Source: [Clostridium] celerecrescens 18A
Lineage (GTDB): Bacteria > Bacillota > Clostridia > Lachnospirales > Lachnospiraceae
Direction: 5' to 3'
DNA length: 64,000 nt
Assembly: GCF_002797975.1 (NCBI RefSeq)
Contig: NZ_PGET01000001.1
Span: 1,922,001 to 1,986,000 of the forward strand
Below, one piece after another: positions 1 through 64,000 of the stretch (position 1 is its first letter; the number at the start of each line of letters is the position of its first letter). The translations under genes were made by a program, and so were the position numbers. The notes under the pieces were generated by a model that saw only the letters and a program-made list of their open reading frames with translations, was not told the origin of the DNA and made no database searches.

Positions 1-462
1 ATTCTTTGGTCCGATCCGGCTCACCAAAAGATCACCCTCCATCTCCACAAATCGCACAAAGCCTGAGAGCAGATGAGTCTCATTATCAATATTACGGCAC
101 ATCTGAAATATTTCGTATACCTCTTGAACCTGAAGCATATGAACTATCTTTGCACCAAAATGAAAACCGTAAATTAAAAAACGGTATATTTTATCCCCAC
201 GGTCTCTTTCTTTACTTAACGCAGCCTTGTATACAGCAATATATGCTTCCTCCGAAATCTTCCCCCTGATAGCCTGTACCACCTTATCAACACTCTGGGC
301 GTTGACCGGAACCTCCTCATACTGGCAGAACAGCTCCATGGTATCCTCATCCCCCATAAGCCCAAGCTGCACATTCGCGTGGCCCTTTCTGCTGGTCCAT
401 GCTGCATATACACCGCTGAGAATGCCTTCTACGCTATTCTCACACAAATAGACTGTCTTCAT
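1..462 (-). CDS. TIGR03915-type putative DNA metabolism protein, C-terminus off window
   Basis: Partial gene, first 154 codons, open to the left edge. The translation begins MKTVYLCENSVEGILSGVY and contains FHFGAKIVHML further on, as in the small family (TIGR03915, DUF4130-like) that is almost always encoded next to the TIGR03916 radical SAM protein. Its ATG overlaps the stop of that gene as ATGA (459-462), so the two are translationally coupled. The biochemical role is unknown; a joint role in DNA repair or modification is inferred from the partner and from the LexA-type boxes in front of the pair. The family call is from memory of the sequence pattern. Confidence 0.8.
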   Translation of the reverse strand, partial: MKTVYLCENSVEGILSGVYAAWTSRKGHANVQLGLMGDEDTMELFCQYEEVPVNAQSVDKVVQAIRGKISEEAYIAVYKAALSKERDRGDKIYRFLIYGFHFGAKIVHMLQVQEVYEIFQMCRNIDNETHLLSGFVRFVEMEGDLLVSRIGPKN

Positions 463-1787
463 AACCGGACTCCTTTTAACTCTGTCAAAGCAGGTACACT
501 CATGTCATCAAACAAAGAAAGCTGCCGGAAAGTTCCTGTGGAACCGATGTCCCATACTTTTTTATGTTCCTCTCCTACAAGATGACTGGTAATAAAGTCC
601 TCCTCGATCTTAACCGGATACATCATCCTGCCGGAACAGGTTATAAAATAAAGCGCACGCTTCAGTACAACACCGATCTTCTTTAAAGCATCAAAATCAA
701 GCGGGCCATTCCTTCTGGCTGCGACTATACGCTTCACCGACTTCACTCCCATTCCGGGGACTCTCAGAAGGGTATAATAGTCTGCCCGGTTCACTTCCAC
801 TGGAAATAATTCCAGATGACGCAAGGCCCAGTCACACTTTGGGTCCAGAAATACATTGAAGTTCGGACGATCCTCGGAAAGCAGCTCTCCTGCCTGAAAT
901 CCATAGAAACGCATGAGCCAGTCTGCCTGGTACAGCCGGTGTTCCCGCAAAAGAGGAGGTCCCCCAGGAAGAGCCGGCAGGCTGCTGTCCTGATTGACTG
1001 GAACAAATGCAGAATAAAAAACCCGTTTTAAATCATAATTTTGATAAAGAGCCTCTGCTACCATCATCATCTGAAAATCATTTTCCCTAGTGGCCCCCAC
1101 GATCATCTGTGTGCTCTGACCGGCGGGTACAAAGGACGGAGCTTTCTTGTATTCCATCAGTTCGTAACGATTAGCCGTAATTCCTTTCTGAATCTGCTTC
1201 ATGGGAGTAAGAATCTTGCTCCTGCTTTTGCCGGGAGCCAGCTTCTTAAGTCCGTCGGCAGTCGGAAGCTCCAGATTGATACTCATACGATCTGCCAGAA
1301 ATCCTGTTTTTTCGATCAATACCGGATCTGCACCCGGAATGGCCTTTACATGGATATAACCGTGAAAATGGTATTCTTCCCGCAGCTTTTTAAGGGTCTG
1401 GTAAATCAAATCCATAGTATAGTCAGCACTGTGAAGGACCCCAGAGCTGAGGAACAGCCCTTCAATATAATTACGGCGGTAAAACTGGATTGTCAGCTGG
1501 CACACCTCCTCAGGGGTGAAAGCTGTTCTCACAACATCGTTAGAGCATCGGTTGATGCAATACTTGCAGTCATAGATGCACTGGTTGGTAAACAATATTT
1601 TCAGAAGGGATATACATCTGCCATCTGCAGAAAAGCTATGGCAGATTCCGCATGCCTTCGTATTCCCGAGGGTCCCCGCTTTTCCCTTTCGGTCCACTCC
1701 GCTGGATGTACAGGCAACATCATATTTTGCGGCATCTGATAATATTTCAAGCTTTTCCTGTACACTTAATTCTTCCTGAATCAGCAT
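459..1787 (-). CDS. Putative DNA modification/repair radical SAM protein (TIGR03916 type)
   Basis: 442 residues. The radical SAM cluster motif CIYDCKYC (CX3CX2C) lies near residue 70-80, followed by a further Cys (INRC). The C-terminal third holds a helix-hairpin-helix-like stretch (LLRVPGMGVKSVKRI), the usual DNA-contacting element of this family. The start is supported by a GAGGTGGAG ribosome site just upstream. It is the first gene of a two-gene operon, overlapping the next gene by 4 bp, and is preceded by a sigma-A promoter with two LexA-like boxes. Predicted role: a SAM radical enzyme acting on damaged or modified DNA; the actual reaction is not known for the family. Confidence 0.88.
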   Translation of the reverse strand: MLIQEELSVQEKLEILSDAAKYDVACTSSGVDRKGKAGTLGNTKACGICHSFSADGRCISLLKILFTNQCIYDCKYCINRCSNDVVRTAFTPEEVCQLTIQFYRRNYIEGLFLSSGVLHSADYTMDLIYQTLKKLREEYHFHGYIHVKAIPGADPVLIEKTGFLADRMSINLELPTADGLKKLAPGKSRSKILTPMKQIQKGITANRYELMEYKKAPSFVPAGQSTQMIVGATRENDFQMMMVAEALYQNYDLKRVFYSAFVPVNQDSSLPALPGGPPLLREHRLYQADWLMRFYGFQAGELLSEDRPNFNVFLDPKCDWALRHLELFPVEVNRADYYTLLRVPGMGVKSVKRIVAARRNGPLDFDALKKIGVVLKRALYFITCSGRMMYPVKIEEDFITSHLVGEEHKKVWDIGSTGTFRQLSLFDDMSVPALTELKGVRL

Positions 1788-1797
1788 CTCTCCACCT

Positions 1798-1811
1798 CGA
1801 ACACACGTTCT
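1798..1811 (-). promoter_or_regulatory. LexA (SOS) box 1
   Basis: The plus strand reads CGAACACACGTTCT, a perfect GAAC-N4-GTTC palindrome that matches the Bacillus/Clostridium consensus CGAACRNRYGTTYC at 13 of 14 positions. It covers the expected transcription start of the radical SAM gene, an ideal place for repression. Confidence 0.78.
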
Positions 1812-1819
1812 TTTCTTTT

Positions 1820-1848
1820 ATTGTAGCATAGTCAAACCTTTTTTTCAA
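1820..1848 (-). promoter_or_regulatory. Sigma-A promoter of the DNA-repair pair
   Basis: On the minus strand TTGAAA (1843-1848) and TACAAT (1820-1825) are separated by 17 bp. The predicted transcript starts near 1813, about 25 bp before the radical SAM start codon. LexA-like boxes lie on both sides. Confidence 0.75.
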
Positions 1849-1855
1849 GCATTTT

Positions 1856-1869
1856 CGAATGTATGTTCT
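1856..1869 (-). promoter_or_regulatory. LexA (SOS) box 2
   Basis: The plus strand reads CGAATGTATGTTCT, with one half site perfect and the other differing at one base (GAAT for GAAC). It lies just upstream of the -35 element, 58 bp (start to start) from box 1. Confidence 0.6.
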
Positions 1870-2282
1870 TAATTTTAAAGATTTAACAGAGTCTGGGCTC
1901 ATGAAATGTCCAAATAGGAAGATGCCACAAGATGCGAAGATGTACAAGATATAAGCGCAGAGATAGAAAAATGGAATCTTTTAAATAGGTAAAACATGCT
2001 TAAAAAGCAGCAGAAAGGAGGCGGAAATGCACGCGCTCTCTTTCTGCTGCCTATACATAAACCTGAAATCTTTCGCCCCCTGCGGTTGATCCATTTGCCG
2101 GTTCCGGCACTTATCCGTAAAATTCTGCTTCGTTATCCTCCATCTCCTCCATCTGGATAAAGCAATCGGCGGGAGCTTAGAAACCTTACAAAGCTGGATA
2201 CAATAATGGACACAATAATGGATACAATGCTCCTTCCCATGATCTCTTCATGTTTCAAGATGGGAAAGGTCCTTTTGTACTG
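1870..2282. other. Intergenic region with a doubtful 35-codon ORF
   Basis: Contains a terminator (2002-2050, listed separately). On the minus strand 2133-2240 can encode a 35-residue peptide starting MGRSIVSIIVSIIV, with a short hydrophobic stretch followed by basic residues and a Gly/Asp tail. The hydrophobic part comes from a local near-repeat (GGATACAATAAT / GGACACAATAAT). No convincing ribosome site precedes it. Nothing else was recognised here. Confidence 0.3.
2002..2050 (-). terminator. Rho-independent terminator
   Basis: Minus-strand arms GCAGCAGAAAG (2040-2050) and CTTTCTGCTGC (2007-2017) are an 11-bp perfect stem followed by TTTTT (2002-2006). Probably ends the MMPL/coiled-coil operon, leaving a 3' tail of about 230 nt. 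Confidence 0.65.
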
Positions 2283-4520
2283 TTATTTAAAAACAGAAGT
2301 GATAGTACTCCAGATATATTTGAAAATATTCCCGATGCGGTGGAAAATATTTCCGTCAGAATGAAAGTCTTCATCAACTTTTACATCTTCACTGTCCTGC
2401 TTATCTTTTATCTCCTCAGTACGCAGAATCATCTGAATGCTCCTGGGGGACGGATTTTTTGCCGAGGTCATGGACACCGGAGAGGCTTCCAAATCAATGT
2501 TTAAAATAGTCGTATCTTCTATCGTATATTCATCCCATTTGTCATCAATCATATCCTTAATGGTGTCTTTTGCATTTCTCAAAACCTCAGTCTGATTCAG
2601 CCCATTCCCTGCCTCATCTAACGTACCAGCAAGGCCATTTAAGGTTTTCTCCGTACTGCTGTTTAAGGAATCGCCAACCACTTTCATCTGATTTTCAAGG
2701 GACCGGAAAAATACATTCATGGAATCAATGCCTCTGGAGGCGCTGTCTGTCATTTTTCCAATATCATTTAAAGTCGCGATCATATCATCATGGTGACGGT
2801 TTAGGATGCCATTTAATTCATCCACTGAGTTGATCAGATCATCGGCCGTATCACAGATATTCCCTGTAGCAGTGGCTATGTCAATTAATCCGTCTATCGT
2901 TCCGTTTATAGGGCCTCTTAAGGATTGTAAGTCTGCCATCAGCATACCGGTCATCCCCAGCATTGTTCCCAGATCTCCGGTCAGCCCCGCACCGCTGTTA
3001 ACAATCTGCGGAAGAAGTGCGGCTAAAGGTGCGGCTGCTTCCATTATTTCCTTGGATCCATTGCTTGGGGTAGCCTTACGGCCGGTTGCCAAAGCGGAAG
3101 ACAGATAACCGGTAAGAGCATTGATTTCCGGAATAGAATAGTCCTTCTCATTAAACAAATAGGAAGATATCTCGTCTTCATCCATCAGACCTTCATCCTG
3201 GATCTCCTGGATCAGATCCTGTAAGTCAGTATTTCTCATTCCTGCCGCCGAAGTACTTAGGGTATTGCTAAGGGCCGCCAGATTAGGAAGGGACTGACCA
3301 AGAGAGGCTAATTCCTTTGCCAGCTGCTGCTGCTCCGTTGTCAGAGTATTTAAGCGTCCTTCTATTTTTTTAACCTGCCCCATAAAAGCCTGGGATTTCA
3401 TATCCGTCTGAGAACTCTTCGCCATTTTCCGCAGGTCATCCACTTCATTTCTTAAATACCGGACACTGTCCTGCAGATCTCCTAGATCAGGGGACAGGTC
3501 GTCAAGAATTCCCACCATATGATTTGTCTGGGTCCTGATCTCATTTAAAGCATTTCCGGCATTCTGCGTATGGTTATAAAAGGGCCGCATGGTCTGGGAC
3601 AAATTGTCAAGAGCTGCCAAAGCCTCATCCGCATTCTCATACACCTTACCCTTGGAATCGGCAAATATCTGCCTGGTCCTGTCAAGTCCCCTGAGACCAT
3701 CCGCCGTATCTGCGATGCCTTTTTGCATGTTTCCCATGGAGTCTAAAACCACATCCAGGCTGTCGCTGATCGCATCTGCAGAATCCTCCATGGTTTCCTT
3801 TGCATCTCTTAAATCTGCAATTTTATCAAGCTGGCTAACTGTCAAAGGTACCATGGTAAAGATCATGCCGGAAAATTTAAAATCTTCTGAACCGATGTGG
3901 ATGGAATAATGGCCTTCCTCACCTGGCAATTGAAAGAATACAGCCATATTTAAATTACCGATAGACTGCACCTGTGCGCCTTCCGCTTCCAGGCTTAAGT
4001 TTTTATCCATATCAACAACTGTGCTGGCCATTAGGGCCATGTTATTCCGGTAGTAATCGGAAACTCCTTGATTGGGAACCAGATCCACATTGACCTCAAT
4101 CAGGCCCTTTTCGCCGGCCAGCTCTTCTGCCTTTTTCTCTACACCGTTTAAACGGTAACTTACTTTAATATCCCAGGGGAGCTGGGATTTCTCTGTTTGG
4201 GTCCGGCCTTCAAAATAAAACCGGCTTCCTGTCTCTTCGGGAGAAAAGGTGACAGAGCCATCCTCCCCTATTACAGGTTCCGAATGGTCCGTTAAGTTCA
4301 TTACCTTATCGTAAACCCCGTAATCTACTACCATGCTGTTTCCATTCATCTGGTAATTCTTTACAATGCTGCTTTCCTTGATCTCCCCATAAGGATCCAT
4401 GGTCACATAAAGAGTTTCATCATACTGGGGCACATCAGGCGAGGCCAGGGCCGGCAGTATGGATTCAAGGGAGACTATGACAGCCAGGCCCATACTTATG
4501 ATTCTATTATACTTCTTCAT
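2283..4520 (-). CDS. Secreted coiled-coil partner of MMPL exporter
   Basis: 745 residues. An N-terminal signal-like segment (residues about 5-27, ending PALAS) is followed by a beta-rich domain to about residue 235 and then a long heptad-rich region with many 'program-like' Asp/Leu/Met repeats to about 670. It resembles the extracellular coiled-coil proteins (YhgE/Pip-like architecture) encoded next to MMPL exporters. I see no clear C-terminal membrane anchor, only a short aromatic tail. It overlaps the end of the exporter gene by 14 bp and has its own AGGAGAG site, so it is translated from the same mRNA. Role inferred: periplasm-equivalent adaptor or cargo-handling partner of the exporter. 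No precise family name is certain. Confidence 0.6.
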   Translation of the reverse strand: MKKYNRIISMGLAVIVSLESILPALASPDVPQYDETLYVTMDPYGEIKESSIVKNYQMNGNSMVVDYGVYDKVMNLTDHSEPVIGEDGSVTFSPEETGSRFYFEGRTQTEKSQLPWDIKVSYRLNGVEKKAEELAGEKGLIEVNVDLVPNQGVSDYYRNNMALMASTVVDMDKNLSLEAEGAQVQSIGNLNMAVFFQLPGEEGHYSIHIGSEDFKFSGMIFTMVPLTVSQLDKIADLRDAKETMEDSADAISDSLDVVLDSMGNMQKGIADTADGLRGLDRTRQIFADSKGKVYENADEALAALDNLSQTMRPFYNHTQNAGNALNEIRTQTNHMVGILDDLSPDLGDLQDSVRYLRNEVDDLRKMAKSSQTDMKSQAFMGQVKKIEGRLNTLTTEQQQLAKELASLGQSLPNLAALSNTLSTSAAGMRNTDLQDLIQEIQDEGLMDEDEISSYLFNEKDYSIPEINALTGYLSSALATGRKATPSNGSKEIMEAAAPLAALLPQIVNSGAGLTGDLGTMLGMTGMLMADLQSLRGPINGTIDGLIDIATATGNICDTADDLINSVDELNGILNRHHDDMIATLNDIGKMTDSASRGIDSMNVFFRSLENQMKVVGDSLNSSTEKTLNGLAGTLDEAGNGLNQTEVLRNAKDTIKDMIDDKWDEYTIEDTTILNIDLEASPVSMTSAKNPSPRSIQMILRTEEIKDKQDSEDVKVDEDFHSDGNIFHRIGNIFKYIWSTITSVFK

Positions 4521-6690
4521 GATCGTTCTCTCCTTTGATTTTCACTTTTCCATATCTTAAACGTCGTTTTTCTCTTCTTTTTACCGCACGGAGCTGCTGA
4601 TTCTGGATCTGCTTGTCAAAGGTGCTAAGCAAGGCAGGAAGCAGGGAAAGTACCAAAACCATGCTTAAAAGTGCTCCCCTTCCCACCAGGCGTCCCACCT
4701 GGGAAATCGCTTGTATGGACGATGTAAAATACAAAAGATAACCGACTACCGTAAGAATACCGCCTGACGTAAAAATGGAAAGAGTACTTTTTGAAATAGC
4801 AGCCTTGGCAGAGTCCGTGTTGTTCATGGTTTTACGGAAGCCCAGATAATTATTGGTCATTAGGATGGAATAATCAATGGTAGCTCCCAGCTGCAGGCAG
4901 CTTACGATGATGTATCCGATGTACACCATGTAGTCTCCAAGCACATATGGTAACGTCATATTTAAATAAATGGCCACTTCAATCGGTATAATTACAAGAA
5001 TCGGTACCAGAACAGACCGGAAGGTTGCAAAAACAACCAAAGCCACTCCCGCCAAAGACAACAGTGACACTTTATTGTAGTCATCCGTTAAAATGTCACG
5101 GATATCAATTGTCGTGGGGGTCATACCTATCACATAGGCATCTTCCGGATAGTACTCCCTGATCAATTGTTCCAGCTCCTGACTGCATTCAAAGGCGTAC
5201 GGACTCTCCTGGACCGTGTTTAGGGAAATCAAAAGCCTGGCGTATTTTTCACTCCGAAGCTGTTCAGTCACTTTTTCAGGAAGAAAGCTTTCCGGAATTC
5301 CCTTGGGAATAGTCCCCGCCATAGACATTGCATAATTTACGAAATCCAGCTCCTCCAAGGCGTCCGTCAGCTGCCGTTCGGTAACAATCGATCCATTGGG
5401 AACAATTCCAATGATCATGTTTGATTTTCCGAATTCTTCATTGATAGCCCTGGTATCCTCATAAACTCTTGTTCCAGGTCCAGCTCCAATGGCATCATCG
5501 CCGTAGTAGAAAACGTTCATATTCTGACCGAAATAACAGGGAACAGCCAGAAAAATGGCAATAACAAAAACAGGCTTCCGGATCTGGTTCATTAATTTTG
5601 CAAACCGGTCAAAAGAAGGGATGAACGGTTTATGGGCTGTTTTTTCAATCTTATCATTAAAGTGCAGGATCAGAGTCGGCATAAGGAATAGTACGGTAGC
5701 CAGACTGCAAATGATCCCTTTGGTCAGTACAAATCCCACATCCTTACCAATGGTAAAGCGCATGAATGCAATAACAAGAAACCCTACTATGGTGGTGGCC
5801 CCGCTCGCAAGAATAGAACTGCAGGATTCCTTTACTGCCAGTTCCATGGCCTCATGGATCTCGACGCCGGTATTCTTAATTGCCGTAAAAGTATGTAAAA
5901 GGAAAATGGAATAATCCATGGATACCGCCAATTGTAAAATGGCTGCCGTGGAAAACGTAAAAAATGATATGGTTCCGAACATCAGGTTGGATCCCATATT
6001 CAAGACAATGGCCACAACCATGACGAAGATAAACAAAAACGGTTCCATCCAGGATGTTGTGGTAAGGGTTAAGATCACCCAGATGATTACGAGCGCCATT
6101 CCAATCGCCATGGTAATCTCTTTTGTTATGGATTCCTCCCGCTCTTTACTGGAAACGGCGCTTCCTGCAAAATAGCCTCTGTCTTTTCCTACAATTTCAT
6201 AAATCCCGTCTACCGCTTTCCGGGTTACCTGACTATCATCGCCGTTTTCAAATATTACATCCATCAAAGCATACCCGTCACGATAATAATCTTCCATGGA
6301 AAACGCATCCACAGACATCATATCGGTAATCCCCTGATCCACAAAAGAAGCTCCCATATAAACATCCGTGGTTAAATCCGGACCTATTACCAGATCCACC
6401 CCTTCCAGGTCCGATATTTGCTGTCTTATTTTTTTTGCTTCCTGAAGGCTTACATCCTTTACCATGATACGGGCCATTCCAGGATATCCAAACTCATCCT
6501 CCATCACATCAAGAGCCTGTTTTGTTTGGGCAAACTGCGGCAGGTATTTGCTTAAATCGTAATTGACCTTTACAAAAGGAAAACAGATGGCACAAATGAT
6601 GGCCGCAAGAAAGAAAAAAGTCTCTATTTCCTTCCCGCGGAACACAATAATATGTACGATTCTATCAAATAAACTTCTGTCTCTCTTCAT
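4507..6690 (-). CDS. MMPL/RND-family exporter
   Basis: About 727 residues, two homologous halves each with one N-terminal membrane helix, a large extracytoplasmic loop and five further helices: the RND/MMPL plan, as in YdfJ-type proteins. Each half holds a conserved motif with an Asp in the helix after the loop (AVSMDYSIFL and GATIDYSILM), the usual proton-relay position of MMPL proteins. An ATG at 6702 is open, but GGAGGAA lies inside codons 2-4, so the ATG at 6690 (MKRDRSLFD) is the likely start. It is co-transcribed with the coiled-coil gene and divergent from a TetR gene that probably represses it. The substrate (lipid, drug or peptide) is unknown. Confidence 0.85.
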   Translation of the reverse strand: MKRDRSLFDRIVHIIVFRGKEIETFFFLAAIICAICFPFVKVNYDLSKYLPQFAQTKQALDVMEDEFGYPGMARIMVKDVSLQEAKKIRQQISDLEGVDLVIGPDLTTDVYMGASFVDQGITDMMSVDAFSMEDYYRDGYALMDVIFENGDDSQVTRKAVDGIYEIVGKDRGYFAGSAVSSKEREESITKEITMAIGMALVIIWVILTLTTTSWMEPFLFIFVMVVAIVLNMGSNLMFGTISFFTFSTAAILQLAVSMDYSIFLLHTFTAIKNTGVEIHEAMELAVKESCSSILASGATTIVGFLVIAFMRFTIGKDVGFVLTKGIICSLATVLFLMPTLILHFNDKIEKTAHKPFIPSFDRFAKLMNQIRKPVFVIAIFLAVPCYFGQNMNVFYYGDDAIGAGPGTRVYEDTRAINEEFGKSNMIIGIVPNGSIVTERQLTDALEELDFVNYAMSMAGTIPKGIPESFLPEKVTEQLRSEKYARLLISLNTVQESPYAFECSQELEQLIREYYPEDAYVIGMTPTTIDIRDILTDDYNKVSLLSLAGVALVVFATFRSVLVPILVIIPIEVAIYLNMTLPYVLGDYMVYIGYIIVSCLQLGATIDYSILMTNNYLGFRKTMNNTDSAKAAISKSTLSIFTSGGILTVVGYLLYFTSSIQAISQVGRLVGRGALLSMVLVLSLLPALLSTFDKQIQNQQLRAVKRREKRRLRYGKVKIKGENDHEEV

Positions 6691-6734
6691 AGTTTCCTCC
6701 ATTACCCATCCTTTTTCTGTTAATAGATATATTA

Positions 6735-6763
6735 TTGACTTTTGAACACGTGTACATTATAAT
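6735..6763 (+). promoter_or_regulatory. tetR promoter with palindromic operator
   Basis: TTGACT (6735-6740) and TATAAT (6758-6763) are 17 bp apart on the plus strand. The spacer holds TGAACACGTGTACA (6743-6756), a palindrome of the form TGwACACGTGTwCA. A TetR dimer bound here would block its own promoter and probably also the divergent exporter operon. Confidence 0.6.
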
Positions 6764-6932
6764 ACTCTTGTAAATAAGTTTCAATAATCAATCAATTAAG
6801 AAGAATCTATTAATGATCACAAAGTCTTTTTTAATGCAATATTCAACACTCTTTGATGTTGTGTTCATTATTTTCAGGGATTCAGGCTCTGAAATTAAGA
6901 AGCAAGCCAAGAAGCACAATTGGAGGAATCGT

Positions 6933-7514
6933 ATGGAAACTCAAAAACAGGATCGCCGCATCCGAAAAACTCAGAAGCTATTGAAAGAAAGCCTTCTTGA
7001 ACTCATGGAAAAAAAGGACTTTAAGAATATTTCCGTGAAAGACATCACGGAACTGGCAGATTTAAACCGGGGTACTTTTTATCTTCACTATACCGATACC
7101 TACAACCTGTTACAGGAGATGGAATCCGAAGTCTTAGATGATTTTCAGGATATGGTAAGCAACTGCCGCTATGCCTTTAAAAAGGGTTCGCTCCTGCCCG
7201 TTGTTATACCAATCATTCATTATATTGAGGAGAACAAAAAGATATGTAAGATCCTTTTTGAGAACAGCTCCTCCAATGATTTTGTAAACCGCTTCCATAC
7301 CCTTGTCTTAAAAAACGGAACTGCGATCATCAGGGAACAGTATCCTGCTGCCAGGGAAGTGACCCTGAACTATTACCTTGAATTTATCACATACGGACTG
7401 ACCGGTGTCCTGAAGCAATGGCTTGATACGGATATGCAGCAGCCAAAGGAAGAGGTAGCCGAATTTGTGGATAAGATGATCATGGGAACTGCGCAAAAGC
7501 TCCTTGCTGTTTAA
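6933..7514 (+). CDS. TetR/AcrR-family transcriptional regulator
   Basis: 193 residues from the ATG at 6933, chosen because GGAGGAAT precedes it; the longer open frame from 6813 runs through the promoter region. The N-terminal helix-turn-helix (about residues 10-60: ISVKDITELADLNRGTFYLHY) is the standard TetR DNA-binding domain, followed by an all-helical ligand domain of the TetR_C_7 or similar type. The divergent MMPL exporter operon and the palindrome in the shared intergenic region point to local repression of an efflux system. Ligand unknown. Confidence 0.88.
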   Translation: METQKQDRRIRKTQKLLKESLLELMEKKDFKNISVKDITELADLNRGTFYLHYTDTYNLLQEMESEVLDDFQDMVSNCRYAFKKGSLLPVVIPIIHYIEENKKICKILFENSSSNDFVNRFHTLVLKNGTAIIREQYPAAREVTLNYYLEFITYGLTGVLKQWLDTDMQQPKEEVAEFVDKMIMGTAQKLLAV

Positions 7515-7634
7515 AGAAATCATTTTTTGTCATAAATCCTTATTTTTCGCCAGGAATCAACCGATATATGGATAGCGATGTCATACAGCCATTTAACTGT
7601 ATGCTGCATCAATACTTACACAAGGATGAACTTT

Positions 7635-8684
7635 ATGCTGAAAAATATAAAATCCAAAGATAAGAAGATTCCAAAAACACCCCCTATAAAAGGGAAGGAA
7701 GTAAATAATAAACAAAATAAAGCGAAACCGGCAAAAGCTTCAAAAGACAAAGGAAAAGGTCTATTACCTAAAAATAAAAGAGTTCTCGTTTTGATGGGAG
7801 CCGCCCTGCTGATCGTTATTATGGGATCTGTTCAGGCCATTATTATGCTTACGTCCCAAAAGAAGGGTGAGTCAGACGAAAAGGCAGAAGTAGCACCAAC
7901 CTACTACTTTTCAAAAGAAGAAGATATTTCTTCGGTTACTGAAATTGTTGGCGCACGCGATTTTAAAAAGCTGGAGGCTTCTGAAGCCAGCTCTGAAGCA
8001 GAAACGAAGGAAACCGTTGATCAGACAACGGAATCATCTTCCGGCACTGCTTCACAAACATCCGGCCTGGAAGCCAGTTACAAATATCTTCATGTGGAAG
8101 ATACCTCCGCTGATATAAAAAGCTACATGGATTATCTGGAGGAAAAAAAGAATTTCATTAATATAACGGATAAGTCCGAACAGCCAGAGTCCGGACAGCC
8201 TTCCTCAGAAGAGACCCCAAAGACAAGCTCAGAATTCTATCAGCTTGCCGGGCCGTCTAAAGATTCCGCTTCCTATCTTTCCATTACCCTGGAATCCGAA
8301 GTAGACAGCTATACCGTAACCACCAGTAAAGAAAGCCAGCCCTGGAGCACCTATTTTAAGGACCAGTGGAATCAGCAGAAAAAGATAATCGCTGATTTTG
8401 AAAAACTGCCAAAAGCGACCAATACCATAGAACAGGCAGAGGATGCCGTCCGCACCCTGAGCCAGGAAAAGCTTGGCCTGGCGGAAGCTTCCGACTCTTA
8501 TGAATTTATCGCATCACCTGGTATATCTAAAATAGGCGGAAAAAATTACTATACAGTCAGGACATACAAACGCCAGCCTGACAGTACTCTGATTTATATA
8601 GCAACCTATTTATTTGACTATGAAACCAGCAATGTAGCCTTTCAGTACGATGAAGTAACAGGAAAGACAACTCCGCTGGGATGA
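7635..8684 (+). CDS. Membrane-anchored Ser/Glu-rich protein, unknown function
   Basis: 349 residues from the ATG at 7635, preceded by a modest AAGGATG site; an ATG at 7578 is also in frame. A very basic, Lys-rich cytoplasmic tail (about residues 1-50) leads into one membrane helix (about 55-78, LIVIMGSVQAIIML), then a low-complexity Ser/Glu/Thr linker, then a C-terminal folded region of about 130 residues ending TGKTTPLG. The topology is N-in, with an extracellular C-terminal domain. I do not recognise the family. It stands alone between the TetR gene and a terminator; a link to the exporter is possible but not shown. Confidence 0.6.
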   Translation: MLKNIKSKDKKIPKTPPIKGKEVNNKQNKAKPAKASKDKGKGLLPKNKRVLVLMGAALLIVIMGSVQAIIMLTSQKKGESDEKAEVAPTYYFSKEEDISSVTEIVGARDFKKLEASEASSEAETKETVDQTTESSSGTASQTSGLEASYKYLHVEDTSADIKSYMDYLEEKKNFINITDKSEQPESGQPSSEETPKTSSEFYQLAGPSKDSASYLSITLESEVDSYTVTTSKESQPWSTYFKDQWNQQKKIIADFEKLPKATNTIEQAEDAVRTLSQEKLGLAEASDSYEFIASPGISKIGGKNYYTVRTYKRQPDSTLIYIATYLFDYETSNVAFQYDEVTGKTTPLG

Positions 8685-8694
8685 TTATACACGA

Positions 8695-8754
8695 AAAAGA
8701 CGGACAGTCCTTATGGTGTGCTACCCATATCATTAAGGACCGGTACCGTCTTTT
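8695..8754 (+). terminator. Terminator after the anchored protein gene
   Basis: Outer arms AAAAGACGG (8695-8703) and CCGTCTTTT (8746-8754), with inner arms GTCCTTATG and CATTAAGGAC, followed by TTTTCC. The A/T flanks on both sides make it potentially bidirectional. Confidence 0.75.
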
Positions 8755-8810
8755 CCTATTTTCCTTTTTATGCTATAGTTAGCTTATAAAAAACAGAAGG
8801 AGATGTTTTA

Positions 8811-9356
8811 ATGGAATTTTTACAATTGGCAAAAGAACGTTACTCAATGAGAAAATTCAGCGACCGGAAAATAGAAAAGGAAAAACTGGATTTGATCCTG
8901 GAAGCCGGAAGGGTCGCTCCTACTGCAGTGAATTATCAGCCCCAGCGAATTCTTGTCATTGACAGCGAAGAAAACCTTGCTAAATTAAAATCCTGCACCC
9001 CTTATCATTTTCATGCTCCTCTGGCTTTGCTGGTATGTTATGATTCCACGGTCAGCTGGAAAAGGTCTTACGACAATAAGGATATGGGAGATGTTGACGC
9101 CAGCATCGTTGCCACGCAGATGATACTTGAAGCGGCTGAATTAGGATTAGGCAGTACCTGGGTAGGTCATTTTGACCCTGTGTGCATCCGTTCGTCATTT
9201 AATATCCCGGAGCATTTAATTCCAGTTGCTCTGCTTCCTATGGGCTATCCCGGGAAAAACTGTGCTCCTCACCCTCTTCATGAGAAACGGTTTCCTATAG
9301 ACCATACTGTTTTCTATAATTCCTATAGCGGCATTGACTCCTCCAAAGAACGGTAA
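8811..9356 (+). CDS. Nitroreductase-family flavoprotein
   Basis: 181 residues, a normal length for the compact nitroreductase family. The N-terminal motif RYSMRKFSDR and the sequence APTAVNYQPQR supply FMN-phosphate contacts typical of these FMN/NAD(P)H enzymes; the C-terminal GYPGKN is also characteristic. It would reduce nitro or quinone compounds in the cytoplasm using NAD(P)H. AGAAGGAG sits 8 bp before the ATG. The gene is monocistronic: a terminator is upstream and the next gene has its own ribosome site. True substrate unknown. Confidence 0.85.
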   Translation: MEFLQLAKERYSMRKFSDRKIEKEKLDLILEAGRVAPTAVNYQPQRILVIDSEENLAKLKSCTPYHFHAPLALLVCYDSTVSWKRSYDNKDMGDVDASIVATQMILEAAELGLGSTWVGHFDPVCIRSSFNIPEHLIPVALLPMGYPGKNCAPHPLHEKRFPIDHTVFYNSYSGIDSSKER

Positions 9357-9431
9357 CCTTTCATGAACCCCCATATGCATGCATAAGATAACTATATACT
9401 GCGTTTAAAATAGCAGGTTGGGGGCTTTAGC

Positions 9432-11105
9432 ATGAATAAAATATTGGATAATGAATATTATGACTTGATCATTAGTAATTCTTTAGTTCCCGGTTTTGAT
9501 ACCGGTAATAATCTTACGGTTTTAAATGATAGATATTCTTTGATGCATATATGGAAAAGCAATATGGACGCCTGTGACCTGGGACGGTATCCTTATGATA
9601 ATTTCCCTTCCCTTTTTACACTTACTTCTAAAGTGAGCATAGAAAAATCGGGCATTGCCAATGTCCGGAGACATCCCGATTTAAGCCTGATGGGGCTTGG
9701 GGTTGCCATCGGCATCATAGACACCGGCATCGACTACCAGCACCCCGCATTCAAATATCATGACGGTACCACCCGTATTCTTTCCATATGGGACCAGACC
9801 GACCAGACCGGCAAGCCTCCCAAGGACTTTAGTTTCGGCTCAGAATACACGAAAAAACACATCAATACCGCACTGAAATCCAAGAACCCCTTATCCATGG
9901 TGCCTACTGTTGATAGCAATGGACATGGTACGGCAATCGCCAGTGTAATCGCCGGCAGTCCCGATGAAAAAAACTCTTTTACCGGTGTTGCTCCCCAAAC
10001 CGAGCTTATCATAGTAAAATTAAAAGAAGCGAAGCAAAATTTAAAAGAGCTGTTCTTTGCTCCGGATAATTCCCTGTGCTATCAGGAATCTGATATAATG
10101 CTGGGAATCCGTTACCTGCTCTCCGTTTCGGAAGAAAAAGAGCTGCCTCTCGTTATATGCATAGCAATGGGAAGCAACCAGGGAGGCCATGATGGTTTGG
10201 GAGTTATCAGCTCTTACTTAGAACACATCGTACAAATGCCCAAAACTGACGTATTGATAGCCGCAGGGAATGAAGGAGACAGCCGCAGACATTATTTCCA
10301 CCATTCGGCGGCTACTCCTTTCCGCAATGGCTTTAATTTAAAAATAGGGAGAAACGATAAAAAATTCACAATGGAAATCTGGCCCTTTCCTCCTGGGAAA
10401 GTAAGTATTGAAATATTCCCGCCTAACCAGGAATTCATTCAGAGCATATCTCCCCCTGCCGGAGTTTGCCAAAAATTCAGCCTTGCCATGGGCCAAACTA
10501 CCATTTGGATCAACAATATCCTGTTGGAAGGTTCAACGGGGGATCAGGTTATTTTATTGCGGTTTGACAATCCGACTCCAGGAATCTGGTATTTCCAGGT
10601 CACAAGCATAGAAAATGAACCTTTTTCCTTCCATTCCTGGCTTCCGTCAGGGAACTTGATTTCAAACGAAACATATTTCTATCAGGCAAATCCCAACACT
10701 ACCATTACAGCCCCGGGAAATGCCAGAAATCCCCTGACAGTTGCCGCCTATAACCAGTTTGATGGCAGAATTCTGGGTGAATCAGGAAGAGGCTTTTCCA
10801 GATTCGGGGAAATCAATCCTAATATTGCCGCTCCCGGATACCAGATTCCATGCGCACTCCCAGGAAATCAATATGGCAGCCTAACTGGTACCGGAGCCGC
10901 CGCCGCACACGCAGCGGGAGCTTCTGCCATGGTCATGGAATGGGGGTACTGCAAAGGCAACCACACTACCGTCACCGGCGTCCAGATCAATCATATGATC
11001 ATGCGGGGAGCACAGAGAGACAGCGCCTATTCTTATCCCAATGAGAGCTGTGGATACGGACAGATAGACGTATACAAACTGTTTCAAAGGATATCTGTGA
11101 TTTGA
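9432..11105 (+). CDS. Csp-like subtilase (S8 family) with catalytic Ser replaced
   Basis: 557 residues, no signal peptide, with the layout of clostridial Csp germination-type subtilases: a short prodomain, a catalytic domain, and a jelly-roll-like insertion (about residues 290-430) before the serine block. The Asp block (GIIDTGID, Asp97), the His block (NGHGTA, His165) and the oxyanion Asn (AAGNEGD) are intact. The serine block, normally GTSxA, reads TGTGAAAAHAAG: the codon is GGA at 10893-10895, giving Gly488. It should therefore be proteolytically inactive unless another Ser serves. Some clostridial Csp proteins are known pseudoproteases, so a regulatory or spore-germination role is possible. 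Preceded by a GGGGG-type ribosome site. Confidence 0.82.
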   Translation: MNKILDNEYYDLIISNSLVPGFDTGNNLTVLNDRYSLMHIWKSNMDACDLGRYPYDNFPSLFTLTSKVSIEKSGIANVRRHPDLSLMGLGVAIGIIDTGIDYQHPAFKYHDGTTRILSIWDQTDQTGKPPKDFSFGSEYTKKHINTALKSKNPLSMVPTVDSNGHGTAIASVIAGSPDEKNSFTGVAPQTELIIVKLKEAKQNLKELFFAPDNSLCYQESDIMLGIRYLLSVSEEKELPLVICIAMGSNQGGHDGLGVISSYLEHIVQMPKTDVLIAAGNEGDSRRHYFHHSAATPFRNGFNLKIGRNDKKFTMEIWPFPPGKVSIEIFPPNQEFIQSISPPAGVCQKFSLAMGQTTIWINNILLEGSTGDQVILLRFDNPTPGIWYFQVTSIENEPFSFHSWLPSGNLISNETYFYQANPNTTITAPGNARNPLTVAAYNQFDGRILGESGRGFSRFGEINPNIAAPGYQIPCALPGNQYGSLTGTGAAAAHAAGASAMVMEWGYCKGNHTTVTGVQINHMIMRGAQRDSAYSYPNESCGYGQIDVYKLFQRISVI

Positions 11106-11137
11106 TGCATTTGGTATTAAGAATATGATAAGTAGCT

Positions 11138-12226
11138 TTAGCTGTCTAACCCATGGTTGGCAGCTATTTTTTTATAATACACTACTGCCCCTATTCCACA
11201 CAGGCAGGCAATCCCGGCCAGCAGCAAATACCCGGTCTGTATACCTGCTCTGACGACCAGCGCCCCGGTAAAGATCGGGAAGGTTGTCATGCCCAGTGCA
11301 TATATAGCCTGGTACATTCCCATGGCCGTAGATTTGCTGCCGGCCGGAATGCCGCGCATTGCTTCCGAGGTTGCAAACGAGAACAAGATACCAGTGGACA
11401 TCCCCGGTAATATTTGCAGCAGCAAAAGCACAGGTATGCTCCCTGCGGCCGGAACCAGGATACAATAGAAAGCCACAACAGCAAAAACCAGCGGAATCCA
11501 GAACCTTGGGCCTTTCCGGCTGCAGGTCCCGGAAGCTGCGAAAGCCGCAAACCCTACGGATGATATCATGTAGATCACAGAGGATATCCCCACAATTACG
11601 TCCGATGCGCCCAATTCTTTTAATATCTGGTTCGTAAACGACATGGCAGTCGTCAGCTGGATCCCCTGTTGAATCAGAGCCAGGAAAGAGAACAGCCATA
11701 AGTGCCTGAAATTGCAGACAGATAGCAGTTCTCTTTTCTTATGTATACAGGGTTTAACAGCCGTCTCTTTAATTCCAATTGAAAGAAGAAAAGCCATCAG
11801 GCCCGCGCACATGCTCAACATGCAGATTCCCGCCATGCCGATGCGATGATAGCTGATTGTACTGCACAGAAAGCCAAGAAGCATTCCAAAATTATTAAAC
11901 AGTACGATCCGGCTGGTGGCAGCCTGCTGATCTCCTGCAGAAAAATGATAGGTATAGAACACCATATAGGAAATCCACATGGCAGAAGCCAGTCCGGAGA
12001 AGAAATTGGCAACCAGAAAACCTGTGCCATTGCACCAGAATACCCGGAAAACAGATGCGGTTCCAGAGGCTATCGCTCCTGCCATTATAAAATATTTATG
12101 TCTGCCAACAGAATCTGCGCAAAGGCCTATGGGAAACCTTAACACCAATTGGGAAATTCCATAAGCCCCCACCACCATTCCGGTAAATACGCTGCCGGTG
12201 ATTGGAGGCAGTAATTCTTGCGATGG
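11138..12226 (-). pseudogene. 5'-truncated MFS transporter
   Basis: The frame encodes about ten or eleven hydrophobic helices of a major facilitator protein, with the loop 2-3 signature region GLCADSVGRHK. The first in-frame ATG (12178) falls inside the first loop or TM2. The reading frame before it (PITGSVFTG) is still MFS-like up to a stop at 12227-12229, where PTS EIIBC coding sequence takes over in another frame. About 35-40 N-terminal residues, including TM1, are missing and no ribosome site is present. A deletion has joined two unrelated transporter genes, so this is almost certainly non-functional. Confidence 0.75.
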
Positions 12227-12455
12227 TCAAAAGACCCTTTAAAAGTCCGGAGGCTGCGATCGCCGGAACCATGGGAGTAAACATGGAGGAAACTACGGAG
12301 ATAACACCTTCCAGTTGTCCAATTACTTCTTTCTTTGCCTTCTTTGTATCTCTTAATTCAAACCTTAATCTGGTAAAACAATGGGTGAGTCCCCTTATGT
12401 TATCAGAACCGCCGACATTTGTTATAATGTCTTTGGCTATTTGATTATAATTCAT
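12219..12455 (-). pseudogene. Remnant of beta-glucoside-type PTS EIIBC gene
   Basis: Starts properly at an ATG (12455) with GAAAGGGG upstream. Residues 1-55 are an EIIB domain with the phosphorylated Cys (THCFTRLR, Cys26). The frame then jumps, without the rest of EIIB and the linker, to SSMFTPMVPAIAASGLLKG, the beginning of the EIIC membrane domain of bgl-type permeases, and breaks at about residue 79 where MFS sequence begins. At least two deletions are needed: an internal in-frame one and the chimeric junction near 12220. The open frame runs on to 12096, but that part is MFS gene read out of frame. Confidence 0.75.
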
Positions 12456-12512
12456 TTTCCAAACCCCTTTCAAGTGTTATCATATCTTATCACCCGGCCG
12501 AAATGACAAAAT

Positions 12513-12610
12513 AAAAAAGACCCGACCAAGCGATACAAATCATAAGGCTAAAAATAATAAGCCTTATCACTCTTTGCTCAATCCGATCTTGCCTGCATTA
12601 CCAGTAACAC
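12513..12610 (-). promoter_or_regulatory. RAT antiterminator and overlapping terminator (LicT/BglG type)
   Basis: Minus-strand leader of the broken PTS gene. GTGTTACTGGTAATGCAGG (12592-12610, continuing to 12585) closely matches the ribonucleic antiterminator bound by BglG/LicT proteins. Its 3' end overlaps AAGATCGGATTGAGC (12576-12590), which can pair with GCTTGGTCGGGTCTT (12517-12531), followed by a U-run (12513-12518): the classic mutually exclusive RAT/terminator arrangement. The loop holds a further small hairpin (ATAAGGCT / AGCCTTAT). The leader is intact though its gene is not. Confidence 0.75.
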
Positions 12611-12650
12611 GTCTTCCTGTTTTGCTATTTAGTTGTACTCAACTGAATAC

Positions 12651-12679
12651 AATATAACACTGTTTGCAAATTGATGCAA
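12651..12679 (-). promoter_or_regulatory. Promoter of the broken PTS locus
   Basis: TTGCAT (12674-12679) and TATATT (12651-12656) with a 17-bp spacer on the minus strand, about 40 bp before the RAT element. The A/T-rich stretch 12680-12770 holds nothing else I recognise. Confidence 0.6.
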
Positions 12680-12771
12680 CTAATTTTAAATTTTTCTGCA
12701 TTTTTCCCAATTTTTCAACGCAAAAATCGTCTATTATTTACAAAAATAAAGCGTTTTTGCTAACAATCAAT

Positions 12772-12822
12772 AAAATGAATGACCGGAGCAAAACATGTCC
12801 GTTTGCTCCGGTCATTCATTTT
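12772..12822 (-). terminator. Terminator of the BMC operon
   Basis: Two perfect 21-nt arms (12772-12792 and 12802-12822) with core ATGACCGGAGCAAA, ending in TTTT on the minus strand. It overlaps the last two bases of dhaL and marks the 3' end of the roughly 11.7-kb BMC operon. Confidence 0.88.
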
Positions 12823-13438
12823 ATATGTCTGCAGCTGCCTTCATGATAAGAGCTGCCACAGCAGCCCCGGGATCTTTTAAGGAGCGGGACGCTTCTCCTC
12901 TTGTTGCTGCCCTTCCATGAACGGCTATCATTGTCGTTGTATGTTCAAAACCATCCCATGCAGCTGTTGCAGCTTCCTCAAAGGCTTTCTCAAGGGATAC
13001 TCCGGCTTCCACTCCGGCTTTTAGTATCTGTACTCCGGGATGAAATCCATCCAAAAAGGTTTTATCCCCTAATTTTGCCTTACCCAGATCAGCAACACCT
13101 GCTTCATAGGCTTCAAACATATCAGCAACATCTGCACCGGACAATTCTGTCGTTCCTTTTAGTGTCTTCCCGGCACGCATCAGTCCTGCTGCCATCAACG
13201 TTCCCATGGTTGAAGGGACCTTATTACCCATGGTCTTTCCTGCCTTGTATAATAACTTGCCCAGATCCGGCTCCGATCCATCCGAAACCGCGTCGTAGGC
13301 CGCCTGGAATCCATCCGTCATCGTAAGTCCCAGATCACTGTCTCCCACAACACTGTCCAGTTCAATTAAGTAGTTTCGGTTTTCCACCATAATCTTACTT
13401 ATTCTGCCAAGCATGGCTATCAGTTCCTGCTGGTTCAT
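12821..13438 (-). CDS. dhaL: Dihydroxyacetone kinase subunit DhaL
   Basis: 205 residues from the ATG at 13438, where GGAGG lies 5 bp upstream inside the longer frame from 13450. An all-alpha nucleotide-binding subunit: LDSVVGDSDLG supplies the three Asp residues that bind Mg-ADP, and GNKVPSTMGT is the phosphate-loop region. With DhaK it phosphorylates dihydroxyacetone; in PTS-type systems ADP stays bound to DhaL and is rephosphorylated by DhaM. No dhaM is in the window, so the phosphate donor is open. It is the last gene of the BMC operon, 87 bp after dhaK. Confidence 0.88.
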   Translation of the reverse strand: MNQQELIAMLGRISKIMVENRNYLIELDSVVGDSDLGLTMTDGFQAAYDAVSDGSEPDLGKLLYKAGKTMGNKVPSTMGTLMAAGLMRAGKTLKGTTELSGADVADMFEAYEAGVADLGKAKLGDKTFLDGFHPGVQILKAGVEAGVSLEKAFEEAATAAWDGFEHTTTMIAVHGRAATRGEASRSLKDPGAAVAALIMKAAADI

Positions 13439-13525
13439 ATCAGCCTCCATTCTGCCGCTGATGCCGGCGGCATAAATAATCGTGACAAACGATATGCGCT
13501 TATACCATCTACTCCAATCGGATCT

Positions 13526-14539
13526 TTAGACAATTCCCTGCTTAAAGAATGGTGTATCAGCCGGAGCATCCAGATAGCCCTTCAGTTCCTCATCCATTTT
13601 CAAAAGGGAAATGGATAAGCCTGCCATCTCAATGGAGGTTACATATTCACCTACATAATAACGGTGCACCTTGATTCCCTTCTCTTCCAGAATCAGATTG
13701 ACCTTTCTTGCCACAATATACTGCTCATCAAGAGGAGTAGCTCCCAGTCCGTTTACCAGAACCGCAACCTCATCTCCGGCGCAGTATGGAATATCTTCTA
13801 GGATTTTTTCCATCATTTCTGATGTGATTTCATCTGCTGTTTCCAGTTTCCCCCGGCGGATTCCAGACTCTCCATGGATTCCCATACCGATTTCCATCTC
13901 ATCCTCTCCGATCTCAAATCCCGGATGACCGACTCTTGGTACTGTACAGGGGGTTAGTGCCACTCCCATGGTCCTTACATTGGCAGCCGCTTTCTCTGCA
14001 ATCCGTTTTACCTCCTGTAAATCCTTACCGGCTGCCGCTGCTGCTCCGGCGCATTTGTATACAAAAAAGATGCCTGCTACTCCTCTTCTGGTGTTCTTTT
14101 CTCCTGAAGCCGCCTTGGGAGATGCCACATCTTCCCCTGCAACAACGCTTTCCACATGGATATCCTCTTCCATATCTGCCATCTCTGCGGCCATGTCAAA
14201 GTTAAAGATATCCCCATTATAATTACCGTAAATATAAAGAACACCGGCTCCGGAATCAATGCGTTTCGTTACATTAAGCATCTGCTCCGCGCTGGGAGAC
14301 TGGAAAACATCTCCCACCGAACAGCCGTCTAACATCCCTTTTCCTACATAACCCAGAAACAGAGGAAGATGCCCCGAACCCCCTCCGGTCGCAATCCCTA
14401 CTTTTCCCTCTACCTTATTGGAGGTAACCAGACAGCGCAAGTCACCTTCCGTATAAGTAACATAGTCCGGATGAGCAAGGTAGATTCCCTCCAGCATCTC
14501 ATTCACATAGTTTTCCGGTACATTAATCAGTTTTTTCAT
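13526..14539 (-). CDS. dhaK: Dihydroxyacetone kinase subunit DhaK
   Basis: 337 residues. The substrate is held covalently as a hemiaminal by a His, here in GMGIHGESG (His222); GGGSGHLPLFLGYVG and NYNGDIFNFDMA are further DhaK signatures. Forms a kinase with DhaL, phosphorylating dihydroxyacetone or a similar short ketone or aldehyde. The AGGAGAAGG site is just before the ATG. It lies 34 bp after the alcohol dehydrogenase gene in the BMC operon. Since the aldolase upstream should already give DHAP, a kinase acting on free DHA or another C3 compound suggests either a side substrate or recovery of dephosphorylated product. Confidence 0.9.
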   Translation of the reverse strand: MKKLINVPENYVNEMLEGIYLAHPDYVTYTEGDLRCLVTSNKVEGKVGIATGGGSGHLPLFLGYVGKGMLDGCSVGDVFQSPSAEQMLNVTKRIDSGAGVLYIYGNYNGDIFNFDMAAEMADMEEDIHVESVVAGEDVASPKAASGEKNTRRGVAGIFFVYKCAGAAAAAGKDLQEVKRIAEKAAANVRTMGVALTPCTVPRVGHPGFEIGEDEMEIGMGIHGESGIRRGKLETADEITSEMMEKILEDIPYCAGDEVAVLVNGLGATPLDEQYIVARKVNLILEEKGIKVHRYYVGEYVTSIEMAGLSISLLKMDEELKGYLDAPADTPFFKQGIV

Positions 14540-14572
14540 TTATTCCTTCTCCTTCCCACAATTTATTGCAGT

Positions 14573-15736
14573 TCAACCATATGCGTTCCGATACACTTCT
14601 ATGACCTGCTGGAGTGTCGGTCTAAATGGATTGTCCTCCATACAGGAATCCTTAAGCGCAATTTCTGCCAGAGCCTTAAAATCTTCAGGATTTACCTTAA
14701 GCTCTTTAAGATTTTGTGTAATCCCAACCTCTCTTGACAGCCGCCTGATACAGGCCACCGTTTCCTTCACGGCCTGTTCCCCTGTCATGGCAGACGCCCC
14801 AGGCAGTTTAAGTCCCTCTGCCACCTTCTTATACCGTTCCGCGGCTTCCGGCCTGCTTCCATTAAATTCCATGACAAAAGGCAGCAAAACCGCATTGCAG
14901 ATGCCGTGAGGCAGGTTCATAAGCCCTCCAAGAGAATGGGCCATGGCATGCACCATGCCAAGACCTGCATTGGAAAATGCCATGCCTGCGCTGTATTCCG
15001 CATAAGCCATCATTTCCCTGGCCTTTTCATTGCTTCCGTCAGCCACCGCTTCCGGAAGGTATGTACCAATCACGCCCATTGCCCAAAGGGCATCCTTATC
15101 CGTATATGGGGTCGCCCGTTTTGCCACAGCCGCTTCAACGGCATGGGTCATGGCATCCATTCCTGTGGAAGCCGTAAGGGCTTTTGGCATGCTCATCATT
15201 AAGTCCACATCATTAACGGCTATGGTAACCATACAGTTCGGGTCTACCATACACATTTTAGAATGTCTCACCGGGTCGGTCACGATATAGAACGAGGTAA
15301 CCTCAGAACCGGTTCCCGCAGTGGTATTCACCGCAACTATGGGCATTCCTGGATTAAGAGAGCGTTCTACCCCTTCATAGTCCTCCACCTTACCGCCGTT
15401 TGTCATCACAATGCTGACTGCCTTTGCCGTATCTATGGCAGAGCCACCGCCCACAGCCACCAGAAGGTCCACTTCCAGGGCCTTAGCAGCCTCCAGGCAG
15501 TCACCTACAACCATGGTGGTGGGATTGGGCTCAACCAAGTAGTAAATGGCGTATTCCATCCCGGCTTTTAAAAGACAGGCTCCCACTTTGTCACCGGTAC
15601 CATTTTTATACAGGAAGGGGTCCGTAACGATAAGTCCCCGTTTAAACCCCCGTTTCTTAAGCTCATCCGGCAGCAGCCCGATGGAACCGCGGCCAAAAAA
15701 ACTGGTCCCTACTGCATTGATCCTCTCAAGTGCCAT
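14573..15736 (-). CDS. Iron-containing alcohol dehydrogenase (BMC type)
   Basis: 387 residues, group III Fe-dependent ADH. Metal ligands are visible as Asp194 and His198 (MDAMTHAVE), His263 (VHAMAHSLGG) and His277 (LPHGICNA); the NAD site is GGGSAID. In BMC operons this enzyme regenerates NAD+ inside the shell by reducing part of the aldehyde to alcohol, here predicted acetaldehyde to ethanol or a substituted analogue. A 1,3-propanediol dehydrogenase-like activity is an alternative given dhaKL next door. AAGGAGG precedes the ATG. It is tightly linked (11 bp) to the CoA-transferase genes. Confidence 0.9.
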   Translation of the reverse strand: MALERINAVGTSFFGRGSIGLLPDELKKRGFKRGLIVTDPFLYKNGTGDKVGACLLKAGMEYAIYYLVEPNPTTMVVGDCLEAAKALEVDLLVAVGGGSAIDTAKAVSIVMTNGGKVEDYEGVERSLNPGMPIVAVNTTAGTGSEVTSFYIVTDPVRHSKMCMVDPNCMVTIAVNDVDLMMSMPKALTASTGMDAMTHAVEAAVAKRATPYTDKDALWAMGVIGTYLPEAVADGSNEKAREMMAYAEYSAGMAFSNAGLGMVHAMAHSLGGLMNLPHGICNAVLLPFVMEFNGSRPEAAERYKKVAEGLKLPGASAMTGEQAVKETVACIRRLSREVGITQNLKELKVNPEDFKALAEIALKDSCMEDNPFRPTLQQVIEVYRNAYG

Positions 15737-15747
15737 AAATGGCCTCC

Positions 15748-16473
15748 TTAGAATTCTATATTTCTGAAATCTCCCGGATCGATCCGTTTCAGCGCGCTCA
15801 GTTCTTCCTTTGTAGGAAGGGGCGTATAGGCGATATGGGAGTATTTTATTGGAAATCCGGTATTTTCCTGTACCTCCTCTAAGCTGGAAGTTGGGTGGAT
15901 GGTTTCAAGAACCATTTCTCCATGTTCCATTTTAAAGATGCATAAGGGGGTGATGATCCGTTCCACATTTCCCCTGGTAGTTACAAAATCCACCTGATTC
16001 ACAAAGGTGCGCTTATCATGCTTTGTCCTCCAGAGAATCGCCCTCTTTGCCGTTGGTATAAGAACAGCACTTCCTGCTCCTCCAGGCATCCTCACCTTTG
16101 GTTTTTTGTAATCTCCGATAACCGACGCATTGACATTGCCATGGGAATCAAACTGGATTCCGCTTAAGAATGCCACATCTAACCCCCCTCTCATGGCCAG
16201 GTCAAATACTTCCATTAAAGGAAAATATGAAGTGGAACGTTCCAAAAGCTCCGGGCCTGCACTGGTATACTTTTTAAGCCTCACCGGATCCGGGTCTGTT
16301 CCTCCCGGGATATTCAAATGTACAGCTCCCGGTGCATGAAGCGCTTTTGCAAGCAGCAGCGCAATCATGGGCATATGGGAGGATACTCCGTGAAAAACCT
16401 TGCTGCCGTCAGGTATGAGGCGGGCCATGGCGCAGACCATAATATCGCAGACTCTGTTTTTTTCTTCCATCAT
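15748..16473 (-). CDS. CoA-transferase subunit B (glutaconate/IpdB type)
   Basis: 241 residues. Family I CoA-transferase beta-type fold, with the motif SGIQFDSHGNVNASVIGDY and MPGGAGSA typical of GctB/IpdB-like proteins. The heterodimer partner is the next gene upstream (12 bp away). I could not securely place the catalytic Glu of true CoA-transferases; the related IpdAB proteins are hydrolases that lack it, so the reaction (CoA transfer or thioester/ring hydrolysis) is open. In this operon it probably acts on the acyl-CoA made by the aldehyde dehydrogenase, moving CoA to another acid. Confidence 0.75.
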   Translation of the reverse strand: MMEEKNRVCDIMVCAMARLIPDGSKVFHGVSSHMPMIALLLAKALHAPGAVHLNIPGGTDPDPVRLKKYTSAGPELLERSTSYFPLMEVFDLAMRGGLDVAFLSGIQFDSHGNVNASVIGDYKKPKVRMPGGAGSAVLIPTAKRAILWRTKHDKRTFVNQVDFVTTRGNVERIITPLCIFKMEHGEMVLETIHPTSSLEEVQENTGFPIKYSHIAYTPLPTKEELSALKRIDPGDFRNIEF

Positions 16474-16485
16474 GCCATGTCCCCC

Positions 16486-17298
16486 TTATCCTTTGTAATC
16501 GGACTTTTCAAATGCCTTTAAATAGACATTCAGGCCGTCCAAATCTTTCAGCCCTTTAAATTCCTTTAGATTCTTTCCGTCAATATCATAAGAACCCGGA
16601 CAAGAACATGGTGCAGCCCCTTTGGGGACCCTGACAACTGCTTCCACCAGAAAATGAGGAATATCCGCCTTTTTTGAACTTCCGGTAAACGCAGATCCAT
16701 GGACGATATTCTCTGCTGTCAGGATGACCCTTTTGGCTGCCCTGGAAAACAGGACATCCTCAAATAATGGCCCTGTGATCCTGGCGTTCCCCTCTTCATC
16801 CGCCTCCTGTACATGAATAACCGCAACCTCCGGCCTTATGGCCTTTACCACTGTCACCGGCTCCTTTGTAAACGGATCCTCGACCCGTATGAAATAATCA
16901 TTGGCATCGATTAAGTCGCTGATCACAAGCCCCTTTACAGGCATGAATCCCACTCCGTAGCTGGCGGCACGGAGCGCGGAGATCACCGTATAACAGGCGT
17001 GCTCGTTCCCTTTGACAGCTCCGCTTTCAACGGCCCTGCGGTAATGTCCGGCCAGGGAATATTCACTTTCATAGCTGATAAAGCCGGCATCTACGCTGGA
17101 AACACAGCCTCCGAAACAAAGCATGTCCACATCCATGGCTCCTGCTGTCTTTACCAGCTTTAAGTCTCTTTTTTTCTGACGCACCAGTTCCCGTACCATC
17201 GCCATGGGCGCCCGATGGAGCACATTGCCGCCTAGGCCAAGAATATCTCCGTCATAGATCCGGGCGGCCGCCTCCTGCAAAGTCATTATTTTGCTCAT
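16486..17298 (-). CDS. CoA-transferase subunit A (glutaconate/IpdA type)
   Basis: 270 residues. Alpha-type subunit, beginning with a short helix and GLGGNVLHRAPMAMVRELVRQ, the CoA-binding N-terminal part of family I transferases; EADEEGNARITGP is the matching central motif. Pairs with the B subunit encoded 12 bp downstream. It belongs to the BMC operon, following the CoA-disulfide reductase gene by 31 bp. Substrate unknown. CoA-transferases are not standard in Pdu or Eut BMC loci, so this pair marks the locus as unusual. Confidence 0.75.
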   Translation of the reverse strand: MSKIMTLQEAAARIYDGDILGLGGNVLHRAPMAMVRELVRQKKRDLKLVKTAGAMDVDMLCFGGCVSSVDAGFISYESEYSLAGHYRRAVESGAVKGNEHACYTVISALRAASYGVGFMPVKGLVISDLIDANDYFIRVEDPFTKEPVTVVKAIRPEVAVIHVQEADEEGNARITGPLFEDVLFSRAAKRVILTAENIVHGSAFTGSSKKADIPHFLVEAVVRVPKGAAPCSCPGSYDIDGKNLKEFKGLKDLDGLNVYLKAFEKSDYKG

Positions 17299-17329
17299 GG
17301 TCTGACCTCACTTTCTATCCTGCACTCCT

Positions 17330-18664
17330 TTATTTCGCTGCATTGCAGGCAATCTGGATGGCATCCCATACCCCGGAAAAGGGAGGTGCATAAATGAGAT
17401 CCGTCATTCCAAGCTCTGCCGTTGTCATCCTGCAATGAATTGCCACAGCAAATACATCTGCCCGCAAAACAGCCCCCTTTTGTCCGCAGGTCTGTGCACC
17501 AAGCAGCCTTTTTGTACCTTTTTCATAGATCAGCTTTATGGTGATCGGCGTTGGATCCGGATAGTACGCCGGATGGTCATTGGCCTGGATAACCAAAGTC
17601 TTATAATCCTTAGTTAGTCGTATGGCATCTCCTTCTCCCATACCCGTACGTCCAAGCTCCAGCCCGCAAACCTTGATCGCCGCAGACCCAAGGGCACCGA
17701 TAAACGCTTCATGGCCCCCTGCTAAATTGGCGCCTGCGATTCTGCCGCATTTGTTCGCAACTGTTCCAAGAGCCAAAAAGCTGTCTTCCTCTAATACTTC
17801 GTTATAGACTAAAATACAGTCTCCCGCCGCATACACATCCGGAATAGAGGTTCTCATTTCCTGGTCCACAATGAGGCCACCGTTTTTCCCCATGGTGATT
17901 CCTGTGTTCTTCAGAAATTCCGTACAGGGACGGACACCCACGGCAACGATCACCAGATCCGCATCGTAGGTTCCCTTATCTGTTTTTACACCTTTTACAT
18001 AAAGACCGTCTCCATAAAACCCTTCCACCTTTTCTCCGGTGTTAAGAAGGACCCCTGACTTTACCAACTCCTCATGGGCCAGGGCAGCGATTTGCTCGTC
18101 AAAGGGCATAAGGATTCTGGGCGCTGCCTCAAGCATACGGACATTCTTTCCCAGATTCAAAAATGCTTCCGCACACTCCACTCCGATATATCCGCCTCCA
18201 ACGATGACGATGTTTTGGACTTCCGGCATTTTTGCATATTCCTTTAAAAAGATGCCGTCTTCCATGGACTTAAGAACATGGACTCCCATAAGCTCCTTGC
18301 CCGGAAAGGGAGGAACCACAGCCGATGCCCCAACAGCTATCATTAATTTATCATAAGAATCCGTAAATTCCTGACCGTTTTCAAGGTTCTTTACAAGGAC
18401 CTCTTTCCTTTCCACGTCAACGGATTGTACCTCGTGGCGGAGGAAGGTTTCTATGCCCATCTTAGTGAAGGTCTCCCGTGAACGGGCGATCATCTTGCGG
18501 TAATCATCGTTATAGTCCCCTACATAGTAGGGAAGTCCGCACGCTCCATAAGAGAGAAAGCCTCCCTTTTCATAGACCGTTACTTTCGCGTCCGGGTCGA
18601 CCCTGCGGATCTTGGAGGCGGCACTCATTCCTGCCGCTACTCCTCCAATTATAATAATCTTCAT
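17330..18664 (-). CDS. CoA-disulfide reductase / NADH oxidase-like flavoprotein
   Basis: 444 residues, pyridine-nucleotide-disulfide oxidoreductase of the Cdr/Nox type. The FAD site is GGVAAGMSAA at the N-terminus, the NAD site GGGYIGVECAEAF near residue 160, and the single redox Cys42 sits in SYGACGLPYY, the signature of CoA-disulfide reductases. Predicted to reduce CoA-S-S-CoA (or polysulfide/persulfide, or O2) with NAD(P)H. In a BMC operon with two CoA-dependent steps, keeping CoA reduced is a reasonable role. The ribosome site is GGGAGAA; it starts 21 bp after the upstream gene. Confidence 0.82.
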   Translation of the reverse strand: MKIIIIGGVAAGMSAASKIRRVDPDAKVTVYEKGGFLSYGACGLPYYVGDYNDDYRKMIARSRETFTKMGIETFLRHEVQSVDVERKEVLVKNLENGQEFTDSYDKLMIAVGASAVVPPFPGKELMGVHVLKSMEDGIFLKEYAKMPEVQNIVIVGGGYIGVECAEAFLNLGKNVRMLEAAPRILMPFDEQIAALAHEELVKSGVLLNTGEKVEGFYGDGLYVKGVKTDKGTYDADLVIVAVGVRPCTEFLKNTGITMGKNGGLIVDQEMRTSIPDVYAAGDCILVYNEVLEEDSFLALGTVANKCGRIAGANLAGGHEAFIGALGSAAIKVCGLELGRTGMGEGDAIRLTKDYKTLVIQANDHPAYYPDPTPITIKLIYEKGTKRLLGAQTCGQKGAVLRADVFAVAIHCRMTTAELGMTDLIYAPPFSGVWDAIQIACNAAK

Positions 18665-18685
18665 GTTTTCTCCCTGATTATATCG

Positions 18686-19810
18686 TTACCGTTCGGTCAT
18701 GCTATTTATCTTATGCCCGGCTTCCTTCATGGCTTCTTCTGCTGTCTTTTTTCCGGAAAATGCCTCAAAGATTTTCTCATAAAGGACTCCGTTTTTCTCC
18801 CCTGCCTTTGACAGATCGGGAAGGGGTCTTGCAAGTTCTATCATCTTCTGCTGTACCGGAAACCAGGGGCAGTCACCGGCCCCTTTCAGATAGCTTCCTC
18901 TTCTTACTGGAGCACCACTCTTTCTTCCCACCTTCTGATCCACCTCCGGTGACCGAAGGTACGAAAGAAATTCCTCTGCAGCTTCTTTTTTCCTGCAGCT
19001 TGAACAGATTCCAAAGGACCAGGTCACGTTCCATGCCGTGGAAAAAGTGGAAAATCCCAGATCCTCTGGTTCCAGACAGCCTTCCTTAAACACTTCACCC
19101 ATCTGACCGCTCCAGGTAACTGCCATAGCTGCTCTTTTTTGGCGGATAGCCTCTGCAATTTCCCCATTGCCGAATCTATCCGTACCGCCAACTGCACAGG
19201 ATCTCAGTTCCGCATAGGATTTCAGACCCTTTACCGCATCTTCCTTTCCGCAGGCCGCAGATCCATCGGGATCATAAGCATCTCCTCCGTACATGCGCAG
19301 GAAGGGAAGGGCATCGGTAAATATCTCAGACTTATCAGCCTTCATGGCTACTGCCCGTTCCCCGCAGGCCGCCTTGTAAGCTTTTGCCGTTTCTATGTAT
19401 TCCTGGGGAGTGATGACGCTTCCAAGTTCCTTCCCCAGTACCTGTTCAAGCAGGCTTTTACGGTAGACGATCATATGTCCGTCGCAGAAAGAGGGAGATA
19501 AATACGTCTTTCCCTTATACTTCATTTCTTCTGCAATGACCGGAAGGATATCTTCTTCCTCAAGCGCAAGTTCCGAAAGGTATCCGTTTTCTACAAAATC
19601 ACGAAGCCATAAATGGCCTGCAACCATGACAATGTCATAATCTGCTTCTCCGGCAAATGCTTTCATCATCATCGGATAGTAATCCGCCCAGGGCACGATA
19701 TGAAAATCAACGTTTCCACCATATCCGTCTATAATCCCCAGTTCTTTATCCAGATAGCCTTCCACCGCCGGATCTGCCACTGCCAAAATCTTAAGCGTTT
19801 CCTGTTCCAT
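18686..19810 (-). CDS. Leaderless extracellular-solute-binding-protein-like protein in BMC operon
   Basis: 374 residues from the ATG at 19810 (AGGAGAGG 8 bp upstream; a GTG two codons earlier is possible). The whole sequence looks like a family 1 sugar-binding protein (PYDIVMVAGHLW-like start domain, WSGQMGEVF and WNVTWSFGIC in the second lobe), but it starts directly with the first beta strand (TLKILAVAD) and has no signal peptide or lipobox. It lies inside the BMC operon, between the EutN vertex gene and the CoA-disulfide reductase gene, far from any permease. It should be cytosolic; it may bind or chaperone substrate or intermediate, or act as a sensor. Role unknown. Confidence 0.7.
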   Translation of the reverse strand: MEQETLKILAVADPAVEGYLDKELGIIDGYGGNVDFHIVPWADYYPMMMKAFAGEADYDIVMVAGHLWLRDFVENGYLSELALEEEDILPVIAEEMKYKGKTYLSPSFCDGHMIVYRKSLLEQVLGKELGSVITPQEYIETAKAYKAACGERAVAMKADKSEIFTDALPFLRMYGGDAYDPDGSAACGKEDAVKGLKSYAELRSCAVGGTDRFGNGEIAEAIRQKRAAMAVTWSGQMGEVFKEGCLEPEDLGFSTFSTAWNVTWSFGICSSCRKKEAAEEFLSYLRSPEVDQKVGRKSGAPVRRGSYLKGAGDCPWFPVQQKMIELARPLPDLSKAGEKNGVLYEKIFEAFSGKKTAEEAMKEAGHKINSMTER

Positions 19811-19839
19811 AAGCACTACCTCTCCTATTACGTTAAGCC

Positions 19840-20100
19840 TTACCTTCCCGGCTGCGGCGGCGCATCTACGATGCCAACGATATAGGCATCAACAGGTGCC
19901 GAACGGTCCAGCGCATACTGAGTCGTATTGTCAGTGGTTACTAATACCAGTTCCCCAATCCCAGCACCAATGGTATCGGCCGCTACAAAAGTATCCTTAT
20001 GATCTCCATAATATGGTTCTACCAAAAGAAGCTTGAACCCAACCAGGTTCCTGCATTTTCTAGTGGAAACCACAGTTCCCATTATTGTTCCTAATATCAC
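19840..20100 (-). CDS. eutN: BMC pentameric vertex protein (EutN/CcmL family)
   Basis: 86 residues, the usual length of EutN/CcmL. The start MILGTIMGTVVST and the segment DTIGAGIGELVLVTT are family hallmarks. Pentamers cap the twelve vertices of the icosahedral shell. The start is GTG, overlapping the pduL stop as GTGA. It is the only vertex gene in the locus. Confidence 0.93.
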   Translation of the reverse strand: MILGTIMGTVVSTRKCRNLVGFKLLLVEPYYGDHKDTFVAADTIGAGIGELVLVTTDNTTQYALDRSAPVDAYIVGIVDAPPQPGR

Positions 20101-20753
20101 CTGGCCTCTTCCTTTCTAATGGTTACCCATTGTCCCTGCTTTAACTGGAACGCATTGGCATCGTCAGTATCCACATGGAAATCCAGCCTGCTGTCACGGG
20201 TAACACGAATAAGTACATGGCCGAGCACGCCGCCCTTTGGCCCATCTACTGAAACACTTACCCGGTCCTGATCCGATACCCCAAACCACCGGGCGTCTTC
20301 CGGCGTCATATGAATATGACGGTCCACAATGATGACGCCCTCTGTCAGAAGGATTTCTCCCTTTGGCCCCTTAAGCATTACCCCGGGAGTTCCCTTTAGA
20401 TCTCCCGATGATCTTACCTGTGGCTGTATTCCAAGGATTCTGCAGTCACCGGAGGCCATTTCCACCTGGCTTTGTTTTCTCTCCGGTCCCAGAATCCGTA
20501 CCTTAGGAAGCGTTCCTGCCGGACCGGAGACAGCAACCTGTTCCTCACAGGCAAACTGTCCCGGCTGGCTTAATGCTTTCATGGGAGTCAGCCGGTATCC
20601 GGCTCCAAAAAGCGCTTCTACATGTTCCTTTGACAGATGCACATGCCTTGCCGAGATTCCTACGGGAACCTGGTAAGGCTGTGTGCTAAGCCTCTTCCAG
20701 TTATCCAGGACCAGTGAGGTTACCTTCTGAATCAGTTCTTCCCTGTTTTCCAT
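20097..20753 (-). CDS. pduL: Phosphotransacylase PduL
   Basis: 218 residues. The BMC-type phosphate acyltransferase, unrelated to Pta. Zn-binding His motifs are visible as GISARHVHLSKEHV (first domain) and VDRHIHMTPEDA (second domain). Converts acyl-CoA plus phosphate to acyl-phosphate and CoA inside the shell, recycling the CoA used by the aldehyde dehydrogenase. The N-terminal 25 residues (ELIQKVTSLVLDNW) form an amphipathic helix suited to be an encapsulation peptide. GGAGG lies 9 bp before the ATG. Confidence 0.93.
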   Translation of the reverse strand: MENREELIQKVTSLVLDNWKRLSTQPYQVPVGISARHVHLSKEHVEALFGAGYRLTPMKALSQPGQFACEEQVAVSGPAGTLPKVRILGPERKQSQVEMASGDCRILGIQPQVRSSGDLKGTPGVMLKGPKGEILLTEGVIIVDRHIHMTPEDARWFGVSDQDRVSVSVDGPKGGVLGHVLIRVTRDSRLDFHVDTDDANAFQLKQGQWVTIRKEEAR

Positions 20754-20789
20754 TGTAAGCCTCCGCCTTTAAACATTTTCCTGTTCTTT

Positions 20790-21089
20790 TTATTTAAGGA
20801 ATGGAAGGATTCCGCCTATGGAATTATGCGGTCTCGGGATTACATGAACTGCTACTACCTCTCCCACTCTGGATGCCGCTTCCTCTCCTGCTTCCACTGC
20901 CGCCTTGACAGCTCCTACGTCTCCCTGAACCATAACCGACACCAGGCCGGAGCCAATTTTCTCAGTTCCCACCATTTCTACGTCCGCAGCTTTTAACATG
21001 GCATCTGCTGCCTCGATCGATGCGGTAAGGCCTCTTGTCTCAATCATTCCCAGTGCTAACATTCCCTTTTTTACTGCTGTCTCTGCCAT
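20790..21089 (-). CDS. BMC-H shell protein A1 (PduA/EutM-like)
   Basis: 99 residues, a single canonical BMC domain with the [18 protein letters not shown] opening and the pore loop KIGSG. Hexamers tile the shell facets and the small pore admits polar metabolites. It is nearly the same protein as the one at 21471-21749 apart from a 9-residue N-terminal extension and scattered changes, so the two arose by duplication. GGAGG precedes the ATG; the upstream BMC gene ends immediately before it. Confidence 0.95.
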
Positions 21090-21449
21090 TTACTTATCCT
21101 CCTTAAGTTTGTGTTCTTCTTCCTCTGGTTTTACAGGATTCTTTTCGTTTTCATGCCTGTCTATCATATTTAAAAGCTTCAATACCTCCGGATGAGGGTT
21201 TTCGATGGACACGGATACTTTTACATTGTCATCTCCCACGATCCGCCCTGCCTCTCTGGCCGCCTCCACTGCGGCACGAACCGCCGAGGTCTCACCCGCT
21301 AATACTGTGTGGCACATCCTTCCTCCCAGCTTCTTGTGGCAGCTTACGATTTCCACTTCAGCCGCCTTTAAGGCCTGGTCTACCACCACTACGGTATTGG
21401 CATAATAATTGATTTCTAAAACCCCTATGGCGTTTCGGTTTGTTTTCAT
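21090..21449 (-). CDS. BMC-domain shell protein with Cys-flanked pore loop
   Basis: 119 residues from the ATG at 21449 (AAAGGTGG 5 bp upstream). One BMC domain (about residues 6-85), diverged from the PduA-like pair: AIGVLEINYYANTVVVVDQA, with the pore segment SCHKKLGGRMCHTV carrying two Cys around the pore loop. The C-terminal 30 residues (HENEKNPVKPEEEEHKLKED) are a charged extension like those of PduK/EutK-type proteins. Cys at a BMC pore can carry metal or an Fe-S cluster in some shell proteins (PduT type); whether it does here is open. Confidence 0.88.
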   Translation of the reverse strand: MKTNRNAIGVLEINYYANTVVVVDQALKAAEVEIVSCHKKLGGRMCHTVLAGETSAVRAAVEAAREAGRIVGDDNVKVSVSIENPHPEVLKLLNMIDRHENEKNPVKPEEEEHKLKEDK

Positions 21450-21470
21450 GACGCCCACCTTTGCTGAAGA

Positions 21471-21749
21471 CTATTTGATCCTTGGTAAAATTTTGTCAAT
21501 ATCCTGATGCGGCCTTGGAATCACATGAACTGCTACCAGTTCTCCGACTCTGGAAGCTGCCGCCTCTCCTGCCTCGGTGGCCGCCTTTACCGCGCCTACC
21601 TCTCCGGTTACAATGACGGTTACCAGACCGGAGCCGATTTTCTCGGTCCCTACAAGCTCAACGTCTGCCGCCTTTAACATTGCATCTGCTGCTTCGATGG
21701 ATGCCGTCAAACCCCTTGTTTCAACTAACCCAATTGATGTGGATGCCAT
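21471..21749 (-). CDS. BMC-H shell protein A2 (PduA/EutM-like)
   Basis: 92 residues, a single BMC domain: [20 protein letters not shown], pore loop KIGSG, C-terminal [15 protein letters not shown]. Probably a major facet protein. Near-duplicate of the 20790-21089 product, separated from it by the Cys-bearing BMC gene. An AGGAGG site precedes the ATG. Confidence 0.95.
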
Positions 21750-21755
21750 ATCCTG

Positions 21756-22094
21756 CTACCTCCTGAAATTTATAATGTTTTCTTCCTCGAATGATACCTT
21801 TGTTATATGAGACAACGCTTTTGTTCCCTCATATGGTTTTTCGATCATCTCTACCAAAACCTCTTCCGGACTGTTAAATTTAAGAGCCGCTCTTTTTGCT
21901 GCCTCACAGGCCTCTTTCACATCATCGATTCCGCCTTCAAATTTCACCTGGACCGTAAGGGGAATGAATGCGGTCGCATCCTTTGGATTGATGGTGTCGA
22001 TCCCAATGATCCTCACATTTGCTGCCTTACAGGCCTTATCCATAGCATAAAGAACTGCGCCATATCCTGCACATTCCAAAAAGCCGATTGCCAT
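21756..22094 (-). CDS. BMC-domain shell protein, divergent
   Basis: 112 residues from the ATG at 22094, where GAGGGGAAGG stands upstream; the longer frame to 22175 would run into the aldehyde dehydrogenase gene. One BMC domain beginning MAIGFLECAGYGAVLYAMD, with a different pore region (TINPKDATAFIPLTVQ) and a C-terminal tail of about 25 residues. It is the first shell gene of the operon. A minor facet protein with distinct pore chemistry is likely. Confidence 0.88.
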   Translation of the reverse strand: MAIGFLECAGYGAVLYAMDKACKAANVRIIGIDTINPKDATAFIPLTVQVKFEGGIDDVKEACEAAKRAALKFNSPEEVLVEMIEKPYEGTKALSHITKVSFEEENIINFRR

Positions 22095-22110
22095 ATGTAC
22101 CTTCCCCTCT

Positions 22111-23532
22111 CTAGATGATCCGCAGGCCTCCTTCTGCCAGCATGCACCTACGTCTTCTGGTAAAGCTTCTTGCACAGGTAAGACCCTCTCCGGTAGGACC
22201 TGCGATCGTCATGGTCGTATGGCCCTCTCCGCCGATTCCTACCCCTTTTAAGGTTGAGCCGTTCTTCGTAAAAATGGTTGTCTCAATAATTTTTCCGAAT
22301 TTGGTCATATTCTCAACGTTTCTGGAAAACATGGATGCCGTATGCCGGTTGCCTGACTCTGCCGCTACCGCGCACTCCACACATTCTTCAAAAGTCTTTA
22401 AGCGTACGATGGGTAGTATGGGCATCAGCTGCTCTACCATTACAAAGGGATGGCTTCTGTCTGTCTCGCAGATCAGAAGCCGGACATCCTTGTGCCCGGA
22501 AACGCCTATGGCTTCTAAAAACAGGGCCGCATCCTTTCCAACCCATTTTTTATTCACTTCATAGCTACCGTCTTTTTCTATCATGGCAAACTTAAGGATT
22601 TCATTTAACTCCATGGAATTAAGCAGGTATGCACCTTCCTTTTCCATCTTATTCACCAGCACATCCGCAACACGTTCCATGACGAAGACTTCCTTTTCCG
22701 CCAGACACAGAATGTTGTTATCAAAGGAAGCTCCACGGTAAATCTCTTTTGCCGCAAGATCTATATCCGCCGTATCGTCTACAATGACCGGCGGATTTCC
22801 CGCACCTGCTCCGATGGTCTTCTTTCCGGAGCGAAGCAGGGCATTAACCATAGGCATTCCTCCTGTACCAACCATAAGGCGGATTCTGGGATCAGCCGTC
22901 ATTTTGCCCACGGCCTCCATGTTAGGTTCTTTCTGCATGGTGATTAAATTTTCCGGACCTCCGTTTTCCACAATGGCCTGATGAAGAAGCTTCAGGCAGT
23001 GGGCGCAGCATCTCTTGGCTCCCGGATGGACATTAAACACTACGGAATTTCCTCCGGCTATCATACTGATGGTATTATTGATCATGGTTTCGGTAGGATT
23101 GGTGGACGGCGTAATGGCTCCGATTACCCCAAAAGGAGCACATTCCTCTATCATCAGTCCTTCATCTCCTGAAATGGCATCCGTAGTCAGACATTCCACG
23201 CCAGGTGTTTTTTCAATAACAGCCATATGCTTCAGGATCTTATCCTCAAAGCGCCCCATGCCGGTTTCTTCCCAAACCATCTTTGCCAGGGTTTTTGCAT
23301 GGCTTTTTGCGGTCATTCGTATGGCTTCAATGATTCTCCGTCTGTCTTCTATCCTGTAATGCTCTACCCATTCACGCTGGGCCGTGTGGGCCGCTGCAAT
23401 GGCATCCTCTACCCGTTCAAATACCCCATTTTCACTTTGAGAGGGAAAATAAGATGGCTTTACGCCTCTGCTCTCTATGCCTGCAAGCACTTCCTTTACA
23501 ATCAGTTCTATCTCTTTTGCCCCAATTTCCAT
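22111..23532 (-). CDS. pduP: CoA-acylating aldehyde dehydrogenase (PduP/EutE-like)
   Basis: 473 residues. Catalytic Cys276 in SFDNNILCLAEKE, the nucleotide site GTGGMPMVNALL, and the substrate-loop motif TPSTNPTETM. Oxidises an aldehyde with NAD+ and CoA to acyl-CoA. The N-terminal helix (KEIELIVKEVLAGIES), separated from the enzyme body by a flexible linker, is a typical encapsulation peptide, so it should reside inside the shell. In the proposed pathway it takes the aldehyde released by the aldolase encoded 9 bp upstream. AGGAGG precedes the ATG. The precise aldehyde (acetaldehyde or a 2-substituted one) is inferred. Confidence 0.93.
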   Translation of the reverse strand: MEIGAKEIELIVKEVLAGIESRGVKPSYFPSQSENGVFERVEDAIAAAHTAQREWVEHYRIEDRRRIIEAIRMTAKSHAKTLAKMVWEETGMGRFEDKILKHMAVIEKTPGVECLTTDAISGDEGLMIEECAPFGVIGAITPSTNPTETMINNTISMIAGGNSVVFNVHPGAKRCCAHCLKLLHQAIVENGGPENLITMQKEPNMEAVGKMTADPRIRLMVGTGGMPMVNALLRSGKKTIGAGAGNPPVIVDDTADIDLAAKEIYRGASFDNNILCLAEKEVFVMERVADVLVNKMEKEGAYLLNSMELNEILKFAMIEKDGSYEVNKKWVGKDAALFLEAIGVSGHKDVRLLICETDRSHPFVMVEQLMPILPIVRLKTFEECVECAVAAESGNRHTASMFSRNVENMTKFGKIIETTIFTKNGSTLKGVGIGGEGHTTMTIAGPTGEGLTCARSFTRRRRCMLAEGGLRII

Positions 23533-23541
23533 GATTGCCTC

Positions 23542-24495
23542 CTAGTTTAGCTGCTCTATCACTCTTCTCACTACTTCGGCTATAATTTCCTTCTTTGCCT
23601 TACCTAAAGCTTCCGCCTCCACAGGCTTCTGTTCCTCTATGGTCAAGGTCTTCTGTGTCACGCCGGTACAGCCGCAGCTGGAGACCGGCAGGTTTTCTCC
23701 CGGCCTTACAATGGATGTTACCCCTTTTAGTACCGTCCCTGTCTGCTCTGCCGGACGGACATCTGCTGCCGTAATCACATCCTTCATATTCGTCACTTCT
23801 ACGGAACAAGGCGGAATCCCGCCAGCCGTGATGCCAAGCTTATGCCGGATATCCAGCAGCTTATCTACCTGATCGCAGGAAAGCAGATTCTGGCGTCCGA
23901 TGATATTGCCTGTATACATCAATATGGTCGCGTAATATTCAATGGATTCCAGCCTGTAAAACGCCTGGTGAATATCTTTTCCCCAGGTCAGCGCTCCGTG
24001 GTTTGCAAGAAGCACGCCATTGTGAGATTTCACAAAGGGCGCAATGGAATCAGGAACTTCCTCTGTACCCGGTGTGGCGTATTTTGCAACCGGGATAGAC
24101 CCAAGCCCCAGAACCGCTTCCGTAAGGACTGCGGCATCCAGACTGATCCCGGCAATGGCAAAGCTGGTCGCCACCAAAGGATGGGCGTGGGTAACTGCCT
24201 GCACATCTGGATTTTCCTTATAAACCCTTAAATGCATCTTTACTTCTGAGGAGGGCTTCCATCTTCCCATCAGCACTTTTCCGTTCAAATCCATCTTCAC
24301 CAGCATATCCTGTGTCATAAATCCCTTTGATACCCCGGTCGGAGTCGTCCAGATGGTGTTGGGTCCTACCTTACAGCTGATGTTTCCATCATTCGAGGCT
24401 ACAAAGCCCTTTTCGTACATACGTCTGCCGATATCCAAAATTGCCTTTTTGGCCTCAAAATCAGACATGTACTTTACGCCTTGAACTGTCATCAT
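23542..24495 (-). CDS. BMC-associated class II aldolase with C-terminal encapsulation peptide
   Basis: 317 residues from the ATG at 24495 (TTTGGAGG upstream; the frame opens at 24516). The fuculose/ribulose-1-phosphate aldolase core (about residues 8-225) has the Zn ligands HAHP (His103, His105) and NHG (His166) and the phosphate site NDGNIS / TPTGVSKG. A linker with PVSSCGCTG leads to a C-terminal amphipathic helix (KKEIIAEVVRRVIEQLN), a typical encapsulation peptide absent from ordinary aldolases. It splits a ketose-1-phosphate into DHAP and an aldehyde. Given MtnK and MtnA homologues in the same regulon, the likely substrate is a 5-deoxy- or 5-methylthio-ribulose-1-phosphate; fuculose- or rhamnulose-1-phosphate is the alternative. 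Confidence 0.9.
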   Translation of the reverse strand: MMTVQGVKYMSDFEAKKAILDIGRRMYEKGFVASNDGNISCKVGPNTIWTTPTGVSKGFMTQDMLVKMDLNGKVLMGRWKPSSEVKMHLRVYKENPDVQAVTHAHPLVATSFAIAGISLDAAVLTEAVLGLGSIPVAKYATPGTEEVPDSIAPFVKSHNGVLLANHGALTWGKDIHQAFYRLESIEYYATILMYTGNIIGRQNLLSCDQVDKLLDIRHKLGITAGGIPPCSVEVTNMKDVITAADVRPAEQTGTVLKGVTSIVRPGENLPVSSCGCTGVTQKTLTIEEQKPVEAEALGKAKKEIIAEVVRRVIEQLN

Positions 24496-24562
24496 ATCTT
24501 TACCTCCAAAGTCCAAACAACTACATGTTTTCCCTGTCCGAACTTTCCTCTTTTATACTGTA

Positions 24563-24591
24563 TTTTTACCATTTTTATGTCTGTTTGTCAA
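24563..24591 (-). promoter_or_regulatory. Promoter of the BMC operon
   Basis: TTGACA (24586-24591) on the minus strand with a weak -10 TAAAAA (24563-24568) at 17 bp. The tandem TGTTTTAT repeats begin directly upstream of the -35. Confidence 0.5.
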
Positions 24592-24631
24592 TGTTTTATG
24601 TTGTTTTATTTCTGTTTTTACTGTTTTATTT
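24592..24631. promoter_or_regulatory. Tandem 10-bp operator repeats, BMC operon / deoR
   Basis: The plus strand reads TGTTTTATGT, TGTTTTATTT, CTGTTTTTAC, TGTTTTATTT at exact 10-bp steps, preceded by a weaker TGTTTGTCAA unit at 24582. The 18-mer at 24592-24609 and the 15-mer TTTTATACTGTATTT at 24551-24565 both recur identically in front of the importer operon (31928-31945 and 31908-31922). Best reading: binding sites of the adjacent DeoR-family regulator. Confidence 0.65.
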
Positions 24632-24650
24632 TTATTTCAACTATTTCTTC

Positions 24651-24679
24651 TTTACATTTAAGCAAAAAAATTATACAAT
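24651..24679 (+). promoter_or_regulatory. deoR promoter
   Basis: TTTACA (24651-24656) and TACAAT (24674-24679), 17-bp spacer, plus strand; about 87 bp before the chosen start codon. Confidence 0.6.
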
Positions 24680-24765
24680 ATACTTATATACCACATGATT
24701 TTTATGGTTTTGTATTGCATTTTATTTTAATTATCATTTATTGTCATAAAGAAAGGAATATGCCT

Positions 24766-25533
24766 ATGTTAGCAGTAACAAGGAAAGCCAAGATCAAAGA
24801 TATTATTTTAGAAAAGAAAAGCGTTACGGTGACCGAACTTTCCAAGATTTTCTCCGTGACCGAAGAAACCATCCGGCGGGATTTAAAGCAATTGGAGGAT
24901 GACGGGTTCCTGACCAGAACATACGGCGGTGCATTCATACAAGATGGGGTTGAGAATAACGTAGAATTAACGATCCGGGAAACCGCATATATGGAAAGCA
25001 AGCAGGCTATTGCAAAAAAATGCCTGTCCGTGATCCACAACGGCGACTCCATTTTCTTAGATGCCTCTACCACATCCCTGCAGCTGGCAAAAGCTCTCCA
25101 GGGGATGCGCCTTACCGTGGTAACTAACTCCCTGCTGATCATCAATGAACTTTATGACAAAGAAGATATCCGCCTCATTTCCATCGGAGGTTCCTATACC
25201 CCCCGGGACAAAGCCTTTGTAGGAAATACAGCAATCCGGAACCTAGAATCTTTTTACTTAGACAAGACCTTCATGTCCTGCAGAAGCGTTTCCATAGAAC
25301 ATGGAATCACCGATTCCAACGAAGCCATTGCCGCCATACGCCAGACACTGATGACCCGGAGCAATCATGTGTATCTGATCGCCGACCACTCCAAGTTCGA
25401 TAAAACCTCCTTCATCCGGATATCCGGTTTTGAAACCATCAAAGGACTGGTCACCGACAAGCAGATGAACGAACAATGGAGAGAATATCTTTTAAAAAAC
25501 AACGTAGAGCTTCTTGAAGCCGCGGAAGCATAA
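24766..25533 (+). CDS. DeoR-family sugar-catabolism regulator
   Basis: 255 residues from the ATG at 24766 (GAAAGGA 8 bp upstream); a frame open from 24481 runs through the promoter region and is not used. The N-terminal winged helix (VTVTELSKIFSVTEETIRRDLKQLE) is the DeoR DNA-binding domain; the C-terminal sensor domain (about 75-235) has the sugar-phosphate isomerase-like fold with DASTTSLQLAK and SIGGSYTPRDKAFVG. Such regulators respond to a sugar phosphate. It is divergent from the BMC operon and followed by a terminator shared with the importer/mtn operon; repeats in both operon promoters suggest it controls both. Confidence 0.9.
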   Translation: MLAVTRKAKIKDIILEKKSVTVTELSKIFSVTEETIRRDLKQLEDDGFLTRTYGGAFIQDGVENNVELTIRETAYMESKQAIAKKCLSVIHNGDSIFLDASTTSLQLAKALQGMRLTVVTNSLLIINELYDKEDIRLISIGGSYTPRDKAFVGNTAIRNLESFYLDKTFMSCRSVSIEHGITDSNEAIAAIRQTLMTRSNHVYLIADHSKFDKTSFIRISGFETIKGLVTDKQMNEQWREYLLKNNVELLEAAEA

Positions 25534-25545
25534 TCTGATTTTGGC

Positions 25546-25582
25546 AAGAGGATGTCCCAGTTCCTATGAGACATCCTCTTTT
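25546..25582. terminator. Bidirectional terminator between deoR and mtnA-like gene
   Basis: Arms AAGAGGATGTC (25546-25556) and GACATCCTCTTTT (25570-25582); T-run on the plus strand, short A-run side for the converging importer operon. Confidence 0.75.
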
Positions 25583-25608
25583 CCTATGTAAGGTTCAGCA
25601 ACAACTAC

Positions 25609-26715
25609 TTACATTTCCTTTGCTTTCAGGGCTTCTTCCTTCTTCCTGAATATTTCTTTTAATGATTCTGTATAGGGTGCTCTGGCGATCCCGTATTCCG
25701 TCACGATCCCTGCGATCAGATCATTATCCGTCACATCAAATGCAGGATTAAATACCTTTACGCCTTCCGGTGCCATCCGTTTTTTATACCACATCTCCAC
25801 CACTTCCTCTGCCGGGCGTTCCTCAATGTGGATCTCCTTACCGGTAAGAGTGTTCATATCAATGGTGGAGGTTGGGGCGCAGATATACATGGGCACACCG
25901 TAGCGTTTGGCTGCCAGGGCTACCATGGAGGTTCCGATCTTATTTGCAGTATCACCGTTGGCAGCCACCCTGTCACAGCCTACAAATACGGCATCGACCC
26001 AGCCATTTCTCATGACGGTCGCTGACATGTTGTCACAAATCACTGTAACATCAAGACCAGACTCCTTTAATTCGAAAGAGGTCAGTCTCGCGCCCTGAAG
26101 AAGGGGTCTTGTCTCGTCCGAAAAGATGCGGAAGCCATAGCCCTTTTCGTGTCCCAGATACATGGGAGCTGTCGCAGTTCCGTACTTTACCGTAGCTAAC
26201 TGCCCGGCATTGCAGTGGGTCAAAAGGCCGTCGCCCGGCTTTACAAGAGACAAACCATATTCTCCGATCATCTTGCAGACCCAGATATCTTCTTCCCGGA
26301 TCTCTATTGCCTCTTTATGAAGGAGTTCAACGATCTCAGGAACAGTCCTCTCTGTATTTTTCAGAACCACCTGTTCCATCCGTTTCAGCGCCCATGATAA
26401 ATTGACGGCAGTAGGACGTGCGGAATCTAGATAGTCCTTTGCTTTTTGGAATTCTGCATAAAAATCTTCAAAACGATCTGCTTTGATCTCCCGTGCGGCC
26501 AGATAAATGCCAATCGCTGCCGCCACACCGATGGCAGGTGCCCCTCTTACCTGAAGAAGATAGATTGCATTCCAGATATCCTCCTGTTTTGTCAGGGAAA
26601 GTATTTCCGTATGATACGGCAGCTGTGTCTGGTCAATAATGACCAGGGCATTGTTCACTTCATCTAGCGCAACAGTATCATAGTCCATGATGGATTTTTT
26701 TGTTTCTTCGCTCAT
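25609..26715 (-). CDS. mtnA: MtnA-like 5-substituted-ribose-1-phosphate isomerase
   Basis: 368 residues, full length for MtnA. The catalytic Cys168 (LTHCNAGQLAT) and Asp248 (VGCDRVAANGDTANKIGT) are both present, as is GAPAIGVAAA. MtnA converts 5-methylthioribose-1-phosphate to the ribulose-1-phosphate; homologues (DrdI type) do the same with 5-deoxyribose-1-phosphate. It is the last gene of the importer operon, 38 bp after the kinase gene. None of the usual later methionine-salvage genes (mtnB, mtnC, mtnD, mtnW/X) are here, and the regulon instead supplies an aldolase, favouring a DHAP-shunt function. Confidence 0.9.
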   Translation of the reverse strand: MSEETKKSIMDYDTVALDEVNNALVIIDQTQLPYHTEILSLTKQEDIWNAIYLLQVRGAPAIGVAAAIGIYLAAREIKADRFEDFYAEFQKAKDYLDSARPTAVNLSWALKRMEQVVLKNTERTVPEIVELLHKEAIEIREEDIWVCKMIGEYGLSLVKPGDGLLTHCNAGQLATVKYGTATAPMYLGHEKGYGFRIFSDETRPLLQGARLTSFELKESGLDVTVICDNMSATVMRNGWVDAVFVGCDRVAANGDTANKIGTSMVALAAKRYGVPMYICAPTSTIDMNTLTGKEIHIEERPAEEVVEMWYKKRMAPEGVKVFNPAFDVTDNDLIAGIVTEYGIARAPYTESLKEIFRKKEEALKAKEM

Positions 26716-26753
26716 TAGTTATCCCTTTCTTGTTACCGGCTTTCAATCCCGTA

Positions 26754-27986
26754 TTACCGGCTTCCAAACTTACCGATAGCCTCTTTAATTGCATTCAAAT
26801 AATCTTCTCCGCTCCGGAAGCTGCGGCGGTTCATTATATAATTCTTTGCCAGCGTAATGACGATCTTTTCGGCCCTGGCCCGTTTTTCCTCGTCAGGAAT
26901 TGTGGTAATATCAATGACATTAGCCATTCCTACAGTCCGGCGGATGGATTCAAGTCCTGCTACACCTGCAGTGTCGGAAAGGATGCCTTCCAGATACCAT
27001 TCCTTAAATCCCGGTACCTTTGCCATGGTTTCCGTTACGTGCTCATCAAAGACCTTGTTGTACTTTTCAATGAACAAGTCCACAATGTCGGAGATCGTAC
27101 TTAGGCACCAGCCGCAGAACTCCTCTTTTTCCTTTTCATCTTCAATGGTGGCGTCACCGTTGCACCATGCAAAAAACATATTTGCAATGACATTGCCGAT
27201 ATCATAGCCCATAGGTCCGAAGAAGGCGAATTCCGGATCAAAGATGTAAGTGTGCTCTTTATTAATAAACACAGAGCCAGTATGTAAATCTCCATGAATC
27301 AGAGACTGGGCATTGTTCATGAACTCAAACTTCAGCTTGGCTGCTTCCAGATGCAAGGCCTGATCCTCGTACAGTTCCTTCTTTACAAAATCTGCATTGG
27401 GTGGAAATACATTGTTCCTGTGGTTGTAATCAATAAAGGGTTCGCTGTATACCAGATCCTCTGAAATCTCGCAAAGGTCCGGATTGATAAAGCTTTTAAC
27501 CAGTTCTTTTTTCTCTTTGTGTCCCAGGACAATATCCGTTGTACGCAGAAGGGAATTAACCATAAAAGTGGTCACATGATCCGCAAATTTAGGATAAGTC
27601 TCATGTTTTAACAGACCGGTACGCATCATGGTATGACCGATCATATCCTCCATGACCATGGCACACATGGTTCCGTCATACAGGTAAACCTTTGGAACCA
27701 GCCCCGGAGCATAAGAATCCTGGATCCCAAGAATCTTTGCTTCAATTCTTCCGCGGTCGGTGGAAACATGCATTTCTGCTGAAATACGAAGCGCTTCTCC
27801 TGCCTGCTTCACGATGATGGTTTTCCCGCTTGCAGGATCCTTTACACGAAACACATAGTTTAAGTTTCCGTCTCCGATCTCCTTACATTCCAGCCTGGCA
27901 TCCGCATCAAAATAAGTGAGCTTCTCCTTAACATAATCCGGTACCTCTTCCGCTTTCATCAAAAAATAACTGTCGTATTTAGACAT
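26754..27986 (-). CDS. mtnK: MtnK-like 5-methylthioribose / 5-deoxyribose kinase
   Basis: 410 residues from the ATG at 27986 (GGGGAAGG 8 bp upstream; a GTG three codons earlier is less likely). A protein-kinase-like small-molecule kinase: IGDGNLNYVFRV N-lobe, catalytic loop LIHGDLHTGS, metal motif YIFDPEFAFFGP, all as in MtnK. Phosphorylates the anomeric C1 hydroxyl of a ribose lacking a free 5-OH. Encoded between the ribose-type permease and the MtnA-like isomerase, so the imported sugar is its likely substrate. 5-methylthioribose, 5-deoxyribose or another 5-modified ribose cannot be told apart from sequence by eye. Confidence 0.88.
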   Translation of the reverse strand: MSKYDSYFLMKAEEVPDYVKEKLTYFDADARLECKEIGDGNLNYVFRVKDPASGKTIIVKQAGEALRISAEMHVSTDRGRIEAKILGIQDSYAPGLVPKVYLYDGTMCAMVMEDMIGHTMMRTGLLKHETYPKFADHVTTFMVNSLLRTTDIVLGHKEKKELVKSFINPDLCEISEDLVYSEPFIDYNHRNNVFPPNADFVKKELYEDQALHLEAAKLKFEFMNNAQSLIHGDLHTGSVFINKEHTYIFDPEFAFFGPMGYDIGNVIANMFFAWCNGDATIEDEKEKEEFCGWCLSTISDIVDLFIEKYNKVFDEHVTETMAKVPGFKEWYLEGILSDTAGVAGLESIRRTVGMANVIDITTIPDEEKRARAEKIVITLAKNYIMNRRSFRSGEDYLNAIKEAIGKFGSR

Positions 27987-28019
27987 TCCTGTCACCTTCC
28001 CCTGATCAATATAACGTTT

Positions 28020-29039
28020 TTAGTTTACATTTTTTGTCTTGCCGCTTGCATAGGTCATGGCAAGGGCAATGGCAAGGACTGCTCCCTTTATGATGTTCAT
28101 GGCATAATATGGCACGGACATCATGATAAGACCATTCTCCAGCATACCCACAAGCACCGCTCCCGCAAAGGTACCAAATGCATTGGCTTTTCCGGCACCT
28201 AATACAGAAAACCCGATATAAGCCGCACATACAGATGGCATCAGGTAGGCATCACCTGCTGAAATCTGCGCCGTTCCCACACGTGCTGCCAGGCAGATTC
28301 CGCCGATCGAAGCAAAGGCAGCTGACAGAAAGTATGCAAGGATCTTATACTTTGCTACCGGAATACCGGAAAGCTGGGCCGCCTCAGGATTTCCGCCTAC
28401 AGCATACATGTATCTGCCGTGTTTGGTATAATTTAAGAAAAAGTATGCAAACAGCACCACACAGATCATGATGATGATCAGCCATGGTTCCTTTCCCAAT
28501 GCCCGGAAGGCTTCGGGAACTAGGCCGGGAGCCTGGGTCCCATCGGCGCGTGTCATACGCTCAGTGATAGCGCCGCCCTTGGAATAGGTCATGGAAACTC
28601 CCTGATACATAAACATTACGGAAAGTGCCGCAACCATATCCGGTATCTTGAATTTTACGATCAAAATACTGTTGATGACTGCAACGCTTAGGCATATGAG
28701 TACCGTAAGAATGATGGAAACACCTATATTGATGTTGTGCCATACAAAGCACGTCATAACAAAAACATTGGCAAACTGAGCCGTAGCTCCAATGGAAAGG
28801 TCCATGCCGTTTACCGCCAGGGCAAACGTAAGACCGATTGCAATGATGGTGGTGATGGATACCGCACGAAGGATCGTGATCATATTAGACTGGGTAAGAA
28901 ACATGCTCGTTCCCGTATCCTTGCTCCAGTTTCCAAACGTAAACAGGATGAACATGATAAGCATCGTTGCGATGGTACCCCATTTTGTCACAAAATCCCC
29001 AACGTTCCTTTTCTTTTTTACCTTCTCTGCCCCAGACAT
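28020..29039 (-). CDS. Ribose-type ABC transporter permease
   Basis: 339 residues with about ten membrane helices, RbsC/BPD_transp_2 family: AVNGMDLSIGATAQ near residue 90 and LSAAFASIGGICLAARVGTAQ near 240 are family signatures. Dimer forms the channel of a sugar importer with the ATPase gene ending one base upstream and the lipoprotein further up. Placement before the mtnK- and mtnA-like genes marks the imported sugar as a 5-modified ribose (inference). Confidence 0.9.
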   Translation of the reverse strand: MSGAEKVKKKRNVGDFVTKWGTIATMLIMFILFTFGNWSKDTGTSMFLTQSNMITILRAVSITTIIAIGLTFALAVNGMDLSIGATAQFANVFVMTCFVWHNINIGVSIILTVLICLSVAVINSILIVKFKIPDMVAALSVMFMYQGVSMTYSKGGAITERMTRADGTQAPGLVPEAFRALGKEPWLIIIMICVVLFAYFFLNYTKHGRYMYAVGGNPEAAQLSGIPVAKYKILAYFLSAAFASIGGICLAARVGTAQISAGDAYLMPSVCAAYIGFSVLGAGKANAFGTFAGAVLVGMLENGLIMMSVPYYAMNIIKGAVLAIALAMTYASGKTKNVN

Positions 29040-29040
29040 A

Positions 29041-30552
29041 TCATTTACCTCCTGTCGAATAGTAAAGCAGTTCTTTTTCGTTCGTATCTGCTGCGTTTAA
29101 TTCTTTAATAATTTCTCCGTCATACATCACATAGATGCGGTCGCAGATACTTAATATTTCCTGGAATTCGCAGGTGGCATAAATTATACCTTTTCCCCTG
29201 GCTGCCAAACCTTCAATTAACTCATACATATCCTGCTTGGCTCCCACGTCGATCCCTTTGGTCGGCTCGTCAAAAATATAAACCTCTGAATCCTTATTCA
29301 GCCATTTTCCAACGACCACCTTTTGCTGGTTTCCGCCGGATAGCAGGGCAACAACCTGGTTCTCGGATGGGGTCTTGATTCCAAGGCCGCGTATCATATT
29401 TTTGGCGTCCTCTTTTTCCCGCTTCTTGTTTACTACAGAAAGCCGGTTCGTATATTTTTCCATGGCTGCCACAGAGATATTGGAGACAACCGGGTCCGAA
29501 ATCAGGACGCCTTCTTTTCTCCGCTCTTCCGGAACCAGTGCAAGCCCATGCTTCACGGCCTGGGTAGGCCCTTTTGCCTTGATCACTTTTCCGTTTAACT
29601 TCATGGTGCCGCCTGACTGCTGGTAAGCGGAAAACAGGGTCTTGCAAAGCTCTGTCTTGCCAGCGCCCACCAATCCTGCTACTCCGATAATCTCTCCTTT
29701 GCAAACGGTCATGTTGATATCTTTTACTTTCCCTTCCCTTTCGGAGAGGTTTTCTATTTCAAGCAACGGCCCGCCGATCTCGCACTTTTTCTTGATGTAA
29801 TTATCCTCATAGCTACGGCCTAACATATATTCGACAAGAGTATTTACTTCCAGTTCTTTAGAAAGCGGCAGTTCAGTCACCAGTTTGCCGTCTCTCATAA
29901 TGGTAATATTTTCACAAATCTCGTAAAGCTCACTTAATCGGTGGGAAATAAACACCACTCCCACATTCTCTTTCGCCAGCTCACGCACCACCCGGAACAA
30001 TTCCAGTGTCTCGGAATTGGAAAGAGGGGCCGTGGGTTCATCCAAAATCAGGAACCTGCACTTTTCCGCCACGCATCTGGCTATGAGAACCATCTGTTTT
30101 TGCGCCAGGGTAAGTCCTGATACCTGTTTATTAATATCCACTTCTACATTTAATTTCTTTAATACCGTTTCTGCTGCCTGCCTGATCTCTTTCCAGTGCA
30201 CGATTTGCTTTCGCCCCATTTTATTGACCAGCGTGTTGAACATTACATTCTCAGCCACGGACAGATAGGGAATCAGCGCGGTGTCAACTTCCTGAAATAC
30301 GATTTCTATCCCAAGATTTTTAGCGTCTTTGGGGCACCGGATTTCCACCGGTTCCCCTCCAACGTAAATTTGTCCTGTATAATGCGTATTGACACCGGCA
30401 AGCACTTTCATTAAGGTGGACTTACCTGCGCCATTAGCACCCACAAGCGCATGAATCGTACCACTTTTCAGACCAAAATCAACTCCATCCAAAGCCTTAA
30501 CTCCAGGAAATTCGATGGATATATCTTTCATTTCAAGTTTTACTTCGGTCAT
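29041..30552 (-). CDS. Ribose-type ABC transporter ATPase, two nucleotide-binding domains
   Basis: 503 residues, RbsA/MglA plan with two fused ATPase domains. First domain: Walker A GANGAGKST, Walker B LILDEPTAPL. Second domain: GLVGAGKTELC in the Walker A position, signature LSGGNQQKVV, Walker B YIFDEPTKGID. Usual for the family, the two halves are not equally canonical. Powers the adjacent permease. Follows the binding-protein gene by 42 bp. Confidence 0.93.
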   Translation of the reverse strand: MTEVKLEMKDISIEFPGVKALDGVDFGLKSGTIHALVGANGAGKSTLMKVLAGVNTHYTGQIYVGGEPVEIRCPKDAKNLGIEIVFQEVDTALIPYLSVAENVMFNTLVNKMGRKQIVHWKEIRQAAETVLKKLNVEVDINKQVSGLTLAQKQMVLIARCVAEKCRFLILDEPTAPLSNSETLELFRVVRELAKENVGVVFISHRLSELYEICENITIMRDGKLVTELPLSKELEVNTLVEYMLGRSYEDNYIKKKCEIGGPLLEIENLSEREGKVKDINMTVCKGEIIGVAGLVGAGKTELCKTLFSAYQQSGGTMKLNGKVIKAKGPTQAVKHGLALVPEERRKEGVLISDPVVSNISVAAMEKYTNRLSVVNKKREKEDAKNMIRGLGIKTPSENQVVALLSGGNQQKVVVGKWLNKDSEVYIFDEPTKGIDVGAKQDMYELIEGLAARGKGIIYATCEFQEILSICDRIYVMYDGEIIKELNAADTNEKELLYYSTGGK

Positions 30553-30594
30553 GGCATCTCTTCCTTAATTATGTAATGAATACAGAGCGTTTCT

Positions 30595-31773
30595 TTAATT
30601 TACATATTTGTTCTTGATTGTATCAGTATATAGTGCGCCCTTAGGATCTTCGGCATCGCCCCATCCATCAATGATGCTGCTCAAATCACTCATGGTTGTC
30701 TGAGCATTGAGCTGGGTTGTTTCAATGTTACATGCATTTAGGTTAAAGTAATCCGGTGTTTCTTCTCCCATAAATTTAAGAGCCAAAAGACGGGCATCTA
30801 CAATACCGATCAGTTTCGGATCAACGGCTGCAGTAGATTTCCACACGTCAGGATTCTTTACCATTAACTGAATGTCATCGTTGGATACATCAATGGTGTA
30901 CATTGGGATATCGGTACGTCCAGCGTCGTTCAATGCCTGTAATACACCCTTTGCCAGCTCATCGTAGCAGCCCCAGATGGCATCTACGGAACCTTCCGGA
31001 TATTTAGGAAGAATAGCAGCTGTCTTGTTGGTCATATCGCCGCGGGCATTGGCTGAATCAGATGGCGCAATCACTTCCAGGGTCTGGATCTTGCCTTCTG
31101 CTTCCAGCTTGGTATAGATTTCGTTACGTCTGTCTAACGGAGGGATTCCAGGGCCCATGAAGGTCTTTAAAACTTTCATAGGGTACTTTCCGCCTTTTGC
31201 TTCAAACTCTTTCATCATGTAGCCAAGGGAAAGCTCGGCCAGCGCCTGATCGTTCTGAGCGGTGGAAGTTACTCCGGAAAGAAGCTCGCCGCTTGCATCT
31301 CCGCCCTTAAATGGCATGGTATCAAAGGTAACAACCTCCATGCCTTTGTCTCTGGCAGGCTTTAACATATCATAGGAATAAGACAGCTGTCCGTGAGATA
31401 CGATAATTCCCTGATAATCTTTTGCAATAACCTGAGCTACTGTCTCCTGAGCCTTTGCATCATCGCCGTCTGTCACAAAAGTGTCTACGGTCCAGCCAAA
31501 CTTCTTCCCCTCGGATACACAGCCATCTAAAAACTGCTGGGTATGGTCTCCTGCTGCCAGGTTCCGCACAACGGCGATCTTTTTTCCTGCAAGAGAGCCT
31601 GTGGACTGGGCGTTTTCAACCTTCTCCGCTGTAGTCGCCGGTTCCGTCTTAGCTGCTTCCGTCTTTGCTTCTGTGGATGCCGGTGCAGCTGTTGCTGCTG
31701 TGCCGCTGCTGCCGCATGCAGTTGTTGACAATACCATTGCTGCTGCAAGCACCATTGCTAACCTCTTTTTCAT
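30595..31773 (-). CDS. Sugar-binding lipoprotein (RbsB/periplasmic-binding type 1)
   Basis: 392 residues from the ATG at 31773 (AAAGGAGG upstream; the open frame to 31857 passes through the promoter). Signal peptide residues 1-19 with lipidation at Cys20 (LSTTACG), a Ala/Glu/Thr-rich linker, then the type 1 periplasmic-binding fold (KIAVVRNLAAGDHTQQF onward). Captures the sugar outside the membrane for the permease/ATPase encoded downstream. First gene of the importer-mtnK-mtnA operon, behind a strong promoter and the shared tandem repeats. Confidence 0.92.
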   Translation of the reverse strand: MKKRLAMVLAAAMVLSTTACGSSGTAATAAPASTEAKTEAAKTEPATTAEKVENAQSTGSLAGKKIAVVRNLAAGDHTQQFLDGCVSEGKKFGWTVDTFVTDGDDAKAQETVAQVIAKDYQGIIVSHGQLSYSYDMLKPARDKGMEVVTFDTMPFKGGDASGELLSGVTSTAQNDQALAELSLGYMMKEFEAKGGKYPMKVLKTFMGPGIPPLDRRNEIYTKLEAEGKIQTLEVIAPSDSANARGDMTNKTAAILPKYPEGSVDAIWGCYDELAKGVLQALNDAGRTDIPMYTIDVSNDDIQLMVKNPDVWKSTAAVDPKLIGIVDARLLALKFMGEETPDYFNLNACNIETTQLNAQTTMSDLSSIIDGWGDAEDPKGALYTDTIKNKYVN

Positions 31774-31847
31774 AAAGTAAACCTCCTTTAAAGATATAAA
31801 ATATAGTTTTCTATTCCGGACACACCCAACCTGTCCTTCCTGTAGAA

Positions 31848-31876
31848 ATTGTAGCATATTGTATCCGGTTTTGCAA
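31848..31876 (-). promoter_or_regulatory. Promoter of importer-mtnKA operon
   Basis: TTGCAA (31871-31876) and TACAAT (31848-31853) on the minus strand, 17-bp spacer; about 75 bp before the lipoprotein start codon. Confidence 0.7.
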
Positions 31877-31905
31877 TATTTTTATTTGATTTTATTTATT
31901 TATTT

Positions 31906-31947
31906 TGTTTTATACTGTATTTCATTGTGTTTTATGTTGTTTTATGT
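31906..31947. promoter_or_regulatory. Tandem 10-bp operator repeats, importer operon
   Basis: The plus strand reads TGTTTTATAC, TGTATTTCAT, then after two bases TGTTTTATGT, TGTTTTATGT. It shares an identical 18-mer (31928-31945) and 15-mer (31908-31922) with the BMC-operon intergenic region; the distance between the two blocks is 20 bp here and 41 bp there, a difference of two helical turns. It sits 30 bp upstream of the -35, so activation or looping is as likely as simple blocking. Confidence 0.65.
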
Positions 31948-31949
31948 CC

Positions 31950-32254
31950 TATTCAGGATGTATTTTTCATTATTATATATATCGACCCATTTTCTTCCAT
32001 ACGAAATAGTATTAAACTAATAAAAAGTATTTGCAATCAAACTCATCAATGTTTTACTTATGTTTAAAGTAAAGTAATAGTTGTATTTTCACCAGTGAAA
32101 AAGAGGGAAACAGCAGCCTGCAGGCCAGATCCAGTAAAAAACTGGTTCTAACCGGCAGGTAACTGTTTCCCTCTATCACCATTCTATATGAATCCTTAAG
32201 GAAAATCCGTACAGGCTGCACCTTCAGCCTCTCAAAGGTTATTTATGACGTCCT
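31950..32254. other. A/T-rich intergenic region
   Basis: Between the importer promoter and the HAD phosphatase gene. Apart from the terminator at 32097-32174 I see no gene, repeat or RNA here. Confidence 0.5.
32097..32174 (-). terminator. Terminator of the PTS/nagA operon
   Basis: Outer arms AGAGGGAAACAG (32102-32113) and CTGTTTCCCTCT (32163-32174) with inner arms CCTGC/GCAGG and CCAGT/ACTGG; a T-run follows on the minus strand (32097-32101). Confidence 0.75.
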
Positions 32255-33001
32255 TTAATGCATTGATAAATATTCTGCAACATCTTCTACAATCAACGAG
32301 GCAGCTGCCTGAACCTCAGAATCCCCGCTTCGCAGAGTTGCACCGCCATAATCCTTAATCATCTGTAAGTCATTGAAACTATCGCCTATGGTTCTTATTT
32401 CATCAAACCCGCCCCAATACCCGGAGATCCAATCCACAGCCGCCGACTTGTTCACGCCCTTAGCCACAATATCCCCATTCCAGACATTGGCATAAGCGGA
32501 TATCAAAGGGAACCGTTCGTTCAGCCGGGCACACAGCATTCGGATCCACTGCACATCCTGCCTGCGCCTGTGAATCTGGATGATCTCTTTCAGGCAATGG
32601 ATCCGGTCTATGGAAATCTGCCCGTTACAGGGCTTTTGGGTGGTAGCTCCGGAACTTGATAGCACATTCACCTTTCCGTTTCGCATGGATACACCGCTTC
32701 CTTCTTCACCAAGACCGTGAAGGTACCAAAGCACTTCTCTAGCCGTATGATCATCTATGGTCCTGCAAAACAGCTCTTTTCCTGTTTCATCTAACAAGAG
32801 AGCGCCATTGTTTAATATAAGGGCATCAGGCTTTATCGAATACTTCTCCAAAAACACACGGACTGAAGATTCATTGCGTCCTGTGGCAATGACAAACCGG
32901 TTTCCTGCTGCCTGCCAATCACCAACCGCGTTTAAGTTTTTGGCACTAATACAGCCATCTATATATAAGGTCCTGTCAAAGTCACTTACAGCACATTTCA
33001 T
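32255..33001 (-). CDS. HAD-IIB (Cof-type) phosphatase
   Basis: 248 residues. The nucleophile motif is SDFDRTLY (Asp7, Asp9), and motif IV is IGDSFNDLQM; the cap domain sits between, as in Cof/YbjI phosphatases. Dephosphorylates small sugar phosphates or cofactors. Last gene of the PTS operon, starting directly at the end of nagA, so it may release a sugar from the phosphosugar pool made by this pathway. Specific substrate unknown. Confidence 0.85.
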   Translation of the reverse strand: MKCAVSDFDRTLYIDGCISAKNLNAVGDWQAAGNRFVIATGRNESSVRVFLEKYSIKPDALILNNGALLLDETGKELFCRTIDDHTAREVLWYLHGLGEEGSGVSMRNGKVNVLSSSGATTQKPCNGQISIDRIHCLKEIIQIHRRRQDVQWIRMLCARLNERFPLISAYANVWNGDIVAKGVNKSAAVDWISGYWGGFDEIRTIGDSFNDLQMIKDYGGATLRSGDSEVQAAASLIVEDVAEYLSMH

Positions 33002-34186
33002 CTATTCCCGTATCTCCTTTCCACGGCAAAATACGCTAACCAGATTCAAATCTGAATCTACGATTGTTAGGTCTGCATCCTTGCCGGGTTCAATGCTGCC
33101 CTTTCTGTCATCTGCATGAATATACCGGGCCGGATTTAAGCTGGTCATTCTCATGATATCGAACCAATCCACAGAGGTATGTCTGGCCATGTTTTGTATG
33201 GAACCTATGTAACTTAACTCCAGTTCTCTGACTGCCTGATAATCCTTTGGGTCCATCCATTCCTCTCTGCCGTCATAGTGAGATATCCGTACCTTATCTC
33301 CCTCCTTTATAAATTTCATTTTCCTGACATAATGATCAAATTCCGTCCGGGTCTGGGCAAGGCCGCTGCAATCCGTGGTCATGATCATGCGTTTGCTGCC
33401 TTTGATCCGGAAAGCGATGTCAAAGGCTTCATGAGACACAGTCATACCTGTCTGCTTGGCAAATTCACACATCATATCATCAAAATAAAGTGCGGCGCCC
33501 GCCACTCCCAGCTCCCGGTGATGGAATCCACGCATTCCGCTGAAGGTATGGGTAAAACCGCCGAGGCCGGCATCCTTTATCTCTTTGATCTGGGAAAAGG
33601 TAGCCCCGCTGTGGCCTACAGAGGTCTGTATTCCCTTCTCTTTGCAGAATTCCAGTACCTCTCTTGCCCCCTCCTGCTCTACCGCAATGGTCATATACCG
33701 GCAAAGTTCTTTGTTCCGGAAGCTGTTATAGATTTCCTCCATCACCTTAAGGCTTGGAAGAATGCAGCATTCTTCCCTCTGCATCCCCCGGTAAAGGGGA
33801 TTGATAAAAGGTCCCTCCAGATGAACTCCTACCATCTCAGCTCCCGGATAATCCGCCTCATAGGCATCATCCGCAGCCTTGATACAGCGCCCGATTTCCG
33901 ATATGGTATCCGCTCCCGAGGTCGCCAAATAAGAAGTAACTCCTGCATAGGGAAGGGTGCGGCACATTTCTTTTAATGCGTCTGCACTCTTCTCAAACCA
34001 GAAAGAGCCTGTTGCCCAGCCATGGATATGGATATCAATGAATCCAGGCAAGATAACAAAATCAGAAAAGTCTTCGTATTGCCCTATATAATCCTTATGC
34101 AGCGCCTTTATTTTCCCATGTTCCATCTCTAAAAATCCGTCAAATTCCTGGTTTTCAAGAATGATATGCTTTGAATAAAGTACCAT
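33002..34186 (-). CDS. nagA: N-acetylglucosamine-6-phosphate deacetylase
   Basis: 394 residues, amidohydrolase fold. Motifs: HIHGWATGS (metal-binding HxH), the Glu metal ligand in HLEGPFINP, GHSGATF, and the catalytic Asp in MTTDCSGL. Removes acetate from GlcNAc-6-phosphate, giving glucosamine-6-phosphate. Downstream of a GH4 glycosidase by 7 bp, suggesting the imported phosphosugar contains an N-acetylated hexosamine. No nagB is in this operon. Confidence 0.9.
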   Translation of the reverse strand: MVLYSKHIILENQEFDGFLEMEHGKIKALHKDYIGQYEDFSDFVILPGFIDIHIHGWATGSFWFEKSADALKEMCRTLPYAGVTSYLATSGADTISEIGRCIKAADDAYEADYPGAEMVGVHLEGPFINPLYRGMQREECCILPSLKVMEEIYNSFRNKELCRYMTIAVEQEGAREVLEFCKEKGIQTSVGHSGATFSQIKEIKDAGLGGFTHTFSGMRGFHHRELGVAGAALYFDDMMCEFAKQTGMTVSHEAFDIAFRIKGSKRMIMTTDCSGLAQTRTEFDHYVRKMKFIKEGDKVRISHYDGREEWMDPKDYQAVRELELSYIGSIQNMARHTSVDWFDIMRMTSLNPARYIHADDRKGSIEPGKDADLTIVDSDLNLVSVFCRGKEIRE

Positions 34187-34193
34187 AATCCAC

Positions 34194-35516
34194 CTACCTT
34201 AACGTCCAATAATCTTTATTTGCAGCCATTAGGTCATCTAACACCGCTTTTGCCTTGGAAGGGTCTACAACCGTACGGTTCAGCGTCAGTGCCATCAATG
34301 CCTTAGTATAATCTTTTTCCAAAAATGCTTCCACAGTCAGAAGCTCATAGGCATACTGTCCTTCCATCAGTCCCTTGTAATAAGGCTTTATGGGCCCAAA
34401 GGGATACCCCTTTGCTCCGTCTTTTCCAATGGTCCCTGCTACCTCTACAATTGCCTCGGGTTCAAAATTATCAATGATCCCCTGGTTTTTCACCATCACA
34501 ATAAATTCCTTATTCAGATCATAGGCAATGGATTCCGCAACCTCCACCATCAGATTTCCAAACACACTGTTGGTCAGCATTTCCAGTCCATCCATGTGAT
34601 CTTTCCTGGCAGCCCTGGCGCAAAGTTCAAACACTTCCTTTTCCCTGGAATCCCGGGATTCATCGGCACGGGTGTAATCCGGGTCGCTTTCCTCCACGAT
34701 TTCATCGGGAAACATGTAATACTGCATATAGGTGGTAGGGATATATTCATCCATTAATCTCATGTATTTGTTCACCCTTACATAGGTATCCAGCCATGAT
34801 TTTGAACGCTGTTCCGCATTAAAGGGCTTAAAGTCGTGATCTTTTAAATAAGAACGCAGCGTGTCAAAGTAATCATTTCCCTCCCTGTCCGTAAGCTCCG
34901 TAAACCACCCGAAATGATTCAGTCCAAAGTAACGTGCCCGAAGGCTTTCCTGAGGCACTCCAAGAATTTTGGAGTAGCTCTTCATCAGGGAAAAAGGCTG
35001 GTCGCACAGGTTTAAAATACGCTTATCATCAGGAAACAGCCTGTCAAGTCCCAATGCTACAATAGCGGCAGGATTAGTATAGTTTAAAATCCAGGTATCC
35101 TTAGAATAGGAACGGACCTTTTCCACCATCTTCTTCATGGCTCCCAGAGAACGCATTCCGTAAGCAAATCCGCCGGGACCGCAGGTCTCCTGTCCAACCA
35201 GTCCGTAGCGCAGGGGAATCTTTTCATCCAGGGAGCGCATCATTGTCTTTCCTACCCGCATCTGACAGAAGATAAAGTCAACATTCCTGTAAGCTTCATC
35301 CTCATCCGTTGTAAATACCACCTCACATTCCGGATAATAGGATTTTAATACCAGACGGTCGTAAGCCTCCATTAGTCCCATGCGTTCTTTATCTATATCA
35401 TAAAAGATAATTTTAGAAAGGGGAAAACGTTCCTTATAATTGACCAGCGTACCCACAAGTGCCGGAACGCGGGCACTCCCCGCTCCGGAAATTGTAATCA
35501 CATGTTGTTTTCTCAT
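34194..35516 (-). CDS. GH4 6-phospho-glycosidase
   Basis: 440 residues, glycoside hydrolase family 4: NAD+ and Mn2+-dependent. The Rossmann start (ITISGAGSARVPAL), NYTNPAAIVALGL, the metal-binding Cys in LNLCDQPF and GLNHFGWFTE are all visible. These enzymes cut 6-phosphorylated disaccharides by an oxidation/elimination mechanism. Encoded between the lyase-like gene and nagA in a PTS operon, so it should hydrolyse the phosphodisaccharide delivered by the EIIBC permease. Alpha or beta specificity cannot be read by eye. Confidence 0.88.
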   Translation of the reverse strand: MRKQHVITISGAGSARVPALVGTLVNYKERFPLSKIIFYDIDKERMGLMEAYDRLVLKSYYPECEVVFTTDEDEAYRNVDFIFCQMRVGKTMMRSLDEKIPLRYGLVGQETCGPGGFAYGMRSLGAMKKMVEKVRSYSKDTWILNYTNPAAIVALGLDRLFPDDKRILNLCDQPFSLMKSYSKILGVPQESLRARYFGLNHFGWFTELTDREGNDYFDTLRSYLKDHDFKPFNAEQRSKSWLDTYVRVNKYMRLMDEYIPTTYMQYYMFPDEIVEESDPDYTRADESRDSREKEVFELCARAARKDHMDGLEMLTNSVFGNLMVEVAESIAYDLNKEFIVMVKNQGIIDNFEPEAIVEVAGTIGKDGAKGYPFGPIKPYYKGLMEGQYAYELLTVEAFLEKDYTKALMALTLNRTVVDPSKAKAVLDDLMAANKDYWTLR

Positions 35517-35544
35517 GTTACTCTCCTTGTATTCTTAATCATGA

Positions 35545-35578
35545 AAGGGAATGCCGCAAATCACTGCCGCATCCCCTT
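35545..35578 (-). terminator. Weak intergenic hairpin
   Basis: Minus-strand AAGGGGATGCGGCA can pair imperfectly with a GCGGCATTCCCTT arm between the lyase and GH4 genes; no strong U-run follows. More likely an mRNA processing or partial-termination hairpin. Confidence 0.35.
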
Positions 35579-35598
35579 GTTTGAATAAATACTGCTTT

Positions 35599-37005
35599 TT
35601 ATTCGCCAGCCGCAGCTTCCGTAACGCCGTTTTTCTTTTCTGACTCCAGTCTTTCCTTCAGCTTCTTTGCTCCTATAAGAGCCTTCTGGGCCATCTCCTC
35701 TGCAAGAACGCTGCAAAGCCCTGTGTAGTTTGCGGGGTCGATCATGGATTTTAATTCATCTGCCGTAAACATGGAGGAAAGGGTTTCATCCTCTGTCAGC
35801 ACATGATAATAATCATTTCCTTCAAGCTCCACCATCATGGCTTTTTCATACATGAGTTCATGAGCTCTGTCCTTGCCTATTTTTTCAGCCACATTCATCA
35901 TTACCAGTTCGCTGTTATCAAGGCCTTGATTTAATTTTACATTTTTAAGCATCCGCTCTTTGTTGATCCGCAGGGTGCGGCTTAGTTCTTCGGCTCTTAT
36001 AAGGACCTCGGTCGTCAACTGAAGGCCTTCCTCCATAATTCCTTCAAACAGCATATAGGAGCTGCTGTCCCCTTCAAACATCCGCACTGCAGAATAAAGC
36101 CCGACAGAAGGAAGGGAGTAAAGCTTCTGGGAATTGGCGATAATCCCCTTGGCCAACTTGGGATTGATCTTCTGGGGCATGGTGGAGCTGCCGATGGTTC
36201 CCGGGGTAAAGGATTCGCTGACCTCAGAAAATTCTTCAACGCCGGTATAATAAACCTCTTCCGCCATTTTGTGAAACGTATTACATAGAAGAGACAGATT
36301 CATTAAATATTCCAGTTTCATCTGACTCATGTTCCGGCTGGGCACATCCATAGAGCCCATACCCAGTTTATGGGCAACCCGATTCTGGATCTTACGGCCA
36401 ACAAGACCCGTAGAATTAAAACCCCCTACTGCCCCTCCCATCATGGCTACAAACACCCGTTTCTCGCTTTCCTCCAGCCGTTCCAGAGTGTTCATCAGCT
36501 CGCTGATCCAGACGGAAACCTTATATCCATAGGTAATGGGTATGGCATGCCTGCCATGGGTTCTCCCTGCCATGACTGTATCTGCATGGTCTAAGGCCAG
36601 CCTGCCCAGATTTTCAAGGATATCTGCAAGAAAGCTTTTGAAAACAGAATTTACCTGCTTTGCGATATAAAGCTGGGATGTCTGCTGAATGTTCTGGGTA
36701 GTAACCCCGTAGTGAACATATTTTCCGCCCTCATCACTGCATGCTTTCACCAGCACCTTTACAAAGGGGACAAACCCATGGCCCACCTTTGCCTTGATCC
36801 GGTCCATTTCCTCAAGATCCAGATCTTCAAACCGAACCGCCCCAATGTCCCTAGCAGCTTCCATTGGTATGAAGCCTTCCTCTGCCTGGGAAAGAGCCAG
36901 AGCAGCCTCCACCTTCAGCCACGTCTCATATTTGAACGTTTCACTTAACAGTCTTTTAATTCCTCTGTCATCCAGTTTACTCTTAGAATCATAGAAAGCT
37001 CTCAT
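35599..37005 (-). CDS. Adenylosuccinate-lyase-like enzyme in a PTS operon
   Basis: 468 residues, fumarase/aspartase superfamily, closest in pattern to adenylosuccinate lyase: TMAGRTHGRHAIPITYGYK (His-containing block), and the mobile-loop signature GTIGSSTMPQKINPKLA with the catalytic Ser. The superfamily eliminates fumarate or a similar acid from succinyl-type adducts. A purine-biosynthesis role is odd here: the gene sits between PTS EIIBC and GH4 genes with 10- and 82-bp gaps. It may be a paralogue that cleaves an acid-substituted (amino)sugar. Ordinary PurB recruited into this operon is the alternative. Confidence 0.8.
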   Translation of the reverse strand: MRAFYDSKSKLDDRGIKRLLSETFKYETWLKVEAALALSQAEEGFIPMEAARDIGAVRFEDLDLEEMDRIKAKVGHGFVPFVKVLVKACSDEGGKYVHYGVTTQNIQQTSQLYIAKQVNSVFKSFLADILENLGRLALDHADTVMAGRTHGRHAIPITYGYKVSVWISELMNTLERLEESEKRVFVAMMGGAVGGFNSTGLVGRKIQNRVAHKLGMGSMDVPSRNMSQMKLEYLMNLSLLCNTFHKMAEEVYYTGVEEFSEVSESFTPGTIGSSTMPQKINPKLAKGIIANSQKLYSLPSVGLYSAVRMFEGDSSSYMLFEGIMEEGLQLTTEVLIRAEELSRTLRINKERMLKNVKLNQGLDNSELVMMNVAEKIGKDRAHELMYEKAMMVELEGNDYYHVLTEDETLSSMFTADELKSMIDPANYTGLCSVLAEEMAQKALIGAKKLKERLESEKKNGVTEAAAGE

Positions 37006-37015
37006 CGTACACCTC

Positions 37016-38590
37016 TTATTTCTTCATAGCATCATCTACCGCATGCCGGACAAATTCCACATGGGGCCCAAATACAACGTGAATGTGATCCGTTGACGGA
37101 AAGAAGATACCCGCACAGCCAGAATCCTTGATTTTTATCTGATCCACCTTGGTTGGGTCTTTTAAGTCCACCCGCAGGCGGGAAATACAGTTTTCCACAC
37201 TCAGAATATTATCCTTGCCGCCCAATCCTTTAATAACAACTTCCGCAATAGCCGGCCAGTTCTTTTCCTTCAGAAGAATGCTTGCCGATTCTTCGATTTC
37301 AAACCCTTCCCGTCCCGGTGTCTCCAAATTGAATTTTACAATAAACCATTTGAACACCAAGTAGAACACGATGAAGTTTCCAATTCCCAGAAGGATAAGG
37401 TTCAGCCAATGTGTATTTTCATACAAAAGCCCAAAAATACCAAAGTCAAAAATCGTACCGCGGATATAGCCAATGGAGATATGAAGCATCTGGTAAGGAA
37501 TCGCCCCAATACCGCTCATAATGCAGTAGAGAATAAACAAAGACGGCGAAATGAACAGGAACGAGAATTCCAGCGGCTCTGTGATATTACCTAAAAACGC
37601 AGTCAGGCAGCAGGTAAGGATTACGCCTTTTGCGATCTTTCTGTTCTTTAAATAAGAGGTTCGGTACATTGCCAGTCCCACAGCCGGTACACGGAATAAA
37701 GTTGTTAACATCTGTGCGCCTCCCAGATAACTGGTAAGGGTAGGCATCAGCTGACCCCAGTATTCACTGCTGGGCCCTAAGTTAAAAAGAACTTCATTGG
37801 TGGCATTTAAGATTCCCACATATTCGGTTCCATTAATCATATAGGTTCCGCCGGCCTCAGTAAAACGAACCATGGAGGAAAGAACATGATGCAAACCAAA
37901 AGGAATCAGCGCACGGTTTAGTGCATAATAAATGGCATTTCCTATGTACGGTGTCGTAAAGATAAAGGAAATGCTGATAAGGAAATTAGTCAGCAGATTC
38001 CAGAACACCGGAATGATAAGTCCGATGGGGATCATTGATGCAAACGTAATGATAGGAATGGATTTCTTCCCTCCAAAGAAAGCAAATGCAAGGGGAAGCT
38101 CCAGGCGGTAAAACCGGTCTGCTGCCTTGGCAGCCACCAAACCTGCAATCAGGCCCCCCAGTGCCTCGATCTTCAGTGTCTGAATACCAAGAACCGTACC
38201 CTGCCCCACCTGAGCCGCAACTTCCGGATCAGCCAGAGTTCCCGTCTGTTTCAGATAAATACCCATTACCACGTTCAGTGTTAAATAGCCGACCACTGAA
38301 GAAAAAACAGCAATTCCTTTTTCATTCTTTGCCATACCCTGAGCAACGCCCATGGCAAACAGCAATGGAATATTATTAAAAATAATGCTTGTGATGGTTT
38401 GTAAGCTGGATAAAATAAGCTTTAAAACCTGGTTTCCCAAAAACGGGAATTTCTCTATCATGTAGGACTGCCCTAACGCACTGCAAATACCCATAACCAT
38501 ACCAATAGGTGCTAGAAGCGCGATTGGCAGAAGGAGAGACCGCCCAAATGTTTGGATGCTGTCTTTCCAGCTAGACTTTTTATTGCTCAT
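37016..38590 (-). CDS. PTS glucose/maltose/GlcNAc-family transporter, EIIC-EIIB
   Basis: 524 residues. N-terminal EIIC domain of about ten membrane helices (residues 10-400; IPFGLHHVLSSMVRF and the GNITEPLEFSFLF motif), then a C-terminal EIIB domain with the phosphorylated Cys468 (SVENCISRLRVDL). No EIIA is attached, so a separate EIIA (for example of the glucose type) is needed. Imports and phosphorylates a glucoside, probably containing GlcNAc given GH4 and NagA downstream. First gene of the operon. Confidence 0.9.
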   Translation of the reverse strand: MSNKKSSWKDSIQTFGRSLLLPIALLAPIGMVMGICSALGQSYMIEKFPFLGNQVLKLILSSLQTITSIIFNNIPLLFAMGVAQGMAKNEKGIAVFSSVVGYLTLNVVMGIYLKQTGTLADPEVAAQVGQGTVLGIQTLKIEALGGLIAGLVAAKAADRFYRLELPLAFAFFGGKKSIPIITFASMIPIGLIIPVFWNLLTNFLISISFIFTTPYIGNAIYYALNRALIPFGLHHVLSSMVRFTEAGGTYMINGTEYVGILNATNEVLFNLGPSSEYWGQLMPTLTSYLGGAQMLTTLFRVPAVGLAMYRTSYLKNRKIAKGVILTCCLTAFLGNITEPLEFSFLFISPSLFILYCIMSGIGAIPYQMLHISIGYIRGTIFDFGIFGLLYENTHWLNLILLGIGNFIVFYLVFKWFIVKFNLETPGREGFEIEESASILLKEKNWPAIAEVVIKGLGGKDNILSVENCISRLRVDLKDPTKVDQIKIKDSGCAGIFFPSTDHIHVVFGPHVEFVRHAVDDAMKK

Positions 38591-38648
38591 ATTTTTTCCC
38601 TTCCTTTGTTATGACATTGTGTGTTTAAGGCGCCTTTTAACTGTGTAC

Positions 38649-38677
38649 ATTATGGCAGATTCTATGAGTTGCTTCAA
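38649..38677 (-). promoter_or_regulatory. Promoter of PTS operon
   Basis: TTGAAG (38672-38677) and CATAAT (38649-38654), 17-bp spacer, minus strand, about 60 bp before the EIIBC start. Confidence 0.55.
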
Positions 38678-38700
38678 GGCAAAAAATTTATATTTTATTG

Positions 38701-38729
38701 TTGCGTTTAGTTGCCCTTAACTTTATAAT
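38701..38729 (+). promoter_or_regulatory. Promoter of the PTS regulator gene
   Basis: TTGCGT (38701-38706) and TATAAT (38724-38729), 17-bp spacer, plus strand, 40 bp before the start codon. Confidence 0.65.
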
Positions 38730-38768
38730 GAAACCATTATAAACATAACAGTACTGGAGGTATGTATC

Positions 38769-40316
38769 ATGGGATTAAGCTACAATGATTTAAGCCTGCT
38801 GCGGTATATACAAAAAAGACAGCGCATTTCCCTTTCAAAGGTTGCCCTGCAGTTTCAAAAGGATGAAATATCCATACGCCGGACCATCGAGCGGATCAAC
38901 CTTTTCTCCCACAAGCCCCTGGTGGAAATACAAAAGGGCTTCTGCCTAAGCCCCTTAAACTACAAGGAATTTGTGGATTTTATCCAGCAGATCACCATGA
39001 CTGACTATAACAGTTCCTACATCGAGCGGATCCGCATCATGATCGTGACCATTTTTTTCGACGGTTATGTCAATGCTTCTTCTCTATATGAAAACTGGGG
39101 GCTTTCCCTGACCACAAAAAAGCAGGATACCGCCCACTTAAGGCAATTCTTAGCCGGGCACGGTCTCAGCCTTGTGACTTTAAAGAAAAAGGGGCTTACC
39201 ATTGAAGGCGATGAACTGCAGCTTCGGTTTCTTGTTATCGACATCCTTCATCCCTTGTTAGAGTTTACGCCGGAAAACCGGATTGCGGTCCGCAAGGCTA
39301 ATACTCCCCTGGAAAAACAATGCTACGATCTGGCTAATACCGATCTCCAGTCCGTCTCCCATCAGGCGGTGGAACGGCTGAACTTCTTTTTAACAGAATA
39401 CAATCTGTCTTTAAACTATCCATCTAAAAAGTTTCTTTTGCTGTTTATCTGTATCATGGAGATCCGGCCTGTGAATGAATCCATGAAATTTTGTTACCGC
39501 CTGCCCCTGGCGCCATTAAATATCCGCTTTGTTGATGACAGCAAGGAAAACAGGCTGTACAATGTGGCCTTCAGCATGATGAACTTTTCCCGCAGTCTGG
39601 ATTTTCCTTTTGACAAGCGACTGTGGTATACCACCGAGCAATTTACGGAACAGGTGGTAAGTCATTTAAAAAACCCTTTTTCCATCCAGGAAGAATTCAT
39701 CAATGAGATTTACAACTATTTATACCGGGAAATCACCCTGGATCACTTTCACTGTACATTTGTGGACAAGACCGTAGAAAATACGAAAGAACAGTTTTCA
39801 GACCTGTATGAAACCGTCAGAAAGTACGAGGTGTACTTTAAAGCTTCCTATAATTTTTCTTTCATGGATGAGCATCTTTCTACTCTGACCCTGCTGGTAC
39901 AAAAGCACATCCTACGCAACCGTACTATAAACCGCCAGAATAAGAAAATCGTTGTGATGACCAGCATCAACTTTGAACGGGTCAGTTTTTTTCTGGAACA
40001 GATAAAGGAATATGTGGAACTGCAGTGGATGGGGACCTTAAACATTAACGAAGTCCACAGACTGAAAGACTTGGATTATGATTATATCTTTTGCTTTTCA
40101 TCGCGGATTTTTAATATCCTTCATGCTCATAATCTTCCTGTCATCCGCATGAATTTCTTTGTTGACAGCAATGATATGAAAACCCTTCTGGCAAACGGCT
40201 TTTCTACACGGAAGCACCGATTCCTGACCACCAGCTTTGTGTCGGAAATCGGGGAAAAAAGCGAAACTGAAATGGAAGCATATCTGAAAGAAAATTACGG
40301 AGATTATTTTGTATGA
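38769..40316 (+). CDS. Mga/PRD-like transcriptional activator of the PTS operon
   Basis: 515 residues. N-terminal helix-turn-helix pair (LLRYIQKRQRISLSKVALQF and SIRRTIERINLF), a long helical middle like PRD domains, and a C-terminal EIIB-like segment (IVVMTSINFERVSFF, about residues 395-500) in which the position of the EIIB Cys is not a Cys. No RNA-binding CAT domain is present, so it is a DNA-binding activator rather than an antiterminator. Divergent from the PTS operon (178 bp apart), which it probably controls according to PTS phosphorylation. GGAGG precedes the ATG. Confidence 0.75.
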   Translation: MGLSYNDLSLLRYIQKRQRISLSKVALQFQKDEISIRRTIERINLFSHKPLVEIQKGFCLSPLNYKEFVDFIQQITMTDYNSSYIERIRIMIVTIFFDGYVNASSLYENWGLSLTTKKQDTAHLRQFLAGHGLSLVTLKKKGLTIEGDELQLRFLVIDILHPLLEFTPENRIAVRKANTPLEKQCYDLANTDLQSVSHQAVERLNFFLTEYNLSLNYPSKKFLLLFICIMEIRPVNESMKFCYRLPLAPLNIRFVDDSKENRLYNVAFSMMNFSRSLDFPFDKRLWYTTEQFTEQVVSHLKNPFSIQEEFINEIYNYLYREITLDHFHCTFVDKTVENTKEQFSDLYETVRKYEVYFKASYNFSFMDEHLSTLTLLVQKHILRNRTINRQNKKIVVMTSINFERVSFFLEQIKEYVELQWMGTLNINEVHRLKDLDYDYIFCFSSRIFNILHAHNLPVIRMNFFVDSNDMKTLLANGFSTRKHRFLTTSFVSEIGEKSETEMEAYLKENYGDYFV

Positions 40317-40354
40317 GAAATCGAAACAAGGATATTACTTTATAAAAAAACAAC

Positions 40355-40415
40355 TAAAAAAGCACCGGGCTTTGTCTATGATAATGTGAAATAATCATAG
40401 ACAAAGCGGTGCTTT
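40355..40415. terminator. Bidirectional terminator between regulator and deoB
   Basis: Arms AAAGCACC... TTTGTCTATGAT and ATCATAGACAAAG...GGTGCTTT form a stem of about 23 bp with one bulge; A- and T-runs flank it on both sides. Confidence 0.85.
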
Positions 40416-40422
40416 CAGAATC

Positions 40423-41610
40423 CTAAAGCAATTCTTCTATTGACTCTCCAATCATATCCTGAGCTTTCTGCAAACCGAAATTATCCAACACCGTTGCCCC
40501 GATCACTGCAAATGTATTCTGCTCCTTTAATACTTCGCAGTTGGCATAAGAAGCTGAATAGGCCAGAAAAGGCACTTGTTCCTTTGTGTGGTCACTTCCC
40601 TTAAAGGTGGGATCATTGCCATGGTCTGCCGTAATTAAAAGCAGGTCATCTTCATTTAAAAGCGGCAAAAGCTCTCCCAGCTTTTCATCAAACCGTTCTA
40701 ATTCCGCTCCGTAGCCAATCGGATCCCGGCGGTGTCCCCATAGGGCATCAAAATCAACCAGGTTCACAAAACACAGACCGTTAAATTCTCTTTTCGCGAT
40801 CTCTATGGTCTGTTCCATGCCATGAACACTGCTTTGGGATTTATTGCCTTCTGTAAGCCCTTCACCATCGAAAATATCATAGATCTTTCCTACGCTGATC
40901 ACATCCAGGCCTGCATCCTTTAATATATTAAGAGCAGTGGTTCCAAAAGGCTTTAAGGCATAATCATGACGGTTTGGAGTTCTTTTAAACTCGCCTTTCT
41001 TATTTCCAACATAAGGTCTTGCAATGACCCTGCCCACCTTCCATTCGTCCCTTAAGGTAAGCTCTCTTGCAATCTCACAGCAGCGGTATAGTTCCTGCAA
41101 GCCAAAGGTTTCCTCATTGGCACAAATTTGTAACACTGAATCTGCAGAAGTGTAAACGATCATGTCCCCGGTAGCAATCTGATGCTCTCCCAGTTCATCC
41201 ATGATTTCTGTACCGCTGGCGGATTTATTTCCGACAATTTTGTGTCCGGTGCGTTTTTCCAGTTCATCAAGCAGTTCCTTTGGAAAACCTGTTTCCGTAA
41301 ACGTTTGGAAAGGATTTGTAATGTAAAGCCCCATCATTTCCCAATGACCTGTCATGGTGTCTTTTCCCACACTGGCTTCATTAAGTTTTCCATAATACGC
41401 CTTAGGCTCAGATACAGGTTTTACATGCTTTAAGGAACGCAGGTTTCCCAAACCAAGCTTTTCCAAATTAGGCAGATTAAGATGTTCCACTACGGCATCA
41501 ATATGACCCAGAGTATCGCTGCCCTCGTCGCCGTACTCAGCGGCATTATTCATAGCACCTATTCCTAAAGAATCAATTACAACTACAAATATACGTTTAA
41601 ATCGTTTCAT
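40423..41610 (-). CDS. deoB: Phosphopentomutase
   Basis: 395 residues, alkaline-phosphatase superfamily. Metal and nucleophile motifs: [11 protein letters not shown], the phosphorylated Thr in [10 protein letters not shown], and the second metal site [22 protein letters not shown]. Interconverts (deoxy)ribose-1- and 5-phosphates in nucleoside salvage. Stands alone here with its own promoter and a long leader; the BMC regulon uses C1-phosphorylated sugars without a 5-OH, which DeoB could not process, so no direct link is implied. Confidence 0.95.
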
Positions 41611-42039
41611 ATTACCTCCCTGCGCTTTGATCGCAACATAAGTCTCATACAGCTTGCAAATAATTGTTTTCCAGGATCATTGAACAGGCTCCGATTATAA
41701 CTTCCTGAAGCCCTCACCCTTGTCTGCTGCTATTATTTTATTCAAACATTCCCTGTCTGACTCATGATATTTAAAATTTGGATCCAGTTACACACACCGC
41801 CGGCATTGCAATTGGACAGACCTTTTGAGCATATCTTATCCCTTTATTATACAATTTTGTAGAATTTTTGCAATCTTTTTCTCTGTTTTCTATGAATTTT
41901 CCAAACTATCTGGCTGGTTCGTACCCTATCACAGTCCGATCCCGGTATCAACCTGACGTACAAACCGCTTTAAATAAACATACTTTGCAACAGATTTTTC
42001 ATCTTTCTTTTACCAGGCCTATCGTAATTACTTCTTCGT
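41611..42039. other. deoB leader and intergenic region
   Basis: On the minus strand a promoter (41846-41873) should give a deoB leader of about 230 nt. It could fold (for example GTCTG near 41815 with CAGAC near 41757), but it matches no riboswitch class I know. The stretch 41880-42039 upstream of the GGDEF gene shows nothing recognisable. Confidence 0.4.
41846..41873 (-). promoter_or_regulatory. deoB promoter
   Basis: TTGCAA (41868-41873) and TATAAT (41846-41851), 16-bp spacer, minus strand. Confidence 0.6.
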
Positions 42040-42067
42040 TGACAAATACTACGGGAAGAATTAAGAT
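42040..42067 (+). promoter_or_regulatory. Promoter of GGDEF gene
   Basis: TTGACA (42040-42045) and TAAGAT (42062-42067), 16-bp spacer, plus strand, about 75 bp before the start codon. Confidence 0.5.
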
Positions 42068-42143
42068 GTTTGTAATTATGAGTAATCGGAATTCGTAAAG
42101 CTGGGTCTGATGAAGCTCAAATCAGCTAAAAGGAGCAAATTAA

Positions 42144-43592
42144 GTGAACAATGTCTTATTAAGCATCCTCTTAATCATATCTTCAACATTACTTGGGAAT
42201 TTAGTTTTATATGGAATCAGAAAGAAAGAAATTCCCGGGGTTTTCTTTTTTTCACTCCTTATGATGGCTATGATCATTCATTCCGTCGGCTATGCCTTTG
42301 AGCTGCTGAGCGTTACTGTTGGATCAATGTATTTTTGGATCAGAATCGAATACCTTGGTGCCGCCTTTTATCCATTCCTGATTATGTTATTCGCCAGGGA
42401 GTATGCAGATGAGAAGAGGTTTGCCAATAAGTATCTGCTGACTCTGATGTTTACAGTCAGTATCATTACTTTAATATTAGTCAATACCAATTCCTATCAC
42501 TGGCTGTATTACTCTTCCATAGGGGTTGATTCTTTCCCTTACTTTAACGTTTTGGCACTGGAAAAGGGCATGTGGTACTATGTCCAGGTATTTTGTTTAT
42601 GTTTTTCTATCATTTACAGCATCATAATCTTTAGTATCAAGATAAAAAGAACAAGAGGGGATTACAGAAAGAAAGTCGTATTTATGCTGATAGGGGTATC
42701 CATTCCCATGGTGACGTTAATTGTTTATATGCTCGGACTGGGGCCGGTCTATATTGATTTATCACCTTTCTCCTATTTTTTTATGAGTGCCTTTATAATC
42801 ATCGGGCTTTTAAGGTATGATATATTATTCCTTGCACCGGTCACCCATGAAATGGTATTCAATTCCATAGAAGAGGCAGTTCTTGTTGTCGATAAAGACG
42901 AGTTACTGATTAACTTTAACTATGCTTCGAAACGATTCTTTCCTTCTCTTGCAAAGGTAAAAATCGGGGATTCCATTCATTTAGTCCAGGAATTAAAGGA
43001 TTATAATTTTTCTGCCAAACAGTCCATTAACGAAATTCATGGTAAGATACTTCGCTTTAAAGTCATTAATATAAAAAATGATAAAGTGAGAATATACGTT
43101 GTTGATGATATTACGGAATCAGAGCGGGCTAAAAAACAACTGGAAATTCTGGCTACGGAAGATGCCTTGACAGGGCTTTATAACAGGCGGTATTTTATGG
43201 AAAAGGTAGAAGCCAGTACAGAAGAAGGAATTATTGTAATTATTGACTTAGATCATTTTAAATCCATTAACGATACCTTCGGACATATAGAGGGAGACAG
43301 AGTTTTAAGAAATTTCGGCGGTGAGCTTATGCGTTTCTTTGATCATCAGACCGTATGCCGGTATGGCGGTGAGGAATTTGCCATATTTATGAAGGGAGTT
43401 GCCATGGAAGAAGGATTTAAACAAATAGAAACCATGAGAGAAAAAACGTCGGGTATGGATTTTTCCAGAAAGGTCACTTTTTCAGCAGGAATGGCAGAAT
43501 GCAAGGATTGTAATATATCAGAAGCACTTATCAATGCTGACCGAAAGCTTTATGAGGCAAAGGAGAATGGAAGAAATCAAACCAGGTACTAG
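42144..43592 (+). CDS. Membrane diguanylate cyclase (7TM - PAS-like - GGDEF)
   Basis: 482 residues, GTG start with AAAGGAG upstream. Seven hydrophobic helices (about residues 1-225) of the histidine-kinase N-terminal 7TM type, a short PAS-like sensor (about 230-320), and a GGDEF domain with the active-site motif RYGGEEFAIF and the Mg-binding DLDHFKSIND. Predicted to make cyclic di-GMP at the membrane in response to an unknown ligand. The RxxD inhibitory site expected five residues before GGEEF is absent (FDHQ stands there), so it may escape product inhibition. Confidence 0.9.
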   Translation: MNNVLLSILLIISSTLLGNLVLYGIRKKEIPGVFFFSLLMMAMIIHSVGYAFELLSVTVGSMYFWIRIEYLGAAFYPFLIMLFAREYADEKRFANKYLLTLMFTVSIITLILVNTNSYHWLYYSSIGVDSFPYFNVLALEKGMWYYVQVFCLCFSIIYSIIIFSIKIKRTRGDYRKKVVFMLIGVSIPMVTLIVYMLGLGPVYIDLSPFSYFFMSAFIIIGLLRYDILFLAPVTHEMVFNSIEEAVLVVDKDELLINFNYASKRFFPSLAKVKIGDSIHLVQELKDYNFSAKQSINEIHGKILRFKVINIKNDKVRIYVVDDITESERAKKQLEILATEDALTGLYNRRYFMEKVEASTEEGIIVIIDLDHFKSINDTFGHIEGDRVLRNFGGELMRFFDHQTVCRYGGEEFAIFMKGVAMEEGFKQIETMREKTSGMDFSRKVTFSAGMAECKDCNISEALINADRKLYEAKENGRNQTRY

Positions 43593-43676
43593 AAGCAGCA
43601 TTACGCATATAGGCTATGAACAGAAAAACAAGAGAACGCCGAGATACATATAAAAGAATATTTTGCAGGTAAAAAT

Positions 43677-44036
43677 ATGAAAATACGCGATGAATACACA
43701 TGCCCTTTGGAATTGACACATGATATTACGAAAGGCAAGTGGAAACCAATCATTTTATGGCAGCTGGGGAAGGGAGTTATGTCTTTGACCCAGCTTGAAA
43801 AAGACATTAAAGGCATTAATCAAAAAATGCTTCTTGAACATCTGAAAGAGCTTATGGATTACAGAATGATAGGCAAGCATTCTTTTGAAGGATATCCGCT
43901 AAAAGTTGTGTATTTTTTAACCGAACGCGGGAAAAAGCTGTTGGATGCCGTCACAATCATGCAAAGCATAGGCATTGACATCATGATAGAAAACGATATG
44001 ACTGACTATTTAAAAGAAAACGGTTTTATAGACTGA
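43677..44036 (+). CDS. HxlR-family transcriptional regulator
   Basis: 119 residues, the HxlR/MarR-like winged helix. The conserved Cys near the N-terminus (EYTCPLELTHDITKGKWKPIILWQL) and LTQLEKDIKGINQKMLLEHLKEL are family hallmarks. These proteins often sense aldehydes, quinones or redox state through the Cys. It is followed, 85 bp on, by a flavin-binding protein gene with its own promoter that may be its target. Confidence 0.88.
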   Translation: MKIRDEYTCPLELTHDITKGKWKPIILWQLGKGVMSLTQLEKDIKGINQKMLLEHLKELMDYRMIGKHSFEGYPLKVVYFLTERGKKLLDAVTIMQSIGIDIMIENDMTDYLKENGFID

Positions 44037-44060
44037 GTATACCTACAAAAATGTGTGTAA

Positions 44061-44089
44061 TTTACTGCCTGGTTCTTTTGTGCTATAGT
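44061..44089 (+). promoter_or_regulatory. Promoter of PNPOx-like gene
   Basis: TTTACT (44061-44066) and TATAGT (44084-44089), 17-bp spacer. Confidence 0.55.
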
Positions 44090-44121
44090 TTTCCCATAAA
44101 CAAACTCAGGAGGAATTTAAA

Positions 44122-44544
44122 ATGATGAGGGATTCAGAGAAAACGATCGGAAATTTGATTGGCAAGCAGGGAATTTCTTTTATAAGCTCTTTGGATGATG
44201 AAGGATTCCCCAATACAAAAGCAATGCTGCCGCCAAGAAAACGGGATGGGATTAAAACCTTTTATTTTACTACAAATACCTCTTCCATGCGTGTCAAACA
44301 ATTTCGCAGCAATCCCAAAGCATGTATCTATTTTTGTGACAAACGGTTTTTTCGCGGAGTTATGTTAAAGGGAATAATGGAGGTTTTAGAGGACACAGCA
44401 AGCAAGGAAATGATCTGGCAGGAAGGAGACACCATATATTATCCGAAAGGTGTTACAGATCCGGATTATTGTGTGCTGAAATTTACGGCCCAGACAGGCA
44501 GATATTATGCCAACTTCAGTTCTGAAAACTTTATGATTGAATAA
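44122..44544 (+). CDS. Pyridoxamine 5'-phosphate oxidase-like flavin-binding protein
   Basis: 140 residues, split-barrel PNPOx-like fold. ISFISSLDDEGFPNTKAM and the barrel strand KACIYFCDKRFFRGVMLKG are typical of the small general-stress/FMN-binding branch. It probably binds FMN or F420-like flavin and reduces an unknown substrate; true pyridoxamine oxidase activity is unlikely at this size. AGGAGG precedes the ATG. Paired with the HxlR gene. Confidence 0.82.
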   Translation: MMRDSEKTIGNLIGKQGISFISSLDDEGFPNTKAMLPPRKRDGIKTFYFTTNTSSMRVKQFRSNPKACIYFCDKRFFRGVMLKGIMEVLEDTASKEMIWQEGDTIYYPKGVTDPDYCVLKFTAQTGRYYANFSSENFMIE

Positions 44545-44554
44545 TTGCACTATT

Positions 44555-44588
44555 AGAGTCAACTAAAACCTTAATTTTAGTTGACTCT
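44555..44588. terminator. Bidirectional terminator before rpoN
   Basis: Perfect 14-nt arms AGAGTCAACTAAAA and TTTTAGTTGACTCT with a 6-nt loop and T-runs; it overlaps the last codons of rpoN. Confidence 0.88.
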
Positions 44589-45947
44589 TTTATTCATATC
44601 ATGTTTCATTTTCCGTTCAAAACTTCCAGAGATCCCCATCTCTTCCCGGTATTTGGCAATCACTCTTCGAGAAAGGCGATACCCTTTTTCACTAAGTAAT
44701 TCTGCAAGTTTCGAATCACTATACGGCTTTTCTTTATTCTCTTCATATACGAGTTCACGTATTAATTCTTTGACGCCATCCGAATTAATCAAGCTGCCGT
44801 CACTTACGGGAACCGACGCAGAAAATAAGTTTTTCATCAGAATACAGCCTGCAGGAAACTGAAGATATTTGTCCTTAACAGCACGGCTTATGGTGGAGGT
44901 ACTAACGGACAGCTTTTCTGACATTTGTGTCATGGTACACGGTTTAAGTTTCCCGGAATACAGAAAAAACTCATCCTGTTCTTCCAATATTGCATTTGTT
45001 ATTTGAATAATCGTCTTGCGCCTCTGTTCAACTGCATATATGAGAAATTTCGCCCGTTCTAACTTTTTCTTAAAGTATTCAAAAAGCTCCGGCTCTTTTA
45101 CTTCTGCCATCATCTGGAGATAGTAATCGCTTAATTGATAGTCTCCGCACCAATTATCATTGATTTCTACATTCCATTTTCCATCAGGACCCATAGAAAC
45201 GATAACATCCGGAACAATATATTGCTTTTCGTTCTCTCCAAACCCCTGCAGCGGCCTTGGATTTAATGTACTTATAAGAGCAATATATCTCCTGGCCTGA
45301 GCCGATGAAATGTCCAGCGCACGGGTGATGGAACTGATCTTACCCTGAGATATGTCCGTTAAATGATGAGTGATCATATTTTTTAGAATTCCATCATCCA
45401 AACCCAGAATTTCGATCTGAATTAATAAGCATTCTATCAGATTCTTTGCGAAAATACCGTATGGCTCCAACTTTTTTAAATCTGATAAACAGTCTTTGAT
45501 TACCTGCTCATTCACACCGGTTAACTGTGCAATCTCCGGAACTTCCAAATCGATAAACCCATTACGATCCAGGCTTTGAATTAAAAAATCAATAACTCTT
45601 AATTGTTTATCCGTGTAACGTTCTAACTCCAGCTGCTCATAAACATAGGTATAGATATTTTTCGTATTAGAAGTATCAAACTCCTGGTTGCTGCTCTCAT
45701 TACCTTCTTCTAAAATACCTGCTGTATTTTTTAAAGGCTTGCAGTAATTTGACTGATACCACGCTTGATAATCTTCCTGAGTATAAGATTCGGCTCTGGA
45801 GCTTGTTTGTTCCAGTAATGGATTTTCCATATATTCATTTTCCATATACCGGCTCAGCTCACTGTTGCATAATGCGAGCAATTCCAGTGAAGATATCTGG
45901 TTTTGAGATAGCAGCTGACGTTGTTCAACAGTTAATTTATGTTTCAT
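44577..45947 (-). CDS. rpoN: RNA polymerase sigma-54 factor
   Basis: 456 residues. Region I (about 1-50) has the Gln/Leu-rich pattern that contacts activators (LTVEQRQLLSQNQISSLELL); a central core-binding region follows; the C-terminus has the DNA-binding helix-turn-helix (MSEKLSVSTSTISRAV) and the RpoN box RRVIAKYREE (about 427-436). It directs transcription from -24/-12 promoters and needs an AAA+ activator. Such an activator (51798-53882) and a good -24/-12 promoter (51551-51566) lie in the same window, around a cysteine-degradation module. Monocistronic. Confidence 0.95.
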   Translation of the reverse strand: MKHKLTVEQRQLLSQNQISSLELLALCNSELSRYMENEYMENPLLEQTSSRAESYTQEDYQAWYQSNYCKPLKNTAGILEEGNESSNQEFDTSNTKNIYTYVYEQLELERYTDKQLRVIDFLIQSLDRNGFIDLEVPEIAQLTGVNEQVIKDCLSDLKKLEPYGIFAKNLIECLLIQIEILGLDDGILKNMITHHLTDISQGKISSITRALDISSAQARRYIALISTLNPRPLQGFGENEKQYIVPDVIVSMGPDGKWNVEINDNWCGDYQLSDYYLQMMAEVKEPELFEYFKKKLERAKFLIYAVEQRRKTIIQITNAILEEQDEFFLYSGKLKPCTMTQMSEKLSVSTSTISRAVKDKYLQFPAGCILMKNLFSASVPVSDGSLINSDGVKELIRELVYEENKEKPYSDSKLAELLSEKGYRLSRRVIAKYREEMGISGSFERKMKHDMNKRVN

Positions 45948-46005
45948 GGCAACCTCCCTTTGTAACCATTGCGTTAGAAATATTATACCACACGGCAGAC
46001 TGAGT

Positions 46006-46034
46006 AAAAAGAGCGAAGTTTTATCACCTCGCTC
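46006..46034 (-). terminator. Terminator after the D-cysteine desulfhydrase gene
   Basis: Arms GAGCGA (46011-46016) and TCGCTC (46029-46034) with T-run 46006-46010 on the minus strand. Confidence 0.7.
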
Positions 46035-46062
46035 ACTTTTATCATGGAGAACGTCATTTTAT

Positions 46063-47091
46063 TTATTCAAGAATTGTAACCCCATCAATTAATTCCTTTT
46101 CAAATTCCACCCTATGATGCTTCGTGTATAATCCTGGTGCTCCTCCTGTATGGATCATGATGATCTTCTCACCTTTTTTGATTTTACCTTCCTTAACCAT
46201 ATCAATGATTGCGGCAAAACATTTTCCGGTGTAACAGGGGTCGAGGAGGATAGCTTCTTTTCCTGCCATCAGACGAACCGCATCTCTTACCTCTTTTGAA
46301 GGGAGATTGTATCCGCCCCGGACAAAATCTTTTTCAATATCAAAATCTTTTCGTCCAGCGCTTATTTTCATTCCATACTTCTCTTTTACACTGTCAAAGA
46401 GTTCAACAATGCTATTCTCTTTGTAATCATCAAAGGGAGAAATCGCCACACCGGTTAATGCCAGGCCGGAGTTTTCATTATGGAATCCACAATACAGGCC
46501 CATATAGGTCCCTAAACTACCTGCCGCAGAAATAACCCGTGCATCTCCGATTCCCATGGCAGCCGCCTGCTTTGTAAGCTCTACTGCACATTCATAGTAC
46601 CCCAGTATACCGACATCATCGGAACCACCTAGGGGTATGTAATAAACAATCTCTCCCTGAGCCTCATATTTTTTGATTGTGTCCCTGACCAACTCTTTAT
46701 ATTGGTCAAGAGACGGACGGCCGTCATCCTTTTTAATGATTACTTCAGCGCCCATTAACCGGTCCAACAGTAGGTTTGCCGACAATTCTCCTGGGTAATC
46801 CCCAATTGCAACAATCGCACACCTCATATTGAATTTAGCCGCCACAGCTGCTGTCAAACGTCCATGATTTGTTTGTACGCCGCCCTCAGTAATAAGCATG
46901 GTCGCCCCTTTGTTTTGTGCTTCTTTTAAAATATACTCCAGCTTTCGAAGCTTATTGCCTCCCATGCCCAGACCCGTCATATCATCACGCTTAAGATACA
47001 TTTGGATCCCTAATTCTTCTGATATATTTTTAAGATACTCCAAAGGAGTGGGTAAATTCAATAATGAGACTTTCTCTTGACCTAAAACCAT
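46063..47091 (-). CDS. dcyD: D-cysteine desulfhydrase (PLP-dependent)
   Basis: 342 residues, ACC-deaminase/D-cysteine desulfhydrase family. The PLP Lys is in GMGGNKLRKLEYIL (about residue 47-60); TEGGVQTNHGR and IMIHTGGAPGL are matching family motifs. Degrades D-cysteine to pyruvate, H2S and ammonia (1-aminocyclopropane carboxylate deaminase is the alternative). Its neighbours all handle cysteine, supporting the first reading. Preceded by a terminator and by one copy of a 40-bp element. Confidence 0.85.
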   Translation of the reverse strand: MVLGQEKVSLLNLPTPLEYLKNISEELGIQMYLKRDDMTGLGMGGNKLRKLEYILKEAQNKGATMLITEGGVQTNHGRLTAAVAAKFNMRCAIVAIGDYPGELSANLLLDRLMGAEVIIKKDDGRPSLDQYKELVRDTIKKYEAQGEIVYYIPLGGSDDVGILGYYECAVELTKQAAAMGIGDARVISAAGSLGTYMGLYCGFHNENSGLALTGVAISPFDDYKENSIVELFDSVKEKYGMKISAGRKDFDIEKDFVRGGYNLPSKEVRDAVRLMAGKEAILLDPCYTGKCFAAIIDMVKEGKIKKGEKIIMIHTGGAPGLYTKHHRVEFEKELIDGVTILE

Positions 47092-47144
47092 AATAATACC
47101 TCCTTACATAGTTGCCTATATTTTCAGCTGTAAATATAAATAAA

Positions 47145-47184
47145 TCAATCGGATATTTGCAATCCTTTTCGTTCCTTGATGAGG
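47145..47184 (-). repeat. 40-bp repeated leader element, copy A
   Basis: Upstream of dcyD. 31 of 40 positions match copy B (48609-48648), including the 13-mer TCAATCGGATATT at the plus-strand start. As RNA it offers two short hairpins: CCU..AGG and GGAU..AUCC. It lies right after a terminator, 53 bp before the start codon. Confidence 0.6.
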
Positions 47185-47202
47185 ATCAATTGCCGATGCT
47201 TT

Positions 47203-47243
47203 AAAAAACACGGTCTTAGTATATTACATGTGGCATTGACCGT
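47203..47243 (-). terminator. Terminator after the cysteine desulfidase gene
   Basis: Arms ACGGTC (47210-47215) and GACCGT (47238-47243); minus-strand T-run at 47203-47208. Confidence 0.6.
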
Positions 47244-47254
47244 TTATATTCCAG

Positions 47255-48580
47255 TTACTCACCAATCATGATCTTAACAATTTCGCGGTCCGTCTCACGC
47301 ATTCCTTCCTTACCAAGCCGTCCGACATTACGTATGGTCTCCTCAACATCACGATTAATAATTCCTTCACCAGAACGGAATTGCTGTTCCCCATTTTTAA
47401 ACATGTCATGGCCTAAGAGCCCCGCCATAATACTGGTGGCTATTTTTCCTGCACAGGAAGGCTTGGCTCCGTCACAGATCATGCCAGATGTAATAACAAC
47501 AGAATTAACAAGAGTATGTGCAATCTCCTCAAATCCACCGCCTAACAGATAGGCGATACCGCAAGCGGCAGCACAGCCAGCACTGACAGCGCCGCAATAA
47601 GCTGACAAACGGCCAATTCCAGTCTTTTCATGGATGGATACCAGGTTTGCAAGGGCAAGGGCACGATATAATTTATCCCTTGTCACATCCAAATCATTTG
47701 CATACTCAATCACGGGCACTGAAACCGTGATCCCCTGATTGCCGCTGCCGGAATTAATGATTACCGGAAGTTCACAGCCACTCATTCGTGCATCACTGCC
47801 GGCCGCCGCCTTGGCAATTGCGCGATTACGGACATCGTTTCCGTAAGAAGCCAGCCAGGTGCTTCCTATGTTTGCGCCATAATCATTCTTTAACCCCTCT
47901 TCCGCAATCGCCATGTTGTAATTAATTTGAGGATCTAATATGCCTTTTACATCATCGACCTGCAGAGAATCTGCAAATTCGATGATATCGTTTAAGTTTA
48001 GCAGGCTTTTATCTGTTAAGCCCACCTCCAGAGTCTTTTCAATGTTATTTCCATTCCCCGGTTCACAGCTGGCCTCCAAATTAAATAATGTTTCTCCATT
48101 TTTCTCAATCAATATGATGTTTGTATGATATTGAGCGATTCTCAGCTTTACATATTCATTTCCTTTAAATAAAATGAGGACGATGTCAAACGTCAGTTCC
48201 CCGTCTATCGCTTTTACCTTAATTGGCACATGATTCACAAAGTCTCTTATCTCTGACTTTTTATCGTTACTAACTACAGAAATAACCTCCAGATGCCTGG
48301 AAGCGTCACCTGCAACGATTCCTGCTGCTACCGCTGCCTCGATTCCCTTTAAGCCATCCGTATTAGGTACCACAACGCTTTTTACATTTTTAATAATATT
48401 ATAGCTTACATGTACTTCTACTTTATCAGGCATGCCACCAAGCACTTCTCTTGCTTTTGCCGCACCATATCCTAATGCAATCGGTTCCGTACATCCCATT
48501 GCGGGTACTAACTCTTCTTTTAAAATCTGCACATATGTTATATAACGCAAATCTTTCGTATCCATATCAATCCTCCCCAT
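47255..48580 (-). CDS. L-cysteine desulfidase family protein (CyuA/CdsB, UPF0597)
   Basis: 441 residues, full length. The N-terminal VPAMGCTEPIALGYGAAKA and the Cys in SCELPVIINSGSGNQG, CGAVSAGCAAACG and ICDGAKPSCAGK are the conserved set that holds an Fe-S cluster in this family. Breaks L-cysteine down to pyruvate, sulfide and ammonia in anaerobes. Fits with the D-cysteine enzyme downstream and the symporter and C-S lyase upstream. Preceded by repeat copy B and a terminator, so it may be expressed by readthrough or from its own weak promoter. Confidence 0.88.
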   Translation of the reverse strand: MGRIDMDTKDLRYITYVQILKEELVPAMGCTEPIALGYGAAKAREVLGGMPDKVEVHVSYNIIKNVKSVVVPNTDGLKGIEAAVAAGIVAGDASRHLEVISVVSNDKKSEIRDFVNHVPIKVKAIDGELTFDIVLILFKGNEYVKLRIAQYHTNIILIEKNGETLFNLEASCEPGNGNNIEKTLEVGLTDKSLLNLNDIIEFADSLQVDDVKGILDPQINYNMAIAEEGLKNDYGANIGSTWLASYGNDVRNRAIAKAAAGSDARMSGCELPVIINSGSGNQGITVSVPVIEYANDLDVTRDKLYRALALANLVSIHEKTGIGRLSAYCGAVSAGCAAACGIAYLLGGGFEEIAHTLVNSVVITSGMICDGAKPSCAGKIATSIMAGLLGHDMFKNGEQQFRSGEGIINRDVEETIRNVGRLGKEGMRETDREIVKIMIGE

Positions 48581-48608
48581 TGCCTTAGAAAACCTACTTG
48601 CTAAACAG

Positions 48609-48648
48609 TCAATCGGATATTCACAATCCGCTTCACTTCCTGATTAGG
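48609..48648 (-). repeat. 40-bp repeated leader element, copy B
   Basis: Upstream of the cysteine desulfidase gene, directly after a terminator and 28 bp before the start codon. The minus-strand RNA offers CCU..AGG and CGGAU..AUCCG hairpins at the same positions as copy A. Confidence 0.6.
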
Positions 48649-48650
48649 TG

Positions 48651-48696
48651 AAAAAGCGGGGTTTATATGGAAGTTTCCTATATACCCCGCTTTTTT
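48651..48696. terminator. Terminator after glutaredoxin-like gene
   Basis: Arms AAAAAGCGGGGT and ACCCCGCTTTTTT with A/T-runs on both sides; strong and bidirectional. Confidence 0.85.
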
Positions 48697-48726
48697 AAAT
48701 TTAGAATCCACTCACCTTTATGAATA

Positions 48727-48984
48727 TTACAGTTTTTCCAATACCTCATCTAAGTCTAAGGTTTTAGTTCCGTCTTCAAGAATAAAAAATGGAATTCCAA
48801 TACCACCGTTCTCTTTAACCGCTTCATATGCCGGTTCCGATTCACGAGCAGCAAGATATGCTTTTAAATCCTTTAAATCTGCTGATAAATTTTTAAAATC
48901 TACACTGGCTTTTCTATCAATCAGCTTATTCAGCGCGTAAAGTGTATCTGGACATAGATGACTTCCAATAATTGTTATTTTCAT
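48727..48984 (-). CDS. Glutaredoxin-like monothiol protein
   Basis: 85 residues, thioredoxin fold. The active-site turn is SHLCPDT, with one Cys only, and the cis-Pro is in GIGIPFFILEDG. A monothiol glutaredoxin-like protein could reduce imported cystine or carry sulfide/persulfide. It lies 18 bp after the symporter gene and is followed by a strong terminator, completing the first transcript of the cysteine module. Confidence 0.75.
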   Translation of the reverse strand: MKITIIGSHLCPDTLYALNKLIDRKASVDFKNLSADLKDLKAYLAARESEPAYEAVKENGGIGIPFFILEDGTKTLDLDEVLEKL

Positions 48985-49002
48985 AGGTATCTTTCCTTTC
49001 TT

Positions 49003-50277
49003 TTATGCAATAATATCTGATTTTTCGACGAATTCTTTGTTGTTGCTTTTTATGTGATTATTAATCCATTCTTTCCCTTCAACCATTCTGGCTACCATCA
49101 TGGAAGCAATGGCATCACCAGATGAATTTAAGCAGGTAGCAGCAGGGTCAAACAGGAAACCTAATGTTGCAATTAACGGAAATGCCTCTGGCGGAAAACC
49201 AAAAAGACCGACGATCAGCATTTCGCCTACCAAACCTCCGCCCGGCGCTCCGGATAATACAAACGCGGATAAAATCGCTACAACAATTGACATGGCATAA
49301 GTTCCAACTCCTGTGAACGGTTGATGAAACACTCCAAACAAAAATGCAATCTTGACGATTGAAGATAATACCGAACCGTCCATATGCATGGTTGCTCCCA
49401 TTGGAAGAACAATCTCTCTGATATCCTTTGGAACTCCCATTTTGTCACAAGCATCCAGATTTACAGGAAGAGCAGCCATTGAGCTTTGAGTTGCGAAAGC
49501 CGTCAATGCGGGTGTAGGAACAAATTTCAGCATACGGCGAACCCCTTCTTTTCCTCCTGCTAAATAGGAATACAGCGGGAAGAATATTACCACATAAATT
49601 AAGCAGAGCGGATAGTACAAGATCATGGAACGGCCGTAATCACCAATTAAACTTGGTCCAAACTCACCTACTAAGTTGGCAAAATAAGCACCCAGTCCGA
49701 TCGGAGCAAATTTCATGATTAAATTGACCATCTTCATGATGATATTATTTAAGTTCATAAGCATTTTTCCAACAGGACTCTCGTCACCGCCGCATGCGCT
49801 TACACAGAATCCAAACATGACAGAAAAAATAATCAGCGGAAGCATGTTCTGGCGGCTTAAAAGTTCCGGAAAATCGGAAACAGTAAGAGCTCCGACAATC
49901 ATGTCACCTACAGCGGCAGCTTCTCCGACTTCCGATGCCCCCATAGCAATTGAGGTGCTTGCTGCAGGCGGGAAAATATTCACTGCAAACAGAACCAGCA
50001 CAGCTGCGACAGCGCCAGTGCCGATAAAAACAGCGATAAGATTCATTAAAATACTACCAAGACGTTTCATATTTACCATGCTTCCCACAGCACTGGAAAT
50101 AGAAACCATGACCATCGGAACAACGATTGTAAACATCAAGTTAAGGAAAATATCGCCAAGCGGTTTAACAATTGCAGCCTTCTCACCTGCAACCAATCCA
50201 AATCCTGATCCGATCAGAATTCCCAGCACTAACAGGATAGGGAACCGATAGCTTTTCCAGATATCTTTTTTATTCAT
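49003..50277 (-). CDS. Dicarboxylate/amino acid:cation symporter (DAACS), probable cyst(e)ine uptake
   Basis: 424 residues from the ATG at 50277: AAAGGAGAAG lies before it, inside the longer frame from 50298. Eight-helix DAACS fold with the re-entrant-loop motif ATQSSMAALPVN (serine-rich hairpin) and the TM7 region MGATMHMDGSVLSS. Members carry glutamate, aspartate, serine or, as TcyP, cystine. The operon (C-S lyase before, glutaredoxin-like protein after) points to cystine or a cysteine conjugate. Na+ or H+ coupled; specificity is inferred from context only. Confidence 0.82.
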   Translation of the reverse strand: MNKKDIWKSYRFPILLVLGILIGSGFGLVAGEKAAIVKPLGDIFLNLMFTIVVPMVMVSISSAVGSMVNMKRLGSILMNLIAVFIGTGAVAAVLVLFAVNIFPPAASTSIAMGASEVGEAAAVGDMIVGALTVSDFPELLSRQNMLPLIIFSVMFGFCVSACGGDESPVGKMLMNLNNIIMKMVNLIMKFAPIGLGAYFANLVGEFGPSLIGDYGRSMILYYPLCLIYVVIFFPLYSYLAGGKEGVRRMLKFVPTPALTAFATQSSMAALPVNLDACDKMGVPKDIREIVLPMGATMHMDGSVLSSIVKIAFLFGVFHQPFTGVGTYAMSIVVAILSAFVLSGAPGGGLVGEMLIVGLFGFPPEAFPLIATLGFLFDPAATCLNSSGDAIASMMVARMVEGKEWINNHIKSNNKEFVEKSDIIA

Positions 50278-50340
50278 AAGTACACTTCTCCTTTTCACCC
50301 CATGATTTTAATTTCAAGTGACTTTCATAATTCCTTTATC

Positions 50341-51516
50341 TTAAAGACGATTTACCGCTTCCTCCAGCTGTTTCATGGCTTTTTCCAGCATGCTTCTCGG
50401 ACAGGCTGCATTCAACCTCATATAGCCGGAAAGGCTCCGGCCAAAGGTATAGCCTTCATTTAATCCCAATTTTGCTTCTTCAATCATAAATTTTCTTAAT
50501 CTTTCATTATTCATTCCCAATTCCCGGCAATCCAGCCATACCAGATAAGTAGCATCCGGTACATTGGGTTTGATGTTAGGAATGTACTTCTCACAATAAT
50601 CTCTAATAAACTCAAAGTTTTCAGAGAGATATGGAAGCAGCTGCTCTAACCACTCTTCCCCCTCATTAAACGCAGCTTCCATGGCTACGGAGCTGAATGC
50701 ATTATTCCTGTGAATGTCTAAATTCATCCAGAATTTATCAAAAGCAGCCTTCATCTCCAGATTCGGGAAAACATTCGTTGATGCCTGTAATCCTGCAAGA
50801 TTAAATGTCTTAGTACCAGAAATACAACTTATGACATGATCTCTGGCCGTTTCTGATATCATAGCGGTTGGGATATGTTTCTTACCATGAAACACCAGAT
50901 CAGAATGTATTTCGTCTGAGACCATCAGCACGTCATTGGCATGACAAATCTCAAACATCTTCTGCAGCTGCTCTTTCGTCCAGACGATCCCAAGAGGATT
51001 ATGGGGACTGCACAAAAGAAAGATTTTCACATTTGGATCTTTTGCTTTCTCCTCAAAATCTGCGAAATCAATTGTCCATTTTCCCTCCTGTTCAACCAGT
51101 TGGTTTTCAACTACGTTTCTTTCCCATGCCTCTGTAATATCATAGAATTCAGAATACACGGGAGTCTGAATCATAATGGAATCCCCTTTCCTGGTAAACA
51201 CCTTGACAATTGAAGACAGTGCAGGTACAACTCCAAGGCTCCAGCTTACCTTTTCCTTATCAATCTTCCAGCCATGCCTGCGGAACTGCCAGCCAAGTAT
51301 TGCATCAAAATAGGAGTCAGGCCGATATGTATATCCCCAGATCCCTTCCATTGCTTTCTCCACGCATGCATTAATGATTGGCTGTGCCGTTTGAAAATCC
51401 ATATCCGCGACCCAAAGCGGAATCACATCCGTAGTACCAAACTTTTTTTGCCTCTCATCGTATTTTCCAGCGCGGTTTTCACTTCGGTCAACTACGATGT
51501 CAAAATTATACTTCAT
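50341..51516 (-). CDS. PatB/MalY-type C-S lyase (aminotransferase class I fold)
   Basis: 391 residues, PLP enzyme. VIPLWVADMDFQTA at the N-terminus, SPHNPLG (Asn binding the cofactor), SDEIHSDL (Asp) and the PLP Lys in ISGTKTFNLAGLQ. Cleaves cystathionine, cystine or cysteine S-conjugates to pyruvate, ammonia and a thiol or sulfide. First gene of the cysteine module, 35 bp behind a sigma-54 promoter. AAAGGAG precedes the ATG. Confidence 0.88.
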   Translation of the reverse strand: MKYNFDIVVDRSENRAGKYDERQKKFGTTDVIPLWVADMDFQTAQPIINACVEKAMEGIWGYTYRPDSYFDAILGWQFRRHGWKIDKEKVSWSLGVVPALSSIVKVFTRKGDSIMIQTPVYSEFYDITEAWERNVVENQLVEQEGKWTIDFADFEEKAKDPNVKIFLLCSPHNPLGIVWTKEQLQKMFEICHANDVLMVSDEIHSDLVFHGKKHIPTAMISETARDHVISCISGTKTFNLAGLQASTNVFPNLEMKAAFDKFWMNLDIHRNNAFSSVAMEAAFNEGEEWLEQLLPYLSENFEFIRDYCEKYIPNIKPNVPDATYLVWLDCRELGMNNERLRKFMIEEAKLGLNEGYTFGRSLSGYMRLNAACPRSMLEKAMKQLEEAVNRL

Positions 51517-51550
51517 ATGAAGCTCCTTTCAGTTTTATATTTATATATAG

Positions 51551-51566
51551 AGCAACACACGTGCCA
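51551..51566 (-). promoter_or_regulatory. Sigma-54 (-24/-12) promoter
   Basis: Minus strand TGGCACGTGTGTTGCT: TGGCAC, 5 bp, TTGCT, a full match to the sigma-54 consensus with the correct GG/GC spacing. Transcription should start about 10-12 bp further on, giving a leader of about 25 nt before the C-S lyase gene. Confidence 0.88.
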
Positions 51567-51710
51567 ACTTTTTATAAAACAGAAAAAATATTAATAAAAA
51601 CGTAGAAAAAGCCTGTAAATGCTGCCTTTTCTACGTTTTATACTTTTTAAATATCTTGCAAAACTTTGCCGGGAAATGACCCCCTTCCCTTCATGGTCTT
51701 TAATAAGTTG

Positions 51711-51765
51711 CAATTTGGTCATTAATTGGTTTCTAATCGGTTTTTAATTGGTTGTTAATGGATCA
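51711..51765. repeat. 11-bp tandem repeats, probable activator binding sites
   Basis: The plus strand reads CAATTTGGTCA, TTAATTGGTTT, CTAATCGGTTT, TTAATTGGTTG, TTAATGGATCA at exact 11-bp steps. They lie 145-215 bp upstream of the sigma-54 promoter and just past the end of the activator gene, where enhancer sites for a sigma-54 activator are expected. Confidence 0.65.
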
Positions 51766-51797
51766 AGATATATCATATGTCGGATTATCTCAGCCAA

Positions 51798-53882
51798 TTA
51801 ATTAGTAATCCAATCGACTCCTTTTTTGGTAATACTGCTTCCGCCTCTCCCCCTTGCAACAATTACGTAGCCGTTATCCTCTAATCTGCCTAATATTTTA
51901 CGCACCTGAGGCTGAGTTAATTTTACCTTGCGATTCTGCGCCTCCAACAGTATTTTATCCCGCCCGATGGACTGTCCTGTACGTTCTGCATGATAAAGAA
52001 TTTCCAGAATTACCCGTTCCTGTTCGGTGGGCATATGCGATGAATTCTGGTGCTGAGGCGGCTGATCTGCGGCGTACAGTTTCAGTCCCGTATCTTTTAT
52101 CCCATTCGTCTCTTCTCTGTATTTACCTATACGAAAAACCGGCGGCAGATCATCAATGGTTATGACGGTATGGCCGGTAAAGCACAAATAATCTACGACA
52201 TTACGCAGTTCCCGTATGTTCCCCGGCCATTCATATTTGTGAAATAACTCCTTGATATCATCACTTAAACGGAACTTTCCTCCAAGTTCTTTCCGAAAAC
52301 TATCCAGAATTAAGAATACGTCTTCCGCTCTCTTGCGAAGCGGCGGGATTAACACCGGCAATGCGTTCAGCCTGTAATAAAGATCCTGCCGGAATGTTCC
52401 TTCCGCCACCTTTTGCTCAAGTTCTTCATTTGTTGCAGCAACGATCCGCACATCAACATGAATCATTTGATTTCCGCCAACCCGCATGATTTCCCGTTCC
52501 TGCAAAACACGCAGCAGCTTTACCTGCAGCGCAGGGCTCATGCCTTCCACTTCGTCTAAAAACAGTGTCCCTTGATGAGCGAACTCAAACAAACCTGGGC
52601 GGCCGCCCTTTTTCGCGCCGGTAAAAGCTCCTTCTTCATATCCAAACAGCTCACTCTCCAATAAATTTTCTGGCATAGCAGCACAGTTGATTGCCACAAA
52701 GGGCTGATCCCTGCGCTTTGACGCATTATGAACGGAATGTGCAAACAGTTCTTTGCCGGTTCCTGTTTCCCCAATTAACAAAACCGGGGATTCTGTGCAT
52801 GCCATTTTATTTAGAATAAATTTAGTCTTTAATATAAGTTCAGACTCTCCAATCACATCATCAAAACAATATTTGGCACTATGTCCCTGGCCCTTTTTCA
52901 TCAATTGGCCCCGAAGTTCATTTTGCCGGCGTTCCATCTCATTGAACTTCTGCAAGATGGCAACGGCACCAATACAGATATCCCGTCTTAACACCGGCCG
53001 CACATAAAGGCTTACCAGATTTCCTGCAACTCTCACAACTTGAGGATTCGTCTCCTTTTTCTCCTCTAAACATTTCCGGAATGGGATATAAGGGAATACT
53101 TCTTCCCCCATGTTTGTAAGACTAAGATTTTCAGGAACACGGGTGATATCGGAAGCATTTTTGTTGATTGCATATATTTCACCATGTTCATTTACCGCAA
53201 TCACACCCTGATCAAGTACTTCCATGAGAATATCAAACTGACTCTCCAATCTCCTGGAACGGTTGAACATCTGGTCAAAATAATAGGTATTGGTGCATAC
53301 CGATTCCTGATACTGTTTAAACGTGGCTTCTTCCAGCAAATCGTCAAACCCCAGCCGGAAGGCGGCTTCAATCATGGTATCAGCAGAGCAGGTTCTCTGT
53401 CCCAGATTTATAATTGTGGGAATTCCGCATGGCACATAACGCACTTCATCCGGAGTAACAGCAATCTCTGCCATATCAGCCAGCTTGCTTCCCGGTGCAT
53501 AGAGTATAAACTTTAAATGGGTAATCCCAAGCTGTTCCAGCTGTGTCACCGCTTCCCTGGCCATAACCTCAGTGATATTAACAAAAATGACCTTGGTTCC
53601 CTTCGGAATCTCTTCCAGACGGCGTACAGCTTCTTTAAAATAAGTAACTTGAATTTCCATCCGTTGTGCATCAGACGGAATATAACGATCCGTATTCCCC
53701 ATGGCATCAAAAGCATCCGTCGAGCCCATATACAAATCGCACGGTTCCATATTCGCTGCCGTTCCATCCATCATGCTATAATTTCGTACAACAGCCCGTT
53801 CCCCAAACACCGACCGGACCTGTTGCGCATATGCTTCTCCCGCAAATGGGTCTAATGCAATAACCGCAATACTTTTTTTCAT
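51798..53882 (-). CDS. Sigma-54-dependent AAA+ activator with PAS domain and winged-helix C-terminus
   Basis: 694 residues. An N-terminal sensor region (about 1-200) resembles the PrpR/ligand-sensing type; a PAS domain follows (about 213-310); the AAA+ domain has Walker A GETGTGKE (371-378), the sigma-54 contact loop GAFTGA (418-423), Walker [11 protein letters not shown] and the R-finger region. In place of the usual Fis-type helix-turn-helix, the end (about 620-694; [21 protein letters not shown]) is a winged helix. Directly upstream of the sigma-54-controlled cysteine module, which it very probably activates. Effector unknown, perhaps cysteine or cystine. Confidence 0.9.
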
Positions 53883-54032
53883 GCCTTACCTTCCTGTGAT
53901 GAAAAAGAATCAAACATCAGTTTATGCGTTTCTTACTCCTGCTGCTTCTAGTATAGCATAGCAAAAAAGGCAGGTAAAGCCATCCTATCGATCATTTCCG
54001 TATGAAATGGCTGGGTGTAAAACAGACGCTTA

Positions 54033-54809
54033 TTATAACTTAAAGGAATAATAATAAGACTTCCCCTTTTCTGACAGCCGCCGGATATCCACTTTAAAAA
54101 TGTCACTGATGCAGCGATGAACCCTTTGATCGGAAGCTACCTCATAAGCGCTCACTTTTCCATTTTCCATCACGGCCAGCAGGTCTGAGTAATTGAGAGC
54201 CAGATTGAGATCATGCAAAACCAGAACAATGGTTTTTCCAAGCTTCCTGTTTAAACGGTTTATAAGCTCCATAATTTCATAGGAAACATTAATATCAAGA
54301 TACGTTGTGGGTTCATCCAGAATAATAACCGGCGTATCCTGAGCCAGCACCATGGCAAGAAAGACCCGCTGGCGTTCTCCTCCGGAAAGCTGGCGCATAT
54401 TTTTGCTTCGCAGAGACTGGCAGCATGTCATTTCCATGGCATATTCCGTCAGCCGTCTATCCTCGGCAGAAGAGAAACTGATTGGAGACTGATGAGGATA
54501 TCTTCCTGACATTACCGCATCTTCCACTGACATATCCGGTATGTGGCTGCTTTGAAGCAGCACGGATACATTCCTGGCAAACTCCTTTCGTTTCATACCG
54601 CTGATCTCTTTATTCCCGTAAAGCACCTTTCCCTTATCCGGATGCAACAGACGGGAAGAAAGCTTTATCACTGTACTTTTTCCACAGCCATTGGGTCCGA
54701 CGATGGTGGTTATCTTTCCTTTTTCAAATGTTAGATCCATCCCGTGGATCAGCGGCTGCCTGTTATAAGAATAAGTTACATCCTCAAGCCTGATCATAAT
54801 TTCCATCAT
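54033..54809 (-). CDS. FecE-type ABC transporter ATPase
   Basis: 258 residues. Walker A GPNGCGKST, Q-loop VLLQSS, signature LSGGERQRV, Walker B VIILDEPTTYLD, H-loop VLHDL: a complete ATPase of the iron-chelate/cobalamin class. Overlaps the permease gene by 4 bp. Last gene of the operon that starts with a radical SAM/SPASM gene. Confidence 0.9.
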   Translation of the reverse strand: MMEIMIRLEDVTYSYNRQPLIHGMDLTFEKGKITTIVGPNGCGKSTVIKLSSRLLHPDKGKVLYGNKEISGMKRKEFARNVSVLLQSSHIPDMSVEDAVMSGRYPHQSPISFSSAEDRRLTEYAMEMTCCQSLRSKNMRQLSGGERQRVFLAMVLAQDTPVIILDEPTTYLDINVSYEIMELINRLNRKLGKTIVLVLHDLNLALNYSDLLAVMENGKVSAYEVASDQRVHRCISDIFKVDIRRLSEKGKSYYYSFKL

Positions 54810-55798
54810 TCCTTCCGCCTGTTTTTTAGAATCAGATAAAGAAAAAACGGTCCTCCCATCAAGGACATCAAAATACCCACCGGCAGCTCATAGGGCAGGA
54901 ACAAGGTTCTTGCAAGCAGATCACACAAAATTACGAAGATGCCACCTGTCAGAGCACTTGCAGGGATGACATACCGGTTGTCCTGGCCAATCATTAATTT
55001 CACCCCATGGGGTACCAGAAGGCCTACAAAACCGATCATTCCGGCAAAGCTGACTGCCGCGCCTGCAAGTATGGCTGCAATGGCCAGATAGGCGCATCGG
55101 CAGGCATTTACATTCATTCCAAGGCTTTTTGCGTTGTCTGCTCCAAGATTTAAAATGTTTAAACCCTTGGAGCAAAGCATCGCCAGAATAAAGCCTGCAG
55201 CAATAAAAACCGAAGAATAAACAAGTACATTTGAAGAAACAGAGGAAAGTCCTCCTACCAGAAAATTTCCTGCGCCTACGTAGGCATCCGGGTATAAAAT
55301 CATAATCGTATTCATTCCTGCGCTGAATATACTGTTTACCGCAAAGCCTGTCAAAACCAACAGAACTCTTGATAATCTTCCGGTCATGGTAATGACAAGA
55401 ACCAGCATACAGGCAAGGAGAGCACCGGAAAATGCCGACAAAGGCAGGAAGAGCGGGTCTGCCGGTAGAAATGCAGATGCCAGCAAAACAAAAAGTCCGG
55501 CTCCTGCATTCACGCCTATGATATTAGGACTTGCCAGCGGATTGTTTAACACGGACTGAATGATCGCACCGGATACTGCAAGTGCGCTTCCTGCAAACAA
55601 GGCTGCTGTGACCCTTGGCAGGCGGACCGTAAGAAGAATCCGGTATAAAAAATCATCAGGCTCTCCTGCAGACAGGGTGGCAAAGAGAACAGATGGCCGG
55701 ATGTTACTGGTTCCCAGGCATAATCCCAGCAAAACCGAAACCACAAGCCCTACAGCTGATAAAAGAATAAACAGCTGTGCCTTATTATTTCTTCCCAT
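54806..55798 (-). CDS. FecCD-type ABC transporter permease
   Basis: 330 residues from the ATG at 55798 (CGGAG upstream); the frame to 55933 lies wholly inside the lipoprotein gene and is not used. About ten membrane helices with LPRVTAALFAGSALAVSGAIIQ, NPLASPNIIGVNAGA and GLLVPHGVKLMIG, all hallmarks of the siderophore/heme/B12 permease family. Overlaps the lipoprotein gene by 14 bp. Confidence 0.9.
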   Translation of the reverse strand: MGRNNKAQLFILLSAVGLVVSVLLGLCLGTSNIRPSVLFATLSAGEPDDFLYRILLTVRLPRVTAALFAGSALAVSGAIIQSVLNNPLASPNIIGVNAGAGLFVLLASAFLPADPLFLPLSAFSGALLACMLVLVITMTGRLSRVLLVLTGFAVNSIFSAGMNTIMILYPDAYVGAGNFLVGGLSSVSSNVLVYSSVFIAAGFILAMLCSKGLNILNLGADNAKSLGMNVNACRCAYLAIAAILAGAAVSFAGMIGFVGLLVPHGVKLMIGQDNRYVIPASALTGGIFVILCDLLARTLFLPYELPVGILMSLMGGPFFLYLILKNRRKE

Positions 55799-56753
55799 AT
55801 AAAATCTCCGAAATATATTGATAGCTTTCCCCCCATTTTTCATTAGGTTTATAAAGAAACTTTTCCTTTGGCAAAAGGATGTAACGGTTATTTTTAACGG
55901 CGGTAAGGCCATTCCATGCCGGATTCTTTTCAATGCCTTCCTTTAAATTCTTCATGGCAAGAGCATCGTCATTTCCCATGGGGATCACAAAAATATAATC
56001 CGGGTCTTCTTTTACGATGCTTTCCATGTTAAACTCCTTTAACAGGCTCTGGTTCTCGTCGGCTACATTTTTACAGCCCAGATCATTTAATATTTTTCCT
56101 GTCATGGTCTCGGAATTTTGTGCAACCGCTCCGCCGGAATAAGTAATGAGAAGTAAAACAGAGGGAGGCTCCTTGGCTTTTGCCCCGGAGAGAATTTCCT
56201 CAATCTCTGCTTTCACAGCCACCCCATTTTTTTCATACAGCTCTTCTCTCCCGGTTATTTCCGTACAGGTCTTAAGCATGGACAGATAGTCATCAAAATA
56301 TGTCACTTTAAAATAGGCAGTCGTAATGCCCGCTTGCTTTAAAACCTCTTTAAGCGCTGCATGTTCTTTGGTTACTGATGACAATAGAACAAGATCAGGG
56401 TTTAAGGCTATGATTTTTTCTACATTTGGACTGTTATATTTCCCCACAGATACAGTTTCCTCCGTAAGTTCCAGTCCCCTTTCATCAAATGCATCATCCG
56501 TAACACCGGCCAGACTGCCTCCGGCTGATAACCAGACTTCTGCAAAGCTCCCCATCAACGCCACCACACGCTCCGGTTTCCTAACCGTCACCTCCTGCCC
56601 AAGAGCATCGGTAAAGCAGTATCCCTCCGGCATAACGGCAGCCGGCTCCCCTGACCTTTTTCCGCACCCTGTAAGCATATTTACTATCATGAAAAACATC
56701 ATTGCATACACCATGGTTTTTTTCTTCAATTTATCAAGGCACCTTCTTTGCAT
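55785..56753 (-). CDS. FepB/BtuF-type binding lipoprotein
   Basis: Start uncertain: ATG at 56753 (322 residues), 56774 or 56714 are possible, all overlapping or abutting the radical SAM stop. Signal peptide with a basic start, then lipidation at Cys30 in NMLTGCGK. Helical-backbone metal-chelate binding fold: PERVVALMGSFAEVWLSAGG and NPDLVLLSSVTKEH. Binds an iron chelate, heme, corrinoid or other metal complex for the permease encoded downstream. No substrate can be named. Confidence 0.85.
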   Translation of the reverse strand: MQRRCLDKLKKKTMVYAMMFFMIVNMLTGCGKRSGEPAAVMPEGYCFTDALGQEVTVRKPERVVALMGSFAEVWLSAGGSLAGVTDDAFDERGLELTEETVSVGKYNSPNVEKIIALNPDLVLLSSVTKEHAALKEVLKQAGITTAYFKVTYFDDYLSMLKTCTEITGREELYEKNGVAVKAEIEEILSGAKAKEPPSVLLLITYSGGAVAQNSETMTGKILNDLGCKNVADENQSLLKEFNMESIVKEDPDYIFVIPMGNDDALAMKNLKEGIEKNPAWNGLTAVKNNRYILLPKEKFLYKPNEKWGESYQYISEILYGKK

Positions 56754-57739
56754 AATTGTTTTCTGTAAGCGCAATAGCTGTCTTCTGCCATATAATCGCC
56801 GTCATGATAATATCCTGCCCGCGCACGGCAGCCTCCGCACTCATTTCCGTAAGTGCAGTTACGGCATGTCCCCTTGTAGTCCCGGGTGCGCAGGGTTTTA
56901 AACAAGCTGCTGTTTTTCCATATTTCATCAAACGGTTCTTCGCGGATATCTCCTGCTTCCTCAACCATATAGGCACAGGGGCGGACCTTTCCAACAGGGC
57001 TTACCACGCAGTAGGAAAGTCCGGCCAGACATCCTCTGGTAAAACGGGTATGAACTTCCATCTCTTTTGCCACTCTTGTAAATTGAGGGGCGCAGGTGGG
57101 TTTGATATCAATGGGAACCTCCTTCTGCTTTTTCATAATAGTCTGCAAAAGCCTTTCGTACTCCATAACTTTCAGCGAGGTTTCTTCCAAATATCTCCCT
57201 CTGCCAACCGGAATCAGAAAAAACAGGTAATTGGCTACAGCGCCTGATTCCACGCTGAAATCAATAATATTTTCCACTTCTTCCTGATTCCAGTCCATGA
57301 TCGTAGTATGTATCTGAAAGGGCAGGCCGGCTTTTTTGCAATTTTCAATTCCTTCTAAGGTCAGGCGGTAAGCATTTTCATCTCCCCTGAATCTGTTATG
57401 TTTTTGTTCATCCAGGCTGTCAAGGCTGATTCCCATGACTGCAGCCTTGCACTTCTTTAAATTGTAAGCCGCTTCCCCCGTAATCAGCATACCGTTGGTG
57501 CCAAAAACAGGCCGAAGGCCCGCACCTGCTGCATAGGATACCAGGGTATAGATATCCGGGCGCATTAACGGTTCCCCTCCGCTGAATATCATAATGCGAA
57601 AACCAGCCCTGGCGATTTCATCAATTAGCTTTTTGGCTTCCTCCGTTGTTAATTCATCTGCTTTTTTACTGCCGGCATCCTGGTAGCAATGCCGGCACTT
57701 AAGATTACACTGGTTTGTGGTCATCCATGAAACGATCAT
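56726..57739 (-). CDS. Radical SAM/SPASM protein (AhbD/NirJ-like)
   Basis: 337 residues from the ATG at 57739 (AAGGAGAAAG upstream; frame opens at 57775). The radical SAM motif is NQCNLKCRHCY (CX3CX2C), followed by FSGGEPL and a C-terminal SPASM-like Cys array (CLAGLSYC, then CRNCTYGNECGGCRA and two more Cys) for auxiliary Fe-S clusters. The pattern resembles AhbD/NirJ heme-pathway enzymes and related peptide or cofactor maturases. Leading an operon with a metal-chelate importer, it may make or modify the chelate or a cofactor taken up by it. Confidence 0.82.
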   Translation of the reverse strand: MIVSWMTTNQCNLKCRHCYQDAGSKKADELTTEEAKKLIDEIARAGFRIMIFSGGEPLMRPDIYTLVSYAAGAGLRPVFGTNGMLITGEAAYNLKKCKAAVMGISLDSLDEQKHNRFRGDENAYRLTLEGIENCKKAGLPFQIHTTIMDWNQEEVENIIDFSVESGAVANYLFFLIPVGRGRYLEETSLKVMEYERLLQTIMKKQKEVPIDIKPTCAPQFTRVAKEMEVHTRFTRGCLAGLSYCVVSPVGKVRPCAYMVEEAGDIREEPFDEIWKNSSLFKTLRTRDYKGTCRNCTYGNECGGCRARAGYYHDGDYMAEDSYCAYRKQLCKEGALIN

Positions 57740-58041
57740 ATGCTTTCTCCTTGTACTATTCTTTAAACCATTCAATTCATCATAATTCCATCAGCCCTTT
57801 TTCATTCCATAATTTTTTGATTTTTAACGATATATCGAAAACAAAAATTCAAAACCAGCGGAAATACAGAAAAATTCTTTTATCCTTTCATGGAAAACAG
57901 GTGATATAATAAAGTTTTTAATAAATAGTATCAATAACGATTCCTCATGCGTTGTAATTACAACAACAAAATGGGAAATCCTATGTTATGATAAACATAT
58001 CGAATAACCCATACTTTTATCCCATACAGAAAGGAAGAAAA
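57740..58041. promoter_or_regulatory. Divergent intergenic region with palindromes
   Basis: A/T-rich region between the two divergent operons. CGATATATCG (57828-57837) is a perfect 10-bp palindrome, and a related CATATCG half site lies near 57996. A TATAAT at 57905-57910 could be the -10 of the rightward operon, though no good -35 stands at 17 bp. A shared regulator is plausible. Confidence 0.4.
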
Positions 58042-59295
58042 ATGGCACACTATATAAAAATCACTGACACCATTTACGATATAACCGAAAGATTCCCCGA
58101 AACAATCGGACTGTTTGTTGCAAATGGTTTTGAGCAATTAAACAATCCAATCATGCGAAGCACCCTTGGTAAGACGGTCACTCTGGAAATGGCCTTATCC
58201 ATGCGAAAGCTCAATCAGGAACTTTTCATAGAAAAACTGGAAGAAACCATAAAGCAAAACCTACCGGACCTTACTTCCGGTCTTACCCCTACGAAAAAAG
58301 AAGAAGGCGGCGATATCCGCATTGAAGGGGTGCTCCCCTGCCCAATTCGCCTTCCACTTTTGGAAAAGTTCGAAGCCTGGATGGCTTCCCAAAGGGATTC
58401 CATGGACTATAAGGTAGACTACAATTTAAAATCTGCCAACCTTGGACTTGATGATGTTAAGGAACGGATCATTGCCGCAGACGGCAACGCTGATGCCTTA
58501 TCAGATCTCTATCTTTCAGCTGGCTTTGACTTGTTTTTTGATAAAAACCTGATGGGACGCTACCGGGATTCCGGTACCTTTGAAGATATTTCAGATATGA
58601 AGCAAATAAATCCTGATTTTGACAATGACGCCATTTCTTTAAAGGACCCTAAGAACCAATATGCCATCATCGGCATTGTTCCTGCAGTAATAATGGTAAA
58701 TACCGCTGTTTTAGGAGACCGGCCGTTTCCCGAAAGCTGGGCGGATTTAATGAAGCCCGAATTTGAAAACAGCGTCAGCATGCCAATGAAGGACTTGGAC
58801 ATGTTCAACGCATTTTTGCTGCACATCCATCGGTATTACGGGGATGAGGGCATTGAAAAAATGGGTAGGGCTCTTTTACGCAGCATGCATCCGGCCCAGA
58901 TGGTAAAATCCCATATTTCAAAGGATGGAAACAAAGTTCCGGCCGTTACAATTTCCCCTTACTTTTTTGCCAGCATGGCAGATGAGAAAAGTCCCCTCCG
59001 GCCCGTATGGCCAAAAGATGGCGCGATCATCAGCCCGATTTTCCTTTTGGCAAGTACAAAGAACAGGGAAAAGGTCAAACCATTTGTAGACTTCCTGTAT
59101 TCCAAAGAAATAGGTGAAATCCTTTCCTCTAACGGGAAATTTCCTTCTACTAATCCGCTGGTAGACAACCACTTAAAACCAGATCAGAAATTTATGTGGC
59201 TTGGCTGGGATTATATTCACAGCCATGATATCGGAGCACTTATTAAGACTACAGAACAGCTGTTTTATCAGGCAGCGGAAAAGGAGGTCTTATGA
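58042..59295 (+). CDS. Leaderless fusion: DUF1858-like domain + ABC substrate-binding-like domain
   Basis: 417 residues from the ATG at 58042 (AAAGGAAG upstream; frame opens at 57988). Residues 1-70 resemble DUF1858 (ITERFPETIGLFVANGFEQL), but the Cys pair common in that domain is replaced (LNNPIM). The rest (about 100-417) looks like an AfuA/COG1840-type binding protein: GIVPAVIMVNTAVLG, FPESWADLMKPEF, PAVTISPYFFASM. No signal peptide or lipobox precedes it, so it should be cytosolic. First gene of a three-gene operon with a HypB-like GTPase and a soluble ABC ATPase. Function unknown. Confidence 0.75.
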   Translation: MAHYIKITDTIYDITERFPETIGLFVANGFEQLNNPIMRSTLGKTVTLEMALSMRKLNQELFIEKLEETIKQNLPDLTSGLTPTKKEEGGDIRIEGVLPCPIRLPLLEKFEAWMASQRDSMDYKVDYNLKSANLGLDDVKERIIAADGNADALSDLYLSAGFDLFFDKNLMGRYRDSGTFEDISDMKQINPDFDNDAISLKDPKNQYAIIGIVPAVIMVNTAVLGDRPFPESWADLMKPEFENSVSMPMKDLDMFNAFLLHIHRYYGDEGIEKMGRALLRSMHPAQMVKSHISKDGNKVPAVTISPYFFASMADEKSPLRPVWPKDGAIISPIFLLASTKNREKVKPFVDFLYSKEIGEILSSNGKFPSTNPLVDNHLKPDQKFMWLGWDYIHSHDIGALIKTTEQLFYQAAEKEVL

Positions 59296-59993
59296 ATCTG
59301 ATTATTGTTTCAGGCCCCCCCTCCTCCGGGAAGACGTCTGTGATATTAAAAACCATTGCTTCTTATCAGAGCAGAAATATAAAGGTAGGTGTTGTCAAAT
59401 TTGACTGTCTTTATACAGACGACGATGCTGCCTATGAAAAAGCCGGTATACCGGTAAAAAAAGGACTTTCCGGTGCCTTATGCCCAGACCATTTCTTTGC
59501 TTCCAATATTGAGGAGGTGGTAAATTGGGGCAATGAGGAAAAGCTGGACTTGCTCATCACAGAATCCGCCGGTCTTTGCAACCGCTGTTCCCCCTATTTA
59601 AAGGAAATTAAGGGAGTATGCGTCATTGACAATCTTTCCGGTATCAATACCCCGAAAAAAATCGGCCCCATGTTAAAATCTGCTGATTTTGTAGTGATTA
59701 CAAAAGGGGATATTGTGTCCCAGGCGGAGCGTGAGGTTTTCGCCTCCTGTGTAAGCTCTGTCAATCCCCGTGCCGTCACCATGCATGTAAATGGTTTAAC
59801 CGGGCAGGGAGCCTACGAGCTGGGAAGTCTTCTCTACGATGAAAACCAAAACATCGAATCCGTCCAGGGCATGCAGCTTCGCTTTCCCATGCCTTCTGCT
59901 CTCTGCTCCTATTGTCTTGGAGAAACAAGGATCGGAGAAGCATTTCAGATGGGTAACGTTAAAAAAATCAATTTGGGGGCAGATAAGACATGA
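59292..59993 (+). CDS. HypB/UreG-like metallochaperone GTPase
   Basis: 233 residues. P-loop GPPSSGKTS at the N-terminus, the switch/Walker B-like VKFDCLYTDD and LLITESAG, and TKGD as the guanine-specificity motif: the SIMIBI class of HypB, UreG and CobW. Three potential metal-binding Cys groups are visible: FDC, CNRC directly after ESAGL, and CSYC near the C-terminus. Such GTPases insert Ni, Zn or Co into enzymes. Overlaps the upstream gene by 4 bp and the next by 4 bp, so the three products probably act together. Confidence 0.8.
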   Translation: MNLIIVSGPPSSGKTSVILKTIASYQSRNIKVGVVKFDCLYTDDDAAYEKAGIPVKKGLSGALCPDHFFASNIEEVVNWGNEEKLDLLITESAGLCNRCSPYLKEIKGVCVIDNLSGINTPKKIGPMLKSADFVVITKGDIVSQAEREVFASCVSSVNPRAVTMHVNGLTGQGAYELGSLLYDENQNIESVQGMQLRFPMPSALCSYCLGETRIGEAFQMGNVKKINLGADKT

Positions 59994-61003
59994 TAGAATT
60001 AAGCTTAGACCAGCTTCTAAAAGATTATGCCTTTGTAAGTGCATACTTTGAACAAAACAGGCTGGATATTGCCGGGTACGGGGATAAGACCTTCCGGGAA
60101 TATTTAGAACATTTTACGGAGGAAGAATTAGAGGACCATGCCATTGATAAGGATAAGCTCCTGTCCAATCTTCCTGTCTATATAGAACAGATGAGTGCAT
60201 TTCTGGGTCTTGAAAAAAGCAACCGGGTCCTTTCCATGACAATCCTGGCAGGAAAGGACAAATCCGGTAATCCGGAAGGCTTTACAGAACTAACGGTGGA
60301 AACCTCTCAAATTATATCCATCGTAGGGCCTACGGGGTCCGGCAAAAGCCGCCTTTTGGCAGATATCGAATGGGCGGCGCAAAAGGATACGCCTACAGGC
60401 CGCAGCATATTGATCAACGGAACGAAGCCGGATAATAAATGGCGTTTCTCCTCCAACAACCGGCTGGTGGCGCAGTTGTCACAGAACATGAATTTTGTCA
60501 TGGACCTTACGGTAGAAGAATTTTTAAGGATGCATGCCGTAAGCCGGCTGGTGGAAAATCCCCAAACTGTTATTGAGCAGATTATTCTGGCTGCCAATCA
60601 TCTGGCAGGAGAAAAATTTGACTTAACGACTCCTGTCACCAGCTTAAGCGGAGGACAGTCCAGAGCTCTTATGATCGCAGATACTGCTATTTTAAGCTCT
60701 TCTCCCATTGTTCTTATCGATGAAATCGAAAATGCCGGAATTGACCGAAAAAAAGCGCTTGAGCTATTGATCTCTTCCGATAAGATCGTGTTAATGGCAA
60801 CACACGACCCTCTTCTGGCACTTATGGCGGACAAGCGGATCATCATTAAAAACGGCGGTATCAGCAAAGTCCTGGATACCAATGAGGAAGAAAAGCTCTT
60901 GTTAGAGGAACTTGAAAAGATGGATTCCCTGATACAGACTGCACGTCAGGAGCTGCGTAAGGGAAGTACCTTGTCTGCGAAAACCCTGGATATGGGACTA
61001 TAA
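59990..61003 (+). CDS. Soluble ABC-type ATPase with N-terminal DUF1858/ScdA_N-like domain
   Basis: 337 residues. Residues 1-70 look like another small DUF1858/ScdA_N-type helical domain (AYFEQNRLDIAGYGDKTFREYLEHF). The ATPase domain has Walker A GPTGSGKSR, signature SLSGGQSRALMIAD, Walker B PIVLIDEIENAG and H-loop MATHDP. There is no membrane domain and no permease in the operon. It may drive conformational transfer between the SBP-like protein and the GTPase rather than transport; this is inference. A terminator follows. Confidence 0.78.
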   Translation: MIELSLDQLLKDYAFVSAYFEQNRLDIAGYGDKTFREYLEHFTEEELEDHAIDKDKLLSNLPVYIEQMSAFLGLEKSNRVLSMTILAGKDKSGNPEGFTELTVETSQIISIVGPTGSGKSRLLADIEWAAQKDTPTGRSILINGTKPDNKWRFSSNNRLVAQLSQNMNFVMDLTVEEFLRMHAVSRLVENPQTVIEQIILAANHLAGEKFDLTTPVTSLSGGQSRALMIADTAILSSSPIVLIDEIENAGIDRKKALELLISSDKIVLMATHDPLLALMADKRIIIKNGGISKVLDTNEEEKLLLEELEKMDSLIQTARQELRKGSTLSAKTLDMGL

Positions 61004-61017
61004 TACTATTTAGAGAT

Positions 61018-61077
61018 AAAAAAGAATCCTGTCTGCCAAAGGTTGTGTTAATACCTCCTCGGGCAAACAGGATTTTT
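61018..61077. terminator. Convergent bidirectional terminator
   Basis: Arms AATCCTGTCTGCC and GGGCAAACAGGATT with A/T-runs on both sides, between two converging genes. Confidence 0.8.
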
Positions 61078-61097
61078 AATTAACCGTTTGTAACTAC

Positions 61098-62858
61098 CTA
61101 TTTACAGGAATAAATCCTCACTTCAAATATCCCTGCCTCCCTGCTTCCATATGTAGAAATTGGGCTGATCCGGATAGCGTCTCCTATTGTCCCGTCAATA
61201 AAGAGCTGCTGAAGCCTCTGTCCATGGGATTGGGCTGCAATATGCTCCACAACTTCCCCTTCCAGAAGGATATCCGCTTCATATTCCTTTAAAAGTTCCG
61301 ACGGCGGCCCGGACTTCTGTCTGGATAGCACGCCCTGGTTTATGGAAGGAGTAATCTCCCTGCTTAAATTGGAGTCCAGCACCAGACGTATTTCCCGGAT
61401 GGGCGTCTTCCCCGGCAGGGATAGAAGCAAGGAAGGGCTGTCTTCCATGGCGGCACGCCAGCAGTTTGACTCTTCATACACCGTTCTTGCCACTCCGTTT
61501 ACCACCTTTTCCGGCTCACAGCCTGGAATATGGTGAGTCGCTGTCACAAGAGCATGCCTGGCGAGATCATCAGGGTCCTGGTTGACAACAAAGGGGATAT
61601 AGCAGTCATCCTTTAAAAGTTCCTGCTGCAGTTCCCCCACACAATCAAGAATTTCCCTGGGTACCAGATTCCTTTTTACTGCCACGGAAGCGGCCGTACC
61701 TACTGCCTGACCAACGACCGCACAGGTTCCCATAACCCTTGTAGAGGAAAATGCCACATGGGAGCAGCTGATTGCCCTTCCTCCTAAAAACAGGTTACTG
61801 ATGTTTTTTGAATACAGGCAACGGTAGGGAATGGAGTATATGCCGTTTACCTGGTTCCAGACCGTTGGATCATCGTTTTCATTTAAAAAGCCTTCAACTG
61901 TATGAATATCCATGGGCCATCCCCCATAGGCCACGGCATCATAAAACCGGGTGCTCTCCAGACAATCCTTTTCCGTCAGCACATAATCTCCTATGAGCCG
62001 GCGGCTTTCTCTTTTTCCAGGAAGAAAGCCCACCCATTCCAGCTCCATACGCTCCGCACCGTGTTCTCCGCTGTTTTTAATATGATCCCATACACCAAAT
62101 ACAGCCTTTAACAGATCATCCCGAAGTTCTTCTCCACAGGAAATTACATCCCGTTCTCCGCCTCCCAGCTCGATCCACCAGTATCCCGAGGTGACATCAC
62201 TGTGATCCCGCAGCCTAAGCTGTTCCTCGTTATAGGTATTGGCCCAGAAAGGCTTTATAAAGGGCACCTCATGGCCCATATCCCGTGCCTTGAACATGAG
62301 GGAATTTCCCATGGTATAGGGATCTTCTTTTTCCGGAGCCAGGGATTCTCCATATTGGGAGCTGCTCTCCCTTCCGATCCGGTACTCTGCTCCTGCCTTA
62401 GCTCCCAGAACACCGTCACCCGTAGCATCTAAAAACAGAGTACCGAAAATGTGGAAAGTCTTCTCCGTGGTCATCTGCAGGGCATATACTGCCTCGATCC
62501 TGTCACCATCGCACAAGACCTCCGTCATATGAGTATTTAAATAAAGGGTCAGGTTTTCCTGATAATGAACCTTTTCCCATAGAACAGAATCAAAAATCGG
62601 ATACACCATCTCCGGGTTTCTCCGCTTGTTTTCCAAAAGTATTTCTTCTAATATTCCGGTTTCACGGGCATTTGGAACCGACATGTGATGGTCTGCCCCA
62701 CAGATATGCATCCGGATTTCGGAGCTGGCATTGCCGCCCAGAACAGGCCTGTCGTGAATCAAGGCTGTTTTCACACCTCTTCTGGCAGCAGCAATGGCGG
62801 CGCAGATGCCGGACATACCACCTCCGACTACAACAAAGTCATAGTGATATGTGTTCAC
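61098..62858 (-). CDS. FAD-dependent oxidoreductase (PF12831 type) with C-terminal beta domain
   Basis: 586 residues. FAD-binding start FVVVGGGMSGICAAIAAARRG, then the FAD_oxidored motif NASSEIRMHICGA, and LDATGDGVLGAKAG near residue 160. The last 150 residues (after about 430) form a separate region, perhaps a carbohydrate-binding-like beta domain (IREIRLVLDSNLSREI). Related proteins occur in carbohydrate catabolism loci of gut and soil bacteria, but their substrates are largely unknown. Overlaps the upstream homologue by 4 bp. Confidence 0.78.
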   Translation of the reverse strand: MNTYHYDFVVVGGGMSGICAAIAAARRGVKTALIHDRPVLGGNASSEIRMHICGADHHMSVPNARETGILEEILLENKRRNPEMVYPIFDSVLWEKVHYQENLTLYLNTHMTEVLCDGDRIEAVYALQMTTEKTFHIFGTLFLDATGDGVLGAKAGAEYRIGRESSSQYGESLAPEKEDPYTMGNSLMFKARDMGHEVPFIKPFWANTYNEEQLRLRDHSDVTSGYWWIELGGGERDVISCGEELRDDLLKAVFGVWDHIKNSGEHGAERMELEWVGFLPGKRESRRLIGDYVLTEKDCLESTRFYDAVAYGGWPMDIHTVEGFLNENDDPTVWNQVNGIYSIPYRCLYSKNISNLFLGGRAISCSHVAFSSTRVMGTCAVVGQAVGTAASVAVKRNLVPREILDCVGELQQELLKDDCYIPFVVNQDPDDLARHALVTATHHIPGCEPEKVVNGVARTVYEESNCWRAAMEDSPSLLLSLPGKTPIREIRLVLDSNLSREITPSINQGVLSRQKSGPPSELLKEYEADILLEGEVVEHIAAQSHGQRLQQLFIDGTIGDAIRISPISTYGSREAGIFEVRIYSCK

Positions 62859-64000
62859 GGATTCACCCCCAATTCCATAAGACGGCTTTGAATCTTTCTC
62901 ACTTCAAGGTTTCTGGGCACTGTTTCAGAAGCGGCGCACATGGCTGCTGCAATTCCCACCGCCTGCCCCATATTGGCGCAGATTGGCATGACCCGGTAAT
63001 TAGAATGGGCCATATGGGTTCCTGAAATATTTCTTCCCGCAAGATACAGATTGTCAATTTCCAATGGTACGAAACAGCCGTAAGGGATGGTATACCCTTT
63101 TGTCTGAGGAAAATGCTTTTGACTGCCGGTTTCGTCCAGGCCATTACCGGTTAAATTGTGCACGTCAAAATTAAAGCAGGCCTTTGTCACTACCCAGTTA
63201 TCAAATACCCGGGCCTCCAGGATATCCTGCGAACGAATGGTCTCTACGCCCTTAAAATGCCTGGTTTCCCGGATACCCACCAGGGAGGCGGAGCTGATGA
63301 TATAACAGTTTTCAAAACCCGGTACATATCTTCTAAGAAAAGCAACTATTTTCTCCATCTGTTCTCTGCATACCAGGGTTGCCTTAGTCAGATCCTCGGC
63401 ACTTGTACCGTCCACTCCGGTGCAGTTGGTCATATTGCAGGTGACCACTCCAGGAAGCGTTGTTTTGTAAAGGAGTACATGACCCGCAGGTTCTGGTAGA
63501 TGCTGCTTCCCCAGCTCCTGTAAATCCCCGTCAGGAAGGTCAAAGCTTTCTTCAAAGCCACCGGGAAAAACACCTTTCTCCTCATCCACGCCTGCCACCT
63601 TAAACATGATCGTAGCCGGCTGCATGAGTCCGTCGCGTTCTCTGCCCTTTAAGTAGGGAGCCCCGGCCTTTGCCGCTATATCGCCATCTCCTGTAGAGTC
63701 TATGACGATCTTCGCAAGGACAGCCTCTCTGCCAGACTTGCTTTCCAGGATCACTCCCTTGATCACATTCCCCTCCATAACAACATCACTGGCAAAGGTA
63801 TACAGTCTGAGGCTTACCCCTGCCTCCGTAAGCATGCGGAGAAACACTGTCTTTAAGCGCTCAGGATTAATGATCTGACGGCCTTCCCCGGAAAACTCTG
63901 CCGAACGGCTCAGGATTTCCTCATAAAATCCCCCTTCTGTATTTCCCGTCCAGTGGCTCATAAGTCCTGCTGTGGCGATTCCTCCCACATCTCCGGCCTG
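62855..64000 (-). CDS. FAD-dependent oxidoreductase (PF12831 type), N-terminus off window
   Basis: At least 381 residues, running through the right edge: the frame stays open to base 64000 (reading QAGDVGGIATAG), so the GTG at 63988 is internal and the GxGxxG FAD-binding start is outside. Motifs STGDGDIAAKAGAPYLKG and YLAGRNISGTHMAHS match the neighbouring downstream gene, so the two are tandem paralogues. It lacks the extra C-terminal beta domain. Substrate unknown. Confidence 0.78.
   Translation of the reverse strand, partial: QAGDVGGIATAGLMSHWTGNTEGGFYEEILSRSAEFSGEGRQIINPERLKTVFLRMLTEAGVSLRLYTFASDVVMEGNVIKGVILESKSGREAVLAKIVIDSTGDGDIAAKAGAPYLKGRERDGLMQPATIMFKVAGVDEEKGVFPGGFEESFDLPDGDLQELGKQHLPEPAGHVLLYKTTLPGVVTCNMTNCTGVDGTSAEDLTKATLVCREQMEKIVAFLRRYVPGFENCYIISSASLVGIRETRHFKGVETIRSQDILEARVFDNWVVTKACFNFDVHNLTGNGLDETGSQKHFPQTKGYTIPYGCFVPLEIDNLYLAGRNISGTHMAHSNYRVMPICANMGQAVGIAAAMCAASETVPRNLEVRKIQSRLMELGVNP

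Follow-up and report, generated by a model that had tools for sequence, protein, structure and literature searches.

Our analysis indicates that a microcompartment (BMC) locus of [Clostridium] celerecrescens 18A quite probably encodes an encapsulated DHAP shunt, the last steps of which would take place inside the shell and whose substrate is most likely 5-deoxyribose. In this scheme, a ribose-type ABC transporter would import the 5-substituted ribose, and MtnK and MtnA would, in the cytosol, phosphorylate it at C1 and isomerise the 1-phosphate to the ribulose-1-phosphate. The ketose-1-phosphate would cross into the shell, where an encapsulated class II aldolase would cleave it into DHAP and an aldehyde, which for 5-deoxyribose is acetaldehyde. 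Part of the aldehyde would be converted to the acyl-phosphate by encapsulated AldDH and PduL and the remainder reduced to the alcohol by an iron-dependent alcohol dehydrogenase (Fe-ADH), with NAD and CoA recycled, and DHAP would exit to glycolysis. A DeoR repressor would govern both operons. 5'-Deoxyadenosine is a by-product of radical SAM enzymes and methylthioadenosine one of polyamine synthesis; both give rise to 5-substituted riboses, large amounts of which may be released by anaerobes that have many radical SAM enzymes. An MTA/SAH nucleosidase is present in the genome.

The window, by which we mean the entire stretch of 64,000 nucleotides analysed, carries at 12821-31773 a BMC shell operon and an operon of mtn and ribose-type importer genes, as determined by ORF calling and Pfam/NCBIfam profile searches. 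These searches confirmed the parts and positions listed in the original prediction: four BMC-H proteins (PF00936, 20790-22175) and one EutN protein (PF03319, 19840-20100), the PduP, PduL and Fe-ADH families, and a ribose-type importer with an MtnK-like kinase and an MtnA-like isomerase, both above their TIGR cut-offs. PduL and AldDH likewise exceed their family cut-offs. The expected absence of a diol dehydratase, a glycyl radical enzyme and an ethanolamine lyase was borne out by zero matches among the interval genes (Pfam/NCBIfam), and a Pfam search found no tandem BMC-T protein in the locus. The metabolosome core of AldDH, phosphotransacylase and alcohol dehydrogenase is complete by profile searches. 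The features are as follows.

12821..13450, minus strand: DhaL-type (Dak2) subunit (PF02734, E 3.4e-36)
13526..14539, minus strand: DhaK-type (Dak1) subunit (PF02733, E 8.8e-124; dhaK1 equivalog 396 bits, slightly below the cut-off of 406)
14573..15736, minus strand: Fe-dependent alcohol dehydrogenase (PF00465/PF25137; best match lactaldehyde reductase, below cut-off at 411 vs 523 bits)
15748..16473, minus strand: CoA-transferase-family subunit B (PF01144; closest solved chain 5n03_D, E 7.7e-30)
16486..17298, minus strand: CoA-transferase-family subunit A (PF01144)
17330..18664, minus strand: CoA-disulfide reductase family flavoprotein (PRK09564, 550 bits, cut-off 458)
18686..19816, minus strand: MalE-fold solute-binding protein without signal peptide (PF01547; AF2 mean pLDDT 92.6; Foldseek MalE3, E 2.5e-24)
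19840..20100, minus strand: BMC-P shell pentamer (EutN/CcmL; PF03319, E 1.4e-24)
20097..20753, minus strand: PduL phosphotransacylase with N-terminal helix (PF06130, E 3.5e-75)
20790..21089, minus strand: BMC-H shell protein (PF00936, E 1.2e-30)
21090..21458, minus strand: BMC-H shell protein (PF00936, E 5.7e-16)
21471..21749, minus strand: BMC-H shell protein (PF00936, E 2e-30)
21756..22175, minus strand: BMC-H shell protein, true start probably internal (PF00936, E 1.7e-14)
22111..23532, minus strand: CoA-acylating AldDH (PduP/EutE type) with N-terminal helix (PRK15398, 660 bits, cut-off 403)
23542..24516, minus strand: class II aldolase with C-terminal linker and encapsulation helix (PF00596, E 3.4e-50)
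24592..24609, plus strand: candidate operator TGTTTTATGTTGTTTTAT in the aldolase/DeoR promoter (18-bp tandem repeat)
24760..25533, plus strand: DeoR-family regulator (PF08220, PF00455; start inferred, ORF opens at 24481)
25609..26715, minus strand: MtnA-type 5-substituted-ribose-1-phosphate isomerase (TIGR00512, 410 bits, cut-off 279)
26754..27995, minus strand: MtnK-type 5-substituted-ribose kinase (TIGR01767, 419 bits, cut-off 275)
28020..29039, minus strand: ribose-type ABC permease (PF02653, E 1.8e-34)
29041..30552, minus strand: ribose-type ABC ATPase (AraG/XylG/RbsA-type models, each of the 10 shown scoring below its own cut-off)
30595..31773, minus strand: ribose-type binding protein, start inferred (PF13407, E 7e-24)
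31928..31945, plus strand: candidate operator in the importer-mtnKA promoter, 18 bp identical to TGTTTTATGTTGTTTTAT (18-bp tandem repeat)

DhaKL, the CoA-disulfide reductase, the CoA-transferase-type pair and the signal-less MalE-fold protein had no place in the original prediction; DhaKL, the pair and the MalE-fold protein are superfluous to the simple scheme. No signal peptide was seen by eye in the MalE-fold protein across 29 loci; it is probably intracellular, and a pathway intermediate may be its ligand there.

The closest PDB entries to the aldolase are fuculose-1-phosphate aldolases, and it is about 30% identical to DrdA in a fold alignment. (PDB entry 6voq was considered as Ald2 and dismissed, being YgbL.) Residues E91, H110, H112 and H173 are kept in 67/67 shell-context rows and 36/36 others of the aldolase alignment, as are C168 and D248 of MtnA and the HGD, DxE and RR motifs of MtnK in theirs; these are the residues which we take to be catalytic. 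The encapsulation helix that had been proposed on the aldolase is supported by a predicted helix at residues 302-323 that is conserved across 24 aligned sequences. In the AF2 model, which is weak (mean pLDDT 64.6), the preceding residues 241-304 are of low confidence and probably disordered. At the sequence level, tails were recognised on aldolase, AldDH and PduL, the N-terminal extension of the latter being present in its relatives too; none was seen on MtnK or MtnA. The hydrophobic moments of the tails are unexceptional (ranks 25 of 307, 45 of 456 and 34 of 201), the first of these being the aldolase tail, unremarkable on its own. Tailed aldolases were also found in L070, L073, L080 and L086, from genomes of unstated completeness that gave no BMC match in profile searches, and the aldolase tail is therefore no proof of a shell.

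Shell genes occur in 54 of the best 80 aldolase-centred loci. Since 38 of these 54 have MtnK as well as MtnA next to the aldolase, the architecture is no local accident; with at least 7 kb of sequence on both sides, the count is 30 of 37 shell loci. L010, from Lacrimispora celerecrescens, has its genes in the same order as the locus analysed here, and the two aldolases are 93% identical. Twelve loci with full flanks have no shell, and because seven of them also possess MtnK and MtnA, the mtn genes accompany the aldolase as well as the shell. In an order-wide draw, MtnK was present in 18 of 246 genomes, and 10 of 21 MtnK genes lay within 5 kb of a BMC-H gene (3.3-4.7 kb away, distances taken from tables), about 0.3 being expected. 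All nine of these ten loci that were mapped have MtnK, MtnA, aldolase, AldDH and BMC-H together, and eight also have the CoA-disulfide reductase and the CoA-transferase-type pair; the ninth, L111, ends at a contig edge. MtnK, MtnA and the importer are recurrently linked to the shell operon across Bacillota. A Treponema MAG (L048) carries mtn genes with EutN, PduL and AldDH and gave no BMC-H match. Thirteen shell loci are without mtn genes in the examined stretch, and six of their genomes are without MtnK anywhere. Aldolases of these six are 63-74% identical to that of the window, and in the three of these loci that were annotated (L016, L017 and L022) the place of the mtn genes is taken by PTS, other ABC or RpiB-like genes; hence the aldolase is not diagnostic. 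Its tree is long-branched and fails to set MtnK-bearing loci apart from the others. A plasmid origin was rejected after megablast of the aldolase-to-MtnK stretch against a plasmid collection gave 0 matches.

Both operons had been predicted to share a regulator, and one 18-bp tandem repeat common to both promoters supports this. Both candidate operators carry TGTTTTAT, and a genome-wide count (5.27 Mb) gave three occurrences of the repeat pattern, two of them at the locus, against 0 for the backward control. The third occurrence, where a polynucleotide-phosphorylase-like gene ends ahead of a GntR-type regulator gene and glycerol-3-phosphate-dehydrogenase-like genes (names assigned by eye), is taken as chance. 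Among 20 loci tried, 19 of which had the importer promoter, the repeat was common to both promoters in just two, L010 (18 bp) and L014 (16 bp); it was not shared in L012, L013 and L031, and L032 has a different 14-mer common to its two promoters. A longest-common-substring control gave 18 for the window vs a maximum of 15 in 200 shuffles, and for L031 one of 60 shuffles reached 19. As this control is noisy, we place more weight on the genome-wide pattern count. The E. coli DHAP shunt, as reported, is repressed by the DeoR-family MtnR and allows growth on 5-deoxyribose (PMC12632272, PMC10986504).

The genome contains a single MtnK (the only TIGR01767-type match) and a single MtnA. In a tree from a quick search, with SH-aLRT and no bootstrap and with B. 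thuringiensis DrdK not among its rows, one branch (SH-aLRT 99) held 51/51 shell-context MtnK rows and 19/22 soluble-aldolase rows, and 8/10 rows without aldolase fell outside. Among the latter kind, a methionine-salvage context was confirmed for L131; the MtnK of L136 adjoins MtnB/X/W relatives of methionine salvage yet sits inside that branch. Methionine salvage was rejected as the role of our locus because no MtnB, MtnW or MtnX was found among the interval genes (Pfam/NCBIfam).

No sequence feature fixes the group at C5 of the substrate. 5-Deoxyribose is favoured, and it is rather unlikely, if conceivable, that the same shelled pathway mainly serves 5-methylthioribose, with methylthioacetaldehyde going to a methylthioacetyl thioester or methylthioethanol and the CoA-disulfide-reductase and CoA-transferase-type genes handling the sulfur compound. 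MtnK and MtnA do score above the cut-offs for MTR kinase and MTR-1-P isomerase, but the core formed by AldDH, PduL and ADH is the usual one for short, plain aldehydes. The kcat/Km values given for B. thuringiensis DrdK are close for 5-deoxyribose and MTR (PMC6079011). Hints of 5-methylthioribose come from a sister subtype (L054, L066, L068, L069, L075, L081), in which a RuBisCO-like protein is encoded between regulator and aldolase; its closest solved chain is 3qfw, presumably R. palustris RLP1. RLP1 is described as a 5-methylthioribulose-1-phosphate isomerase (PMC5893883), but such an enzyme could equally take 5-deoxyribulose-1-phosphate, and profile searches found no RuBisCO-like gene among the interval genes.

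Improbable, too, is a shell serving several ketose-1-phosphates, one supplied by MtnK-MtnA and others by DhaKL phosphorylating a free ketose (e.g. 5-deoxyketopentose or erythrulose) for the same aldolase. DhaK occurs in 14/113 loci (13 distinct places), and in L029 and L085 it adjoins the aldolase with no MtnK or MtnA in the examined stretch; these stretches, however, span just 5.6 and 7.8 kb, dihydroxyacetone may be the sole substrate of DhaKL, and DhaKL was not seen in Bacillus/Clostridium stretches examined to about 10 kb from the aldolase.

We consider it very unlikely that the locus is a PVM-like BMC for L-fucose, L-rhamnose or another common sugar beside a separate mtn salvage operon: the PDB neighbours of the aldolase, the six MtnK-less shell genomes and the substrates expected for PVM-like loci (PMC8156839, PMC4207490) point that way, but this reading is set back by the recurrent mtn-shell linkage and by separate gene sets elsewhere in the genome, namely fucI next to kinase and aldolase genes that both fall short of their name cut-offs, and rhaA together with rhamnulokinase and rhamnulose-1-phosphate aldolase, and the common promoter repeat also speaks against it.

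The encapsulated DHAP shunt of the original prediction has thus gained from the recurrent linkage, kept catalytic residues, single-copy MtnK and MtnA, separate fucose and rhamnose sets and promoter repeat; together with the parts and the three tails these are what the sequences provide, and from them we infer substrate, aldehyde, localisation, regulation and shell formation. The chances seem about even that a Bacillota-wide BMC family, perhaps reaching Spirochaetota to judge from the one Treponema MAG, is devoted to SAM-derived 5-deoxy and 5-methylthio riboses, the shelled shunt having been repeatedly gained or lost around the soluble pathway, with RuBisCO-like diversion and intermediate binding by the MalE-fold protein as possible additions. 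In the sister subtype, the ketose phosphate may be diverted by the RuBisCO-like protein, which would turn 5-deoxyribulose-1-phosphate into 1-deoxyxylulose-5-phosphate, an isoprenoid precursor. If the reading as an encapsulated DHAP shunt is right, a BMC type of Lachnospiraceae, Clostridium and Bacillus relatives would feed cells on SAM waste while trapping a toxic aldehyde, loci whose substrate was so far guessed would obtain a testable one, the BMC field would be joined to SAM by-product salvage, and the DHAP shunt would acquire a growth role in anaerobes.

As a correction to the original prediction, the aldolase/AldDH/shell half of the locus fits the published PVM-like BMC group: the class II aldolase and, as in most such loci, a DeoR regulator and BMC-H genes outnumbering BMC-P are all present (PMC4207490). 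The kinase-isomerase-importer half is new, and therefore the substrate: PVM-like BMCs, for which the catalogues expect fucose/rhamnose-type substrates, differ from our locus in its linkage to MtnK, MtnA and a ribose-type importer rather than to fucose/rhamnose genes (PMC4207490, PMC8217296, PMC8156839), and the genome context would speak against such a substrate here. Fe-ADH is present, as in only one of the PVM-like loci described in 2014 (PMC4207490). The PVM BMC for fucose and rhamnose is likewise an aldolase-based metabolosome (PMC4207490); the shell here has one BMC-P and four BMC-H proteins. Like the locus, GRM5 (fucose/rhamnose) of Firmicutes has a class II aldolase and a DeoR regulator (PMC4207490), but it relies on a glycyl radical enzyme, which was not found among the interval genes; one lies at 4.70 Mb in one of two further BMC loci of the genome, and the other has EutB/EutC at 2.47 Mb. 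The SPU BMC, with DeoC and RpiB, is likewise proposed to yield triose phosphate and acetaldehyde from a sugar phosphate (PMC8217296). It would do so from 2-deoxyribose phosphate, with glyceraldehyde-3-phosphate as the triose phosphate, whereas we propose a 1-phosphate ketose and DHAP, and profile searches found neither DeoC nor RpiB in the locus. Our literature search, which covered the text of the BMC catalogues, found no published work joining BMCs with MtnK-MtnA/DHAP-shunt systems, nor breakdown of 5-deoxyribose-type sugars assigned to BMCs. The linked MtnK-, MtnA- and class II aldolase-type genes that characterise the DHAP shunt and Drd clusters are found here, in the same kinase-isomerase-aldolase series as in DrdK-DrdI-DrdA (PMC6079011) and E. 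coli mtnK-mtnA-ald2 (PMC10986504, PMC12632272). Those soluble clusters, as described, include transporter genes in some cases and a DeoR-type regulator in E. coli; they differ from the present locus in that here the aldolase is tailed and co-encoded with AldDH, PduL and a shell.

In our judgement, the interval 12821-31773 of the window very probably encodes an encapsulated DHAP shunt acting on some 5-substituted ribose. ORF calling and profile searches resolved it into two operon-like blocks, both on the minus strand and separated by a plus-strand DeoR gene, and the gene inventory of the original prediction was confirmed by both approaches:

Upstream block, minus strand: ribose-type binding protein, ATPase, permease, MtnK (5-substituted-ribose kinase type), MtnA (5-substituted-ribose-1-phosphate isomerase type)
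Downstream block, shell part, minus strand: class II aldolase, CoA-acylating aldehyde dehydrogenase (AldDH), four BMC-H, PduL, EutN
Downstream block, remainder, minus strand: MalE-fold binding protein, CoA-disulfide reductase, CoA-transferase-type pair, Fe-ADH, DhaK, DhaL

MtnK, MtnA, AldDH, PduL and CoA-disulfide reductase scored above NCBIfam cut-offs. The aldolase remained below the cut-off for all 25 NCBIfam models shown (best 121 bits versus 250) and its substrate is therefore not readable from a family name. Its residues E91, H110, H112 and H173, which we take to be the metal and acid/base residues, are conserved in 67/67 shell-context rows and 36/36 others. Likewise, the presumed catalytic residues of MtnA (C168 and D248, 82 rows) and MtnK (HGD/DxE/RR, 83 rows) are at least 97% invariant.

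To gain insight into the linkage of mtn and shell genes, related loci in other genomes (L-numbers) were collected via aldolase or MtnK; the pairs L024/L112 and L027/L110 each denote a single place found twice. In an aldolase-alignment scan with one genome per species, the best 80 of 541 confirmed loci were kept, which are thus nearest relatives and no random sample. At least one BMC-H match was present in 54 of these best 80, and in 38 of the 54 shell loci both MtnK and MtnA are encoded, in 39 one or both. Where at least 7 kb was available on both sides, both mtn genes occurred in 30/37 shell loci, the other seven being L016-L019, L022, L037 and L039, and in 7/12 loci with no shell match. Of the 15 shell-context loci that lack nearby mtn genes, all but L015 and L055 (13 loci) were checked genome-wide for MtnK. 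MtnK was found elsewhere in the genome for seven (six over the cut-off, L023 partial), for L037 on the shell contig itself at a distance of about 52 kb, and nowhere in the genome for L016-L019, L022 and L025. An MtnK-first draw over the order, which is less biased than the aldolase-centred scan, gave 18 positives among 246 genomes with 21 genes in total. For ten of the 21, a BMC-H gene lies 3.3-4.7 kb from MtnK (distances from tables), versus 0.3 expected by chance, a value that assumes a target of about 30 kb per shell cluster and treats genomes as independent, three of the ten belonging to one genus. In all nine loci mapped (all except the window), MtnK, MtnA, permease, ATPase, aldolase, AldDH and BMC-H occur together; CoA-disulfide reductase and the CoA-transferase-type pair are present in eight, and the ninth, L111, ends at a contig edge.

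The ancestry of the kinase was assessed in a tree of 83 rows (quick search, SH-aLRT support only, B. thuringiensis DrdK absent), with shell context defined as a BMC-H match or PduL and AldDH together. One branch (support 99) holds 51/51 shell-context, 19/22 soluble-aldolase and 2/10 aldolase-less rows. Kinase phylogeny, to which the original prediction had pointed for telling the pathway from methionine salvage, separates the two in part: eight of the ten aldolase-less rows fall outside this branch, including L131 with a confirmed methionine salvage operon (MtnB, MtnX, MtnW), but MtnB/X/W relatives, seen in L128 and L130, also accompany L136 inside it. At least 10 changes of the shell label on starred branches are required, which suggests frequent gain or loss of shells around a single pathway. 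In the aldolase tree, which has long branches, shell loci did not sort by presence or absence of mtn genes.

Extra helices are located C-terminally on the aldolase and N-terminally on AldDH and PduL; none was seen by eye on MtnK, MtnA, DhaKL, the CoA enzymes or ADH. Four loci (L070, L073, L080, L086) have tailed aldolases without any BMC match genome-wide, perhaps as relics of shell loss or because the genomes are incomplete, and L028 has a shell and an aldolase without such a tail, which weakens a strict equation of tail with shell.

Eleven loci (L043, L045, L051, L054, L058, L059, L066, L068, L069, L075, L081) share a second architecture, mostly with the importer-MtnK-MtnA-DeoR-aldolase order of the window and a different shell block; L058 has no DeoR match, and L069 and L081 start at MtnK. 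All 11 encode an RnfC-like protein and seven (L045, L051, L054, L058, L068, L069, L075) a FucU/RbsD-type mutarotase. Six (L054, 8830-9984; L066, L068, L069, L075, L081) have a RuBisCO-like gene flanked by the DeoR and aldolase genes. The solved chain closest to its product is 3qfw, which we take to be R. palustris RLP1. Judged from sequence, the RuBisCO-like protein is a second enzyme tying the shell locus to 5-substituted ribulose-1-phosphate and, as a hint, the best pointer to methylthioribose for its six-locus subtype; R. palustris RLP1 is reported to be a 5-methylthioribulose-1-phosphate isomerase (PMC5893883). A third group (L016-L019, L022) combines aldolase, AldDH and shell core with genomes devoid of MtnK. 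Because of this group and the other sugar genes in its three annotated members (L016, PTS genes and a fructose-bisphosphate-aldolase-type gene; L017, another ABC binding protein and an oxidoreductase; L022, PTS and RpiB-like genes), the shell core seems to take different sugar fronts.

Among the accessory proteins, the MalE-fold solute-binding protein (18686-19816) lacks a signal peptide by eye, had no NCBIfam match at E 1e-15 and may act inside the cell as a binding or sensing component of the pathway. Such a protein occurs in 29/113 loci (27 distinct places), also beside shell-less MtnK-MtnA-aldolase sets (L076, L120, L129). The CoA-transferase-type pair (15748-17298) is closest to 5n03 of the glutaconate CoA-transferase family. 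As its B subunit reads LNIPGG where, we assume, the catalytic Glu of such transferases stands, the pair may be a hydrolase or decarboxylase. DhaK/DhaL (12821-14539) accompany the aldolase here and in L029 and L085, the latter two with no MtnK/MtnA within the stretch examined; a second ketose-1-phosphate feed to the aldolase is possible.

Two matches to a candidate operator pattern, TGTTTTATN{1,4}TGTTTTAT, are present in the window (24592-24609 and 31928-31945), none in 100 window shuffles, and three genome-wide (backward control 0). The identical 18 bp are found in both L010 promoters and 16 of the 18 bp in both L014 promoters; promoters of L012, L013 and L031 shared no sequence longer than shuffles give. 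Upstream of the importer operon, a 34-nt inverted repeat (32102-32174, 79% complementary, 5-nt loop) may be a terminator or folded leader. In E. coli, DeoR-family MtnR is described as the DHAP shunt repressor (PMC12632272).

The 5.27 Mb single-contig genome has two other BMC loci, which encode EutB/EutC and a glycyl radical enzyme, respectively. Its single MtnK and MtnA matches are both at the window locus, and class II aldolase matches number six. L-fucose isomerase at 2.36 Mb has as neighbours a kinase resembling rhamnulokinase and a class II aldolase, each scoring under the name cut-offs; the region at 3.09 Mb encodes L-rhamnose isomerase, rhamnulokinase and rhamnulose-1-phosphate aldolase. 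A 5'-methylthioadenosine/SAH nucleosidase gene is present at 4.20 Mb; relatives of this enzyme release 5-deoxyribose or 5-methylthioribose from nucleosides. That the encapsulated shunt has 5-deoxyribose as its likeliest substrate is a probable reading.

The main texts of open-licence PMC papers yielded no link between microcompartments or metabolosomes and 5-deoxyribose, and those on mtnA, mtnK or methylthioadenosine no mention of microcompartments among the matches listed. Microcompartment and thioribose are mentioned together in an alpha-glucan review and an Acetobacterium woodii paper, the same two being the sole matches that pair microcompartments with any of the DHAP shunt, 5-deoxyribose and methylthioribose. 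The Acetobacterium woodii paper judges a methylthioribose kinase adjoining pduU/pduV unrelated to BMC function (PMC7593272). Class II aldolase BMC loci of the kind described here are catalogued as PVM-like, and these catalogues expect fucose- or rhamnose-like substrates for them (PMC4207490, PMC8217296, PMC8156839).
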